64,000 nt of DNA from Brachynemurus nebulosus. Lineage: Eukaryota > Arthropoda > Insecta > Neuroptera > Myrmeleontidae. Under the pieces are notes generated by a model that saw only the letters and a program-made list of their open reading frames with translations, did no database searches and had not been told where the DNA came from. Positions 1 through 64,000 of the stretch are shown piece by piece; the stretch's first letter is position 1; every line of letters starts with the position of its first letter. The position numbers were made by a program, and so were the translations under genes. The stretch is from NCBI GenBank assembly GCA_035578155.1, contig JAPWDM010000001.1:168613498-168677497 (forward strand). The letters run 5' to 3'.

Positions 1-602
1 ATAAAGAGGCGACTTACGTCGTTACCTATTTGTAACCACACTCCAGAAGAAGACGTAATTATAATGAGTTGTCTGTCAAATGTTACTCTTAATAAGACTT
101 TCAAATTTGTTTAATTTTGTACAGTAAGGCTCAACGTAATGGTAAACTGGTAATTAGATTTTACCGTGCAGATGGTTTAAATAGTTATAAATTATAGCTA
201 TTTAATGACAAACAAATCAACCAAACTTTTCAATCTTATACCTAAACTTTTTCTATCAATAACAACTCACTCATATTTTATTTTAAAAATGCCTACTTTT
301 TTAGCTAATCGTACTTTTTAACTTGACCTAGTAGTGTACTTTTAAATAGTTTTAGAAATCAGTTTACTTATTGCAATTCAAATGTTTGATGAATTTCTGC
401 AAGGAAAATTCAGCTACTACACCATATCTCACCAGGTCACCATAAAAAACGCTTTTATATTCTCCAGCCGCCAAATTGATATCACTGTTGTGTGAGGACA
501 ATTTTGCCACGCATATTTGAAAAATAGTGTCCATAGCCTTTAATTTGAGATATTGCAGATCTATTTTAAGCAATACCAATTTTTGAAAGCAGGGTGTCCC
601 TT

Positions 603-727
<125 letters not shown>

Positions 728-2529
728 TGGGACGCAAAAACCGGGGGGGGTGGGCCAAGGGGTCCCGGCCCCCCGAAAATTACGTAAATTTTCCTTGCAT
801 TTATTTTATTCATATTAAACTGTTTACTGGTATTTTTCATTTGAAAATCGAATTTTCGGAGACGAAATTTTACGATAATATTTTACAATGTTATCGGAGA
901 ATTGGGTTATCAAAAAGTTGGGTTGTTTAAATTTTTGCTGGACCACTCGGTAGATTTGTAGTTGTTGTGCCCCTATATTATATATATATAAATTTTGGTG
1001 AATCGGCAACATTTTCGGATTGTGGCAACCTCCAAATAAAATTATATCATAGTCCCAAGCTCAAGTCTTACCATGACAGTGACAGTAGTAGCTGAATTTT
1101 CTTTCCAGTCGGAAATTCATTCAAACAATTGAAGATAGGAAGTAATGAAATAAAAATTTGAAATATATTTAGAAATACACTACCAGCTCAAGTGAGAAAG
1201 TACAATAAGCTAAAAAAATAAATAATTTTAAAATCAATCAAAGGGTCTCGCCGGGTAAGCATTATGTGGTTTCGGCCCAGCGGCTTTTTCGGCTATTCTT
1301 TTTCACGAATGTTGCTTATGGTGAATAATGTTCGAAAATATAGGTATTAAACCTCTATCGCCTATATTGTCAGAGATATGGGGGTAAAAACCCTTAAATT
1401 TAAAATTTTTTTTCCTCAAAACTATTGAAGATAATTAGATGAAATTAATAAAGAATGTTGACATAAAGTAGCTTTATATTATAGAATTTTTTACATTCGT
1501 ATGACGTTATTTACTAGATTAAAATAATAATTGAATTTTTGCGGATGCATGTTTTAGATCAACCCCTTGACTGACACCTATCAAAAAAATAAGTATATGT
1601 TATTTGGCTCTAACATAGTTATCGTGTGTAGAAATTTCAGCAAGGTCAGATTGGTGGAAGGTGTATTAAAAAAATATAAATTTAGGTTAAGTAACAATAA
1701 GACACCCCCTCGAAAAAAATCAGGGTTGTGATTTCGGTGAGTGACTATGGTATTTCTTTGCATTTTTCGACTCTGAGTGCGAATCTGGAATCAAGAAAAT
1801 TCTTATACCCCTAAAATTTTTGTATAGAGCCACAAATATCCCTTAAGTAGGTGTAAAGTTATGAATATCAATATCATTATTACAGAAAGGAATATAAATA
1901 GGCATTTTACAATCCTCGTGCCCTTATATTATTGCCAAGGGCTCCACCAAGGTGGTTTTAATGGATAGTATCATCATTCTAGAATTTGCATTGACCCATG
2001 TCTTTAAACTTTAAATAATTTATTTAGCTGTCTTCTAGTAAAAACACTCATTCTAAAAATTCATTATTGAAAAGCATTACTAAAGTTAAAGGCACTATCT
2101 TGATTGGTGAGCCGGATTAAAAACAACAGGTGGGTCAGGTCTGGCCCAGCGACCGTAGTTTTCTGACGTCTGGTTTAGAAGATTAATGGAAAAATTAATT
2201 TGTTTTGTTGTTAGACCTTCTGCTAACGAAAACTAACAGCGATTCAAAAAAATCATTTCATAAATAAAAGTTAATTGACCTTAATTTTTACGGTATACAA
2301 AGTTTAATTACCATATTTGATAAAAATAATATTGTTAGTAACCCTTCCTTCATCACTGGAAAGCTTTGAAATTAAAAGTCCACAAAATCAAATATGGCAG
2401 TTCATATTACTTATTGTAATAGACCGTGGTTTTAGAAAAGAGACATCAACGCCGATTTACATATGAATTTTATAATACGGGAAAGGTTAAACTTATCATT
2501 AAACGGATGCGTATGAAATATACCTCTTT

Positions 2530-2734
2530 TCAGATAAAATTGATCATGAGTTTTCGTTAAAAAATTAAATAATTCTTATATTCGAAACAAATCAATCTTC
2601 TATTCTTTTCTAAAAATAAACTGCAAATTTAAAATTTACATAAATGCAATAATAAAAGAGATAAAGCCAAGAAAACGGAAATTATTTAAATTCAAAGTTA
2701 GGAAGCATGGTTAAATTTAATTGAAATAGACCAT
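2530..2734 (+). repeat. Dispersed repeat, copy 1 of 2
   Basis: About 205 bp, nearly identical and in the same orientation as 29876-30080. The shared text starts at TTCAGATA, runs through TGATCATGAGTTTTCG, and ends with a GAAAT...CCATA block. No inverted termini or reading frame were seen. The second copy interrupts another transposon, which suggests a mobile short element. I do not recognise the family. Confidence 0.75.
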
Positions 2735-2848
2735 AACAAGGCCCTTAAAACCCCCAGAAAATTAAATTTATTTCCAAAAATTTTTAAAAACAATCAATAA
2801 ATTCCAAGTACATGTCTTTGTTTCTTACAAAATGCAGTGCATTACAAA

Positions 2849-3229
2849 TCTATAAATACATATAATAAAACTGTAAATGGTCCCAGGGCCGTGGAGAAAA
2901 ATCGTGGGCCCCGGGAATAAACTACAATCTTTTAAAAACTTCCTCCCAAGAAAATAAGTTATGAGCAAAAAAACCTTTCTTCCTTGGCCCTCTATCGGCA
3001 GTTACGCCCCCCCCTCAAGGCCGGGCCACGGGGCTAGAACCCCAGTTACCCCACCCTTTCTTCGGACCTGAATGGACCGTGTCTGTATGTACATGGAATA
3101 TTTTTGGAAAATTGTACTGATATTATAGACAGTTATTAATTTAGATACCAAAACAGCGATATTTAAATTTTGACCTGTCCATCTGTCTGTGCACGTACCA
3201 TGCAAAAACTACTAGGAGGATTTTGATGA
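2849..3229 (+). mobile_element. Helitron 5' fragment, family A, interrupted by a hAT MITE
   Basis: It begins TC after an A, then TATAAATACATATAATAAAAC, which is the 5' end seen at 56788 and, on the minus strand, at 46950. After the inserted MITE the match continues with GTGTCTGTATGTACATGG, an AAAACAGCGAT block, and the start of the family tandem unit (CAAAAACTACTAGGAGGATT). The fragment stops where the right foldback arm begins, so its 3' part is missing. Confidence 0.7.
2884..3070 (+). mobile_element. hAT-like MITE with 8-bp target duplication
   Basis: It starts CAGGGCCGTGG and ends CGGACCTG. It is flanked by AATGGTCC (2876-2883) and AATGGACC (3071-3078), an 8-bp duplication with one mismatch. 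It sits inside a Helitron fragment whose family-A sequence continues on both sides, which confirms the insertion. It is GC-rich compared with its surroundings and non-coding. The 198-bp element at 35188-35385 has the same ends in the opposite orientation. Confidence 0.8.
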
Positions 3230-3484
3230 AATTTGAATGATTTTAAAAATATTTATTTTTTTAGCTTATTGTACTTTCTCACTTGAGCTGGTAGTGTATT
3301 TCTAAATATATTTCAATTTTTTATTTCATTACTTCCTATCTTCAATTGTTTGAATGAATTTCCGACTGAAAAAAAAATTCAGTTACTACTGTCACTGTCA
3401 TGGTAAGACTTGAGCTTGGGACTATGATAGAATTTTATTTGGAGGTTGCCACAATCCGAAAATGATGCCAATTCGCCAAAATTT

Positions 3485-3485
3485 A

Positions 3486-3577
<92 letters not shown>

Positions 3578-3578
3578 G
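3485..3578. repeat. (TA)n microsatellite in the right foldback arm
   Basis: A TA run with one TG interruption, flanked by ATAAATTTT-type sequence. It corresponds to the short TA run at about 976-989 in the left arm and is much longer, so the run expanded after the arms formed or slipped independently. Confidence 0.95.
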
Positions 3579-3771
3579 ATAAATTTTCCGCAATTCTCCG
3601 ACAACATTGTAAAATATTATCGTAAAATTTCGTCTCCGAAAATTTGGTTTTCAAATAAAAAATAGTGAACAGTTTAATAAGAATAAAATGAATGAAAGGA
3701 AATTTACGTAATTTCCGGGGAGTCGGGACCCCTTTGCCACCACCACCACCCCCCCCACCGGTTTCTGCGTC

Positions 3772-3774
<3 letters not shown>

Positions 3775-3814
<40 letters not shown>
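3775..3814. repeat. (TA)n microsatellite
   Basis: A TA run of about 40 bp just inside the C-rich patch of the right foldback arm. It is the counterpart of the 124-bp run at 603-726 in the left arm. Confidence 0.95.
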
Positions 3815-3816
<2 letters not shown>

Positions 3817-4643
3817 TTTCTAGGACATTCTTTCTGAATGGGACACCCTGCTTTCAAAAATTGGTGTTGCTTAAAATAGATCTGCAATATCTCAAATTAA
3901 AGGTTATGGACTCTATTTTTCAAATATGCGTGGCAAAATTGTCCTCACACAACAGTGATTTCAATATGGCGGCTGGAGAATATAAAAGCGTTTTTTATGG
4001 TGACCTGGTGAGATATGGTGTAGTAGCTGAATTTTCCTTGCAGAAATTCATCAAACATTTGAATTGCAATAAGTAAACTGATTTCTAAAACTATTTAAAA
4101 GTACACTACTAGGTCAAGTTAAAAAGTACGATAAGCTAAAAAAGTAGGCATTTTTAAAATAAAATATGAGTGAGTTGTTATTGATAGAAACAGTTTAGGT
4201 ATAAGATTGAAAAATTTGTTGATTTGTTTGTCATTAAATAGCTATAATTTATAACTATTTAAACCATTTGCACGGTAAAAACTAATTACTAGTTTACCAT
4301 TACGTTGAGCCATACTGTACAAATTTGAAAATCTTATTAAGAGTAACATTTGACAGCCAACTCATTATAATTACGTCTTCTTCTGGAGTGTGGTTACAAA
4401 TAGGTAACGACGTAAGTCGCCTCTTTATATTATTATCATTAATATTTCAGTTGTTTTTGTTTAATTAGGTTGGATTATATTATTATATTATCTTTTTCTA
4501 ACTCGTAATGTTAAATTGAGAAGGAGTATTTTTGAGGAGTATTAAAAATTTTGTATTCAGTTATTGGTTTAAAATCTATATGACGTCATTTTGAAGGGTT
4601 GAACTAATTTGTGACGTAATTGTCTAAATATATTACTTCGGGT

Positions 4644-4651
<8 letters not shown>

Positions 4652-4730
<79 letters not shown>
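4652..4730. repeat. (TA)n microsatellite
   Basis: A TA run of about 79 bp immediately upstream of a dispersed repeat copy (4729-4862). The same TA-then-AATTTTAGTG junction occurs elsewhere, so this microsatellite is part of the repeat family. Confidence 0.95.
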
Positions 4731-4733
<3 letters not shown>

Positions 4734-4862
4734 TTTAGTGAATATTATTTTCGGTTTCTAGGGACCTCAAAACAAATTTCTGCCATAGTCCCGGGCTCAA
4801 GTCGCGTCATGACACCTACTGTAATAGCTGAATTTCCAGAATTCTTTCTGGAAATTCGCTAA
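4729..4862 (+). repeat. Dispersed AATTTTAGTGAAT repeat
   Basis: This copy runs AATTTTAGTGAATATT, then GGGACCTCAAAACAAATTTC, TGCCATAGTCCCGGGCTCAA, and a TAATAGCTGAATTTCC tail. Clear relatives lie at 17539-17665 and 45213-45345, and more diverged ones inside both foldback arms (about 984-1120 and 3378-3490). All start next to a TA run or short AT repeat. Family unknown; no coding capacity. Confidence 0.8.
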
Positions 4863-6944
4863 TAGAGCATAATTATTTTTGTTCATAGTAATCTAATTTT
4901 TAATATATAAGGTCGTTTCTACACCATATAATGCCGCTGTTGAGTCGATAAAATATTTTTACAGAGCTGGTTTCGATCGCATTCCAGTATCATAACATCA
5001 CAGAGAGTTTATAGGGTGAGATCAGATTATTTTACGATCCCGAGACTAAACTTCGTACTTTAACCCTCATAATAGGGACTAAACGTACCACGGAACTAGA
5101 AATACCAAATGGAATTTGATGGAATAAATTTAATTTAAAAGGAATGAAATTTTTCCCGAAAGTTCTTAATTCAGTATTCATGGAATTTTCAGCTATTCGA
5201 TATTCCCAACACGCAGCCAATAATATTCTGTCTATATCCAGTATTATTGATCGTCCAATATTACTGGAAAATCATGTATTATACTTTACCGCACTTTCGG
5301 TCATATTTCTAAGAACAACTAAATTAATACTGTTGGTATGAAATTATTACGAATTGTTGTTGGATATAATACCAAAACGATATTATATGTTCACCTTCAC
5401 ATTTTCACCTACCCCCCCCCCCCCCACACACACACACATAAATGAAACACATTCTGTCGCAGTAATTAATTAATTTTTCTTCGATATTATTAATGCTCTG
5501 TATTGAAAATCACTCTGTTCTAAGGAAAATATTTATCATCAGTTTTCAGAGAAAGAATGAAAAAACAATGTTATTTATTCTTTACCTTTTTATCCCTTTT
5601 TACTTTCTTTAGTAATCAAATAAAAAAAGTTTTTTATTACGATTTTTTCTTACATTATTCGAAATTTCTTCAACAAAAGTTTCGAAAAAATTTCTCTTAA
5701 TATCAATAACAAAAAGCTATCGATCAGCTTACTATTGTTTGCTTAAATGTTTAAATCGAATTTAGCAAGATTTTAATTAAATATAGTCAAATTTTCGTAA
5801 AAATCTCAAAATTGTGAATCGTACTTTTAAATATATAAAACTAATAATTTAAACGTAACCGAATAGGAACACTTATGCGATAGAGCGGGACTGCATAAAG
5901 AAAGTTTTATGAAAATACATAGCTCAAAACCTCACGGTTTCTCTGAAAATTACCAAACATGATAAAGGAATAGATAGTTATAAAAGTTGGCACTGGTGAA
6001 AGCTCCAGCTAAATTTTACACAGTAAATAATAGAAAAAGTCCTATCCAGTACTCCTACTCTAACATATCTGACATCTTCACAAAACTATTAATGTTATCA
6101 TTATAGTAACTGAAGTTGAATCTTGTCCAAATTCATATACACATAATAATTTCCGTTCTTGAACGTATAAAAGTAACTTTTGTCCTGTACTGTATACACT
6201 ACTGTATCTCTGCCAACTTTTTTTCGTAGGTATATATTCAATTTAATTAGCACCAAGGATACGTTTACCGTTAATGAAAAATACCTTTTCCTGCTTCTGG
6301 ACAATTTCAATTTTGTTCCTTCTTTTTCATTTCATCATCTGACAAAAGTTATGAACTTACGGAATGTTGAGCGAACAGACGAGTACGTCTGTCTGTTTGT
6401 AGATATATTTTGTTTGTCCGTCTGTTTTCCTTAATTTGTATATATCAACTAACACTGTTAATTACCCCGTACATACTTTGTTTGTTACACTAAAAATGAA
6501 TTCTATTAGGAGGTGTTTCTTTAGTGCTACACGGAGAGAAAATTCCTATAAAAATTACTGTGCTCATACTAAAATCGACGTGTAACAGGCGAACATATCC
6601 AATTTTTGTACGGTAAAATTATAAAAATTACAATAATATAAAAGCGTTGTAAAAACTCATGATTGTTAATTTGTTTTTCCTAAGTGGATTCAATAGGGAA
6701 AATTTGTAAGCTTTTGAAAAGTACATAGGTATTTATATAAATATTCTTCTGGATTTATTTTTTACACAACGATTAAACAAAGTACTTGGAAAGCATTGGA
6801 CTATGAAAAAAAATTTTTTTAATAGAAAAGAAATGCCATTAAGGTTGGGGCATTAAGGGCAAGAAACGTTGTCCAGTTGGTGTAGGTTGCCCTTATAAAA
6901 GTTACTTATATAAAGTCAAATTCTAAGATTTGTCAATGAAAGGA
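4863..6944. other. No recognisable gene
   Basis: AT-rich DNA without an open frame of note. It holds a poly-C plus CA run at about 5411-5440. A short ACGGAGAGAAAATTCC stretch near 6527 recalls the CAC-GAGAAAAAA ends at 33.3 and 34.9 kb, but no partner end was found. Confidence 0.5.
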
Positions 6945-8013
6945 GGGGTGTCTACGAGGCCTTATTTTCGCCCCATCCCCTCCATGAATTCTTATATGTG
7001 CATTAAGTTTACATGAAGGTAAATAGTAAGATGGAGTGAATATTATGCCGGAATATTCTCATTTATAATTTATTTTTCAGTTAATCTCATTATTATAGGA
7101 AGGTTTTATGAAAAGTCAAAATTCTGAAATTAATCAACTTTATTTAGATAATTCCAAAAGTTTCAACATTTTTAAACTTTATACTCCTTGTCTAGTCTTC
7201 ATTCTCGTCACTCTAATAACTTTCAATATTTGCATCCATTAAAAATTTTTTGAAGTCGCACGCAACTCTTCGAATAGTATGATCTTGATATCTGTTGTAA
7301 CTTAAGTACCAGATTACGGAGGCAATATGAGCACAACAACCAAGTTTGGCCCCTACTTTGCACTGACAGTACCAAGTTAGTACAGTGGTGGAATTGTACT
7401 CTATCCAAAGGGAGTATATTTTGGAAGCTGTGTGCCTAGACTTAATTTTTATTCTTAAAATATCACTCGAATCTTTATGTAAAAATATTTTATCAAGATC
7501 TTGGTCATCTATGTAAAAGTGGAAAATTTCCATTTTTGTCACTCCTATATCCCGTCAAAACGACGAAGTGATATGTTCCAACAAGTTTGTGCCGTGGTGG
7601 CACTTCAATAAATTTATTTTATGCATTTATATAATGACCAATTTTTTAATTGTAAAATAATTTTATTTGTGTTTATCTATGAGCGCAAAGTGGAAGCAAC
7701 GTAATTTTCAAATAAATTGTACAGTAACATGAGAACATTAAAATAACATAAAAAATAAACTTCTTCCTCCATGCGCCCTATATAAAAAAAAATTGAAATG
7801 TTATTGAAAATGTGCTATTTTGAACGAAAATCGCAGTTAGACCAAAGTTCGGTAATGCTCCCAGCGGTAATACCAATTGTAGTTTTTTTCCTTTTATATA
7901 CATGTTTTCTTGTCAGGCATATAGTCTACTTTCACGATATATAAAGAAAACATTAAATCGTAGACCTTTTTTTTGTCATTTTTGGGACAGAAATAAGGCC
8001 TTATCGATACCCC
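6945..8013. mobile_element. Element carrying a SWIM-domain relic
   Basis: The left end GGGGTGTCTACGAGGCCTTA is matched by a reverse-complement right end (TAAGGCCTTATCGATACCCC). The inverted repeats continue about 35-40 bp inward with mismatches. They enclose a minus-strand frame with a SWIM zinc-finger signature. No convincing target-site duplication was seen, so the superfamily is open. Confidence 0.6.
7213..7542 (-). pseudogene. SWIM zinc-finger protein fragment (transposon-derived)
   Basis: A 109-residue frame contains WYCQCKVGAKLGCCAHIASV, which fits the SWIM pattern C-x-C-x(n)-C-x-H (Cys at about residues 59 and 61, the CAH pair about 70-72). This is followed by WYLSYNRYQDH. SWIM domains bind zinc and are common in proteins of MULE-type and related transposons; from memory, similar SWIM proteins are repeated in aphid and hydra genomes. 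Only the C-terminal part is present, stops lie just upstream of the Met, and no catalytic domain was seen. I read it as a decayed passenger or transposase remnant on the strand opposite to the numbering. Confidence 0.6.
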
Positions 8014-8889
8014 TGCTTTGTCGGAGGTTATATCAATAAAATTATTGAAAAATTCCGTCAAAGTCAAATTTACGCTTCAGTTTTCGTTAAAATAAAACAA
8101 GAATCAACATGGTCTATCGACTGGTTCAGATGTTAACGTTGATAGTTACGTAAAAAACGCGATTAAAATTTCCAATTTTCAATTTCGCATACTAATAGGC
8201 AAATAATTTAATCTTATGATTAATCTCGCATTTTTACACCGTATAGTAATCCATCTTCGACAGTGTATTTTCTTAATTCGTCTATAACTTTTTGTTTTAA
8301 ATTTTAATAAAACGTCTTTAGTCTTATACACATATAATTAGCTTTCAACAAACGTAATAAAGTAATGTATTACATCAAGCGACTGAACCCCTTCACGCAC
8401 ATAAGAGTAGGAAGAGTGGAAAAAAATTATATTAGGTATGTTTAAAACTATTTATTAGGGCCTATTTAAACATATGAATAACAAATTACTTAATATATTT
8501 TTATATAATTTTTGAGCATAGGACAAATATGTCCCAGTTTCAGTACATAGTACAAATCACGGAAGTATGAAAAATTTTAAGTGATTAAAGTATTCTACTT
8601 TAGTTATCTTACTATAATTTACTTACCAAGATTGATAACTTTTTGTCGCAATAATTTATTACGTATACAATTTTAGTTTGAATAAATTGAAACTAAAAAT
8701 TAATCGGACAACTTTGCAACTTTGCAATTTTATTCAAATTGACGGGTTATTGCGTTGCCAATGCACGAAATTATTAAAGCTACTATAGAAGAATAACAGT
8801 ATAAACATACAAATGTTTTAAACAGTATTGTGTAAAACGTAAATATAAATTGGGGACAAATATGTCCTATTTACATTATAAGGGGTTAA

Positions 8890-9783
8890 CCAATAAAACA
8901 AATTAGTATAATTCCTATTATTATTTAATACATTGTTACTATGGTTCTGAAAACAGTTAAATTTACCAGTACGAATTTTTGTTTCATTTTTATCGAGTTT
9001 ACCTACAATGAATTGACCAATGAAATGTTTTGTACCATTTTTTTCGCTGCAAAAATTTGTCCTAACTTTTTTTTCCACGGTAAAAGTGAAAAAACTATAA
9101 TATTCTTATGGGACTTGATATACATGAGTTAAATTGTCGTTATAAGAAATAATATTTTTTAAAAAATGTAGATAAAAATGCATAGAACATGGATGAGCTT
9201 TAACGAAAACAAACAGGTTAATTACCCAGTTACGTACTCATTCTTCTCTTTTTATATTTTCTATTTTCATCATTTTATTTTTGCATTTTGTGACATTATT
9301 TTTCCATAAGATAACATATTTAATAATGGTGTGCTGATAATAGCTATATGGTGGTATGTGTACTCACTTTACGTATAATATGTCCCCCCAACTTTCGTCT
9401 GGTTTATAACCTCAGAAAATTGATTAAATATCGAATCATTTTCAGTGGTGAGGGATTTATTTTGCTACTTAAAAATTCGACATTTCTTTGTTGCTTTAGC
9501 TGAAAAAGATTTTACCGTATAATATTTTTATGCTGACAATTTAACTCGCGTGTATCAAGTTCCATAAGAATATTGTAGTTGTCTCACTTTTACCATGGAA
9601 AAAATGTTAGGACAGATTTTTACAGCGAAAAAAAATGATGCAAAACATTTCATTGGTCATTTCATTGTAGGTAAACACGATAAAACCGAAACAAAAATTC
9701 GTATTGGTAAATTTAACAGATTTCAGAACCATGGTAACAATGTATTAAATAATAATATGAATTATACTAATTTTATTTATTCG
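8890..9783. mobile_element. TTAA-flanked foldback element
   Basis: Flanked by TTAA at 8886-8889 and 9784-9787. The arms, about 8890-9135 and 9540-9783, are inverted copies of about 250 bp; inner landmarks are GTTACTATGGTTCTGAAA and its complement. TTAA duplications are typical of piggyBac and some other superfamilies, but no transposase is present. Both arms contain an outward-reading Met frame with similar peptides (KHFIG.FIVGK), which the inverted symmetry forces and which need not mean function. Confidence 0.7.
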
Positions 9784-9968
9784 TTAAATTATCTCACCGT
9801 ATTACACTTGAATTTTATATTTTTCTGAATAAATTTGTGTTTTCTACAACTCAGATTTCTTGACTAAAAACAATTTAACTTGAAGAACTGTCAACCCAAC
9901 TTCAGCTTCGCTATTGCGTGAAATTTTTCTTCCGAAAATTCACAAAAATTATTTTGTTTTTGTAACTA

Positions 9969-10584
9969 ACAAGGAATGTTACGGAAGTGTACCCCTACAA
10001 TTTTGTTCATTTTAAGATATATTGTAGTACTTGACAAAGTAACAAACATATTTTAATTGTAGGTGCCCAATCCCATATTTAGGGGGTAAAACACTCGTTC
10101 AAAAATTTGCTGAAAAATCATATTTTGGTATTTTTCCCATACTAGCTAGCCCTTAAGCCATTTTGATGAAAAGTGGTCAAAAGATTTAGACTGAAGTTAC
10201 ATTACTATAGAATTTTTTTCATTGGGGTCACTTAATTTTTAAGGGTTGAAACATCCTTAGGAGTGGGTTTAAAAAAAAAAATTAGGGAAATCATAGTTCA
10301 AATTATTTAAAATTCTGTAAAGAGGCTACAAGTTATTAGTTAATAAATAATACGTGTTACCCACTGTAATGGCGCGGCGTAACTGGGGGGCTCTATTTTG
10401 ACCACTTTACATCAAAATTGCTTAAGGGCTAGTATGTGAAAAATACAAAAATATGATTTTTCAGGAAATTTTTGAAGGGGTGTTTTACTCCCTAAATATG
10501 GGATTGGACACATATAATTAAAATATGTTTGTTACTTTGTCAAGTACTACAAAATCGCAGGGGTACACTTGTAACATTCCTTGT
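9969..10584. mobile_element. Foldback MITE
   Basis: Arms of about 200 bp (9969-10180 and 10395-10584) start ACAAGGAATGTTAC and remain alignable through TACTTGACAAAGTAACAAAC and a TTAGGGAGTAAAAC-type block. The spacer of about 215 bp is unrelated to the arms. Flanking dinucleotides do not give a clear duplication. Non-coding. Confidence 0.8.
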
Positions 10585-11596
10585 AAGTATAATATGATAA
10601 TAGTTGAATTACTTGTTACTCCAGTAATTTTTTGTAGTCATTAGAAGCATTATTTTCTATGGTCATTTCATATTCCAGCGGTCGACAATAGTAGCCCATA
10701 CTGTACAGAAACACAATTAAATACTGTATTTGACTGTAGTTATACTGTGAAAATAGTAAATATGGAATACTACTAAATAACTATACACATTTAGGTAGCA
10801 ACTGACTGTGTGTTCGTTCTATTTATACCAATAAATTGTTAGTACAGTTGGGGTATATCTGCCAATCTATCATCCCATAATATACTCTGTACGTGCACAA
10901 ACAATGCAACCACTTGCACTTGTAGCGTACATGTACTGTAGATATTTATACAGTAAAAGCTCCCTAATCTTGACAAGCATGTCCAGGACTATTCTCTAGT
11001 CTTGACATTCCCACTAGTTGCTACCCCTATGCGCACTGAACGCGCAACGTACGCAATTTAAATCTAAAAAAAGAGATAGGTAGAGAAGGATACCAAATAT
11101 ACGCTATACGCGTCATTAGTTATGAATTTAATTAGTTACGGAAGAACCATGGTGGGAGAAAATATTGTCAAGAGCAGAGAAATTATCCAGTCAAGATTAG
11201 AGAGACAGCAAGTTTACGGAGCGCAAGTTTACGGGGCTTCTACTGTAATTTACTGAGTTTTCACAAATGTTATTCTGTTAACCTACTTTGCTATTCTAGA
11301 AATAAATTTAAAATGTTTATGAAATTAAAATGTTTATATATACACGTTTGTTAAAATAGGTAATAAATATCGGTTGTTTCCATTGAAAAAATTTCGACAT
11401 ACATCCATCTTTATTATGCCAAATTAAACGTAAACATCCGATGAAAACACAATAATTAATGTAATTAAGTCGCTGTAAAAATTTGCACATACGTCCTTGT
11501 TTATTAAATTAAATTTAATGTGAACTTCCGATGAAAATACAATAATTGTAATTATTGTATATATCACTGTGTTATGGACTAATTTATCTATCTTAA

Positions 11597-12462
11597 GGGG
11601 GTCCACTAGTGTGATATTTTGAAAAAATTGGAAAATTTTTTTGCATGTTTAAAAATAACATACTAAAATTTCAAGTGCTTATCTCAAATAGTATTTGAGT
11701 TACAGCCATCTGAAGAATGAATTCTGATTTTCATTGTTAACTTTGCGGTATTGAGAAAAGTATGAAGGTTAATATTTTCGGAGTTTTTGGACGTGGCTGC
11801 CAGTCACATGTTGTGGAGCAGCTAGACCCTGGCACATTTAAACGACTTATCTAGTTTTACTATGACCGTTATAGTGAGTACATCATAAATAATTTTAATA
11901 AAAATTATCAGTAAGATAAAGAAAAACTACATTTTTCAAATTTGCTGCAGTTATAACTCGAAGACAAATCATCCGATCGATTTGATTCTTATCGAAGCTT
12001 CTTTTGTATATGCTTCTTCGCGCCATGAACCTCCAATTTTCCGATCGAATAAAAAATGTAATTTTCGCAGGCCAAAAGTTATCAAATTTTCGAGCAAAAT
12101 TTGAAACATTTTTTTAAAAACTCCGCCATTTTGTTAAATTTCAACTATTTTTTCGATTTGGGTTTACGGAACGGGCAATACCTTCTAGTTTAATAGGCTT
12201 TTTGTTTGTTTTTTTTTTTTTTAATTTCAAGCACTGGGAATGTCGCTATCACTGCAACAGTGGGGGAACTTTTTTTTTGGAGCCTTTGGAGATCTCAAAT
12301 AACCCAGTGAATTTTCAGTTTTTTGGTCCAGAAATTTTATCTTGAATTTACTATATATCGGCGAATATATCCTTAAAATATTAAAGTAATCCATACAGTA
12401 GTTTTCTTTAAAAAAATTCCCCAAAATCACCTTTTTTCAGGCGGTCACACTAGTGGTCCACC
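11597..12462. mobile_element. TTAA-flanked element, GGGGGTCCACTAGTG ends
   Basis: TTAA at 11593-11596 and 12463-12466 flanks termini GGGGGTCCACTAGTGTGA and TCACACTAGTGGTCCACC. Only the outermost 20 bp or so are good inverted repeats. The interior is AT-rich without a frame. Non-autonomous; piggyBac-like by duplication type only. Confidence 0.7.
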
Positions 12463-12984
12463 TTAAGGCTATCACTTAAGGATCGCAATAACAGATCGCA
12501 ACTTATTAAGTATCTTGATGACCTGAATCAAACCAAATATTCGGAAAATTCAAATTTTCAAATATTCCGAAAATCGGTTATTAATTTATCATGGCGTTTC
12601 CACTATTATATATGTCAATTATTGCAATTTTTCAAAAATTTAAATAATAAATTACAACGTCGACTAAAACACACAAATCTCAGAAACTCACAGTTTTCCT
12701 AGTGACACATTTGACAATTTCAAATAACTGTCAACCGACAGAAATTTTGTGTTGGTGTTCTGTGAATTGTTTCTTCTTCCTTATAGATTGTAAAGAAGGA
12801 AAAATATAGTCTTGACCTTTGAAGGGTTCGGTTTTGTAGCTCCCAGCACTTCGGAAAAGATTTCGGAATGGATACCTATACTTGGACTTTTTCTGTTATG
12901 ATCGAATGAAACTAAGCCAATCTTTAAAGAGAAATGATGATGGTTTTTATTGGACTTCGGTATAAAAGTACTTAAAGAAATAGA

Positions 12985-13100
12985 CAGGGGTGTGAAGAGA
13001 AATCAAGGGCCCCAAGGACAAACAATCGCGGGCCCTCATCAAAAATTAAATTTACCTAAAGCTGCACGTCTTTAGGGACTTGAGCCCCAGGATTACGTTC
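12985..13100 (+). mobile_element. hAT-like left-end fragment
   Basis: CAGGGGTGTGAAGAGAAATC followed by GGGCCCC resembles the end at 2884 (CAGGGCCGTGGAGAAAAATC). A sequence resembling the opposite end of the family lies at 14600-14709. The 8-bp flanks do not match, so I do not join them into one element. Confidence 0.4.
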
Positions 13101-14600
13101 TCGTCGAGTCTGAAAATTTTGGAAAAGACCTTTTTTTAGTCTTATTTTGTCGGTTAGTGAAAATGATATAGTTTCGACAATAAACTATCTTTTTACATCT
13201 TTAGTTTTTTTTTTAGTATGGTTTCTTCTTCAATAAGTTCCTTTGTTTTTTAATTTATTAATTTTTTCTATCTTTGTACGTTATTTGCCTCCCAAATTTT
13301 GCTATTTTAGAGGTAAATCGAATATCCAATATATCTGATTAACACCTAAACTCTTTTTAACTTTTATTTACTCAAAGCACCGTACTTGGAAACACGTTAC
13401 TCTTTTTCCCAAATTATAAAACATATGCTTTAAATTACTGAAAATTGTTGGGTTTTTCACTAGACATGCGGTATACATTAATATCATTTCGTTGAATCTA
13501 TAAATAGATATTATTTGTTGAAAGAATTAAAAAGATTAGATATTTATAAATTTGATTCTATTATAATATTGAATAAAAGTTCACTAAAGATTTCAAATAA
13601 ATCAAATTTTATAGTATCTCTTTAATTCAATATGTAATATAAAAAACTATCGAACTTACAGAAAAATATTAATTAAAAGCGCTTACTCATCTAATCATTA
13701 TTATCATTATTAAAAACCATTTAGTCATTATCAATTAACAAGAACTTAGCCAGGATTACGATAACCAGGATAATGATTCTAAAACACTAGTATAACAAAA
13801 TATAAAAATATTTTTATGAAATACGAGTGATAGTAAAATTTTTATACTAGACACATAAATTAACGTGAGCGCAGACAAAAAAAGACTATTACACAATCTG
13901 CATCGCACAGAAGTTTAAACTTTTTATTTAGAAGGATTTAAATTTCTCTAGTTTACATTTTTTTATTTAACATAAACTTTACCATTTCTTAATTACACTA
14001 ATTAATGAAATGTTATCTTTTAATTACATTAAACTAACTTACCAAGATAGGTACGGTAGGTACTGAGTTAAGTGGCAACTGTTCAGTGTTTACCAACGAC
14101 GTACATATTCACTACCGCAGCTTGTTGTGTAACTAATGCAGATAATCATTGCACTAAATGTAAGAGTGGGCAACCTATAGAACACGAATGGTACACTAAT
14201 GATAAGAAAATAGTGAACGTTTTAGGAAAGCAATACGGAGCATAGCGTAGTCAGTACAAATCTACCTATGTGACTATCCTGCAAATATTACAAGCAAAAT
14301 GCTCAAGAGCATACATTTCCACGTTTTACATTCCATTTGAGTCACAACTATAAGCTACGATGTCTGTTGCAAGCTCACATGATGGTCTATCTAAGACCAT
14401 CGATGGTTTTAACATTGCAATTTATCTTCAACCTATTTAGATGAAAAACAGTTCAAAGAACTAGAACCTATGTACGTAAGTTCTTACGGAACGTTGCAAA
14501 TAAGCGTTTCCCCGCGAATTGCTTGATGTCTCTTGCAAGCCCACATGATGGTCGATTTAGAACGCAGAGCCAAATATAATTGACGAGCCAAAAAAATAAA
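13100..14600. other. No recognisable gene
   Basis: AT-rich sequence. A motif TTGCAAGC-CACATGATGGTC occurs at about 14369 and 14533, 165 bp apart. Nothing else is supported. Confidence 0.5.
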
Positions 14601-14709
14601 AACGTCGCCTCACTTTCTTCGGGCCCCTAATCGAGGCTACGGACCCCCTTTTTAGTCCCGGGCCCCCGGGCAATTCTTCCACCGACCCTACCCTCTCGCC
14701 GGTCCTGCT
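14600..14709 (+). mobile_element. hAT-like right-end fragment
   Basis: A GC-rich block with GGGCCCC and CCGGGCCCCCGGG ending CCCTCTCGCCGGTCCTG. This matches, as a reverse complement, the left end of the intact 198-bp MITE at 35188 (CAGGCCCGACGAGAGGG). No duplication was found next to it. Confidence 0.45.
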
Positions 14710-14904
14710 AAAACGATCAATGATTTCAATATTTCTTTACTTATATTCAACCTCTGTTTCGATTAAAAAGGTCATAAATAAATAAATTCTCATTGAATTT
14801 GAGACCCTATTATAGTCATATTTCCATCATCCAATGGAACTCAAATTTTGCCCACAATTATATTAGTTTGATTAGTAGTTTAATCCACCACAAAATGATA
14901 CTTA

Positions 14905-15357
14905 GGCCCGATTTACATTAACGCTCTGCTCTCACTCCGATGTCACTCCGCTCGAGGTTCGATAAACTATTCTTATACAATAAACAATGAGTGTATTCAC
15001 ATCATCGCTCTGATATCGGTCCGATATCAGTCACGGTTGGCTCTCGCTCCAATGTCAGTCCAATATCAATACCACTCAGGTAATATTTTATCGGAGCGAT
15101 ATCAGACTTGTTATGGCTTGTACCTATAGTGTAAACACTTTTTTGATTCCATTCCACTCCGCTTGCATTCAGTTGTTATGAAAAGTTATTTGTATCGAAC
15201 TGAGACCGAACTGGGAGTGTACCCAGAGCAGCATTGTAATGTCAATAGAGAACGAATAGGTACCAGCATGATATCAGCACTGTAATGTGAACACAACAAG
15301 GGAATCGGAAGCGTAGTGATATCGGAGTGAGAGCGGAGCATTAATGTAAATCGGACC
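14905..15357. mobile_element. PIF/Harbinger-type MITE (TTA duplication)
   Basis: Flanked by TTA at 14902-14904 and 15358-15360. Termini are GGCCCGATTTACATTAACGC and its near-complement ending AATGTAAATCGGACC. A GG(G/C)CC-type terminus with a 3-bp TTA duplication is the PIF/Harbinger signature. Inside, short motifs of the type GATATCGG / CCGATATC recur several times in both orientations. Non-coding. Confidence 0.85.
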
Positions 15358-15431
15358 TTATCCTCCGACAGGCCATTCCCTACAGCGATCTCGATAAACT
15401 CTTTTGACAAAAGTAAATTATTTTTGAAAAT

Positions 15432-15610
15432 AAAAAGACAATTTTTACTTTACCACTTTATTTAAAGTTTTAAAGGTCTGTGACATGTTTCGACCCGTGT
15501 AGCCATTAACGAAACATGTTTTAAATGTCCATACGGGTCGGGCCGAAACATGTCACAGGCATTTAAAACTTTAAATATAGTGGTATTAGTAAAGTAAAAA
15601 TTGTCTTTTT
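15432..15610. repeat. 179-bp hairpin repeat
   Basis: Arms AAAGACAATTTTTACTTTAC and its complement, continuing through TTTAAAGTTTTAAA and CTGTGACATGTTTCG. They close on a short centre around 15510-15525. Possibly a foldback MITE. The text right after it, GGAATACCATAAAGTA-GCTCAAAT, recurs at 32909. Confidence 0.75.
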
Positions 15611-16220
15611 GGAATACCATAAAGTAACGCTCAAATCTATCAAATAAATTATTTTTATAAACAAGGAAAACAAGGGATTTTCGTATTTAAACAAAAAATT
15701 GTAGATAATAACTATTTTAAATTTTTATATATCATTGTATCATCCATTAAGAAAATCTGTGTGTAAAATTTTGACAATTAGAAAACGGAATATCTACTTT
15801 TCCTAACAAACTACATATGTAAATATTAGGTGAACCCAAATGCTTTTGAGTTTTCTTGGTATTAAATTATATGTTTTAATGGAATCCCGTCTGTAATTTT
15901 AAATGCAACAAATAATTACATTTTATCAAAAACTGTCGTAAGTTGATGTACAAGCAACAATTGAGTATACCTCCGTAAACTAATACCTACCTAATGTTTA
16001 TATTCAATTTAGTGTTCCTATGTATTTAGTTTATAACAAAATTGCATACAGTTTTATAATATTAGTTAATAAAATTTTATCCTTAAATATTAATATTTTC
16101 ATAAAATTTTCCTTTGTCTACTTAATTTTGTAAAATTTTTAATCCTTAATTAAATTTAAGTACTAAACACCTGTATCGCGTTGGAATTAAAAATATTAAA
16201 TAAACTAGGAAAACATTTAA

Positions 16221-17102
16221 GGGGAGGTTTACTTGAGAGTCCTTAAAAATTATGTATTTTTCTAGAATTTTTTTCTCAAGAATGGAAGAAAATATCAATT
16301 TCAAATTTTGTGCACATATTTATTAAGTATTAAGCTACAAAATACAAAAAAAAATTTTTTAAGGAAAAATATAAGTGTCCATTTTATAGATAGTGCAGTG
16401 TGACGATCCGAAAATCCAATGCCTTGTTGGTGGACATCCTAGCGCCAGTAATAAGCCACCGAAATCCAAAAACAAAAAAGATTTATAAAATATATGGCAC
16501 CTCTATAATATCAATAAATTGCTGAAAGAAAAAAAAATGGCGGATGTTTGAACTTTTGATTACGATTTTTGTCTTATTTTTCGCTCTTTAAAGTAAATTT
16601 AAAAATAAAAAAAATATTGAAAGTGTATCGAACGTAGATAGAGGTGCCGAAGAATTGAATTATCTTTAAAATAAAAAATTTGAAAAAAAGATCCATCGAA
16701 TAGTTTTTGAGTTATCGTGTCCACCAGTTCCAAAAATGTAGTTCCGAGATATTATAAAATATATATAAAGAAACGTATTTTCAAAATTTTATATTTAATA
16801 CTCATTATTGCGTGAACTACGTTTTTTGAATATTTTTTTTTTTATAGAAATCTGGATTCGGTTACTGTGCAAGAATCTTGTTTTTAAATTATTTTCAGTA
16901 AAATCACTTTGCGAACATATTCTATACATAATTTGCTATCAATTTCGATAAAAAAAATCGATTTTTTTTATCAAATCTCAAGTAAACCTTCCCTTAAATG
17001 AATTTCAGCAAAATCACTTTGGGAACCTATTCTACACATAATTAGCTACCAATTTCTGCAAAAAAATCTATTTTTTTTAACGACTCTCAAGTAAAACTCC
17101 CC
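16221..17102. mobile_element. TTAA-flanked element with duplicated 3' end
   Basis: The left TTAA (16217-16220) is followed by GGGGAGGTTTACTTGAGAG. Two successive right ends follow: one stops at 16993 before TTAA 16994-16997, and a second copy of the last 109 bp or so stops at 17102 before TTAA 17103-17106. The two 3' copies differ by scattered substitutions, so the duplication is not recent. Non-coding interior. Confidence 0.75.
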
Positions 17103-17538
17103 TTAACTGAAATATAATTTTGTAAACACTAATAAAGACTGATAATTAATTGCTTAACTTAATTACAGAAGTGAAATCTTAGCTTGATATGAATGAGACC
17201 AGCATACGCTATATTTTTTCATCCATGAAATTGTACAAAAATTTTTTTCTGGGGATTGGACGCATTTGGCTGGAGAACTCATCCACCAACGTAGATGTTT
17301 CATTCGGAAGTTATCGTACTAGCGTATATACACATATAAATTTATTTATAAAGCAAATGACTCATTTTAAAAATATTGTTTTGTCGCATATAAAAGATGT
17401 AATTTCTACTGTCCTTTTTCAATATATTAGATGGTAGATCTTGTGAGAGATAGCTATATTACGAGTTTCTGTTAAAGGTAAGTTTATGAGAGTGAATCAT
17501 TTGCAGTTGCTATCGGTTTCTCTATATATACATATAAA

Positions 17539-17665
17539 TAAATTTTAGTGGATATTTGTTTTACGTTCTAGAGACTTCAAAACAAATTTCTGTCACAGTA
17601 CCGGGCTCAAGTCTGACCATGATAGCTGCTGTAATAGTTGAATTATACCTCTAGAAAGTCACTAA
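17539..17665 (+). repeat. Dispersed AATTTTAGTGGAT repeat
   Basis: Related to 4729-4862 and 45213-45345 (shared AATTTTAGTG, CTTCAAAACAAATTTCTG, GGGCTCAAGTC and GCTGTAATAG blocks). Upstream at about 17255-17330 is sequence similar to 43800-43915 (GGACGCATTTGGCTGG versus GGACGTGTCTGGCTAA; GTTATCG). The family may therefore extend through the AT or CA/TA run. Confidence 0.65.
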
Positions 17666-18579
17666 AAGCTACTATCTGGTTTGTTTAATAAAGCAAACAT
17701 CCTTACGTATTTTGCATTTTTCAGTAGAAATAAAACGACTCTAAAACATCAGAATTCGTAAATAATTTTTAACAATTTTCAGTTTAGGCAAGAATTTTTC
17801 TGCCGTTTCTGCCAAATGGAGACACATAAAGTAAAAAAACAATAAAAGGCTTTGATAATATCAGGAAAACTAGTAGCTACTTGCAGGCTAATGACAAGTT
17901 ATGAGATAGGAGATATGGTTTGTAGGAGAACGTTGTGACAGTAGGTAGAGTTGGTAAATTTACTATTACGCTTCGTTCAAGATGTGAGATTGGGGGAAAT
18001 CGTTTTTTCTTCAATTTTCTCTTGGTGTTTTTTCTTTTTACGTTTTATTTTTTTCTGTTACGCACTCTGAAAGTCTGAAACCACTGCTGCACTTGTTCCA
18101 TTGTAGTGACGCCAATGACTGCACGTAAACATTATAAAACATTTAAAAAGGAAAATTAAATAAGCATCATAATAATATATTTGTTGACTTTTATTATATT
18201 ATTGTCTCTGTACTAAATTGGTTTTATCTTTTCAAAATATACAAATTTCATTTTAGTGTTTTATAAAATTCTTTCGAATTATATAACACAACCTTGGCCA
18301 AAAGTATTAGGCACCCCCATCAAACACGTGTAACTCATAAATTAATTTAAGAATGACTTATCTGTTTTATAATAGAATGAAAGGCAATACTAAAAGTTAA
18401 TTTTAAACAATAGATAAAGGATTTTAAAGTACCATAAAACACCTGGTCCACAAAACTTGAAATATGAAGTTTCTTCAAAAATAATGTAATTTATTTGTTA
18501 GTCTTTTATTAACTTTCAGGATAACAAGAAGCTGCTAAGTGTTGTTTATTTGTGTAGTAGAGATAGTTTGTAATACGAA

Positions 18580-19058
18580 ATGCCGAAACAACTAGAACTT
18601 AACACAGAAACACGTATAAAAACCCAGATGTTATATGAAGAAGGAAAGACTCAAAAAGAGATTGCTAAATTAGCAAAAGTTTGACGATGTGCAGTGCAAT
18701 TTACCATTAAAAGGTTTGTGGAGACTGGCTCTCACACAAACAAAATGAGAACGGGCAGAAAACGCGCTACTACTGACCACCAGATTAGAAAACTTATCCG
18801 TGACTCACTTAAGGACGGCAAAAAAACTTCTTTGAGCTCGCTGCAGCTTCATCGGAGGACATTGGGAAACCAATTAGTTCTCGAACTATAAGAAGAAGAC
18901 TCACAAAAGCAGACTTAAAAAGCCGCAAAGCCAGGAAGAAGCCTTGGCTCTCCGACAATAACAAGAAGAATCGTGTGGAATGGACTCTAAGACACTAGCA
19001 TTTTTCTGAAGAAGATTGGCCCAATGTGATATGATTCGACGAATCTAATTCGGAGGTG
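18580..19058 (+). pseudogene. Tc1-like transposase, N-terminal half, left arm
   Basis: Starts ATG (MPKQLELNTETRIKTQ) and reads through a helix-turn-helix region (EEGKTQKEIAKLAK), an in-frame TGA after LAKV, then IKRFVETGSHTNKMRTGRKR and LIRDSLKDGKKTS. A frameshift follows within the Leu-Ser stretch, and then KARKKPWLSDNNKKN. It ends around FDESNS, the first catalytic Asp motif of the DDE triad. The paired-like DNA-binding half is therefore present and the rest of the catalytic domain is absent. Confidence 0.85.
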
Positions 19059-19089
19059 AGTTAAATTTTATACCATCGTATTAAACAAT

Positions 19090-19542
19090 GTGATTAGATT
19101 CGCCGGACCATCCCATATTGGTCGAAACTTCTTCAGCCCATTCTAAACGATTTTTCTTGTTGTTGTCGGAGAGCCAAGGTTTCTTCCTGGCTTTGCGGCA
19201 TTTTAAGCCTGCTTCTATGAGTCTTCTTCTTACAGTTCGAGAACTAATTGGTTTCCCAATGTCCTCCGATGAAGCGGCAGCGAGCTCAAAAGAAGTTTTT
19301 TTGCGGTGCTTAAGTGAGTCACGGATAAGTTTGCTAACCTGGCGGTTAATAGTAATGCATTTTTTGCCCATTCTCATTTTGTTTGTGTGACAGCCAGTCT
19401 CCGCGAACCTTTTAATGATAGATTGCACTGCATATCGTCAAACTTTTACTAATTTAGCAGTCTTTATTTGAGTCTTCCCTTCGTCATGTAACATCTGGAT
19501 TTTTGTTCGTGTTTCTGTGTTAAGTTCTCGTTGTTTTAGCAT
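19090..19542 (-). pseudogene. Tc1-like transposase, N-terminal half, right arm
   Basis: Starts ATG (MLKQRELNTETRTKIQ) and has the same in-frame TGA at the same codon as the left arm. It then keeps an open frame from SIIKRFAETGCHTNKM through SRTVRRRLIEAGLKCRKARK to KPWLSDNNKKNRLEWAEEV. The first catalytic motif reads SGESN where Tc1 proteins have SDES, so the Asp appears replaced by Gly. This arm lacks the left arm's frameshift. Confidence 0.85.
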
Positions 19543-20150
19543 TTCGTATTACAAACTGTCTCTACTACACAAATAAACAACACTCAGCAGCTTCTTGTTA
19601 TCTTGAAAGTTAATAAATGACTAACAAATAAGTTACATTATTTTTCAAGAAACTTCATATTTGAAGTTTTGTGGACCAGATGTTTTATGGTACTTTAAAA
19701 TCCTTTATCTATTGTTTAAAATTAACTTCTAGTATTGCCTCTCATTCTATTAAAAATCAGATAAGTCATTCTTAAATTAATTTATGAGTTACACGTGTTT
19801 TATGGGGGTGCCTAATACTTTTGGCCAAGGCTGTATATATTTTGATACAGGAGTAAAATTTAATTTTATATTTTCAGATTTGATAAAACCCTTCAAGTTT
19901 TTATGAATGTAAATAATTATTATCACTTGTTTTATACAGACGTTTTCTGCATACCCATGGGATGTTAAGCTATGCGCCCACGAGCGATATTTGCCACGGT
20001 GACTGTTTTGTCACTATTATCAAGTCTATGTGTTAGTATGGAGATGCGCACACGTAGCGACACGACAACTAGGTGACTCTTTTGTCCGCGGGTACGGTGA
20101 CATGTCCAGGACAAAACTGTCACCATATATCCATTGGTGTCAATACGAGT

Positions 20151-20153
<3 letters not shown>

Positions 20154-20236
<83 letters not shown>
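20154..20236. repeat. (TA)n microsatellite
   Basis: A pure TA run of about 83 bp inside the PIF/Harbinger element, between the left terminus and the transposase relic. Confidence 0.97.
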
Positions 20237-20239
<3 letters not shown>

Positions 20240-20560
20240 TATATTACATATTATTTTGTAGATAAATACAAATATATAATCATTAATATACATAATATAT
20301 TTTATTTGGTTGAAAACTGAATATTGAAAGACTTTAGGCAAATGCCATTTGGCGAAAAAAAATTTAATCTTATGTCCCATCTATTTATTTAAAGTATATA
20401 TACAAAAAGATATTCCTAAATTATATTTAAGTAATCTTCCCAATTACTTGTATAATATTCAATTCGTAATAATTATTAGTTATTAGTTATAATAGAATTA
20501 TATAGCTTCAAGTGGAATAGATAATCTCATATTTGTATTTTCATAGGTTATTGCAGGTCT

Positions 20561-20780
20561 AAAAAAAAAAACTTAATAATTCGTCAAAACTTTTAGTACT
20601 CATCCTAAAATAATGGAAAATTTTTTTCGGATATTTTTGCAATTTTTCATACATGGTGTAAAATTTTCCTCGTAATATTCTATCGCACCAAACAGGATGA
20701 ATCCAGGAATCTTTTTCACTATATTTTTTTATGCGTTTAATAACAAGTGCATTGAGCACAACCGTCTCCTAGAAAGCCAT
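20561..20780 (-). pseudogene. PIF/Harbinger transposase N-terminal fragment
   Basis: From an ATG at 20780 the frame reads MAF, a TAG, and then ETVVLNALVIKRIKKY. After WIHPVWCDRI it continues YTMYEKLQKYPKKIFHYFRM and STKSFDELL. The pattern of a Tyr/Leu-rich helix followed by YP..F..YFRMS...FDELL is characteristic of the N-terminal region of Harbinger/PIF nucleases (the nuclease that pairs with a MADF/Myb-like partner). The DDE domain is missing and the stop at codon 4 would prevent use of this ATG. Confidence 0.85.
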
Positions 20781-21507
20781 GTTTGCAAATATGAAGTATA
20801 AATCATAAATCATCGGCGAGTGTTACTCTCCGTGTGCGCAAACAAAAAATGTTCAGCGACACGACAATGACAAAAACTTTTTTGTCATCGTGACAAATGT
20901 CGCTCGTGGGCGCATAGCTTTACATCCTTCGAGAAAAATATGTCCAAATGTTTTTATTTTTTATTTTATTTTAAAAGTTTAATTTTCTTTCAATCAATTG
21001 TTTATGTGTATTGTGTAAGGGTTTTTGTAGGTCATCAAGGAATAAAAAATTAATTGAAAAAAGTCATTTAATATTGACGCGCAATCGGTTATATATTTAT
21101 TAGGAACACGATTTTAAGCGCAATCTGTTTGTAAAAAATAAAATTGAAATTTCTTTGTTTATAAATTTTATTTTTATTTTTGTAATAACACGGATTATGC
21201 ACCTCAATAAAGCTAACTGTCCTAAAAAAAAAGATTTTAAAAATCCCAAAATACAACTCGGATTCGTGTGTTTTTAACTCATGTATTTTCAATTCCATTT
21301 AAGATTCTTGCAAGTGATTTTACTCACGTATTTTTAAGTTTTTGGTTCCCTCGCGCAATACTTTAATACAGAAAAATAACTATCAGAATAGTTTCACTTC
21401 ATTCGCAAATATTTAAAAAAATAATTTTATTACAAATTTATTCCACTTTCAATTTTCACTTTTTACCTACGATTGAACGGAGGAGGTATATGAGTTTGAG
21501 CTAAGAG

Positions 21508-21508
<1 letters not shown>

Positions 21509-21553
<45 letters not shown>
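21509..21553. repeat. (GT)n microsatellite
   Basis: A GT run of about 45 bp in a dispersed-looking repeat region (21480-22200). The region also has a (TTCG)n stretch at about 21730-21748 and two copies of a CTCGCATATCT(C/T)GAGAACAA block at about 21762 and 22064. Confidence 0.95.
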
Positions 21554-21554
<1 letters not shown>

Positions 21555-22740
21555 TGTTGCCATTTATCTCTAAAACGCCTGAACCAATTTTAACGCGGTT
21601 TTTTTTTAACCTCCCATAGGAAGTTATTGTAATGGGTCCGATTTTACGATTCGCTAATTTTGACATATCTCCACGGTCACTAGAATCCGAATCCATCGTT
21701 TTTAGCGTGATGTCTGTGTGTGCGTTCGTTAGTTCGTTCGTTCGTTCGTGAATTTTTTTCGTCTCGCATATCTCGAGAACAAATGATGATATCAACTCCG
21801 GACTAATTTCATTAGATTCGTAATCAAAAAATGAAGACCGGATAAAGTTTTCAGCAAATTCGGATTAGCGGTTTGCTTTTTGTGGTAAAAAAACGGAATT
21901 AACTTGATTAAGATAACATAGATTATATGGATTTTTACCATAACATTATTATATAATGGCTTAAGAACCTTCCTTGAAGTTAAAAACCAGTATTTTAATT
22001 ATAAAATTAAAAGAAAAAAAAAGAAAAAAAACGAAATAAAAAACTTTTTTTGAAATATATTTTGTCTCGCATATCTTGAGAACAAATGATCTTATCATTT
22101 GTTTGATAAGAGTGGAACTCCCACCCTTAGGTAAAGAAGGCGAAGCCCCCGGTATGGTGCAAGGGGCAAAGCCTCTATCGGGGGCCCAGGGGAGAAGTCG
22201 CCTGAAATGAAAAAAGACTTATTTATGTACAGTAGTCTCTAATCTTTAAGGACACCCAATGAGAAGTTGACAGTGTGGGTAGACCTGTCCCCCAATTTTT
22301 TTTATTTAAGAGCTGGTAATCCAAGGATGATTCTTAGCTAAGTTTGATGAAAATTGGTTCAGCCGTTTCTAGGATATTCTAGGAAATCCAGGATAAAATT
22401 TAAGAGCTGGTAATCCACGGATGGTTCTTAGTTTAGTTTGATGAAAATTGGTTCAGCCGTTTCTAGGATATTCCAGGAAAGTCAGGATCAAAAAATTAAA
22501 TATTTTAGAAATCCATTTTAAATGCTGATGATTTTGCGGGATTTTTTTAAATCAGTTCTAATGAACATCGGTATAGTCATTTCCAGGATATTTCAACATT
22601 TCCAGGATATTCCAGGATTTCCGGGATAAAAATAAATTGAAAAATTTTAACAAGGCACTTCGAAGGCTGGTAACTGCGTGGATTTAAAATATTTTTTTTT
22701 TAAAAACACAACGGAAAACACTAAAAAGTTTCAAATAAAA

Positions 22741-22990
22741 AAGTTTTAAAAACCCACGACGAAAAGTCTAAAAAGTTACAAATTAAAATTCTTGCAATTC
22801 TAAATTTCATTATAATTTAGAATAAGCTAATTTTCATTCGTCGTGTGTGACATTTAACTACAAAATACACGGCAAGACATGTCACACACGGCGAATGAAA
22901 ATTAGCTTATTCTAAATTATAATGAAATTTAGAATTGCAGAAATTTTATTTGTAACTTTTTAGACTTTTCGTCGTGGGTTTTTAAAACTT
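22741..22990. repeat. 250-bp hairpin repeat
   Basis: The left arm starts AAGTTTTAAAAACCCACGAC and the right arm ends with its complement. The arms stay paired for about 110 bp through AAATTTCATTATAATTTAG and CGTGTGTGACAT. The loop is about 20-25 nt around 22855-22878. It resembles the hairpin at 15432 in style and may be a foldback MITE. Non-coding. Confidence 0.85.
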
Positions 22991-24001
22991 ATTTATTTAT
23001 TTATCATGTGTCACTTGACATTTTATCATTTTAAGGTTATTCACTGGGAATGTACATGTGACTTCTGCGTAGATATTTGCATGAGCTTTTGGTGATTGCG
23101 TGATGGTTTTTCTGACTGCTGGTGGTTCACGTGGTTCTTTGGCTGCCACGGAGTGAGGGTGAATGAGAAGTTGAAAATATATGAGTAGATTAGTCTCGAC
23201 AGGTTAAAAATACATAAGTTCGACTGTAGATGAAAAATAGATGTATTTTAGGTATTATTTAGGTGTGTCAATTAAAAATAAGGTATTCTTATGGTTCACG
23301 AGAAAGCGCGAAAAACAAAGGGGACAGCCAAGTTTAAAAAGAAGTGTTTTTGGTAATTAAGTGTTTTCGAACATCGTAATAGAAATTTAACAGAATGAAA
23401 ATTTTAAAAAATATCTCGTAAAATATGTTAAATCACGGGGGCACTGTATATAACGTTAAAAACCATATTACATTTTAACGATAACGTTAAAAATAATACA
23501 CAACGTTTCCACTGTTTGTTGGAACCGTTTGTTTACATTTTATCACGTAACTGAGTAAACAAGTGTCAAACCTCTCTATAACATTTCCAACGCTCCCACT
23601 AAAATAATGATAGTGTAGACAATGTTAATAATATTGTTATACACAGCGCCCCCACTGCTTATTGGATTTTATTATGTATAACTGAACAGAGAAATATGTC
23701 TGTGACATATAATACTTTATAACGTTCCCAGCGTTAAAAACGCTATGGAACGCTTCCACTAAAACTATGATAATGATAGTGTTATGTAAAGGACTTGCGT
23801 AAATGAATGGGAAAATGTCCAACATCTTTATAATGCTCTGACCAGTTCTATAATATTGGTTCTATGAATGTGATATCAGGTTACAATATCAGTTTCTACT
23901 TTGTACATGTATACATAGATAGATAATTAGTTTGCAACATGAAAGAAGGAAAGGTATATAATATTGTAAAGGAAGGAGCATTCTCCAAAATACTGATCAA
24001 C

Positions 24002-24037
24002 CACGGAACAGAGAAAAAATAGTTTCTCTGTTCCGTG
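24002..24037. mobile_element. 36-bp palindromic insertion with perfect 8-bp duplication
   Basis: CACGGAACAGAGAAA, a 6-nt spacer (AAATAG), then TTTCTCTGTTCCGTG: a perfect 15-bp inverted repeat. It is bracketed by TGATCAAC at 23994-24001 and again at 24038-24045. An 8-bp duplication is the hAT length. It looks like two terminal repeats with almost nothing between them. Confidence 0.75.
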
Positions 24038-24445
24038 TGATCAACATATTATTATGAATCTTAACGTGCTTATTATGAATGTCGTCATTTTGTAAATAAA
24101 CAGTAACGGTTTTAATGTAATTAAAACATTTACATTGCTTTTAAAACAATATATTTAGCATATTCTTCTTAAAATTGTGATATATACTTAAAAACATAAG
24201 CAACTAATTAATTATTTTCAATATCTGTTTTATATTTGATTCAATAATCCACTCCTTAAGAATGCTGTTCGAGAATTTTATCAGTTAATTTTTCGAATTC
24301 TTAATTGTCTACTAAATCATTATTAGTCGAATTTTCTCCGAAAAATTAGACTTATACAGTCTATACGATAAGAGCTGCGAGAGGCGAGAGTAGGGGCGCT
24401 ATCCGTTTTCGGACTCGTAGAACACGAATATGTAGAAAAAAAATG

Positions 24446-24446
<1 letters not shown>

Positions 24447-24514
<68 letters not shown>

Positions 24515-24535
24515 TATATATATATATATATATGA

Positions 24536-24602
<67 letters not shown>
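24447..24602. repeat. (TA)n microsatellite
   Basis: A compound TA run of about 156 bp with a few GA interruptions. Confidence 0.97.
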
Positions 24603-24605
<3 letters not shown>

Positions 24606-24789
24606 CCGCCACCTTTTAATTTGTGTAGGGCCCCCTATGGAAGTTAAGAGATAAAATTTGGTAAATGGGGCTCATTTTCGAGGCACCTCATATTATCAAA
24701 GTGGGGTCAAATTTTGGGCAAATTTTTTTTCTGACCCGACCTTTAAGGGGGTGGTGGGGGGCGGAAAAGCAATAAAACTTTTCCAAACC

Positions 24790-25500
24790 GGCTTTAAATA
24801 ATATTTCGGTCAATTATCTACAACATATCCAAAACTCAGCTTCCTAGGATGATCTGGTGGGAGTAGAGGGGGGAAAAACGATTTTCGCTGGATATAACAG
24901 GCCCCCAGCCCCCCAGAATTAACGTAGAGGGTTGAAATTTGGTGTGTTGATAAAGTTCGTACCTAGGTTGTGCTTTTTGGAGGTTTTAATATTTTACCCC
25001 CCCCCCCCATTTTTAAGCTACAATTTCATGATTTTCGACGTTTTCGAAGTTTGTACCACTCGCACAGGTCACCCAAATAAACCTAGAGGGCTGAAATTTT
25101 GTATTCGGATTGAGTTAGTATCAAGGGGGTGCCTTTTGGGGGTCTCGACGTTTAACCCCTACCCCCCTCATTTTATACCTAATAAAACATGATTTTTCTT
25201 GTTTTTTAACAGTTTTGTTCGGGTCAAAATCTCCCCAAATAAACCTAGAGGGCTGAAATTTTGTGTACAGGTTGAGCTAATAGCCAGACACTGTTTTTTG
25301 GGGGTTTCAACTTTTAACCCTTACCCCCACGATTTTTACGCCAATATTTCCTTAATTTTTTTGCATGTTTTCTAACACGTCTCGAGACTCTCTAAGGAAA
25401 ACCTAGAAGGCTGAAATTTTGTAAGTGTATTCAGTTAGTATCCAGCTAGTACCTTTTAGGGAGTCCACATTACTTTTCCCCCCACTTCTTGCATTTTTAC
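24790..25500. repeat. Diverged satellite, period about 160 bp
   Basis: The block CTAGAGGGCTGAAATTTT recurs at about 24927 (diverged), 25086, 25248 and 25406, giving spacings of 159, 162 and 158 bp. Each unit also has a C-rich run (ACCCC..CCCC) about 75 bp downstream and a TTTT-rich stretch. Units are well diverged from each other. Less clear units precede at 24640-24790. Confidence 0.8.
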
Positions 25501-25904
25501 ATCGGAATTGAATGCTATTGTTAAATGTGTTTTAAATGCATTACTTTCATTCTAAATGCAAGTAGGCGAATAGTAATTTTAAAAAATTTAAAAAAAATGA
25601 ATACAATTTTTTAACAAATGAAATACATACATATTAAGTAATTTGAAAATGTTATTAAAGTCACTGTTTATTTATAAATTAGGAATTTTGAATTTTTATT
25701 ATTTATAAAATAGAAATTTTGGATTTTTTTGGAAAGAAAAAATACCTTCATAAAGGCCTTCTAGTCTACTATTTAAGGTTCTTTTTTAATACTTAAAAAT
25801 AAAACAGAAAGGCAATTGGCGGATAAGCATGGGTAGGAATGCTTTCGTACGAATTGTGTTGGCTTTTTTCCTGCTAACTGCTATCGGTATAAAATTGAAA
25901 TTTA

Positions 25905-26935
25905 GGGGAGAGCGGGGCTATACCGTACAGCGATGCTAAACCGTACACTCATTTTTCGTGTCTAGATTTCAAGCTAGACAAGTCTAATCGTTGTCGCAAC
26001 CTGGCGCCTGACCGCGGAATATCACAGGATTGAGTTCGTTCCGCTGTGCGTATAAATGCCAATATGACGGTGAAAAAACTTGTTTTTATTATTTCTCTTA
26101 TAATTTTGGGGCACTGCCAAATAAGAGTTGGGTGGAGAACCTTTACTTATGAGCTAATAGCGATAAGATCATGAGAAATTACTTTTCTTAAGCTCTCTCT
26201 TGATCACTACTGAAGACTAGTTAGGCGACGGAATTTGAGATTAGGTTATGAAACTCCCACAAGGTACAGGATGGGGCTAAACCGTACAGAAGTGTACGAC
26301 TTAGCCCCAAATGCTTTAATATGGTAACATTAATAAATTGTAGTTGATGCAGGAAATACAATAAAGTCTGCCGAGTCTGCAAATAATTTTACTTGTGATT
26401 TTTGTTTAAATGTATAAACTTTAAATAAAATACTTTCGTTCTCTAAAATTTATCACTTTTTTTGATAAAAGTTAAGCTAACACTTTTTATACTTTTATAA
26501 GCTGAACTAAATATACGGATAACACAAGTTACGTTATGTTGTTTCTTAGTTGAGTCGACAATAAATAATAAAAATGTGTTTTCTACAATAATTTATTGCA
26601 TTACTCTTATTTACTTCCTTAACAAGATGATTTTTTTACAATAATTTATTGCATTACTCTTATTTACTTCCTTAACAAGATGATTTTTCTACTGTACGGT
26701 ATAGCCCCTCCTACCGTACGGAATAGTTCCGACCCCCGGGGCTATTTCGTACAGAGACACTTTTTTGTAATTTAATTTAAATATGTAAACAGTGGAATAA
26801 TTCAAATTTCTTTGTGTGAAATCAGCAGCCAATTGTCCAAATTATATATTGCTAATTTTCTTATAATTTTATGCTCTATATTAGATGAACAATAACAGCT
26901 CTCCCTTAAGTGTACGGCATAGCCCCGCTCTCCCC
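25905..26935. mobile_element. GGGGAGA-family TA element, copy 1 (motif CTATACCGTACAG)
   Basis: TA at 25903-25904 and 26936-26937 flanks termini GGGGAGAGCGGGGCTATACC and their complement. Its private motif (GGGGCTA-ACCGTACAG) recurs at the left end, at about 26273-26310 in both orientations, at 26692-26755 in both orientations, and at the right end. The interior has lost coding capacity. A 53-bp tandem duplication lies at about 26585-26690. It matches the spacing plan of four other elements in this window. Confidence 0.85.
26585..26690. repeat. 53-bp tandem duplication
   Basis: Two nearly identical consecutive copies starting ACAATAATTTATTGCATTAC (first at 26585, second at 26638), inside GGGGAGA-family copy 1. 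Confidence 0.85.
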
Positions 26936-26937
26936 TA

Positions 26938-28730
26938 CTGAGATTCAGCCCTTAAAAACTTAAAACCTTTTTTTAAAGCCCCGATCAACCGGACACTCAT
27001 CATCAGTTTTGAAACCATCAAAATGGCAAATCGCTTGTGGACTTTCAATTACATTTCGCTTGTAGACATTCAATACCGAAGATGAAAGGAAAAATTCGAC
27101 TTCCGTAATGGGGCTCCGCTGCTCACGGCGTTTTATTTTTTAACAGTGCTTAAAGAAAATTATAAATTACCATAAACTGAAAACAAAAATTACTCAAATT
27201 AATAGATTATTTACAATTTATAACTATTTTTGTAAAAAGATTACGTTTTGGTTTATAGTGTTGCACCACTAATAAGACATATCTTTTTGGTAAGGGTAGA
27301 TACAAACATAAATAAAACTATACAGTTATTAAATTGTCATTTTATTAATAAATAAATAAATACAAACAAAATACATAATCTTGAAGTTAAATTTTTATCT
27401 GCCCATTAATTTTACATAAAAGACGCCACTGAAATGATGTGTCATTTTAACCTATATTTTAATTTTTGCATAATTTTATTTTTTACAATATTTTTAAAAA
27501 TTTTGCCGTTATTATCACATATTTTGAATAAAAAACGAATTCTTTATCTATGTAGAGTAATTCCTTTTTCGGTATTTCCTTTACTTTGTGTAATGCCAAA
27601 ATTTGTATTTTTCCGCTTATTATAAACTTATTTTTCAAATTAAAAATTTAGAAAAATAAATAAATTTTTGCTACAAATGGTTATATTTATTGATAAGTAC
27701 CTACCACATTTACTTACCCAAATATTATATTTATGGAGTACTATGTTCATTAATATTGTTTTAAACTTAATTTTTTGTAGGACTTGATCCTGTGTGCCTA
27801 TTTATCGCGTGATTGTGTGCCTATTTACTCTTTTGTTTCTTATTTTTTGTAGCACATTCAAATAAATCTACGTATTCATTCTAACATATCATATTATACT
27901 ATACCTTATCTCTATCTTAAGAAATAGTCTCCATCCATATTCTTCTATATCGATGGTTTGCAACTATTTTATCAAATGAATAAGTTTAAACAAAATTCTG
28001 GAAAAGTTTGTCTATTTGATTTAATTAAACTGTTACGTTAAAAGGTAATCTTAAAACAAACTTAATTGTTACATAAGCAAATTAGCAACAGCGTAGAACC
28101 ACTTCAATGTCCGCGCGTGTGCCATTAGGAAGTTAACGAATGATAATAACTCTGACTGAATTATACACTAACCGGTCGTTTGTTATTTCAGAAGTTTTGT
28201 CAAAAATCTTGCTTAGTTAAATTGATAATAGGTATACCTACTCTCTTCATACCGTGTAGGTAAACTATTTGTTATTTCGTACAAAAAAGATTCAGGTAAA
28301 GAACTTGGTGCTAGTCAGATGGTTCATAATATTTTACCATACTGTTCATTTCTCTCAATTACCTTCGTTAGATAAAAGTAAGTTATGTAATCTCTTATTT
28401 AGAAAGTCCATAATTTTTTATATGCATTTCTTTTTTAATTTTTTCTTTATGATCCCAATTTTTTTTTTTAGATATTGAATTTCGGAGGTGCACGTGTCTT
28501 TTTATTATAATATATCCTTAAAATAGATTTATTCAGGGGTTTAGCGGTTTGTGGTTTCACACTGGCTTTATACAAAGCGCATCCACGTACATTTTTTTAG
28601 ATTATATGTATATATGCTCTTATAAGTTAACAATTACAAGCTACATATATTAGTTACAGTAAATTGAAAATAGTACATCTTGGATTTAGGTATAATTAAT
28701 TAATTAACAGTAATTTACATGTTATTCTTT
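26938..28730. other. No recognisable gene
   Basis: AT-rich sequence. Hydrophobic frames near 27434 and 28269 are short, lack motifs, and fit the base composition. Nothing supported. Confidence 0.5.
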
Positions 28731-28735
28731 AAAAC

Positions 28736-28800
28736 AGGGGCTCTTAAAGTGCAGCCCGTGAGCTAAATATTGCCCAAGAACTCAAAAAATGCGATTCACG
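28736..28800 (+). mobile_element. Possible hAT terminus
   Basis: CAGGGGCTCTTAAAGTGCAG then CCCGTGAGC resembles the generic hAT start CAGGGG-(n)-GCGGCCCG. No matching right end or duplication was found nearby, so this is at most a solo or truncated end. Confidence 0.35.
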
Positions 28801-29875
28801 ATGCTAGATCGTCTGTAATCTCAAATTTATTAAAATTATTTACTAACATTCAAAAAAAAAAAAATAATAATAATAATAAACCTAATTAAATAGAATATGT
28901 TTTATTATTACATAAGTTTTTATATCAATGTGGATCAATATTTCTTACTATGCGAATTACTTTTCTAATTGATTTGATGATCTACTTTTACACAAATCAG
29001 GTTCTTAGGGTAAAACAACTACGGTAGCCACTATTAAACTGTGCACTACCAAAGTGTTACAACCAATATTACCTTTACCACTTTGGTGTGACAAACACAA
29101 TCAAACGTTGCATGTAAGTACACGCAGAATGTTTTTGTTATTGTCGTAGTACAGGTACATAGTAGTAAACTATTTACTGGTGTCTACATATTTTTTTATC
29201 ATCTCACTATGAAACTGTGATTTTAGTCCCATGCTGTAACACTTTCATAGTGCCGACTGTACATGTAATTTTTGTATTATCTTGTAATAACGATTTTAAA
29301 AAAAAAAAGAACAGTTTTAAAAACTTATGAGCATCTTCAAATTTCATTTACTTCTAGCATCAAAATTACAGTTTTTGAAGCGTTTAAAACATTTGTTATA
29401 CGTGATGACGTCGACATGTTCAATTTTTTTTCTTTTTTAAATTAATTGTTACGACTGTTGATATAATAATTTACATTTTCTTGTACTGTTCTTGCCAATA
29501 GTTCGCTCAGAAAATATGATTTATTGTCCGGATGTAGTTTTTCTGTTAAGTTGTACATATTCCTATTTTCAGTATAGAAATGATTACCTAACAGTACTTT
29601 ATTTCTGTTTTTAGTTTCAGATAGACAAGAGTCTCTATTCTCCTGTTAAAATACAAAAAGAAGTATCAAGTATTAACTTGCTTAATAAAAATAAATATTA
29701 AAATTGTCCTCAAAACTAATATTTCGAAGGTTCCATTGCGAGCATCATAAATTAACTAGAACAAGCAATATTATATTCTTTGAGCAGGAGAGATGCCGCA
29801 GTACCCATAGTTCGTCCGTTGATTGATAGATAGCGCTATTAGTGGATTATATGTTTAAAATAAATTATACCATAT

Positions 29876-30080
29876 TTCAGATACAATTGATCATGAGTTT
29901 TCGTTAAAAAATTAAATAATTCTTATATTCGAAACAAATCAATCTTCTATTCTTTTCTAAAAATAAACTGCAAATTTAAAATTTACCTAAATGCAATAAA
30001 AAAAGAGATAAAGCCAAAAAAACGGAAATTATTTAAATTCAAAGTGACGAAGCATGGTTAAATTTAACTGAAATGAACCA
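29876..30080 (+). repeat. Dispersed repeat, copy 2 of 2
   Basis: Nearly identical to 2530-2734 and in the same orientation. It sits in the 5' part of GGGGAGA-family copy 5 and accounts for that element's extra spacing there, so it is younger than that element. Confidence 0.75.
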
Positions 30081-30456
30081 TACTTATTTAAGCTGTATAT
30101 GGTAACATTTATGATTAATCCATCAGTTTAGTAATTATCCAACTTTTTAATTATTGAAAAGTAAGTTTTTTTTCAACATAATATTTTATCAAGTATTTAA
30201 TTCATTAGAATTTAAGAATGTATATTTCATTGTTTCAATGAAAATAAGTTTTGTTATTAATTTAAGTATATTTTAAAAGTACTGTATTAAAATTTAGGTT
30301 AGAATTCCGCACTATGCTTGCTATAGAAACATGCGGCATCTATCCCAACAGAACGGAGAGATGCCGCATTTAAAGTTGGTATAGATGTCGCATCATGTTA
30401 CATGTTAAAAACATAGATTTACACCTTAATTATGCAATTTTTTTGGACTGTAAATT

Positions 30457-30673
30457 ATGCCACGTAAATATAAAAGATCCATTAATGGACCAAGAAGAGC
30501 TCTCATTATAGTGAAGATAACGAAAATAATGATGATTGCCTGTGGATTGAATGTTTTGAAAAGTACTCAGAAACAAAAAAAAAGTTTACTGGTTAAGATG
30601 TATAAAGTGCCAAAAATGGTTACATATGGCATGCATCATGTATGGAGATGTGTGTAAAATGCAAAATTTTTAA
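30457..30673 (+). pseudogene. Pogo/Tigger-like transposase, deleted to its two ends
   Basis: An ATG at 30457 starts MPRKYKRSINGPRR, a basic start typical, from memory, of pogo/Tigger-type transposases with a CENP-B-like domain. Within about 15 codons the meaningful reading moves to another frame: an acidic stretch (SSHYSEDNENNDD), then CLWIECFEKYSE, a stop, and in the third frame RCIKCQKWLHMAC ending TAA at 30673. The Cys/His pattern (C-x4-C, C-x2-C, H-x2-C) suggests a PHD-like C-terminal zinc finger. I infer an internal deletion that removed the HTH and DDE domains, followed by frameshifts. Confidence 0.55.
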
Positions 30674-30919
30674 TATGAACTATGCGGCGTTTCTCCTTCT
30701 TTGATGCGGCGTCTCTCCTATAGGTGTGGGAGAGACGCCGGTTTGCAGGCTCTACAAAAATGTTAATTATGAATCCTTTATGAGTCAAGATTTAAAATTA
30801 TTTATAAATAATTTTAAAGAACAATGTTTACATTTATTTTGTAGCAAATTTCAAATCAATTAAATGCATACTTTAAGAATGATCAAGTGTTTTCAAAATG
30901 TGCGGCATCTCTCCCGCAT

Positions 30920-32220
30920 TCACCCTATGTATATCTGATTCCAAACCAAGATATGCCATTTCCAAATAGTTTTACATATGTCTGTATTTAATGTGTACTT
31001 ACACTGCAGGTAATATTCACCACTTACACACGCCACATCGGTGTGAAAACCACTCCGGATTTCCAACATCGCCCGCCGTCTTGCTGTTTGCTGAACGGAT
31101 ATCACGGATTGCTAGACCGCAGCGGACCGTTGTCGTTTTCTTATTGCCCACTAGCTAGCTACCCTATATAGCTGCTTTACCCGCCAACCGCCACTGGTGG
31201 CCACTGCAGTCGGTTATGGACTAGCAACAAGAGTGTAAATATTCTAAATACATTTGTATGTATGTCTGTCTGTATTTACCGACTTAACGTTCACCTCGTG
31301 TGGTCATGGTTGTACCTACGGTACAAATCGATAGTTTAATGAAAGCCCATAGTGTAAACCACGTTTACAGTTTGGAGACAAGATGAAGCACCACCACCAT
31401 CAGTTTTGTAACCACACTATTAATATATATTTAATATTCTGTGTCACCTATTTACAAATCTGTGTAAGTAATTTAAGGATTAGTAGCAAATGGATTAAGT
31501 AGTACATATAATATATTTGGGTGTTTAATTAAATTTAAATTATCTATATCTTAGAGAATATTTTCGGATTGCTATACCTTGTAAAGAGTCATTATTTTGA
31601 TTGGCAAAATTTATAAGTTTTCATAATCTCTTTTAGATAGTTTTAGGTATACAGAAGAGTGAAAAGATATTATCAAAATTATAATTGTATTCTTTTACAT
31701 CGCGTCTGTGGGTAACTATCTGCAAAAAGAAAATGTAATATGTTGAAACTTATACTATGTGTATGCTCTCAAAATCCTTTTTTCTCACCTTAATCTCGAG
31801 AGTGGTGACATAAGTAGAGTTGCCACCCATACATTTTAAGAGTAGGTACTTTTTTCTTTAGTTGAATGGACTTTACTTTTTTGTCCAAAATTTTAAGAAT
31901 ACTTTTTAACTACATAAACAAAGTGGCAAGTTTAAAGATAGGATACACAAAATGTTAAATGATTCAATATGGAGGCTGTATAAAACGTCATATCGGATTT
32001 CCGACGAAAACATATATAACTGAAACCTATACCTATAAGTGGGAGCAAGTGGGGTATTAGAGTGCACGTCTAAAAGAGACGTAAAAGTGGTCGTTGCGAT
32101 TACTTAATTATTAATTGTTAACTATTAATAATTAATGTCGTATTAATTATTAAATTCAAAAATAATCCACTGACTACATTATGTGCACATTGTTTTACAT
32201 AAACGTTTTTGTTTTAAATC
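30920..32220. other. Relatively GC-rich unique stretch, no gene assigned
   Basis: 30990-31400 is less AT-rich than its surroundings and does not match other parts of the window. A minus-strand frame near 31105 has no ATG and an in-frame stop just upstream. It could be single-copy host sequence, but nothing identifies an exon. Confidence 0.4.
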
Positions 32221-32224
32221 GTTT

Positions 32225-32418
<194 letters not shown>

Positions 32419-33337
32419 GAATCCATTTTTAAATTCTAGAATCGAAACCTACCAACCTTCATTATATAAGAACTATTAGGTGAAAGTCAGGTTCATTTAA
32501 CCCTTTCGGTACTAGTGGTACTTAGAAGTCCAGTTTTTTTCTGTACAAAAAATACCAGAAATATGTGCTGTTTAAATTTTCCTTGAGGTCGTATATTATT
32601 GGGATTTAAATACATCGTTTTATCTATATCATAAGCTAAATACGAGAAAAAATGAGAAATTTATGGGGAAAAAAAATTTTGAACTTCAAAGTAGCACTAG
32701 AGTAAATAAACACCATAGTTTTTCGGAATTCAGTTTATTTATATTAATGTTTAACATTCAATTTTTCATTAATCTAAATTATAGAAATTAATTAATAGAT
32801 CAAATATTTTACCTAGCAAAAAATACCACTTCATTTTCTTAATTGTGACAATTCTTTCGAGCTTAATTACTCATTTTCAAACAAAATTATTCTGTTATTT
32901 ACAAATATGGAATACCATAAAGTAGTGCTCAAATTAGTGAATATTATATAAATTTATTCAGTAGAACTCAAAAGAAAAAAAATTATTTTACATGATAATG
33001 TAGAAAACGGTTTTTTTCTTTATTACAATAGAAGTATTCTTCACATGCTACCCATTTAGAAAATGATATTGAGTCGAGACCTAATGCACGGCAAATTTCG
33101 CACCTTCCTCTCAAATTATCAAATATCAAAATTTTTGACATTGGAGGCCTCACAGTTCTGATAATCGCCACAAGAAATACGTAAACTTAACTTTATAATT
33201 AGTGATAATTAATTAAAATAAAAATTTAATTTAGTTGTTACTTTGACATCGTTAAAATTATTTTGTTATAAGCACCGAGCACAAAAAACAAAACCTCTCT
33301 TAACAACTGAATGCGTGCAGCTACCGGAAAATGCACA

Positions 33338-34893
33338 CACTGAGAAAAAAATACAGTAATTTTTACTGAAATTTCTGGTAAAAAATTACTGAACTCTCTG
33401 GTAATGCGGACATAAGTGACAAGCTAAGCAAAAAGTACGATAATTTATAGTAAAAATTGTAAATTACCCTATAGCTCAGTAAAAATTACCGTATTATTTG
33501 AATCGGTGAGTGCAGAAACCACATAAGTCAATAAAATTTGAAAATTCATTTTTTACACTCAATGAGTTTATCTAAGGTAAAGAAACATTGTGTAAAGAAG
33601 CCACATCAGTCAGGGTTTTATTTTTGAAAATATAAAGACTTGGTAAATAGTATTAAATGCAGAAAGCACACAAGTCCATGACTTATGTGCTTTCTGCACT
33701 CAACGCTGATAAAATTGTCAATTTCTTCACGAGATGGTTTTCTATTATTTAGCTGTCATTTTTAACATTAAATTTAGTCTGTACACATTTTATTTTCTTG
33801 TTGTCTTATTTGTTATTAAAAAAGTATATTAATTTGTCATTAAAAAAGTATATTCAGTAAAAGCTGTGGTGTATGATATTTGTTGAGTGCAGAAACAACA
33901 TAAGTCAAATTTATTTTTTTTATTTTATAAAGAAAACTTTATTTGAAAATGAGAAAATAATATTTTGAACACATTTCCGTAATATGAATATACAGTTTGA
34001 GTTGAAAAATTTTTCCCAAATTCATATTTTGGGAACAGTATACTGTTTTTTCGTTCTCCTGTAAAATTTCAAAAATGTGACTTATGTGATTTCTGCACTC
34101 ACCGATTCATTTATAAATAAGGTTTTTTTTTATTTATTAATAAATAATTGAATTAAAATAGTTTAAAAGGATATTGATAGAAGGGTAAGCATTAAAATCA
34201 AATTATTAATATAGAAAAAATTTTTTGTGGTTTTTTATTATTTGTGGAAAAAAATATATAAATTCTTTATTTGACATATTACATGATAAAACAATAGGCA
34301 CATTACAATAATTTGTATAAAAACATATTTCAATTAACATAATATCAATACATATAAAAAAACATACAAGAATTAAAATGAAAACTAAACAAAAATTCAT
34401 GAAACACAACAAACAAACACTTCATAAACATCCAGTCATGATGGTTGTTATTGCACAACTGAACCAAACCGTCCAAACCTGCTTAGTTGCTATGCCTGTA
34501 ACTCGTGTTGGTCGTGTTAGACAATGCTCGGTGCGCTTGCGTGCTTGTTTTATTTATTCTCATGTCTGTGTGATGCTTGGTATGCAATGTTATGTGAGAG
34601 GGATGAAATGCACAACGACTCAGTAAAAATTATTCAATGTCCACTATAATTTTACAAAAAATTAAGTAAATTTTCCCGGTGTCCACATGAAATTTTACTA
34701 GCCCATCGAATTTTACGCAGCTGTATAGGAAAAATTCTTAAGGTGTACAGGAAAAATTTTCAAATGAATCGTAAAAAATAATGTTTGAAACGCATTTTTT
34801 ATATTTTTGCTTAATAATTTCCTACGGACTGGTCACTTAAGACTCGTTTACCGGAGGCAGCTCAGTAATTTTTACTGGAATTTTTTCTCTGTG
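33338..34893. mobile_element. Inverted-repeat element with CAC-GAGAAAAAA ends
   Basis: The left end CACTGAGAAAAAAATACAGT and the right end, read inward, CACAGAGAAAAAATTCCAGT continue together through AAAATTACTGA. Ends of this type are widespread in insects; the flanks do not give a clear duplication and the superfamily is uncertain (CACTA/Chapaev-like or hAT are possible). A second inverted-repeat element (33501-34107) is nested inside. Confidence 0.6.
33501..34107. mobile_element. Nested inverted-repeat element with iterated terminal motif
   Basis: Termini AATCGGTGAGTGCAGAAA and its complement. The motif GAGTGCAGAAA-CACATAAGTC occurs at about 33507, in degraded form at 33590, as a head-to-head pair at 33657-33702, again at 33886, and inverted at 34076-34107. 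Non-coding; the exact boundary and duplication are unclear because the flanks are themselves symmetrical. Confidence 0.7.
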
Positions 34894-35187
34894 CATGAGA
34901 GAAGCTCAGCTGACAAGTACCGAAGACATTTAAGTTGCGTACTAGTGAATACAAGCATTAAAAACGTGTACTTTTACACCGCTCCACCCACCCACTAGCT
35001 CCCATTACCCCTCGATTCTCTACATCCGTATTTCACATAAACGAGACACACATTTCAAAAAGTAAAAAAGTATACACTAACTGTAGATAGATACATTATC
35101 AGCACAGCATCATGATGATATTACTAGCTAACGGCAAAATATACGAGTATATATTTTATAAAATTTCATTAAGTATATGAACAAATA

Positions 35188-35385
35188 CAGGCCCGACGAG
35201 AGGGTCGGTGTAGCCGAAGTTACAGCACCGGGGCTCGGGTTTGAGTAGGGAGCCCATAGCTGTCGGTAGAGGGCCTGGAAAAAAAGTTAATCGTTTTTTT
35301 TTCACTGACCACTTATTTTTTGGGAAGAAATTTTTAAAAAAATGCGGTTTATTCTTGGGGCCCACGTTTTCTCTGCACGGCCCTG
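35188..35385 (-). mobile_element. hAT-like MITE with perfect 8-bp duplication
   Basis: Flanked by AACAAATA at 35180-35187 and 35386-35393, identical in all eight bases. Ends are CAGGCCCGACGAGAGGG and CTGCACGGCCCTG. It has the same ends as 2884-3070 in reverse orientation. GC-rich, 198 bp, no real coding sequence. Confidence 0.88.
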
Positions 35386-35577
35386 AACAAATATATAGTT
35401 TTGTACCAGCGATAGAAGGTTCGGTTTCACTAACAGGACCAACTTTAGATTTTCAAGTATAAATTAATATATTATATCAAATAAAATATTGAGGAATTGT
35501 AATCTATTTTTGTGCTTGGATTAATGCTCACTTAATAAGAAAAGTGCCTTAATTTTGTATACAAAAATAGGTTACAG

Positions 35578-35932
35578 TCTACTTAATAAATTTCTAACAC
35601 TGACTGACTGACAGACAACGCACAGCCTAAATCGTTGGGTTTAGAAGAATGAAATTTTGCACAGGAGTTCCCTATGTAACGTCGGTGAGCACTAAGAAAG
35701 GATTTTTGAAAATTCGTCCCCTAAGTGGGTTAAATAGTTGATGAAAATTTGTATGTAAATACGTCATTTTTAAAATTAGAGATATATAAAAATATGTTAC
35801 TATGGCTATTAAAATAAATATCTTATTTAATAAATCGTGTAAGTTGGTATTTTGGCTTTTGAAAAACATTGAAAGTAAGCAGAAAGTGAGCACCAAGATG
35901 TCGATGGGAAATCCCATCGGGTATACGGCTAT
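35578..35932 (+). mobile_element. Short Helitron, family B, copy 1
   Basis: Begins TCTACTTAATAAATTTC and continues ACTGACTGACTGACAGAC. It ends with a hairpin GATGGGA-A-A-TCCCATC then GGGTATACGGCTAT, a CTRR-type end with the last base changed. A head-to-tail sister copy follows directly. Confidence 0.65.
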
Positions 35933-36243
35933 TATTTAATAAATTTTTAACTTTGACTGACAGACAACGCACAACCTAAACTGTTGGGTTTAGAAGGACG
36001 AAATTAAACACAGGAGTTATGAAAATTGGCATTTAGGCTTCTATTTATAAATAAAAGTCAGTTGTGTAAACGTTTCTGGAAATTTATTCTCTAAGGAGTT
36101 AAAACGAAAATGAAAATTCCTATGGAAAGTTCGTCATTTTTGAAGTTAGAAACGTGGATATTGATTTAGGCTTTTGAAAAACATTAAAAGTGAGTGCCTA
36201 ATAAAAAGATGTCGATGGGAAATCCCATCGGGCATACGGCTAG
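35933..36243 (+). mobile_element. Short Helitron, family B, copy 2
   Basis: Same head (TTTAATAAATTTTTAAC) and same 3' hairpin GATGGGA/TCCCATC, then GGGCATACGGCTAG followed by T. That is the Helitron arrangement of a hairpin about 10 nt before CTRR and insertion before T. About 310 bp; non-autonomous, no Rep/helicase. Confidence 0.7.
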
Positions 36244-36379
36244 TTTCTTAATATTTTATTTGATATATCTTAATTATAGTTGGAAGCTTAAGGAGAGGGT
36301 AAGGTTAATTCGTAGAAAAAAAGTCATGTATTTGTTATTTTTTTGTGACGACACAGTTAAAATCTCCTTATTAAAACCA

Positions 36380-37480
36380 GTGGTACATTAAAGTATAATA
36401 TTCGAAGAATATTGTATAAAATTTTCACGAAGAAATATGAAAAAATACAGTAATGGCAGCAATTATTCGAACGTGTCTCGGAAAAAAGTAAAATTGCGGT
36501 GCCCCTTATAACTTGGTGCTGGATTATCCGAAATAAAAAAATTAAAGTTCATTCGTTAGACAATAGTTTTCCTCAGGTAACGCTGGGAGAGTTTTTCGAA
36601 ATTTCAATTTTTCACTTTTTTGCAACACTTAGAACGGAAAAACACGAATTCTCCGAAAAAAATTGACAAATTTGTTATTGTAAAATAAAAATTATTAACA
36701 AATTTGAAAAATACTCTCCAGCGTTACCTCGTAAATTATATACGGAAATAGTGTTCAAAATTTCAAAAGTTTCGACGCTGTAGTTTTAAAGTTATGAGGG
36801 GCACCGACTTTGAAAACGTGAGCTGTGGGGAAAACGTTTTAAAGTTTTGAACACTTAAAAATTCTTGTATAAAACTGATATAGAATGCTTACTGCTAAAC
36901 TAAATTTTGTACTCTACGCTGACAAAATATACAGTACAGGTGTAAACACATTAGTACTTGCATTGAAATTTCTATAATATAGAGAGAGAGATATATAGAG
37001 AGTGAAACATCTGCCAGGTAACAACGAAAATGCTTATAACTTCGTCAATTTTGCTCCAATCAACTTGAAATTTTGAGACAATATTCTTGAGATATTATGC
37101 ATTCAGTTAAAAAAATAAAAAAAAAATGCAAAAAAAAATTATTTTAATACCTTACCCTGCCCTTAAAGCCGGTCCTGTTCGTGCAACCGAACCTTCTATC
37201 CCTATTTTATACATAGCTACTGAAATATTAGATGAAGGATAATATTATCTTACAAGTAAGCAACGAGAACGTTATCTAGATAATAGTAGGTGGTTCGGAG
37301 AAAACCACACATGTATGTATGACGTTATTCCTTATTTGATTTATATGAAAATACATATACATACAGTGCGTCCATTTCTCAAGATTACACATTGGATAAT
37401 GTAATAGTAATTTATGATCGACCACTTCAGAATTACACATCGGGAAAATTTCAGCTGTAATTTACAACATTCGTATGGAA
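36380..37480. other. No recognisable gene
   Basis: AT-rich. An inverted pair (AGGTAACGCTGGGAGAGT at about 36576 and CTCTCCAGCGTTACCT at about 36714) makes a loose hairpin of about 150 bp. Nothing else supported. Confidence 0.5.
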
Positions 37481-37486
37481 ATTTAA

Positions 37487-37846
37487 CAAAGGGAGTGCAC
37501 AGCCTTAGGATCGGCGATTTAGCTGAAAATGTTTTTGGTGATAGAGTACACTTAATATGTTAATATCGCTAAAATAATAGCGGGCACTATTTAGAAAAAC
37601 CTGTAAAAATTTTTTTTTATTTTAATTCAGCTGGTGTAGTTAATAAGCTTAAAAAAGATTGACGTACGTAACATGTGAAGTAGCATGGAGGTAGCGTTCT
37701 CGGCTGGTAATAGAACAGTCCTAAGTTCGAATCCGACTTTGTTCAACAAAACTTTTTCTGCAATAATTTTTTTTTTTATTAACAAAGCTTATCACCAAAA
37801 CAATTTTCAGCTAAATCGCCGACCTCAAGGCTGTGCACTCCCTTTG
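37487..37846. mobile_element. PIF/Harbinger-type MITE (TAA duplication)
   Basis: Flanked by TAA at 37484-37486 and 37847-37849. Termini CAAAGGGAGTGCACAGCCTT and complement, with inverted repeats continuing about 57 bp through GATTTAGCTGAAAATG. TWA duplications are typical of PIF/Harbinger. A tRNA-like pol III promoter lies inside (37681-37734). Confidence 0.8.
37681..37734 (+). promoter_or_regulatory. tRNA-like A and B boxes inside a MITE
   Basis: TAGCATGGAGG resembles an A box, and AGTTCGAATCC at 37724-37734 matches the B-box consensus GGTTCGANNCC in 10 of 11 positions; spacing is about 32 nt. GTTCT and AGAAC can pair as an anticodon-like stem, but the enclosed loop is 11 nt, so it is not a functional tRNA. 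Confidence 0.5.
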
Positions 37847-38089
37847 TAAGTTGTTATTTTCATAAAACTGTTGGTAAAAAGTTAAAAATTACACATTAGT
37901 ATGTTACTGGATAGCAAATTTTATTGAATAGTTTATTTAAGAAACAAAAATTAACATTTAAATGTTTTCAATGGAGCACGCATATATTTTTCATTTTTCA
38001 AATTTCCTCCATTTAAAGTATCTAATTATATTAAAACTTTACAGTCCAATGACACAACATGTGACAATGTGACAACCAGAACAACCATA

Positions 38090-39620
38090 GAGGACGATCA
38101 CGATCAGTGATCACAGATGTATGTGAATGTGATGCTACATCAAAACTTATAAAATCGATTCTTTTTTCGATTTTTTTCATTTGAATCGATTCATGAATCA
38201 ATTAGTAAAAGTAAGAGATCGATAACCGATTTTTTCCAAAAATAATTTCATTTTCATTGTAATTCTACGAAGAAACATGTGTTAAAATGAAACACCAAAA
38301 ACGTTATTGTTCATTGTCACCTTTTACTCGTTGTTATCAACGAACCCCTCATATGGCTCTACATAACTACATATATATATATGCACTATTTTATCCTGTA
38401 GAAGACTATTAATACAAAAGGAAGGAGACCACCTATCTGGCAAACGATCCCTTTCCCACAAAAGCGACTTATTTAGAAAAAATTTTTTGTCCGTTTGTTT
38501 GAAATTTTTGAATAAGCTTGGTTTATTCTGTGGTATTCGTCTTACATATTCAGTTGCGTTATTTGCTATAATTATAATTGAAAAGTTAACTCATCGCCTT
38601 TACAAATATAATGTAAGGCGTTTTTACACGATATTACCCATGTACTATCAATTAAGTCCCTTAATAAAAATTATCAGCTAATTTTATTAAACTTTTCAAA
38701 ATTTCGATTTTTAGATCGATCTCACAGAATGGATTTTTTTGATGGATCTTTTTTTTTGGAGAATCGACATCTCTACTGCGGACAGTGGCAATGTAATGGT
38801 TTCTCGAAACGTATAGATGGAAAATATTTGTTTATTTTATATTTTGTTCATAAATTTTTTTAAAATATTTTTATGGTGACTTTACTGTTATTGATATCGT
38901 GTTTATTTTTATTGAAAATGTAAGTGTTGGCACATATCAAATTATTGCGTGAACTTTTTTATATGAAATTTTTTTCTAATTGAATTCTTTAAAAATATTG
39001 CGGGCTCCTAGGGAAGTTTACTATGGTCTCTACAGTATTAATGAGTTTTACTTTTAATTGTAAATAATTTATTTTGAAAAGGTGAAGCGTTATTTTTAGT
39101 TCTTTTTAGAAAAACCATCTCCTGCATCTTCTATGTGTAACCTTCAAATGGACACACTGTATGTCACATAAGATATCAATATGGATTTTTATAATTTAAT
39201 TTGATATCATATTTAGATTCGTTGAATCCAGTTCTTGATTTTCTTTCCTTCTGACAGGTTTTGGTCATAACTCTGTTTTTAGTATCCGCCTGCCTTATAT
39301 CAATTAATTTTATTTTGCTTGAATTAATGTGACATGGGTGAACATCGAATTCTTCTTCTTGGTAGAAATCGAACAAGATTTTAGTAGGTCTTTATTCGCC
39401 GCTAAAGGTGAACAAAATTACTTTTAAGTAAGCAAAGGATACTCTTAAATACCAACCAATACCATCTAAGAGAATCGAAATCTCCAATTTTCGACTGAAT
39501 TCACTTTTTTCGTATTACCTATGTTGCACAGCTTCAAGGAAGTTTGTCTAATTTTGCTTCGTTTGTTGCACTGATTTGATGACACCAAACCATTTTTAGT
39601 TGAATTGGTATAAATCAAGT
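38090..39620. other. No recognisable gene
   Basis: AT-rich with several ATCGAT words (38150-38240, 38700-38770). Read on the minus strand, the end near 38776 (TAGAGATGTCGATTCTCC) resembles the TAGGGATGATCGATAT end of the hAT MITE at 53161. No partner was found. Confidence 0.45.
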
Positions 39621-39626
39621 AAAGTA

Positions 39627-40613
39627 GGGGAGACTGGGGCTAAATGGTAAATTGTCAAAACCCTATTTCTGCATTATCTTTTGAATGTCAACAGTTACAA
39701 AGCTGACATTTTGACCTAGGGCTTTCCTCACAAGAAAGCAAACGGCGTTAGTAATGTGAATTTCATCTGAACCTTATGGTGTACATATCCTTAAATGTGT
39801 TTCGATAATGTCGAAGCAATTTTGTTTGCTGCCATACTTTTCATCCGAAATGGAGTTTTTTCAGACATATCCTCATCAAAATAAGTATATTAGTTCATTT
39901 ATGTATTGTGAATATGAATCTTTAAAAATTTTTTGTATATTTATCATCATCATTTGTGTGATCGTTGTCAAAACTCAAAACGTACCTTGGGGCCAAGTGT
40001 TTAAACATTGGTGGGGCTAAATGTTAAATTTTTTTTTTTTATTTTCTTCTATTTTCTCTTCTTATTTGTCGGCTTATCGGCTTAAGCGAAGCAAGTTGTG
40101 AGTATTCCTAACATATTTGAAATGTCAAAATCTACTAATTTAAATATCTAAATTTCTATATATTCGTTACCTGCTGTATTATAAAATCCTCTAAAATTTT
40201 TAGTAGATTTTATTTCAAAAAAAAAAAAATAAGTCAAACTGATAATTTTTCATTTTCCTTCTTGTAAAAGTTGTGCTTTTCAATAAATGGATGTTTTTTT
40301 CACATCATTCATCGTTTTCATATCCTTTTACATATTTACTTTGTTATACAACTCAACAAGTGGTTTCAGTAGACTATAGAGATATGTTGAAACATTCAGT
40401 TTCACCCATTTAACATTTAGCCCCACTATGGGGCTAAATGGTAAAAAAATTTAAGTTCAGAAAAAATGAAAAAACATACATTTTTCCGAATATTATTCCG
40501 AAAAAGCTAAGAAAAACTCTAGCTTCTGTACAACTCTGATTTATTGACAAAAAATTTGTAAATTATGCTAAACACGGAGTGCCGTATTGTTACATGGTCA
40601 TATTAGCCCTAAG
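39627..40613. mobile_element. GGGGAGA-family TA element, copy 2 (motif CTAAATGGTAAA)
   Basis: TA at 39625-39626 precedes GGGGAGACTGGGGCTAAATG. The private motif GGGGCTAAATG(G/T)TAAA recurs at 39986-40030 (two copies) and 40403-40447 (a head-to-head pair). The right end is decayed; ATATTAGCCC near 40602-40609 sits where the spacing plan predicts it. Non-coding. Confidence 0.75.
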
Positions 40614-41137
40614 TTCATGAAACACGTAAAAATTGCTATACGTGTACACATTGAGACATAATATACCTATATAAATCGATATTAGGTATCATTTAATAAA
40701 AATAAAATACCATTTCTTGTAAACATCAATCAGAACTTCTTCAACAATATTTAATTTATAAACTTGAACAAAAGTTTTTTGCCGGTTTCTCCTCTTAATG
40801 AAAATCATTGTGGAAAACATTTATTTTTCCATAAAAGTTCTTTTTTGTTTTATTTTATAAAATTTTAATTATACATGGCCTACTATTATAGGTATATTTA
40901 TTTTTGTCTTTGTCACACTTTCCGGTACAGCGTGAACAAAGGTTTAACATAAAATTATATTTATGTATGCAGTACTTCTGTCCTGAAAGGTTAGTCTTTA
41001 AAAGAAATAATGCTACAAGTTTAATAATACTTATTTTTTGTGTATGTCTATGTTTTACAAATTTAACAATAATTCTTTAATGTCATTTGTTGACAAAGAA
41101 TGTACACAAAATTACATAGTTATAATTGTTTCTCATA

Positions 41138-42187
41138 CAGGGTTAGTCAAAAGTATGGAAACGGTGAAAAATCTCAGCGGGAAAGCATTTTTGGGATAAA
41201 CGATGGCGACAAAAGTTTCAGCATTTTTTACAGCACATCCGATGGTGACCTTGACTTTGACCTCAACTTTGTTTTTTTAATCGACAACCCCCCTTTTCGA
41301 CCCCGGAAATGGAAGGAGCAGGAAATTCTGCACCTGAATATGACATTGAAGTCAAATGCTGATCTTTACTGTAATTTTTAATTGAAAATTCTACTGTAAT
41401 TTTTTTAATTTTAACGTTCGGCAGTAGGTGCAGACAGGATGTTGACCTGCGCAGTAAGTGTATCCAGGATGCAGGCCGCGCAATAGGTGTAGCCAGGATG
41501 TAGACATGCGCACTAGGTGCAGGCAGGGTGTAGACGTGTACAGTAAGTGAAGTAGATAGGAATGAAGTTGTAGGAAGAAAAAAATGAAATATTTATAGTT
41601 ACCACATAAAATTGTAACCTTACAATATATTAGACGAACAAGTTAGATTATAGTGTCTAATATTTTAAAGTTAGAATTTTATGGGGTAATTTTGAAATAT
41701 TTCAATTTTTTATTCTTCCTTCAACCTCATTCCTACCTACTTCACTTTCTGTGCACGTCTACATTCTACCTGCACCTAGTGCGCACGTCTACATTCTGGA
41801 TACACTTACTGCGCAGATCTACATCCTGCCTACACTTACTATGGAACGTCAAAATTACAAAAATTACAGTAGAAATTTCAGTTAAAAATGACAGTAAAAA
41901 GCAGCATTTGACCTAAATTTGACCTTGATCACTGACTTCAAGGTCATATTCGGATGCAGAATTTTTCGCTCTTACCATTTCCGAGGTCGAAAAGGGGGGT
42001 TGCCATTTAAAAAAACGGAGTTGACGTTGATATGACCTTGGTCCTTGACCTTGAGGTCAAGGTAAAAGTCAAAGTCACCATCGGATGCGCCGTAAAAAAT
42101 TCTGGAACTTCTGTCACCATCATTTATCCCAAATATCCTTTCCCGCTGAGATTTTTCACCGTTTCCTTACTTTTGACTAACCTTATA
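41138..42187. mobile_element. Palindromic TA element with minisatellite in both arms
   Basis: TA at 41136-41137 precedes CAGGGTTAGTCAAAAGTATG. The complement ends at about 42187 with a slightly decayed terminus. Almost the whole length is an inverted repeat: outer 250 bp with GACCTTGACTTTGACC-type words, then a GC-richer tandem block, around a centre of about 60 bp near 41660. Terminus and TA suggest Tc1/mariner-type mobilisation. The frame at 41100-41381 is only the arm read through. Confidence 0.8.
41418..41560. repeat. Minisatellite of about 30 bp (left arm)
   Basis: Four to five units of the form GCAGTAGGTGCAGACAGGAT-GTTGACCTGC with variations. The mirror block lies at about 41735-41845 in the right arm. 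Confidence 0.75.
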
Positions 42188-42572
42188 TAAGTACTATAAC
42201 ATATCAGTAAATATAGAATCCAAAAACAATAGACAATACTTTGATAACCGAATACATATACTTCTTCTAAAATATTATAATTATTTTTTGTAACGTACAG
42301 GATTTAAAATGTTACTTTGTTCTTTGAATAAATATATCAAGGGTTGTTTTCAAATTGATGTGATTGTAGGCTGTGAATTATGGAAATCCTCAAAAATGAT
42401 AAATATTTGGAAGCTCGTTTTAACACTGGGAATGTTCAAATATTACGTAACTTTTTTTTTTACACTTTTCTTTTATTCCCCTTCCTTACTATAATTCATC
42501 GTAACATTTCTGGAACCTTCCCCCTGTTCATAATTTGTTACGTAACATTATCGATATTTTTGGAAATATATA

Positions 42573-43055
42573 AAATCCTACAAAACACAGATATTTGGGA
42601 ATATCTGTACAAAAATGACGCCGAGAATATTTTGTGTTAACATTTTAATGTTTAAAAAAATAGTTGAAATCCATTGTTATGCCGAGAATAGGTGTAAATA
42701 ATTATGCTTTGGTACAGGGACTATTTAAAAAAATAATCCAAAAGAAAAAATTACAACAAATTTCCGGAATGAAAACTTTTGTTGTTCTCGGCTCTAATTT
42801 TTGCTTGATATTGAATAAAAGTAAAAAAAATTTGAGCCAAGAACAACAAAAGTTTTCATTCCGGAAATTTGTTGTAATTTTTTCTTTTGGATTATTTTTT
42901 TAAATAGTCCCTGTACCAAAGCATAATTATTTACACCTATTCTCGGCATAACAATGGATTTCAACTATTTTTTTAAACATTAAAATGTTAACACAAAATA
43001 TTCTCGGCGTCATTTTTGTACAGATATTCCCAAATATCTGTGTTTTGTAGGATTT
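42573..43055. repeat. Near-perfect 483-bp palindrome
   Basis: Arms 42573-42802 and 42826-43055 (230 bp each) are reverse complements with only two mismatches that I can see (42789/42839 and 42795/42833), around a 23-nt loop. The arms share ACAAAATATTCTCGGCG with 51431-51447. Frames at 42309-42903 only run through it. No terminal motif or target duplication was seen. It is either a recent inverted duplication or a sequencing or assembly snap-back. Confidence 0.9.
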
Positions 43056-43912
43056 GACTTATTTTTGTTTTGCTTTTTGTTAAACAGTAAAATATTTACA
43101 GCTTTCTACTGGTGTATAATGTATATATTTTCTACATCTGTTAAAATATACTTTAATTTTTCATTACTCCGTATAAACTGTAGACCAGCGGTTTCCAAAC
43201 TGGGAGGCGCGCAATGTCCACCAGGGGGGCGTAGGTTAATTGTAAATATCGTCGTCGTTTTGATAAAATCATGGTTTTAAGAATAAGCGCGCAAATATAA
43301 TTACCAAATAATGGACATTTTATATTAAGGAGTTACATACATGGGTCTTTTTAGCAAAAAAAAAAAAAAAAACAGTATTTTTTGATTTTTTTTTATATAG
43401 ATATAATTTAATTAAGAAAATATAATTTATTTCAACTTTTGGCATATTATAAATTATTTCTGACACTGAAGAAATTTCCGTGAAAAAAAAAAATAATTAG
43501 ACCATTGACAGCTAGTTTTTGAAAATCGCTGATTTTTTGCCGTAGGCAGAGTAACCCGTGAAATTCTGACCTAAAATAAAATATCCCTGTCGCAGCAAAC
43601 TACATGAGATAGCGAATTTCCGTTTAAAAAATTAGTTTTTCTCGGAAACTAGTTGACATAGAATGATAGTCTAAAGACCTTTTTTATGTGATTTTTTCTC
43701 CTCTTTTCGATGGCGTAAAAAATTACGCAAAAATTTTTGAATAAGGGGAAATTTTGTCAAAAAACTAATTTTTCCCACGTAAATTGCCCAAAAAACTATG
43801 TTTCCGGCATCGGACGTGTCTGGCTAACGAACTTGTCCAACGGTTTGGGACTTCTAACATTTTCACCAAATTTCGAAAAAACAGGACATTTCGTTCGAGA
43901 GTTATCGTTTGG

Positions 43913-44104
<192 letters not shown>

Positions 44105-45212
44105 AGGCCTCGAGAGCAAGAATGGCCTAACTGCAAATTACTCATATCGAGATATCGACGGTTAAAGTTATGCAAAAAAATATTTTTGTTTTTCCAACAA
44201 AGTCTTAATAAAGTCTTAATGGACGCTCACTTATGTATTATATTTTGAATACAATTTCAAATGCATGTATGGATAAAATTCGAAGGTCTAGCATCTTTTT
44301 GTTAATTTTTTTGTCACTTAGGCCATTTTTACACTCGTGGTTAATAAAAAATTAGTAAAAATATATTAGTTAGGTCATGTTGTTTTCAAAGATTTTCTGC
44401 TTTAAATTGGGGAAAAAAATGTGCTGTTGGAAAAAATGTATATTTCTATCCAACATATGGTACACAATTTTAAAATTATATAAACAATAAAAAAAGCGTT
44501 TGAATAATAAAAAAAAAATAAGTTTATAGATTCAGCCATAGCCATCATCAGTTTTGTTACTTTCATCTACAATATCATTTGTATTTGTGAAAATTTAAAC
44601 ATCTGATGCATGAATATGGCAAATTTATAAGTGTTTCAAGATTTTGATTTCGGAACCAAAAAAGTGTATACTTTATTCATAATTTAAAATTAAAGTTCGA
44701 AAATTCTTTAAAATGTTTGCAGAAAAAATTATAATTTCTTGTACTGTAGTAAGTTTTTGAAAAAGCAGGATTTTAGATAAACACAATCTAGATAACTAGT
44801 TGTTCCACTGTATTTGTCTAAATGTCCTATGAAATATGACTTGGGCAACAAAAACTTGACTATCGGAAAATATTGACAACTATCGATATTTTTACGACTG
44901 ACTATCGATAATTATAGATAGTTTCAATTATCTAGAGTCTTTCGCCACTACTGCAGTTTAAAAAAATTACAATATTGTTAATGTGAAAAAATGACCTAGC
45001 CCGCCTATGTCATTTAGGCCGATTTTGCACTCAAAGAAAATAAAAATGTATGATGCAAGAAAAAGTTTGCATGCTGCCATCTCAAGATTCATATTAAAAA
45101 CACATCTAGACAGTTTTTATTTCAATAATTAGACCCTCATGTATACTTAGGTCCAATATCTCAATTTTATAAAATTTGTTAGTTAGGCCGTTCTTGTTCT
45201 CAACGCCTCATA

Positions 45213-45345
45213 TATAAATTTTAGTGAATAATATTTTCGGTTTCTAGGGACCTCAAAACAAATTTCTGCCATAGTCCCAGGTTCAAGTCGCGTCATGACA
45301 GTGGCTGTAATATCTGAATTCCATTCTGGAAATTCGCTAAAACAA
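45213..45345 (+). repeat. Dispersed AATTTTAGTGAAT repeat inside the hAT element
   Basis: Shares TTTCGGTTTCTAGGGACCTC and AAAACAAATTTCTGCCATAG with 4729-4862, closer to that copy than to the one at 17539. GGTTCAAGTCG within it resembles a pol III B box, but no A box was found. Confidence 0.75.
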
Positions 45346-45365
45346 AATTTTTTCTATTATTAGAT

Positions 45366-45550
45366 GCTTATGGCTTGTACTTGAACGAAAAATTACTGTT
45401 TCCGTTCATTACATCTCATTTTATAAGTCGGAAGTCAATGAAAAACACGAAAATTTTTACCAAAAATCAAAATTTTTTGTTTAAAACACTGTCCAAAGTT
45501 GAAATTTCATTTTTTTTTTAAATCCCTTTGTTCAAGTACAAGCCATAAGC
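45366..45550. repeat. Small inverted repeat
   Basis: GCTTATGGCTTGTACTTGAAC and its complement, 21 bp each, at 45366-45386 and 45530-45550. Confidence 0.75.
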
Positions 45551-45969
45551 TATTACTGATAGAAATAAATTGGTAAAAGTTGGAATAAATTAGGTTTTTT
45601 TGCTAAAAAAAGCCATGTAACTCTTAACAATGATTTTCCTGCTCGCTACTGTACGTAATACTTTAACAATAACAATTCTCAAGCGGTCAGAGTCATGTTA
45701 GCGCGTAAGTATCGAATAATATGTCTGATCAACGGTTTCCCCTCCAGTGTCGTATAGACCCGTCCGCCAAGAATGTGAGTTTTTTCAGTAAAAAAGTAAT
45801 TTACGAATTGTTTATAAATTTTTTCAAGAGCGGGGTGGGAAAAGTAAGGGGTGCGTTAATGCACAAAGTTTGGAAACCGCTGCTGTAGACCAATCAGAAA
45901 GTTATATTTGTAAAACATTCAAAAAAATTATAATAGAAAATAGGCGTTGAAATAGTATCATATTTGACA

Positions 45970-46950
45970 CTAGCTGTACACCCGCGGCGTCATTCGCGCA
46001 TAAAATCAATGAGAAGTATATAATAATTCTACTTAATAAGTCTCTAACACTGACTGACCGACAGACAACGCACAGCCTAAACTGTTGACTTTAAAAGAAT
46101 GAAGTTTTGCATAGGAGTTCCCTATATAACGTAGGTGAGCACTAAAAAAGGAATTTTGAAAATTCGTCCCTTAAGTGGGTTAAATAGGCGATGAAAATTT
46201 GCATAGATAGAAATTATTTATTTTTGAAGTTAGTGATATATAAAAATATGTTACGATGGTTATTAAAGTTAATTATTTAATAATAAATCTTAAGCACTGA
46301 CTGACATCCTGAGATGTTGCCGATGGTAAAGCCCATTTGGTTGGTATACGGCTAGTTATAAAGAATTTACATAGAAAAATAGTTTTGCGTAATGCATGCG
46401 CATGCTCAAAATGGTTTTTGTATTTTCCCAAGGGAAGGAGATATTTTCCCGAAAATAAAAGCATCCTAAGTGTTAATACAGGTAATAAGTTATCATCAGA
46501 TCAAATTTCATCAAAATCCTTTCAATAGTTTTTGCGTAATGTGTACACACGCTCAAAATAGTTTTTGTATTTTTCCATGGGAATGACACATTTTTCCGTA
46601 GTAAAAAGTATATTATATTGACCCAGGTAATAACACCAGACCGAGTTGGTACGTAATGTGTGGACATGTTCAAAATAGTTTTTGTATTTTCCCGTAGGAA
46701 TGACAAATTTTCCTGGAGTAAAAATTATCCTAGATGTTGACCCAGGTAATAAGTTATCGCCACACCAAATTTCATCAAAATTCGTCCAGTAGTTATTGCG
46801 TGATGCGTAAACAGACAGACAGATAGACAACAATTTTAAAAAACGCTGTTTTAATATCTAAATTGATAACTATCTACAGTACTAGTATAATTTTAAAAAA
46901 ATATTCCCTGTACAGACACGGTCTCGTTAGAGTTTTATTATATGTATAGA
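45970..46950 (-). mobile_element. Helitron, family A, with nested Helitron
   Basis: Read on the minus strand it starts TC TATACATATAATAAAAC at 46950 after an A and ends GCCGCGGGTGTACAGCTAG at 45970 before a T. The TC start, CTRR end and A/T target are Helitron rules. Inside are diverged tandem units of about 147 bp (CAAAAACTATT...GATGAAATTTGGTGTGG). A family-B Helitron is inserted at 46028-46355, and the family-A sequence continues on both sides when compared with 56788-57623. No Rep/helicase. Confidence 0.8.
46028..46355 (+). mobile_element. Short Helitron, family B, nested
   Basis: TCTACTTAATAAGTCTC head, ACTGACTGACCGACAGACAA, then a CCGATGG...CCATTTGG stem and GGTATACGGCTAG followed by T. 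Same family as 35578-36243. Its insertion splits the minus-strand Helitron, so family B moved after family A. Confidence 0.75.
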
Positions 46951-46960
46951 TACTATAGAT

Positions 46961-47060
46961 CAGGGGTCGGCAACCTGCGGCCCGCGGTCCGCATGCGGCC
47001 CTTTGGAAGCTTTCATGCGGCCCGCCAAGCAATTACCGCCATTTTTTAAACTAGCCGGAA
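46961..47060 (+). mobile_element. hAT left terminus
   Basis: CAGGGGTCGGCAACCTGCGG then CCCGCGGTCCGCATGCGGCC is a typical animal hAT start. It begins 10 bp from the end of the Helitron. No right end with the expected CTATAGAT duplication was found downstream, so the element is truncated, rearranged, or its right end has diverged. Confidence 0.6.
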
Positions 47061-47061
47061 A

Positions 47062-47083
<22 letters not shown>

Positions 47084-47093
<10 letters not shown>

Positions 47094-47590
47094 GTTATAT
47101 TTGAAAAAATAAAATTTTTCAAAAATATTAAGAAATATAACTGTTGAGAAAATAAGTGGTCTACTGTAAAGTAATAAATTAAAAAGATGTCAATTGTTAT
47201 ATAAAAATTTTCTGTTGTTAGTTAATGTAAACATATTTCTATTTCTCTTATAATTATTTAAAAACAAATATATCTCACTTACTTACACAGGTAGAGAGAT
47301 AATTCACAAAACACAACAGAATACATACATAATATAAACAATATGTCAGACAGTGGTCCTTTCGTGTCTTTAACAGGGGTGAACTTTTTTTTTTAAGGTA
47401 CAGTATATTTTTGAGTCAATTTTTATATATTATATTATGACATATAAAAGTCATTTGAAAGACTTTATTTAAAAGTAATAATCACAGTTGACATCTTCTT
47501 AATTTATTGCTTTACAGTAGACCACTTATTTTCTCAACAATTACATTTCTTAAGTTTTCCAAAAAATTTTATTTTTTCAAATATAACTAA
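47084..47590. repeat. Inverted repeat around GTGGTCTACTGTAAAG
   Basis: About 47084-47200 and 47477-47590 are inverted copies of about 115 bp (TATAACTGTTGAGAAAATAAG, shared with a few mismatches). The right copy lies inside the TTAA-flanked element that begins at 47374 and the left copy lies outside it, so the order of events is unclear. Confidence 0.7.
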
Positions 47591-48173
47591 AAATAATGGA
47601 ACTAAATTTTCACATTACTTAATACAAACATTTTTTTATCGAAAAATCGCTCATTACAGCGTAAAAAACAGGTAATTTTTGAGTTTGAACGAACTAGTTT
47701 AAAAAATTTTCCTAATTCGGTCCTCAAATCCGGATGAATGTCTTTTCTCTGAATATGAGTTTACCGATTCAGCAGAATAGGTACATCAGTACATCACACA
47801 TAATATACATACGAGTAGGTATTGCGAATTTATTCAAGTACCTATGTATTTTATTATTTTAAATATTTTTAATATTAATTAAATTTCAGTTAATTTTTAT
47901 CGAAAGATGCAAATATGTATGTATAATATAGTGACATTATTAAAGTAAAATAGGTATTAGTCATGAAGTATGTTGTATTATTTATTTATTGATTGTTAAA
48001 ACCAAAAAAAAAACTGATATTATTACAAAAAATTTAAATTAACAAAAAAAAAACAATGTATTCTAAATGGCTATTACTTTTAAAGAAAGTCTTTCAAATG
48101 ACTTTTATATGTCAAAATATATAAACATTGACCCAAAAATATAGTGTACCTTAAAAAAAAAAGTTCACCCCTG
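47374..48173. mobile_element. TTAA-flanked element, CAGGGGTGAAC ends
   Basis: TTAA at 47370-47373 and 48174-48177. Termini CAGGGGTGAACTTTTTTTTT and complement, followed by AAGGTACA(G/C)TATATTTTTG; inverted repeats run about 110 bp through GACATATAAAAGTCATTTG. Non-coding. TTAA points to piggyBac-type insertion. Confidence 0.8.
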
Positions 48174-48489
48174 TTAATCCTGATGAATGTTTTCAGCCTG
48201 CACACAAACCATTCCTAGAATAAGAAACACATAAAACAATAAATAAAAGAACAAGTCAACAAAATAGATAGGTAGAGCCCGGACACTATAGTGCACTATA
48301 AATAACAAGTATGAGGGGTTAAAAAATGAAAATAAACTGTAATTTCAAAATCTAGAGTCATTTATAAATTTTAATTGTTATCATGTAAATGCAAAGAAAA
48401 ATGATACTTTCAGTGAAGTGTAGCACATCTTATTAACATAGGTATTAATTTTCAACAAAACAGTAGTCCAATACTGGCTAGATGCCTTG

Positions 48490-49240
48490 ATGTTCGATAA
48501 CGAAAAGTTGGTTTTGACAGTCGCAATCCGTTCGGAATACCCACAACTTGCTTCGCTTAAGCCTTCAAAAATTTCGTTATTTTTGAGCTACGACGCACCG
48601 TTTAGGAGATATTTACGATTAAAATTTTCGATAGCGAAAGTTAACGGAAAATTGTTTTTTAAAAAATTGTTCTGTTACTAACCAGATCAATGGGACTAAC
48701 AGAGCCTAAATTAACTAGTTATAACCAACTTATGACAAGTTACGCGGTATCGATAATTTTCGATAACGAAAAGTAGGTTTTGACAGTCGCAATCCGTTCG
48801 GAATACCCACAACTTGCTTCGCTTAAGCCTTCAAAAATTTCGTTATTTTTGAGCTAGGACGCACCGTTTACGAGATATTTACGATTAAAGTTTTCGATAG
48901 CGAAAGTTAACGAAAAATTGTTTTTTAAAAAATTGTTCTGTTACTAACCAGGTCAATGGGACTAACAGAGCCTAAATTAACTAGTTATAACCAACTTATG
49001 ACAAGTTACGCGGTATCGATAATTTTCGATAACGAAAACTAGGTTTTGACAGTCGCAATCCGTTCGGAATACCCACAACTTGCTTCGCTTAAGCCTTCAA
49101 AAATTTCGTTATTTTTGAGCTACGACGCACCGTTTAGGAGATATTTACGATTAAAGTTTACGATTGCGAAAAGTAACGATTTGTCATTTCTTTTAAAAAT
49201 ACAGTATCGTTGACCAAATCAATGGGACTAATGGAGCCTA
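48490..49240 (+). repeat. 266-bp tandem repeat, nearly 3 units
   Basis: GTTTTGACAGTCGCAATCCG starts at 48511, 48777 and 49043, exactly 266 bp apart. The first two units and the first part of the third are almost identical; the third diverges after about 49155. Shared landmarks are TTCGATAACGAAAA, CGCACCGTTTA and CAATGGGACTAA. Not coding. Confidence 0.92.
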
Positions 49241-49299
49241 AATTCATCAATTATGAGCAGTTTATGATAAATAATTCGTTATCTTTGTTAGTTCTCGAA

Positions 49300-50110
49300 C
49301 AGAACATTCTAAAACTTTTGTTAAATATCTTTATTTAGCTTTTATAATAGTTCTTCTAATACTGATATTGGTTTTTCGACATCTTTATTAATTTTCGAAT
49401 AGAAACTTTTGTCAAATCTTCTCACCTGTATTCAATTTGTTTTTCGATGACTAAACAAATGGTGAAGTAAAATTTTCGTAATCTTTGCTGATTTCCAGAT
49501 AGAACATTCTCGAACTTTCGTTAAATTTCGCTACATGGATCCTTTTTAACTAACTAATTCGATGGTGAAAACAAGTTTTGGTTATCTTATCTGATTTTCA
49601 CATAGAATATTCTAGAACTTTTACCGAATTTCATTTTTTGGTTACCTTTTTGATGAACAATCTGATGGTGATGCCAAATTTTCAATAATTTTTCTGATTT
49701 CCAAAAAGAATATTCTAGAACTTTTGACGGATTCTGCTATTTGGACACTTTTTTGATGCCCAAACCAATGGTGAAGTTGGTTTTTGGATATATTTTCTAT
49801 TTTCAGAATAGAATATTCTCGAACTTTTGCCGAATTCCGTTAATTGATCGCTTTTCGATGAAAAATTTGGTGGTGAAATCAGATATTCGATATTTTTTCT
49901 AATTTCCAAAAAGAATATTCTAGAACTTATTCTAAATATCGGTACTTGATTACTTTTTCGTTGGTCAATCCATTGATTAAGGATTTTTTATATCTTTTCT
50001 GATTATTGAAAAAATATTCTAGAACTTTTGCCAGATTTCGCTATTCAAGCATCTTTTCGATGACCAACCCAGTGGTGAAATCGAATTATGTAATAGTTTT
50101 AATTTATCTG
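49300..50110 (+). repeat. Repeat of about 102 bp with heat-shock-element core, array A
   Basis: The core AGAATATTCTAGAAC or a close variant starts at 49301 (third unit altered), 49501, 49604, 49707, 49810, 49912 and about 50011 (first unit altered), with 100-103 bp spacing from 49501 on. A remnant of another core is visible near 49401. Around the core the units share only loose blocks (TTTTGCCGAATTTCG, GATGACCAA, AATGGTGAAATC). Cores at 49501, 49604, 49707, 49810 and 49912 satisfy nGAAnnTTCnnGAAn perfectly. Confidence 0.88.
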
Positions 50111-50559
50111 TATCTTTGTACAAGAAATATCTCCTCATAAAAATTTACAAGACTACGCTCCTCTCATATATGTTTTTCAAACAATTCGATTTTTTGACAG
50201 GATGATTTATAGCTTCAGTGTATGAAAAAAAATGTTTTCTTCAAATGGTTGTTTACATAATTCACATGCAGTTGATCAAATTAAACTGTGTTCGTTCGTC
50301 CGCGAGCGATGTTACAAACTTAAATTGAGCGACTATGTTGTTGATATGAAATTTTATTGTTTTCAAAACAAAATATATTTGTAGAGTACCTCTTTAGTTC
50401 GTGCCACACAAACTATAGAGCGCATTTAGAAAAAAATTATAAATGTATTTATGAAAAATAGATAAATTATGTGCCGCTTCTAACGAATGGTGATACGTTT
50501 TTCCGGCAATTTTTGACAGGATAATTTATGACCTGCACTATAGGTCCGGGCTTTAGTTA

Positions 50560-51690
50560 TTATGGGCACAGCAGGTGGCATGTTATTTATTGCCACAGAA
50601 CTCTTCTGTTCCCCTTTAGTTTCTTGTTTGACTGAGCATTGGCGGTTTTTGAACAAAAAGATTTAAGATATTTTTTAAATATTGGAAACATAAATGCTGA
50701 ATAAATAAAAAGTAATTCTGACTATACATATTATAAAATATTTATTGTATACTAAAAGTATTACATGCAAAATTATATTAGATAATATGTTTCATATGAG
50801 TATAATATAGAACAATACTTTACATATGGTACATAATTATACATATACTGTATTCACTGTAAACATGTAAGAATGACGCTCATGGATTGTCAATATTACC
50901 ATATATATTACTAATATACGTAGTTTGGTTGACGGGGTGTGTTCTCCTATTGCAGTCTCCCCTTCAAGTGGTTTTACTAGTTTGGTATGTATGAAGGAAT
51001 GACGTATAGTGTTTCCTCGACAAACTTGAATTTTTAAAAAATAAAAATTTGCTAAGAACAGACAAGGATAGGTATATATATTTATGTACATATTCAGATA
51101 TCGCCAAAAAATCGAGTCCTAAGTCGGCTAAATCTAGTTTTAAGGGGAAAATTCCCCTAATTCAAGTTTCGGTTTTGGCGATTCGGAGGTTCTAGGGGCG
51201 GGGCTTATTATTTTCGTCAAATTATCTGTGAAAATATTGAGGGAAAATCATTTTTAGTAGGAAAAATGGAAAGCTTATAGTTGATTTATATAAGACATTT
51301 AAGGACATTTTGACATAAATATCAATAATTATTACGTAAAAACGAAAAGAAAAATTTGGATACATCATGGTTATTCTTTTGAACTGTATAATAACGGTCT
51401 GTTCAGGCTTTCAAAGTGTAGGGGGACAAAATATTCTCGGCGGCAAAAACGACCGTTTTTTTAGATGAACGATTTTACGTTGTGACGTCAGCGATTTAGT
51501 GGGGTTCTCCTCTCACAGATATGTTGTTGTTTGTCTGTGTTGGTGAAAATTTATGTACCAAGCCAGAGTCGGGGCCGTAGGTAATATTGTTTGAGGGTCT
51601 CGTAGCCTTTAAAAATTTTAAAATTTCACTGCAGATATATATGTACATTTTTTGTATACGTAATATACAAAATGCAAATTCAAAATGAGT
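50560..51690. other. No recognisable gene
   Basis: AT-rich sequence with one GC-richer patch (51170-51200). ACAAAATATTCTCGGCG at 51431-51447 is shared with the palindrome at 42573-43055. A GGGGCCGTAGGTAA block near 51571 may be a weak inverted partner of GGGGCGTCGGTGAA (minus strand) near 52557. Confidence 0.45.
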
Positions 51691-51698
51691 AACGTAAA

Positions 51699-52400
51699 AT
51701 TCTGGAATATTCTAATCGTCAACTAGCAGAGATATCAAAAAACAGATTTCACCGTTGAATTAGTCATTTAAGATGAGGTTAAACAGTGTAGTTTGACAAA
51801 AATTCTAGAATATTCTATTTGTCCAGTAGCAAAGATATTGAAAAATCAATTCTACCATTTAATTATCCATTGAAAATGAGGTCAAATTACACATTTTGAC
51901 AAATGTTCTGGAATATTCTATTCGTCAACTAGCAAAGATGTTCAAAAACCGACGTTGCTATTGAATTGGTTACCAAAAAAGAGACCAAATAACACATTTT
52001 GAGAAATGTTCTAGAATATTTTATTTGTCAACTAACAAAGATATTGGAAAATCTACGGCACCACTTAATTGTCCCACTGAAATTGTAACCAAATGTAACT
52101 AATGTAAACCAAATGTCAGATTTTTACAAACAATTTTTGCTATTTGGCGAATAGAATATTCTAGAACATTTATTAAAATGTGCTATTCCGTCTTTTATTC
52201 GATGACCAATTAAATGGTGCAATCGATTTTTCGATATCTCTGTTACTTGACGAATAGAATATTCTAGAATTTTTGTCAAAATGCGCTGCTTAATCTAATT
52301 TTCAGTACCCAATTCAATAGTGAAATTAGTTTTTTGGTATCTTTGCCAGTTCGCAAGTAGAATATTCTGGAATTTTTGTCCGCTTCCGCTATTTGGCGTC
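51699..52400. repeat. Repeat of about 102 bp with heat-shock-element core, array B (inverted)
   Basis: Four units in reverse orientation have cores at 51699, 51802, 51905 and 52008 (the last with one altered unit); three in forward orientation have cores at 52153, 52256 and 52359. Spacing is about 103 bp within each set. All except 52008 match the three-unit heat-shock consensus perfectly. The two sets face each other, so the array is itself an inverted repeat. Same family as array A. Confidence 0.88.
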
Positions 52401-52843
52401 ATTTACACTGATGAATGCGAGAGTGAAGTTACTATTTCGACAGTTTTCTAAAAGTCGTCATGAATATTCATTAGTATAATATTCGGTTTGTCTCTTAAGA
52501 TAATATTGTTTTAAATAAATTCAGGTAAATAATATTTACCAACCCCCGAGACAAAAGTTCACCGACGCCCCTGATCTTCCGATTTTACGTACTTCCCCTT
52601 AAATTTGCACCGACCTCTACGTAAAATTGGATTTGTGGTGTATATACAGATAATACATTTTAAGTTAGTGTTTATTAATTTCATGAATTTATGAATAATT
52701 TTGAAATGTCAGTTTCATAAATACTCATTAAATTAACACCTGTAATGTTACGTAACAATATATTTATTAACCCCTTTCCCCATCGTAAACATAACACACT
52801 AGTAATATAAATTAAAAATCACAAACTGATTGAAAAAATTATC

Positions 52844-52916
52844 TGGATCGGCCGGGAATTGAACCCAGGATCTCTCGGTAACTAGCCAGGCGTGTTGAGC
52901 ATTACACCAACGATCC
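52844..52916 (-). tRNA. tRNA-Thr(AGU)-like sequence, probably a SINE head or pseudogene
   Basis: The minus strand folds as a 73-nt cloverleaf. The acceptor has six of seven pairs (GGATCGT/CCGATCC), the D stem is GTGT/ACAC, the anticodon stem CCTGG/CCGAG has one mismatch, the loop CTAGTTA gives anticodon AGT, the variable loop is 5 nt, and the T stem CTGGG/CCCGG has loop TTCAATT. The D loop AATGCTCA lacks the usual GG. A T6 run follows 8 nt after the discriminator base. A partial second copy with the same downstream text lies at 53755-53835, so it is repetitive rather than clearly a working tRNA. Confidence 0.5.
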
Positions 52917-53160
52917 TATGCCTCGACAGCCGCCCGATACAGAAATCATTCAATCACTTATGTGTATTGGTACTCTCTCTAATGCGAGAAACAGTTACAA
53001 TTTTTCTGTTTCAAATATTATGGAGTGCCTGTGAGACATTACTATGTATGACAAACTTTTGTTTGCATTCCAACACACGCAGTATTCATATGTTCACTTA
53101 TCGTTCAGCTAAACTGATACTTTCAGCACGCGATTTCTTCGGTATAGAATGACCAAAAAC

Positions 53161-53739
53161 TAGGGGATGATCGATATTAGAAAAACATCATTGTTGACAT
53201 CGATGTTAACATCGAGTCAAAAGTATCGATATACGATATATATCGAAAGAAAGACATCGATGTTCGAAAACATCGATGTTTATGTAGCAAAATAAACAAC
53301 CATTATATTCTATTATTTTATTTGTTAAAAATTAACATTGCCAGTATTTATTTGGTACACTTTTCAAAAAAGTCACTTTGTTAGAAGTTTCCCTTTTAAT
53401 ATGTTCCTTTGTTGATACAAATGCTGCCCAGCTTTTGAAAAAAAGTCTCTCTGAAGCTGTTGAAATTGCTGTGAAACACGAATATTTAATGACAATTTAT
53501 TTCAAGTTTGGATAAGTGGATCCTAGAACTTACCATAAAAGTAATGGATCTTGTTTTAAATCAGCTACAGGACTTTTTAAACACTGGATAGTTTAGAGAG
53601 TAATATCGATGTTTCGATATTATTCTCGTAACATCGATGTGTCGGTGTTATCGACGACATAGCATCGATGTAAAAACATCGATGTTGCCCCCCTAAACAT
53701 CGATGTTTTTCTACCATCGATGAATATCGATCATCCCTA
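53161..53739. mobile_element. hAT MITE with perfect 8-bp duplication
   Basis: Flanked by CCAAAAAC at 53153-53160 and 53740-53747. Ends TAGGGGATGATCGATATT and AATATCGATCATCCCTA are inverted repeats. Subterminal regions on both sides are packed with ACATCGATGT words (more than ten). The centre is AT-rich with no intact frame. It lies between the two tRNA-like repeats. Confidence 0.92.
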
Positions 53740-53754
53740 CCAAAAACTACATGT

Positions 53755-53835
53755 AAATTACAAATCACAAAGTGATTGAAAAAATTATCTGGATCGGCCG
53801 CGAATCGTACCTAGGATCTCCCGATAACTAGCCAG
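53755..53835 (-). repeat. Partial second copy of the tRNA-like repeat
   Basis: Minus strand, from CTGGCTAGTTATCGGGAGAT through CCGATCCAGATAATTTTTTC to CACTTTGTGATTTG. It matches the anticodon arm, T arm, acceptor 3' side and the tail of the copy at 52844, but lacks the D arm and the acceptor 5' side. Confidence 0.7.
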
Positions 53836-54566
53836 TAACACTAGTAATACTTGATATTACTGAACTTTCCTACAATATATTATAATATAGAACTTTAGAT
53901 ATATAATTTAGAAAATATTAGCCTGTATTATTTCAATCTTTTTCCGCTTGCAATAAATACTAGGAAAGTAGGGACGGTATTTTTTGTAAATTTCTAGCCG
54001 TAATCTTAAACTAACGTAACTAAAAGTTAAAAACATATAGCTTTGAAAATATATTTGATATTTGCTTTTTGATTTGATATCTCACCTGACCTTGTTTTGC
54101 CAATTTCAACTTCAAATTTCAAAACCATTTTCAAATAGCAATACACATTTGTTTTACCAGTCGCCGTGACATACGGACGGACGGACAGGCATCGAAGCCT
54201 CGCCAAATTCATTTCCTTTCTACTTTTTAAATACGAAACCTAAAAAAAAAATAAATAAAAGTAAAATAAAATCACAATTACCTATATGAAATTCTTTCAT
54301 TTACTTTATTTCACAGTGCCTCCACCGTAGTGTTTTGTAAAACATAGAAAGATTTCGTTTCTGAAAATTTGAATAGATTAATTGAACTGTTCGGCAGTCT
54401 AGACAGGATTAGTAAAATACTATCGTTATTTACTGACAAAAATAATGAATAGTTAGTTCAGTATTACCAACGCACAGTCATACGGATTATGTACTAATTA
54501 CGGATATACATATTTTATACCAAATATCCTTTGTATAACAGAAGATATGTCTAGAATTTTACAGTA

Positions 54567-55466
54567 GGGGAGAAGTGGTATGAAAGGGACACGTATTGAA
54601 AGGGACAATTCAAATTACGCGCCAAATACAAATCCCGCCAAATCAGATGTATTTGTGTTGTGTAGAAGCACCAATGCAGATATGTTCATTCCTGACTTGA
54701 TGCTATTGTCATTTCAAACATGGTAATACTGTGCTTGTAAATTTTTTTATGTTCCAAAGTAATTTTTTTAAAAATTTTTCGGAACGTTTTCTGATATTTT
54801 CTAATTATTTTTTGAAATGTTTGTAGTTATATTCAGTTAGAGTTAGTTATTCTTTCAACTAGAGGTCTGATATCTTTTAAATAAAATTATAGATTTAGAG
54901 ATTAAATTTTTAATTTGGGTGTGATATTTATGAAAGAAACAGAGCAAACAGTTATGAAAGGGACTACCCTTAAGACTAGTGATTTCGAATTAGTTTTATT
55001 TGAAAATCCACATGTCACAATTTTTTCTCTATTATCATGTTTTCTGAGGGTCAATAATTAAATTTTTTAAACTTTGTTTCAACTTTTCGAATAAAAATAA
55101 AAAAATAATCAAATGAAAACAATGATTTTAATTATTGATTACTAAAACAACGCAATTAATAAATGAACCGTATGTCTTATGTACATAAGGTTGAAGCTTG
55201 AACAACATGAATTATATTTAGTATTGTGCCTTTCATAAATTATCATGTCCCTTACAATAGTGTCTATTGATGAAAGGGAGAAAATGCACTTTTTTAAAAA
55301 CTGAGAAAAATTACGACTAATAACAAAAAAATGTTTATTATTGGTTTTTATTTCAAGAGTAAGATAACTGAAGTTTCTAATTCCGTTCATAACTATTTAC
55401 TTCGTTATCTCGTTTAATTAGAAGAACGCTTAAAGCAAAAACGTTCCTTTCATGCCACTTCTCCCC
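54567..55466. mobile_element. GGGGAGA-family TA element, copy 3 (motif ATGAAAGGGAC)
   Basis: TA at 54565-54566 and 55467-55468; termini GGGGAGAAGTGGTATGAAAG and complement. The private motif TATGAAAGGGAC recurs twice at the left end, at 54924-54963, at 55227-55283 in both orientations, and at the right end. No coding sequence left. Confidence 0.85.
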
Positions 55467-55479
55467 TATTGGCAGTATT

Positions 55480-56780
55480 TTTAGTCAGGTGATTGGTTGG
55501 TTTTAATCCTTATGCATTCATTGATAAATAACGAAGACTGAACACATTTCTGAATTGACGACTAATATATTTGTATCATAAAAAAAAATCACTTCTCATG
55601 GCAAAGCCACTTCAAAATCAAGCCAAAACAATTTTTTTTTTTTAATTTCCAAAAAATAAAATTTTACTATCTGCACACATTGTACCACGAAATGTCCACA
55701 GGATTTAACGCACGCTGAATATTTAAAGCACAAAAGCGTATTATTTTCTCATTGTTAAAAATGTAATTATAATCAGAAAAGATTGGTAATACGCAGGGGA
55801 TTTGAGGCTTTATTTATACATCATTATATGCTCCAGACTGGCCACACTGTACCAACCATAGGTACGGACGCCATTTCTCCTGGTAACAAAAGTGTACAAA
55901 ATTGTTCAAAAAAGTTTTTTCGTAATCATTAACATTTTTTATTAATATTTTTTCCTCTTTTTTTGTTACAAATGATATACCATTATGAGTTGTCTGTCTT
56001 CTGCTTTTGGTTCATGAATTATGTGAAAACCGCACAAGTTAGAATGAAGTACAATATAATGAATAAGAAAGAAAATTTTTTCGTTCGTGTTTGAGTAAAA
56101 GCATCAAGTGACATAAATAATGAAAATTAAAAACAAAGTCTATTTTTATATGATAAATTATTGATCAGATAAAAAAAAAAAAAAGATAAAATTTTTGATT
56201 GTGTAAAAAACAGGTCATTTAGAAATTTTAAAATATTTTTTTATATTAGAAAAATACCTAAGACAAATTTTTTAATGATTTTCTTTTTCTATTCGTCCGA
56301 AACATATGCTTCCTTTAGGACCTGCCATTTATTTAAAATCACCAAAACGATTTTTTTAATTATCTTGATAAATTTCGCAGTAAAAAGGAGTGCTATGAAA
56401 GGAGATAAGCAAAAGTAATCTAATCGTGTCTCTAAGTAAACCTTAACCATATTAAAATTCATCATGATTTCTTGCAGAACTTTTAGAATTTTAAAAATTA
56501 ATTTAGCCATTATGAAGAGGGTTTTAGTCTTAAGGTTAAATATTCTAACTTAGTTAATTTAGTCCTAAATAATTTAGTCATTAATGTAGTCTTAATTTGT
56601 TTCAGAATTGTCTGGGGAAATTCGATTGGACTCAATTGAAGGTAAGTTTGGCAACCTACTTTGTTTTATTTGCCTAAACAGAGAGCGAGCTACAGTTGCT
56701 TATGTATTGATGTATTAATTGTCAAAATATTAATAGCAATTTGTCATTTGATCATAATCTTTCATGACCGTGTATTCTAC
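55480..56780. other. No recognisable gene
   Basis: AT-rich; 55825-55910 is slightly less so and does not match elsewhere in the window. No exon signal that I can support. Confidence 0.45.
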
Positions 56781-56787
56781 GTGTTAA

Positions 56788-57623
56788 TCGATACATATAA
56801 TAAAACTGTAACGAGACCATTTCTGTACATGGAATATTTTCTGAAAATTGTACTGGCACTCTAAATAGTTATCGATGTAGATATCAAAACAGCGATTTTT
56901 AAAATTTTTGTATGCCTATCTGTTCACGTATCATGGAAAAACTACTGGATGGATTTTAATGAAATTTCGTGTGATGATAACCTATTACCAGAGTCAACAT
57001 CTAAGATACTTTTTTCTTCGGGAAAATGTCTCATTCCCACGGGAAAATAGAAAAACCCTTTTGAGTATATGCACACATTACGCAAAAACTGTTGAACGGA
57101 TTTTTATGAAATTTGGTGTGGTGATAACTTATTTCCTGGGTCAACATCTAAGGTACCTTTTACTGCGGAAAAATGTCTCATTCCTACGGGAAAATAGAAA
57201 AACCATTTTGAGTATATGCACACATTACTCAAAAACTGTTGAACGGATTTTTATGAAATTTGGTGTGGTGATAAATTATTACCTGGGTCAACATCTACGA
57301 TACCCTTTACTCCGGGAAAATGTCCCATTCCGACGAGAAAATTGAAAACGCATTTTGAGCATATGCACACATTACCCAAAAATTGTTGAATGGATTTTTA
57401 TGAAATTTGGTGTGATGTTAACTTATTACCTGGGTCAACATATAAGGTACTTTTTACTCCGGAAAAATGTCTCATTCCCTTGGGAAAATCAAAAACCATT
57501 TTAAACATGTGCATGCATTACGCAAAAATTATTGTTCTATGTAAATTTTGTATAATTATTATTACACATATATACTTCTCATTTATTTTATAACAATGCG
57601 AACGACGTCGCGGGTACAGCTAG
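56788..57623 (+). mobile_element. Helitron, family A
   Basis: Starts TCGATACATATAATAAAACT after A and ends GTCGCGGGTACAGCTAG. A GCGA...TCGC stem precedes the CTAG terminus; the base after it is G instead of the usual T. Inside are four tandem units of 147 bp. Non-autonomous. Confidence 0.78.
56930..57540 (+). repeat. 147-bp tandem repeat (49-codon units)
   Basis: The phase of GTTGAACGGATTTTTATGAA recurs at 56944, 57091, 57238 and 57385, exactly 147 bp each time. Because 147 is a multiple of 3, a frame can stay open across units (56908-57345), giving a repeated KTVERIFMKFGVVITY peptide. The same units occur, diverged, in the Helitron at 45970-46950. I read this as non-coding Helitron filler. 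Confidence 0.85.
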
Positions 57624-58137
57624 GATTACTAATAAATTAGTCAAAAATCGCTCATGTGCACATGGCATTGTAATATTTTTTTTTCTTTTACGGTTATGAA
57701 ATAATACGCGCAAGTCAAACAATTACACAATTTAATGTATGAACTTGATGCATGGACCTTGATGATCCTTTTTAAAAGCTTTTATTTAACTTGCGATGTT
57801 AGTATGTTGGTTTAGATCAAATTTTGAAATCAAAATTTAGACAGTTTCTAATTGAACTAGAGGGTTCAAATTTTGCATACGTGTATAACCTTGATGACAA
57901 TGCAATATTGTATAGTTAGTTTCGTCCTAAATGGTCCCAAACCAAAATTGTTGATTTTTAGTCCTGTGCAACTTTTTGATATTTCGAATTGTCAAGTATT
58001 GTCCATTGATTTTATATTGCAATTTTTTGTTTCCATAGTTATGTTTGATTAGGGTAAATTAACCGATTAAAATATAGGTAAAAAAATACTTCTTTAATTT
58101 TTTTTTTAAATTAATTGTAATCAGTAGCAAATTTAAA

Positions 58138-58455
58138 TTAAAGTAAAAAAATGTTATTTTAAGAAAAAGCTTTTATTTAAAAATGGGCTTAAAAAAATAA
58201 AATAACTTTTGAGTGAAGTTTGAAGCAATATGCAACAGAATTTATAAAAGCTTGAGGCGTTTAATTACGTTTGGTAATTAATAAAAAGTAAAATAGCTAC
58301 AATTGTATCCAAAACAGAAATAGTTAATGATAACGCCTCAAGCTTTTATAAATTATGTTGCATATTGCTTCAAACTTCACTCAAAAATTATTTTTTTTTT
58401 TTAAGCCCATTTTTAAATAGAAGCTTTTTCTTAAAATAACATTTTTTTTACTTAT
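58138..58455. repeat. Hairpin repeat of about 318 bp
   Basis: Arms of about 125 bp (58138-58265 and 58331-58455) are inverted copies with few mismatches, including AGCAATATGCAACA and AAAGCTTGAGGCGTT. The spacer is about 65 bp. No flanking duplication was identified. Confidence 0.85.
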
Positions 58456-58459
58456 TTTA

Positions 58460-60050
58460 TTATTAGTTCGGCATAAAACAATTCGCAGTTACTATAAACT
58501 TTTTACTGAACGGATCAAAATTACTCATGGATTATTTTTAATCAGTAAACGCAAAAGTAGCGAAGTGGTATTTAAACAGAGTCAAATAAAATTTCCTTCT
58601 TACACGCGAGATGACATTATTGGCAAACGATCCTTTTTAAAATATTCACAATGTTTCATTGTGAAACATGTTTTATTGTTTACCCACTTTCCCTACCTAT
58701 TCAATTTTGCTAAATAGTTACTTTAAACAATCTCTCTATGAACTCCCACAACATAAAATTTAATCCTTTCACAAAAAAGGCATCCAAAATTTGATTTCAT
58801 GGTTCAGTGAACACTTTATGTGTCTATTGTTCCTATCAGAAACTAATACCTACACAATTAATTTTTGAAAATCAATTACTGGGCTTGTAAATAGGTAACT
58901 ATATAAGGGAAATACAATTTCCACATCGAACAATATGGTTTTTGTTTCGGAAACAATTTCCCTCATTAATTTCACTTTGTATTGAATAAGGTTTTTTATA
59001 TAACATGTGAAAGAAAATTTAAACAAGAAATTATTTCCTTACCCCAAATAACAAACAACGTCTACACGCCTACACGCCTACGTGCAAAATAAAAGACAAA
59101 AACCGACATTGAACGAGAGAGTTAGTTGGAAAAAGAATATTTCTGATAAGGGAAATTCTATCATAATATTGTGCTTGTGTTTCCCGCAAACATCATAGTT
59201 TTTCTTTCTATAACCAAAGTATAGTATAAAATTTTAATAAATATAGGGTTATAATGTGGTTTCATTCTAGTTCGATACAGCCAGCTTAGATTTCTCTGTG
59301 AATTTTAGCACATCAGCTGGTTAAGATCTCAGACAGAGAAACAAAATGATATCACTTGACTCCATATCTACCTGTCATAAATTTGACTTTATGAAAGCGA
59401 AAGCGACAACGTTCTGGCTGGATACTATGAAAAGAAGACGAATTTTTCGGCAGTATTTTTGAAAATGTGTCACTTGGTTGGTATCTGAAATAAAGGATCT
59501 CACATTTATATGTTTTGTCAGTTGAATATTTAAATAAAAAAATAAAAAATGAGATAATATTTTTTTGTTCTAAGGTCATTAAATATTTTCAAGTATATAA
59601 AATTTTCATAATAGTAAAATGTTACTCGAATTTCTTTGTGTTTCATATGTAATTTTTTTTTTCAAACTAATAATATTGTATTTTATGCAAGTCAAAGGTT
59701 TCCTGATACAGTTAGAGTTTTATCCGTCTATCCGCTACATTTGTACGTTTATAGCTCTCACATACGTACAAACACAATACATTATCATATTGCAAATATT
59801 ATTTGGCTTGCATCCAATTTATTTATCTGCAAATTGTATATTTATGTAAATCATGGTTACACTTTTTGCAAAAATAATGTAAACGCTTCTTAACAAAATT
59901 CTATCGAATAAGTAATGTGGCTTGTCTAGAGCATCAAATCGAATTTATACATAGGTATTGCGCTCAAATGGTTTAAAAGTTCAAAATATTTTGATAAAAC
60001 CAACGTACACAAGTTATACAACACACACATACATATGTGTATGAAAATAG
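58460..60050. other. No recognisable gene
   Basis: AT-rich, no internal repeat. Two overlapping hydrophobic frames near 59619-59893 are Phe/Tyr/Ile-rich as expected from composition, show no family motif, and are not called. Confidence 0.5.
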
Positions 60051-60058
60051 GTATTATA

Positions 60059-61591
60059 GGGGAGAGTGGGGATGTTTGGGACGTGGGAGGTTTGGGACAC
60101 CTTCATTTTATTTTGTTACGTTGGCTGCAGTGAGCCAATTTTCCTCCAGAATGAAGGACTAACTTCAATATTAGTGTACCTTGACTTCCATGAAGTTAAA
60201 TTGGAAGACGCTGCTGTCATTGAGAAAACTGTGATTTTTCCTCAAAAAGTCTGGGTTTTTCAACCCGAAGTTTCAATTCACTCTATCTTCATTTTACATC
60301 ATCAAGTAAGTGTAAATTATTTATCAAATGACCACATCATTAAGGTTTATTTTAATGAACAAAACAGCTTTATCTTTTTAAGGTTATGATTTTAGAACAC
60401 ATTTTAACTTAACAGGCACATTTGGGAGGTTTGGGACAGCTCATGTTGGGAGGTTTGGGACAGTGTCCCGAACCTCCCTAGAGAAAAATCATGTAATCTT
60501 GCGAGATTGTATGTTATATAATACACTCTCAAATAAGCTTACATGATTTTTTTTAACTGAATCTGTAACAAAATAACCTTAAAATGTAAGAAAATATTTT
60601 CATTTTTAAACGTTTAATAAAACTATATTCGTCAATAACTGAAAAAACCTATAATTTTTCGGAAATTTACCAACCAGATCAAAAAGAAAAAACAGAAGAA
60701 AATTGAAAACATTGACAGCTCATTAGAGAGTTCGTCAGACATTTCCTCTGGTGAAAGTATTCTGAATGTTTCAGATGAAGAGTATGCTGATCTTTCAGAC
60801 TTTCAACCGAAAGATTTGAAACACGGCACATTTGTTTTGGTGGAGTTCAAGGGAGGAGCAAGACTCTCTACTAAATATAGGTATGCCTGTATTGTACAAA
60901 GACCACCTGATGAAGATGCGCCTTCTGAAGAAATAGAAGTCAGTGTTATGTCCCTCAAATGTATTGATTCATCAAAGAAAACTTTCATTACTCAAGAAGA
61001 AGACATATCTGTTATGAGAATTGAAAGTGTGTTAGGAATTTTACCAGTTCCGAGAATTTCAATGACAAGGGACAGATTGAGATATGTGTTTTGTCAGCCA
61101 ATAAATATTTTTTGTAAATAGTAACCTTTCCATGTAATCAAAAACATGAATTTTTTGGAAGAAAGACATCATGTAGCGGGATTTAGTTATAAAATTTTTC
61201 ATGAACTTGACTGTTTTAGAATCAAATAATTATGTTATTATTATTATTTTAGTTTCTAATGCCTAAACTATTGTTAATTTAATTTCAATTACTTTAGTAA
61301 TGCAAAAATACAAAGATTTTGAGTGATATCTTTTAGTTTTATTATATATACCAAACCTCCCCGAGCACAGTCCCAAACCTCCCCAGAGTAGGGAGGATTG
61401 GGACATTTGATATACTTTAAGAAAATTGTTATTTTAATTCAAATTTTTATTATTTTAACTTTAAAAAAAATATCACAATATAAATGAAAAGTTACTTTAC
61501 CATTTGCAATTGTTCTGGTTCTTTAAGCTAAAATTATAAGACGTAGAAAAAATAATCACTGAAAATTGTCCCAAACATCCCCACCCTCCCC
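60059..61591 (+). mobile_element. GGGGAGA-family TA element, copy 4 (motif GGTTTGGGACA)
   Basis: TA at 60057-60058 and 61592-61593. Termini GGGGAGAGTGGGGATGTTTG and complement. The private motif GGGAGGTTTGGGACA recurs at the left end, in a cluster at 60422-60480 (both orientations), in a cluster at 61351-61406 (both orientations), and at the right end. It keeps the C-terminal part of a protein. Longest and best-preserved copy of the family here. Confidence 0.88.
60690..61121 (+). pseudogene. C-terminal part of the GGGGAGA-element transposase
   Basis: The open frame reads a Lys-rich stretch (QIKKKKQKKIENI) and an acidic Ser-rich linker (SSLESSSDISSGESILNVSD, EEYADLSD). It then has a compact domain starting DLKHGTFVLVEFKGGARLST, with YACIVQR, EEIEVSVMSLKC and FITQEEDISVMRIESVLGIL. 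It ends LPVPRISMTRDRLRYVF before a TAA at 61121. From memory this resembles the C-terminal region that follows the DDE domain in insect pogo/Tigger-type proteins. No DDE or HTH domain remains upstream. No obvious start codon, so I treat it as a truncated gene. Confidence 0.55.
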
Positions 61592-62155
61592 TATATACGT
61601 ATTTTATGTAAACATCCTTTTTAATTCTTTTATTTGTTACCTGCACAACTGAAAGGTGCCACTCTCATTTGAATTGACTATCAAAAGTATTTTTGTTTAT
61701 ATTATGTATGTGATTTATGTGATATGTCATTTAAATTGAAAAAATTCATCTGTTTTTATTGTTTTCAATTTTGAGAGATAGAAGTATTGTTGTTTATTAA
61801 AAATTTGTTTTTCAGTAATAAAAAATCTTAGCCAATACGTACGTGTTAGGTATTATAGTGGATCTTCTAAATATTCAACAACTTTTTAATAAATTTTACA
61901 AAAAAATTTTCCGGTTTTTTGAATTTTCTTACTTTCCTCAAATAAAAAATGCCGTTAGTATTCTAAATGGTGAAAAATATAATTTTTGACCAGTTATACT
62001 CATTCAAATGTGCACAATTTCATGTAATTTAGTTGTAAAATTTTATTGCAATAAGTACGGTCCTGATCTGCCTGAAAAAACCCGCTTCCTGATTATAAAT
62101 GTCACTAACGTTCAATTATATAGGTACCATGGTACTGAAACTATATACCTACATA

Positions 62156-62688
62156 CAGTCTGTTAAGTAAGATCGTGGTCGACCATACTCACAAATGGTA
62201 AAAGTTTTTCTCTAAATATTTTGTGAGCAGATAGAGTGAACCTTTGCCTACCACGCACTTTAAAGAAAGATTCAGTTATTTGTCTTTTGTTAAAATAACA
62301 AGTGAAGAACCATGGGTGCCAAATACGCGACACGAATGCCAAATCTGGCATCGTTACATTCGACTGGCCGTCACAGTCGCCCGATACCAATCCGATTAGG
62401 TCACATATCAAGTACAAACTTCGAGGAAAACGCATATATACATTTAAAGCAGTTAACTCGCGAGATTCGTCTCAATCTAAAAAATTGAAATCTAAGAAAT
62501 TCGTCAATTTAATTAAAAGTATGCCCACGAAAATAGCATCACCATCGGCGATTATCGACGCCGGTGGTGACTGGACACCTCATTAAGCTAATTGCGTCGT
62601 AGTCCTCATCAAGTGGAACGTATATATGTATTTCAAAATTTTTTTAAATAAATTTTTTTATAAATCCACGATCTTACTTAACAGACTG
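62156..62688 (+). mobile_element. Deleted Tc1-like element
   Basis: Flanked by TA at 62154-62155 and 62689-62690. Termini CAGTCTGTTAAGTAAGATCG and complement are perfect for about 23 bp. It encloses the C-terminal part of a Tc1 transposase in plus orientation. A clean internal-deletion derivative. Confidence 0.92.
62302..62586 (+). pseudogene. Tc1-like transposase C-terminal fragment
   Basis: DWPSQSPDTNPI at about residues 20-31 is the conserved block around the second catalytic Asp of Tc1 transposases (usually DWP.QSPDLNPIE..W). VNLIKSMPTKI and IIDAGGDWTPH match the conserved C-terminus (SMPRR...A.GG.T.Y). The third acidic residue is absent: after NPI the sequence has RSHIKY where an IE..W segment is expected. 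The N-terminal half of the gene is deleted. Confidence 0.85.
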
Positions 62689-62699
62689 TAAGTCGATAT

Positions 62700-64000
62700 A
62701 CGATTCAGTATAGGATTTGTATGACCCTGTTCAACTTTTTCTGTACAAATTAGTAAAATATTTTTATTATAGCAGATAGAAATACGTGTAAGTACTCGGT
62801 AATTCGGTACATACGATGAAATTTGATTCAAACAACTGTTTTATATTTATAGTTATACATAATATATTGTTTAATAGAAGCAGAAATACATAGCAAGAGT
62901 ATAAACAGATAGATGCGATGTATGTATATGTATATTTATGTAGATAATATAATGATATTAAGTAATGTGTTTGTCTGAATTAAATAACCATATATTTCAT
63001 TTAATGAGATTTGTATGTATTTGGTTACAGAATATGCACATTAAGATCAGCCCAAGGGTTCATATCACAGATGAGACAGATCAAGCCTACATACAAAAAA
63101 ATGTGATCTGAAAGTTGCAATAAGTAGCAATTTATACTGCTTACCGATTAGCGTCCATCGGCTATTCAAGCGTACACAGTCATTGTTAAGTCGTAGCCAC
63201 AGTGGTGGCTGTTTATTGTTACATCATTAGTAGCAAGTACATGCATAGGGTTGTTCGGGTATACGTATTCATTCCCACTTTGGACCACCGCTACATACAT
63301 ACAGAGTATTACACACACAAACATCCACTACCTTACACATACCAACACAAACTCTAAATATGTATATAACCTTCCACCTCTCCGTCAAGTCTGATGACGT
63401 AAAATTCTGATTACAGTCGGAATGCTAACTATCATAATAATAGTTTGGCCCCTTGGTTCATATGTATATTATTTAGTAGGGTAATTTTGAGAGAGACGCA
63501 CTGCTTTTTTTCTGTTGGTTATAGAGTCAACACAGTGTACAATGAATAAAAAAAATATAGTCTGAAAATTTATTATTTTCATTTTTACAAAATGTAAAAC
63601 AAAGAAAATTCAAAATATACATTAGGTCCTCTTTTCGGGGGTTTTGAGCCACTTAAATCGTAAGTTTAAATACCAAGTAGCTTGGCACGTAAGCCAGATT
63701 TACCATTCGGTTTTTTGGTTACTATAGTTACAATTCTGGTTACTGTCAATTAGTAAGTAAATTGCTTTATAGAGAACCTGCATTATCACTAGTGGCGCCT
63801 CTATAAGTGAATTTCTAAGTTTTCATAGGAGAATGACAAAACTAATCATCAACAATACTGACTTTTATCATTTAATATCAAACGTGTTAAGGATGTTAAA
63901 TGATTTTTATTAAATATTTTGGAATGGAAAAGGTCCATAGAGAACTAGAAATACAGGTTGCTTACAAGTTATTGTTGTTGCTTTGAATACAAAAAATAAA
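62700..64000. other. No recognisable gene
   Basis: AT-rich. 63120-63300 is somewhat richer in GC and does not match other repeats here, so it may be single-copy. No exon could be supported. Confidence 0.5.

Follow-up and report, generated by a model that had tools for sequence, protein, structure and literature searches.

Drosophila pogo, a Tc1/mariner element, uses TA as its target. In 1999 Wang, Hartswood and Finnegan reportedly described a 12 bp sequence in the pogo terminal repeats that is recognised by the transposase, and we know of no inner clusters of such sites in that element. Excerpts of PMC7325037 give DD35D for pogo groups 33-40 and note that Tigger-like elements carry a CENP-B box in the 5' TIR. 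Excerpts of PMC10368747 describe asymmetric end use by the hAT element Hermes, in which several short near-end repeats are bound by the N-terminal domain and more domains contact the left end. The system of PMC7776569, as far as excerpts of that paper go, has internal sites whose spacing is unequal between the two ends.

The window analysed here is a 64,000-nucleotide stretch of the Brachynemurus nebulosus genome (contig JAPWDM010000001.1, forward strand, positions 168,613,498 to 168,677,497). It contains five TA-flanked DNA-transposon remnants, of which copy 3 has no right end. Judging from sequence, these are very probably pogo-like cut-and-paste transposons (IS630-Tc1-mariner group) in which the element's own transposase recognises a private motif of ~16 bp, arranged in an asymmetric array, through a psq / CENP-B-type helix-turn-helix region at its N-terminus.

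Five transposon remnants and their sites

Own-motif sites in the window copies were located by searching with 17-mers, allowing up to five mismatches; the two inner clusters of copy 4 come from 17-mer and 13-mer searches. Distances are from the left (+) or right (-) end, and a bracketed sign gives the strand of a site.

25905..26935, + strand: copy 1, non-autonomous, 1031 bp, TA on both flanks, motif GGGGCTATACCGTACAG
25914..25948, + strand: copy 1, tandem sites at left terminus (+10, +28)
26273..26308: copy 1, inner-left cluster, +369 direct, +388(-) inverted
26692..26754: copy 1, inner-right cluster, -244(-) and -222(-) inverted, -198(+) direct
26910..26926, - strand: copy 1, right terminal site (-26)
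29776..30925, + strand: copy 2, relic, 1150 bp, TA on both flanks, head type GGGTGAATGCGG, motif CGGGAGAGATGCCGCA
29785..29801, + strand: copy 2, left terminal site (+10)
30331..30393: copy 2, inner-left cluster, +556(-), +578(+), +602(+)
30457..30654, + strand: copy 2, open frame starting MPRKYKRS, 67-codon open stretch, downstream of inner-left cluster
30682..30743: copy 2, inner-right cluster, -244, -222 inverted, -199 direct
30900..30916, - strand: copy 2, right terminal site (-26)
39627..40613, + strand: copy 3, motif TGGGGCTAAATGGTAAA, TA on left flank only, right end decayed or lost
39635..39651, + strand: copy 3, left terminal site (+9)
39988..40028, + strand: copy 3, inner-left cluster (+362, +386)
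40409..40445, both strands: copy 3, inner-right pair, head to head, 40409(-)/40429(+)
54567..55466, + strand: copy 4, 900 bp, TA on both flanks, motif GTGGTATGAAAGGGACA
54575..54607, + strand: copy 4, tandem sites at left terminus (+9, +25)
54929..54965, + strand: copy 4, inner-left cluster (+363, about +383 to +387)
55225..55281: copy 4, inner-right cluster, -242(-), -221 inverted, -198 direct
55442..55458, - strand: copy 4, right terminal site (-25)
60059..61591, + strand: copy 5, 1533 bp, TA on both flanks, motif GGGGATGTTTGGGACA
60068..60100, + strand: copy 5, tandem sites at left terminus (+10, +26)
60423..60479: copy 5, inner-left cluster, +365 and +389 direct, +405(-) inverted
60639..61118, + strand: copy 5, 160-codon open frame, left over from the C-terminal part of a pogo-like transposase
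61346..61406: copy 5, inner-right cluster, -246(-) and -224(-) inverted, -202(+) direct
61566..61582, - strand: copy 5, right terminal site (-26)

The original prediction had described a private motif repeated at four fixed places in each of five copies with GGGGAGA-type ends. Fixed placement holds in copies 1, 4 and 5 and in the left half of copy 3 only, and the places are more than four, usually two left terminal, two or three inner-left, three inner-right and one right terminal. GGGGAGA-type ends are found on all copies but copy 2, whose head is of a different type. The predicted TA is present on both sides of copies 1, 4 and 5 and on the left of copy 3; the flanks of copies 1, 2, 4 and 5, with TA on both sides, agree with the pogo family of Tc1/mariner. 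At the right end of copy 3 (40613), neither TA nor a clear terminal site is present. In copy 4, the sites at +363, -221 and -198 were recovered by a 13-mer with three or fewer mismatches, in addition to the 17-mer set.

Two claims were reversed. Copy 2 had been thought to have a decayed right end; that end is preserved and reads GGGTGAATGCGGGAGAGATGCCGCA, and it is about 10 bp at the left that have decayed. The 205-bp insertion proposed for copy 5 is unneeded, as this copy fits unaltered, and it is copy 2 that is displaced. In copy 2 the inner-left sites match those of the transposase-bearing locus L088 (+348(-), +370(+), +394(+)) in order and spacing, shifted inward by ~208 bp. The copy 2 open frame is likely, from the MPR/MPN starts of relatives, to be a relic of the transposase N-terminus, while copy 5 retains the C-terminal domain.

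Of 30 loci fetched by means of the copy 5 open frame, 28 have both ends, and 26 of these 28, which include the window copy, have TA on both flanks (exceptions L031 and L049). The frame encodes a beta-rich domain that is confidently modelled in the predicted structure. A fold search with this domain gave nothing at E<=0.001, and MazF-like barrels, the best fold match (0.085), were not accepted as kin. A PDB sequence search with alignment A1 returned weak matches only, none meaningful (best E 0.0042, a ribosomal protein).

The motif of copy 1 is common to L009, L011 and L017, that of copy 3 to L016, and that of copy 4 to L022, L026 and L028. No partner transposase gene sharing the motifs of the five window copies was found.

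The layout recurs across the home genome

In the 960-Mb home genome, TAGGGGAGA occurs 4583+4492 times, compared with 1242+1257 for the reversed pattern. Twenty further copies were selected solely by perfect TAGGGGAGA ends, and most of them have the same design, with a family-private ~16-bp motif at nearly fixed positions. Typical positions are +10, +28, +367, +390 and +405(inverted) on the left and -244, -222, -199(inverted) and -25 on the right, giving eight to ten motif copies per element in most families examined. The ends are asymmetric, because the second terminal site (+28) exists on the left only, with a right counterpart in 0 of 26 elements.

At seven inner slots, the own motif outscored every other-family motif in 22 of 25 elements and, in 23 of 25, each of 100 shuffles; these slots were defined from the very elements tested, and the blind 14-mer search on transposase-selected loci described below is the more independent test. 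L016 and L025 fail both comparisons and L023 fails that with other families. When own-motif matches beyond the first 26 bp were counted with family weighting, 64.6 of 81.5 fell in slots, versus 3.0 of 8.9 for other-family motifs in the same 26 elements (14 families), with slots making up 256 of 1816 positions. Inner-right matches are absent from L027 in this count, and L013, at 601 bp, is too short for both inner clusters. Motifs were taken by rule for the slot test (25 elements), the slot count (26 elements) and the blind 14-mer search, and chosen by eye for the 13-mer site search, the site positions in transposase-bearing copies, the Mantel test and the splice-signal count.

Terminal sites carry a base that is common to both ends and unlike the inner consensus in seven of ten tabulated families (ten of 14 families, leaving out W2, W3, L016 and elements with fewer than three inner sites). 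In non-autonomous copies, which carry no gene, the two inner clusters are mostly retained at unchanged distances. Among the first 100 of 9075 TAGGGGAGA ends there are 25 head-tail pairs under 3 kb, and just one is shorter than 660 bp.

Transposase-bearing relatives

A DDE_1 genome search yielded 1890 first-look candidates, and the 150 scored were led by Tigger-sized frames (often 526-528 codons) of another group; therefore, the L062 protein was used as the query instead. Sixteen loci representing 15 families (L081-L096) were picked for diversity from 64 matches to this protein. Their link to the transposase is the sequence match to L062, and the Pfam scan covered L059, L061 and L062, all of which score above Pfam's cut-off for DDE_1 (PF03184; 4.1e-24, 1.8e-22 and 4.5e-24, respectively). 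HTH_psq is above its cut-off of 20.4 bits in L061 (30.4), below it in L062 (17.3) and the L019 fragment (19.9), and unlisted for L059. HTH_Tnp_Tc5 reaches 21.8 bits in L061, just under the cut-off of 22.2, and 12.9 bits in L059. The second-to-third D spacing, counted in L062, is 35 residues (DD35D), in keeping with the DD30-35D of the pogo family, the IS630 similarity of this protein lies under the curated cut-off, and one homologue is annotated as 'tigger transposable element-derived protein 2-like'. L066 and L068 were set aside, having no Pfam match at E<=1 and only the C-terminal domain in common with the group, as was L070, with a weak DUF7869 match only.

Selection by transposase similarity thus retrieved uninterrupted pogo-like transposase frames that have other motifs in the same layout. 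A blind 14-mer search of the 720 bp upstream found a repeat matched by at most one of 60 shuffles in 14 of 16 loci, and in 13 of 16 the repeat is the terminal/inner motif. No such motif is present in that interval in L091/L092, which form one family with a pogo-like frame of 635/705 codons. Three transposase-bearing loci (L085, L094 and L096) are GGGGAG-headed, which ties the head of the window copies to the transposase. Altogether, about 30 distinct motif types share this layout, which is linked to DDE_1 genes with a probably psq-type N-terminus and to TA flanks.

In 12 tabulated left ends, the first inner site lies at +348 to +400 (median 369.5), and 11 have both left terminal sites, 17-20 bp apart. 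This table leaves out L061, L086, L087, L089, L091, L092 and L093, whose left end is uncertain or layout looser, and L059, whose left end is missing. The inner-left sites of L061, L086, L089 and L095 are spread more widely. All eight right ends have the terminal site at -24 to -26, and in L062 and L059 the inner-right cluster is downstream of the stop codon. As originally proposed, the inner-left cluster adjoins the coding part, just upstream of the transposase frame. A splice-donor-like sequence between the terminal sites and this cluster occurs in 13 of 14 transposase-bearing copies (3.5 expected from shuffles), and an acceptor-like sequence in the 70 bp preceding the ATG also in 13 of 14 (8.2 expected), with the left end of L093 assumed. 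The cluster is therefore placed in a putative 5'-UTR intron.

The N-termini can be aligned across 17 families. Motif similarity tracks DNA-binding-domain similarity among them (Mantel r 0.31, p 0.0014, kinship uncorrected), a modest correlation that common descent would yield too and that does not separate co-evolution from descent. These 17 remain from 21 transposase-bearing families or fragments once L073 (frameshifted N-terminus), L091 with its near-copy L092 (motif-less) and L019 (fragment) are left out. Near-copies of the 17 did not enter the test, and the domains of L083 and L093 begin at the match, with the start codon unproven. L082 and L087, for instance, resemble each other in motif as well as domain, as do L086 and L089. 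With relatives that bear other motifs in the same layout, and motifs that follow the DNA-binding domain, the predicted transposase recognition site co-evolving with the ends appears well supported.

Possible function of the inner clusters

We propose that an asymmetric array of about nine sites would position transposase on the element: on the left a tandem terminal pair and, further in, a cluster of inner sites, on the right an inner cluster, its last copy inverted, and one terminal site. Transposase would bind these sites, the array would build the synaptic complex, and motif and DNA-binding domain would change together. More tentatively, transposase on the inner-left cluster might also lower its own expression.

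The inner clusters could instead be mainly regulatory, with transposase or a host factor bound within the putative 5'-UTR intron and close to the 3' end so as to repress or shape transcription, and with terminal sites alone needed for transposition. The excess of donor- and acceptor-like sequences favours such a role, but gene-less copies mostly retain both clusters at unchanged distances, pairs under 660 bp are rare, and the inner-right cluster can lie beyond the stop codon, so that we regard this explanation as unlikely. Retention in gene-less copies appears to point to a role in transposition itself at least as strongly as to autoregulation.

It is far less probable that the inner sites are unselected and passively inherited, their concert reflecting a recent founder of each family. 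Sites are indeed common by descent within a family, so copy counts add nothing, and non-autonomous copies inherit whole ends. Across families, however, the motif varies while its places shift by no more than tens of bases on the left and by just a few at the right terminus, passive decay would alter sites independently of one another, and the match is own-motif-specific in 22 of 25 elements. Equally little credence is due to the idea that the motifs are sites for a host protein family, such as psq-type transcription factors. Host factors do carry psq domains (e.g. Dan, of the pipsqueak superfamily), but a private motif per family is not expected from a host factor, and the class of motif goes with the DNA-binding domain of the element itself, as the two pairs close in both illustrate.

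Returning to recognition by the element's own transposase, it is conceivable, though we offer this as speculation, that one genome holds about thirty or more pogo-like families with mutually private ('orthogonal') recognition systems. Each would keep the ~nine-site asymmetric array and carry specificity changes over to every one of its sites, perhaps in order to escape transposase-consuming non-autonomous copies, with terminal sites as a class of their own and inner-left sites doubling as an expression brake. The families form a natural series of transposase/site pairs in which geometry is nearly fixed and specificity changes. The series suits study of how docking sites change in concert, and makes it possible to test directly which recognition code psq / CENP-B-type domains use, how orthogonal transposases evolve and what part inner sites play in eukaryotic transpososomes.

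Comparison with known systems

Among the matches listed in the open-licence literature (titles and abstract openings), we found no description of arrays of this sort in pogo-like elements. The system of PMC7776569 resembles the window group in having internal sites spaced differently at each end, but according to the excerpts it belongs to an unrelated superfamily with an 8-bp target and has a single 10-bp site at each end besides a distinct subterminal repeat; the family-private motif series of the window group is not mentioned there. Hermes likewise has asymmetric ends and several repeats near them, the window sites being presumed binding sites, whereas it is of an unrelated superfamily with a BED zinc finger, an 8-bp target and a very short repeat. 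Tigger elements and CENP-B have the DDE_1 family in common with the window group, which differs in its GGG-type heads, probably psq-type N-terminus, subterminal arrays and long C-terminal extension with a beta-rich domain. Pogo matches in its TA target and DDE transposase and, probably, in its helix-turn-helix N-terminus and its short transposase-recognised sequence in the terminal repeats. The window group departs from pogo in its ~16 bp motif, present in eight to ten copies, some of them in inner clusters near +367 and -220, in the asymmetry of its two ends, and in having many families whose motifs differ.

Motif layout in the five window copies

The five TA-associated DNA-transposon remnants in the window were each examined base by base and afterwards scanned with their own motif, a family-private sequence of about 16 bp. 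The layout comprises terminal sites, an inner-left cluster (from about +367, counted from the left end) and an inner-right cluster (about −244 to −199, counted from the right end).

Copy 1, 25905-26935: own motif at matching places from both ends; TA on both sides
Copy 2, 29776-30925: own motif at −244, −222, −199 and −26; inner-left cluster shifted by about 208 bp from its place in the transposase-bearing locus L088, with order and spacing common to both; TA on both sides
Copy 3, 39627-40613: own motif at the left places and the inner-right pair; TA on the left only
Copy 4, 54567-55466: as copy 1
Copy 5, 60059-61591: as copy 1

The original prediction of motifs at the same places in all five copies stands, except for the inner-left cluster of copy 2 and the right terminus of copy 3. 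The right end of copy 2, described there as decayed, in fact conforms, and the TA ascribed to preserved ends of the other four copies also flanks this one.

Copy 5 is part of a recent burst. Both ends were located in 28 of the loci fetched, window copy included; 26 of these are 1528-1534 bp long, and the 20 among them that, like the window copy, measure exactly 1533 bp agree with it at 1515 to 1526 positions. Its C-terminal domain (60690-61118) is predicted to be beta-rich (mean pLDDT 87.6), and a fold search among solved structures gave no match at E≤0.001.

Elements selected by their ends

In the 960-Mb genome, TAGGGGAGA occurs 9075 times, compared with 2499 for its reversed control. Among the first 100 places listed, 28 head-tail pairs lie within 6 kb, versus eight tail-head control pairs, and 25 of the 28 fall within 3 kb (601-2087 bp, median 985). 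Sequences were retrieved for 20 of these pairs, most of which carry one motif common to both ends, with about a dozen families when grouped by eye.

These 20 elements and the five window copies were scored at seven inner slots. In 22 of the 25 elements no motif from another family did as well as the own motif, and in 23 none of 100 shuffles did. Across 26 elements from 14 families, 64.6 of 81.5 weighted own-motif matches beyond the end fall in slots covering 14% of positions (foreign motifs, 3.0 of 8.9). Because the slots were learned from the tested elements, this test alone is not independent. The L027 motif closely resembles that of copy 4, L022, L026 and L028 (AATGAAACGGACA and TATGAAAGGGACA), and its distinguishing C is present at all six motif-like sites in the expected places.

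Transposase-bearing elements

The copy 5 open frame has 113 genome matches, some of low identity within long open frames. One, L062, lies in a 3.15-kb element that occurs as four near-identical full-length copies; its 750-residue frame contains the DDE_1 catalytic domain and a sub-threshold match to the psq DNA-binding domain, and its own motif, GGGGTAAATGTAAACA, occupies the usual places. The same was found with three other motifs in L059 (without left end), L061 (left side looser) and L073 (frame broken). The L062 protein has 64 genome matches, many without stops, at just 26-33% identity. Named relatives of the transposases come from insects, including beetles, stick insects, an aphid and a planthopper. 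Pogo-group elements are highly abundant in this genome, where a search for DDE_1 yielded 1890 first-look candidates, 150 of which were scored.

L066, L067 and L075 (a partial copy), as well as L068 and L069, represent a different type of transposon-like element whose frames span 846-926 codons. The L066 and L068 frames have no Pfam match, and these elements have only a C-terminal domain of about 100 residues in common with the pogo-like transposases. By eye, L066 was seen to repeat a sequence of its own, CTACCCTGG, close to each end.

From the 64 matches, 16 loci (15 families) were chosen for diversity without sight of the ends, and the reading was confined to their 5′ parts. In 14 loci, a blind search for 14-mers yielded a repeat matched by at most one of 60 shuffles, and in 13 the best repeat was the terminal/inner motif. 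In L087 another repeat scored best, yet the inner pair GGGGTAACAAAAGCCA is there. The search revealed no motif in the 5′ stretch retrieved from L091 and L092, one family with pogo-like frames of 635 and 705 codons; either the sites lie outside this stretch or the family lacks them. With motifs given by eye, the first inner site lies at +348 to +400 in 12 tabulated left ends, and in 11 of these the terminal sites form a tandem with a spacing of 17-20 bp. On the right, a terminal site falls at −24 to −26 in each of eight ends, and inner-right sites occur from −255 to −190 in seven of them. L098 has no inner-right site reaching threshold. The GGGGAG head type seen in the window recurs in L085, L094 and L096.

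Site classes and possible function

In seven of the 10 tabulated families, the two outermost sites have one or more bases in common that depart from the inner consensus, often T replacing a purine; the differences of the copy 4 family lie in the lead that precedes the core, and three families have no such difference. Among 14 transposase-bearing copies, 13 have a donor-like sequence between the terminal sites and the inner-left cluster (3.5 expected), and 13 have an acceptor-like sequence within 70 bp before the ATG (8.2 expected). This placement suggests that the inner-left cluster probably lies within a 5′-UTR intron.

Divergence of the DNA-binding domains correlates with that of the motifs. 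For 17 transposase-bearing families, distances over the N-terminal 125 residues correlate with motif distances (r 0.31, p 0.0014, with r 0.22, p 0.013 for the psq half and r 0.27, p 0.006 for the second half), a modest effect obtained with motifs chosen by eye and of the sign also expected from shared descent.

Transposase binding to an asymmetric array is the most economical reading of these sequences. The transposase would bind the site array, which would assemble the two ends, and specificity would change in all sites of one element. Most non-autonomous copies retain both clusters, which favours a role in transposition; given the position in a probable intron, an additional regulatory role may exist as well.

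The pogo transposase reportedly recognizes a sequence of 12 bp within its terminal repeats. Subterminal arrays that are asymmetric have been described in hAT elements (PMC10368747) and P elements (PMC7776569). Among the papers listed in an open-licence literature search, titles and abstract openings describe no pogo-like elements in which family-private motifs form arrays at nearly fixed places.
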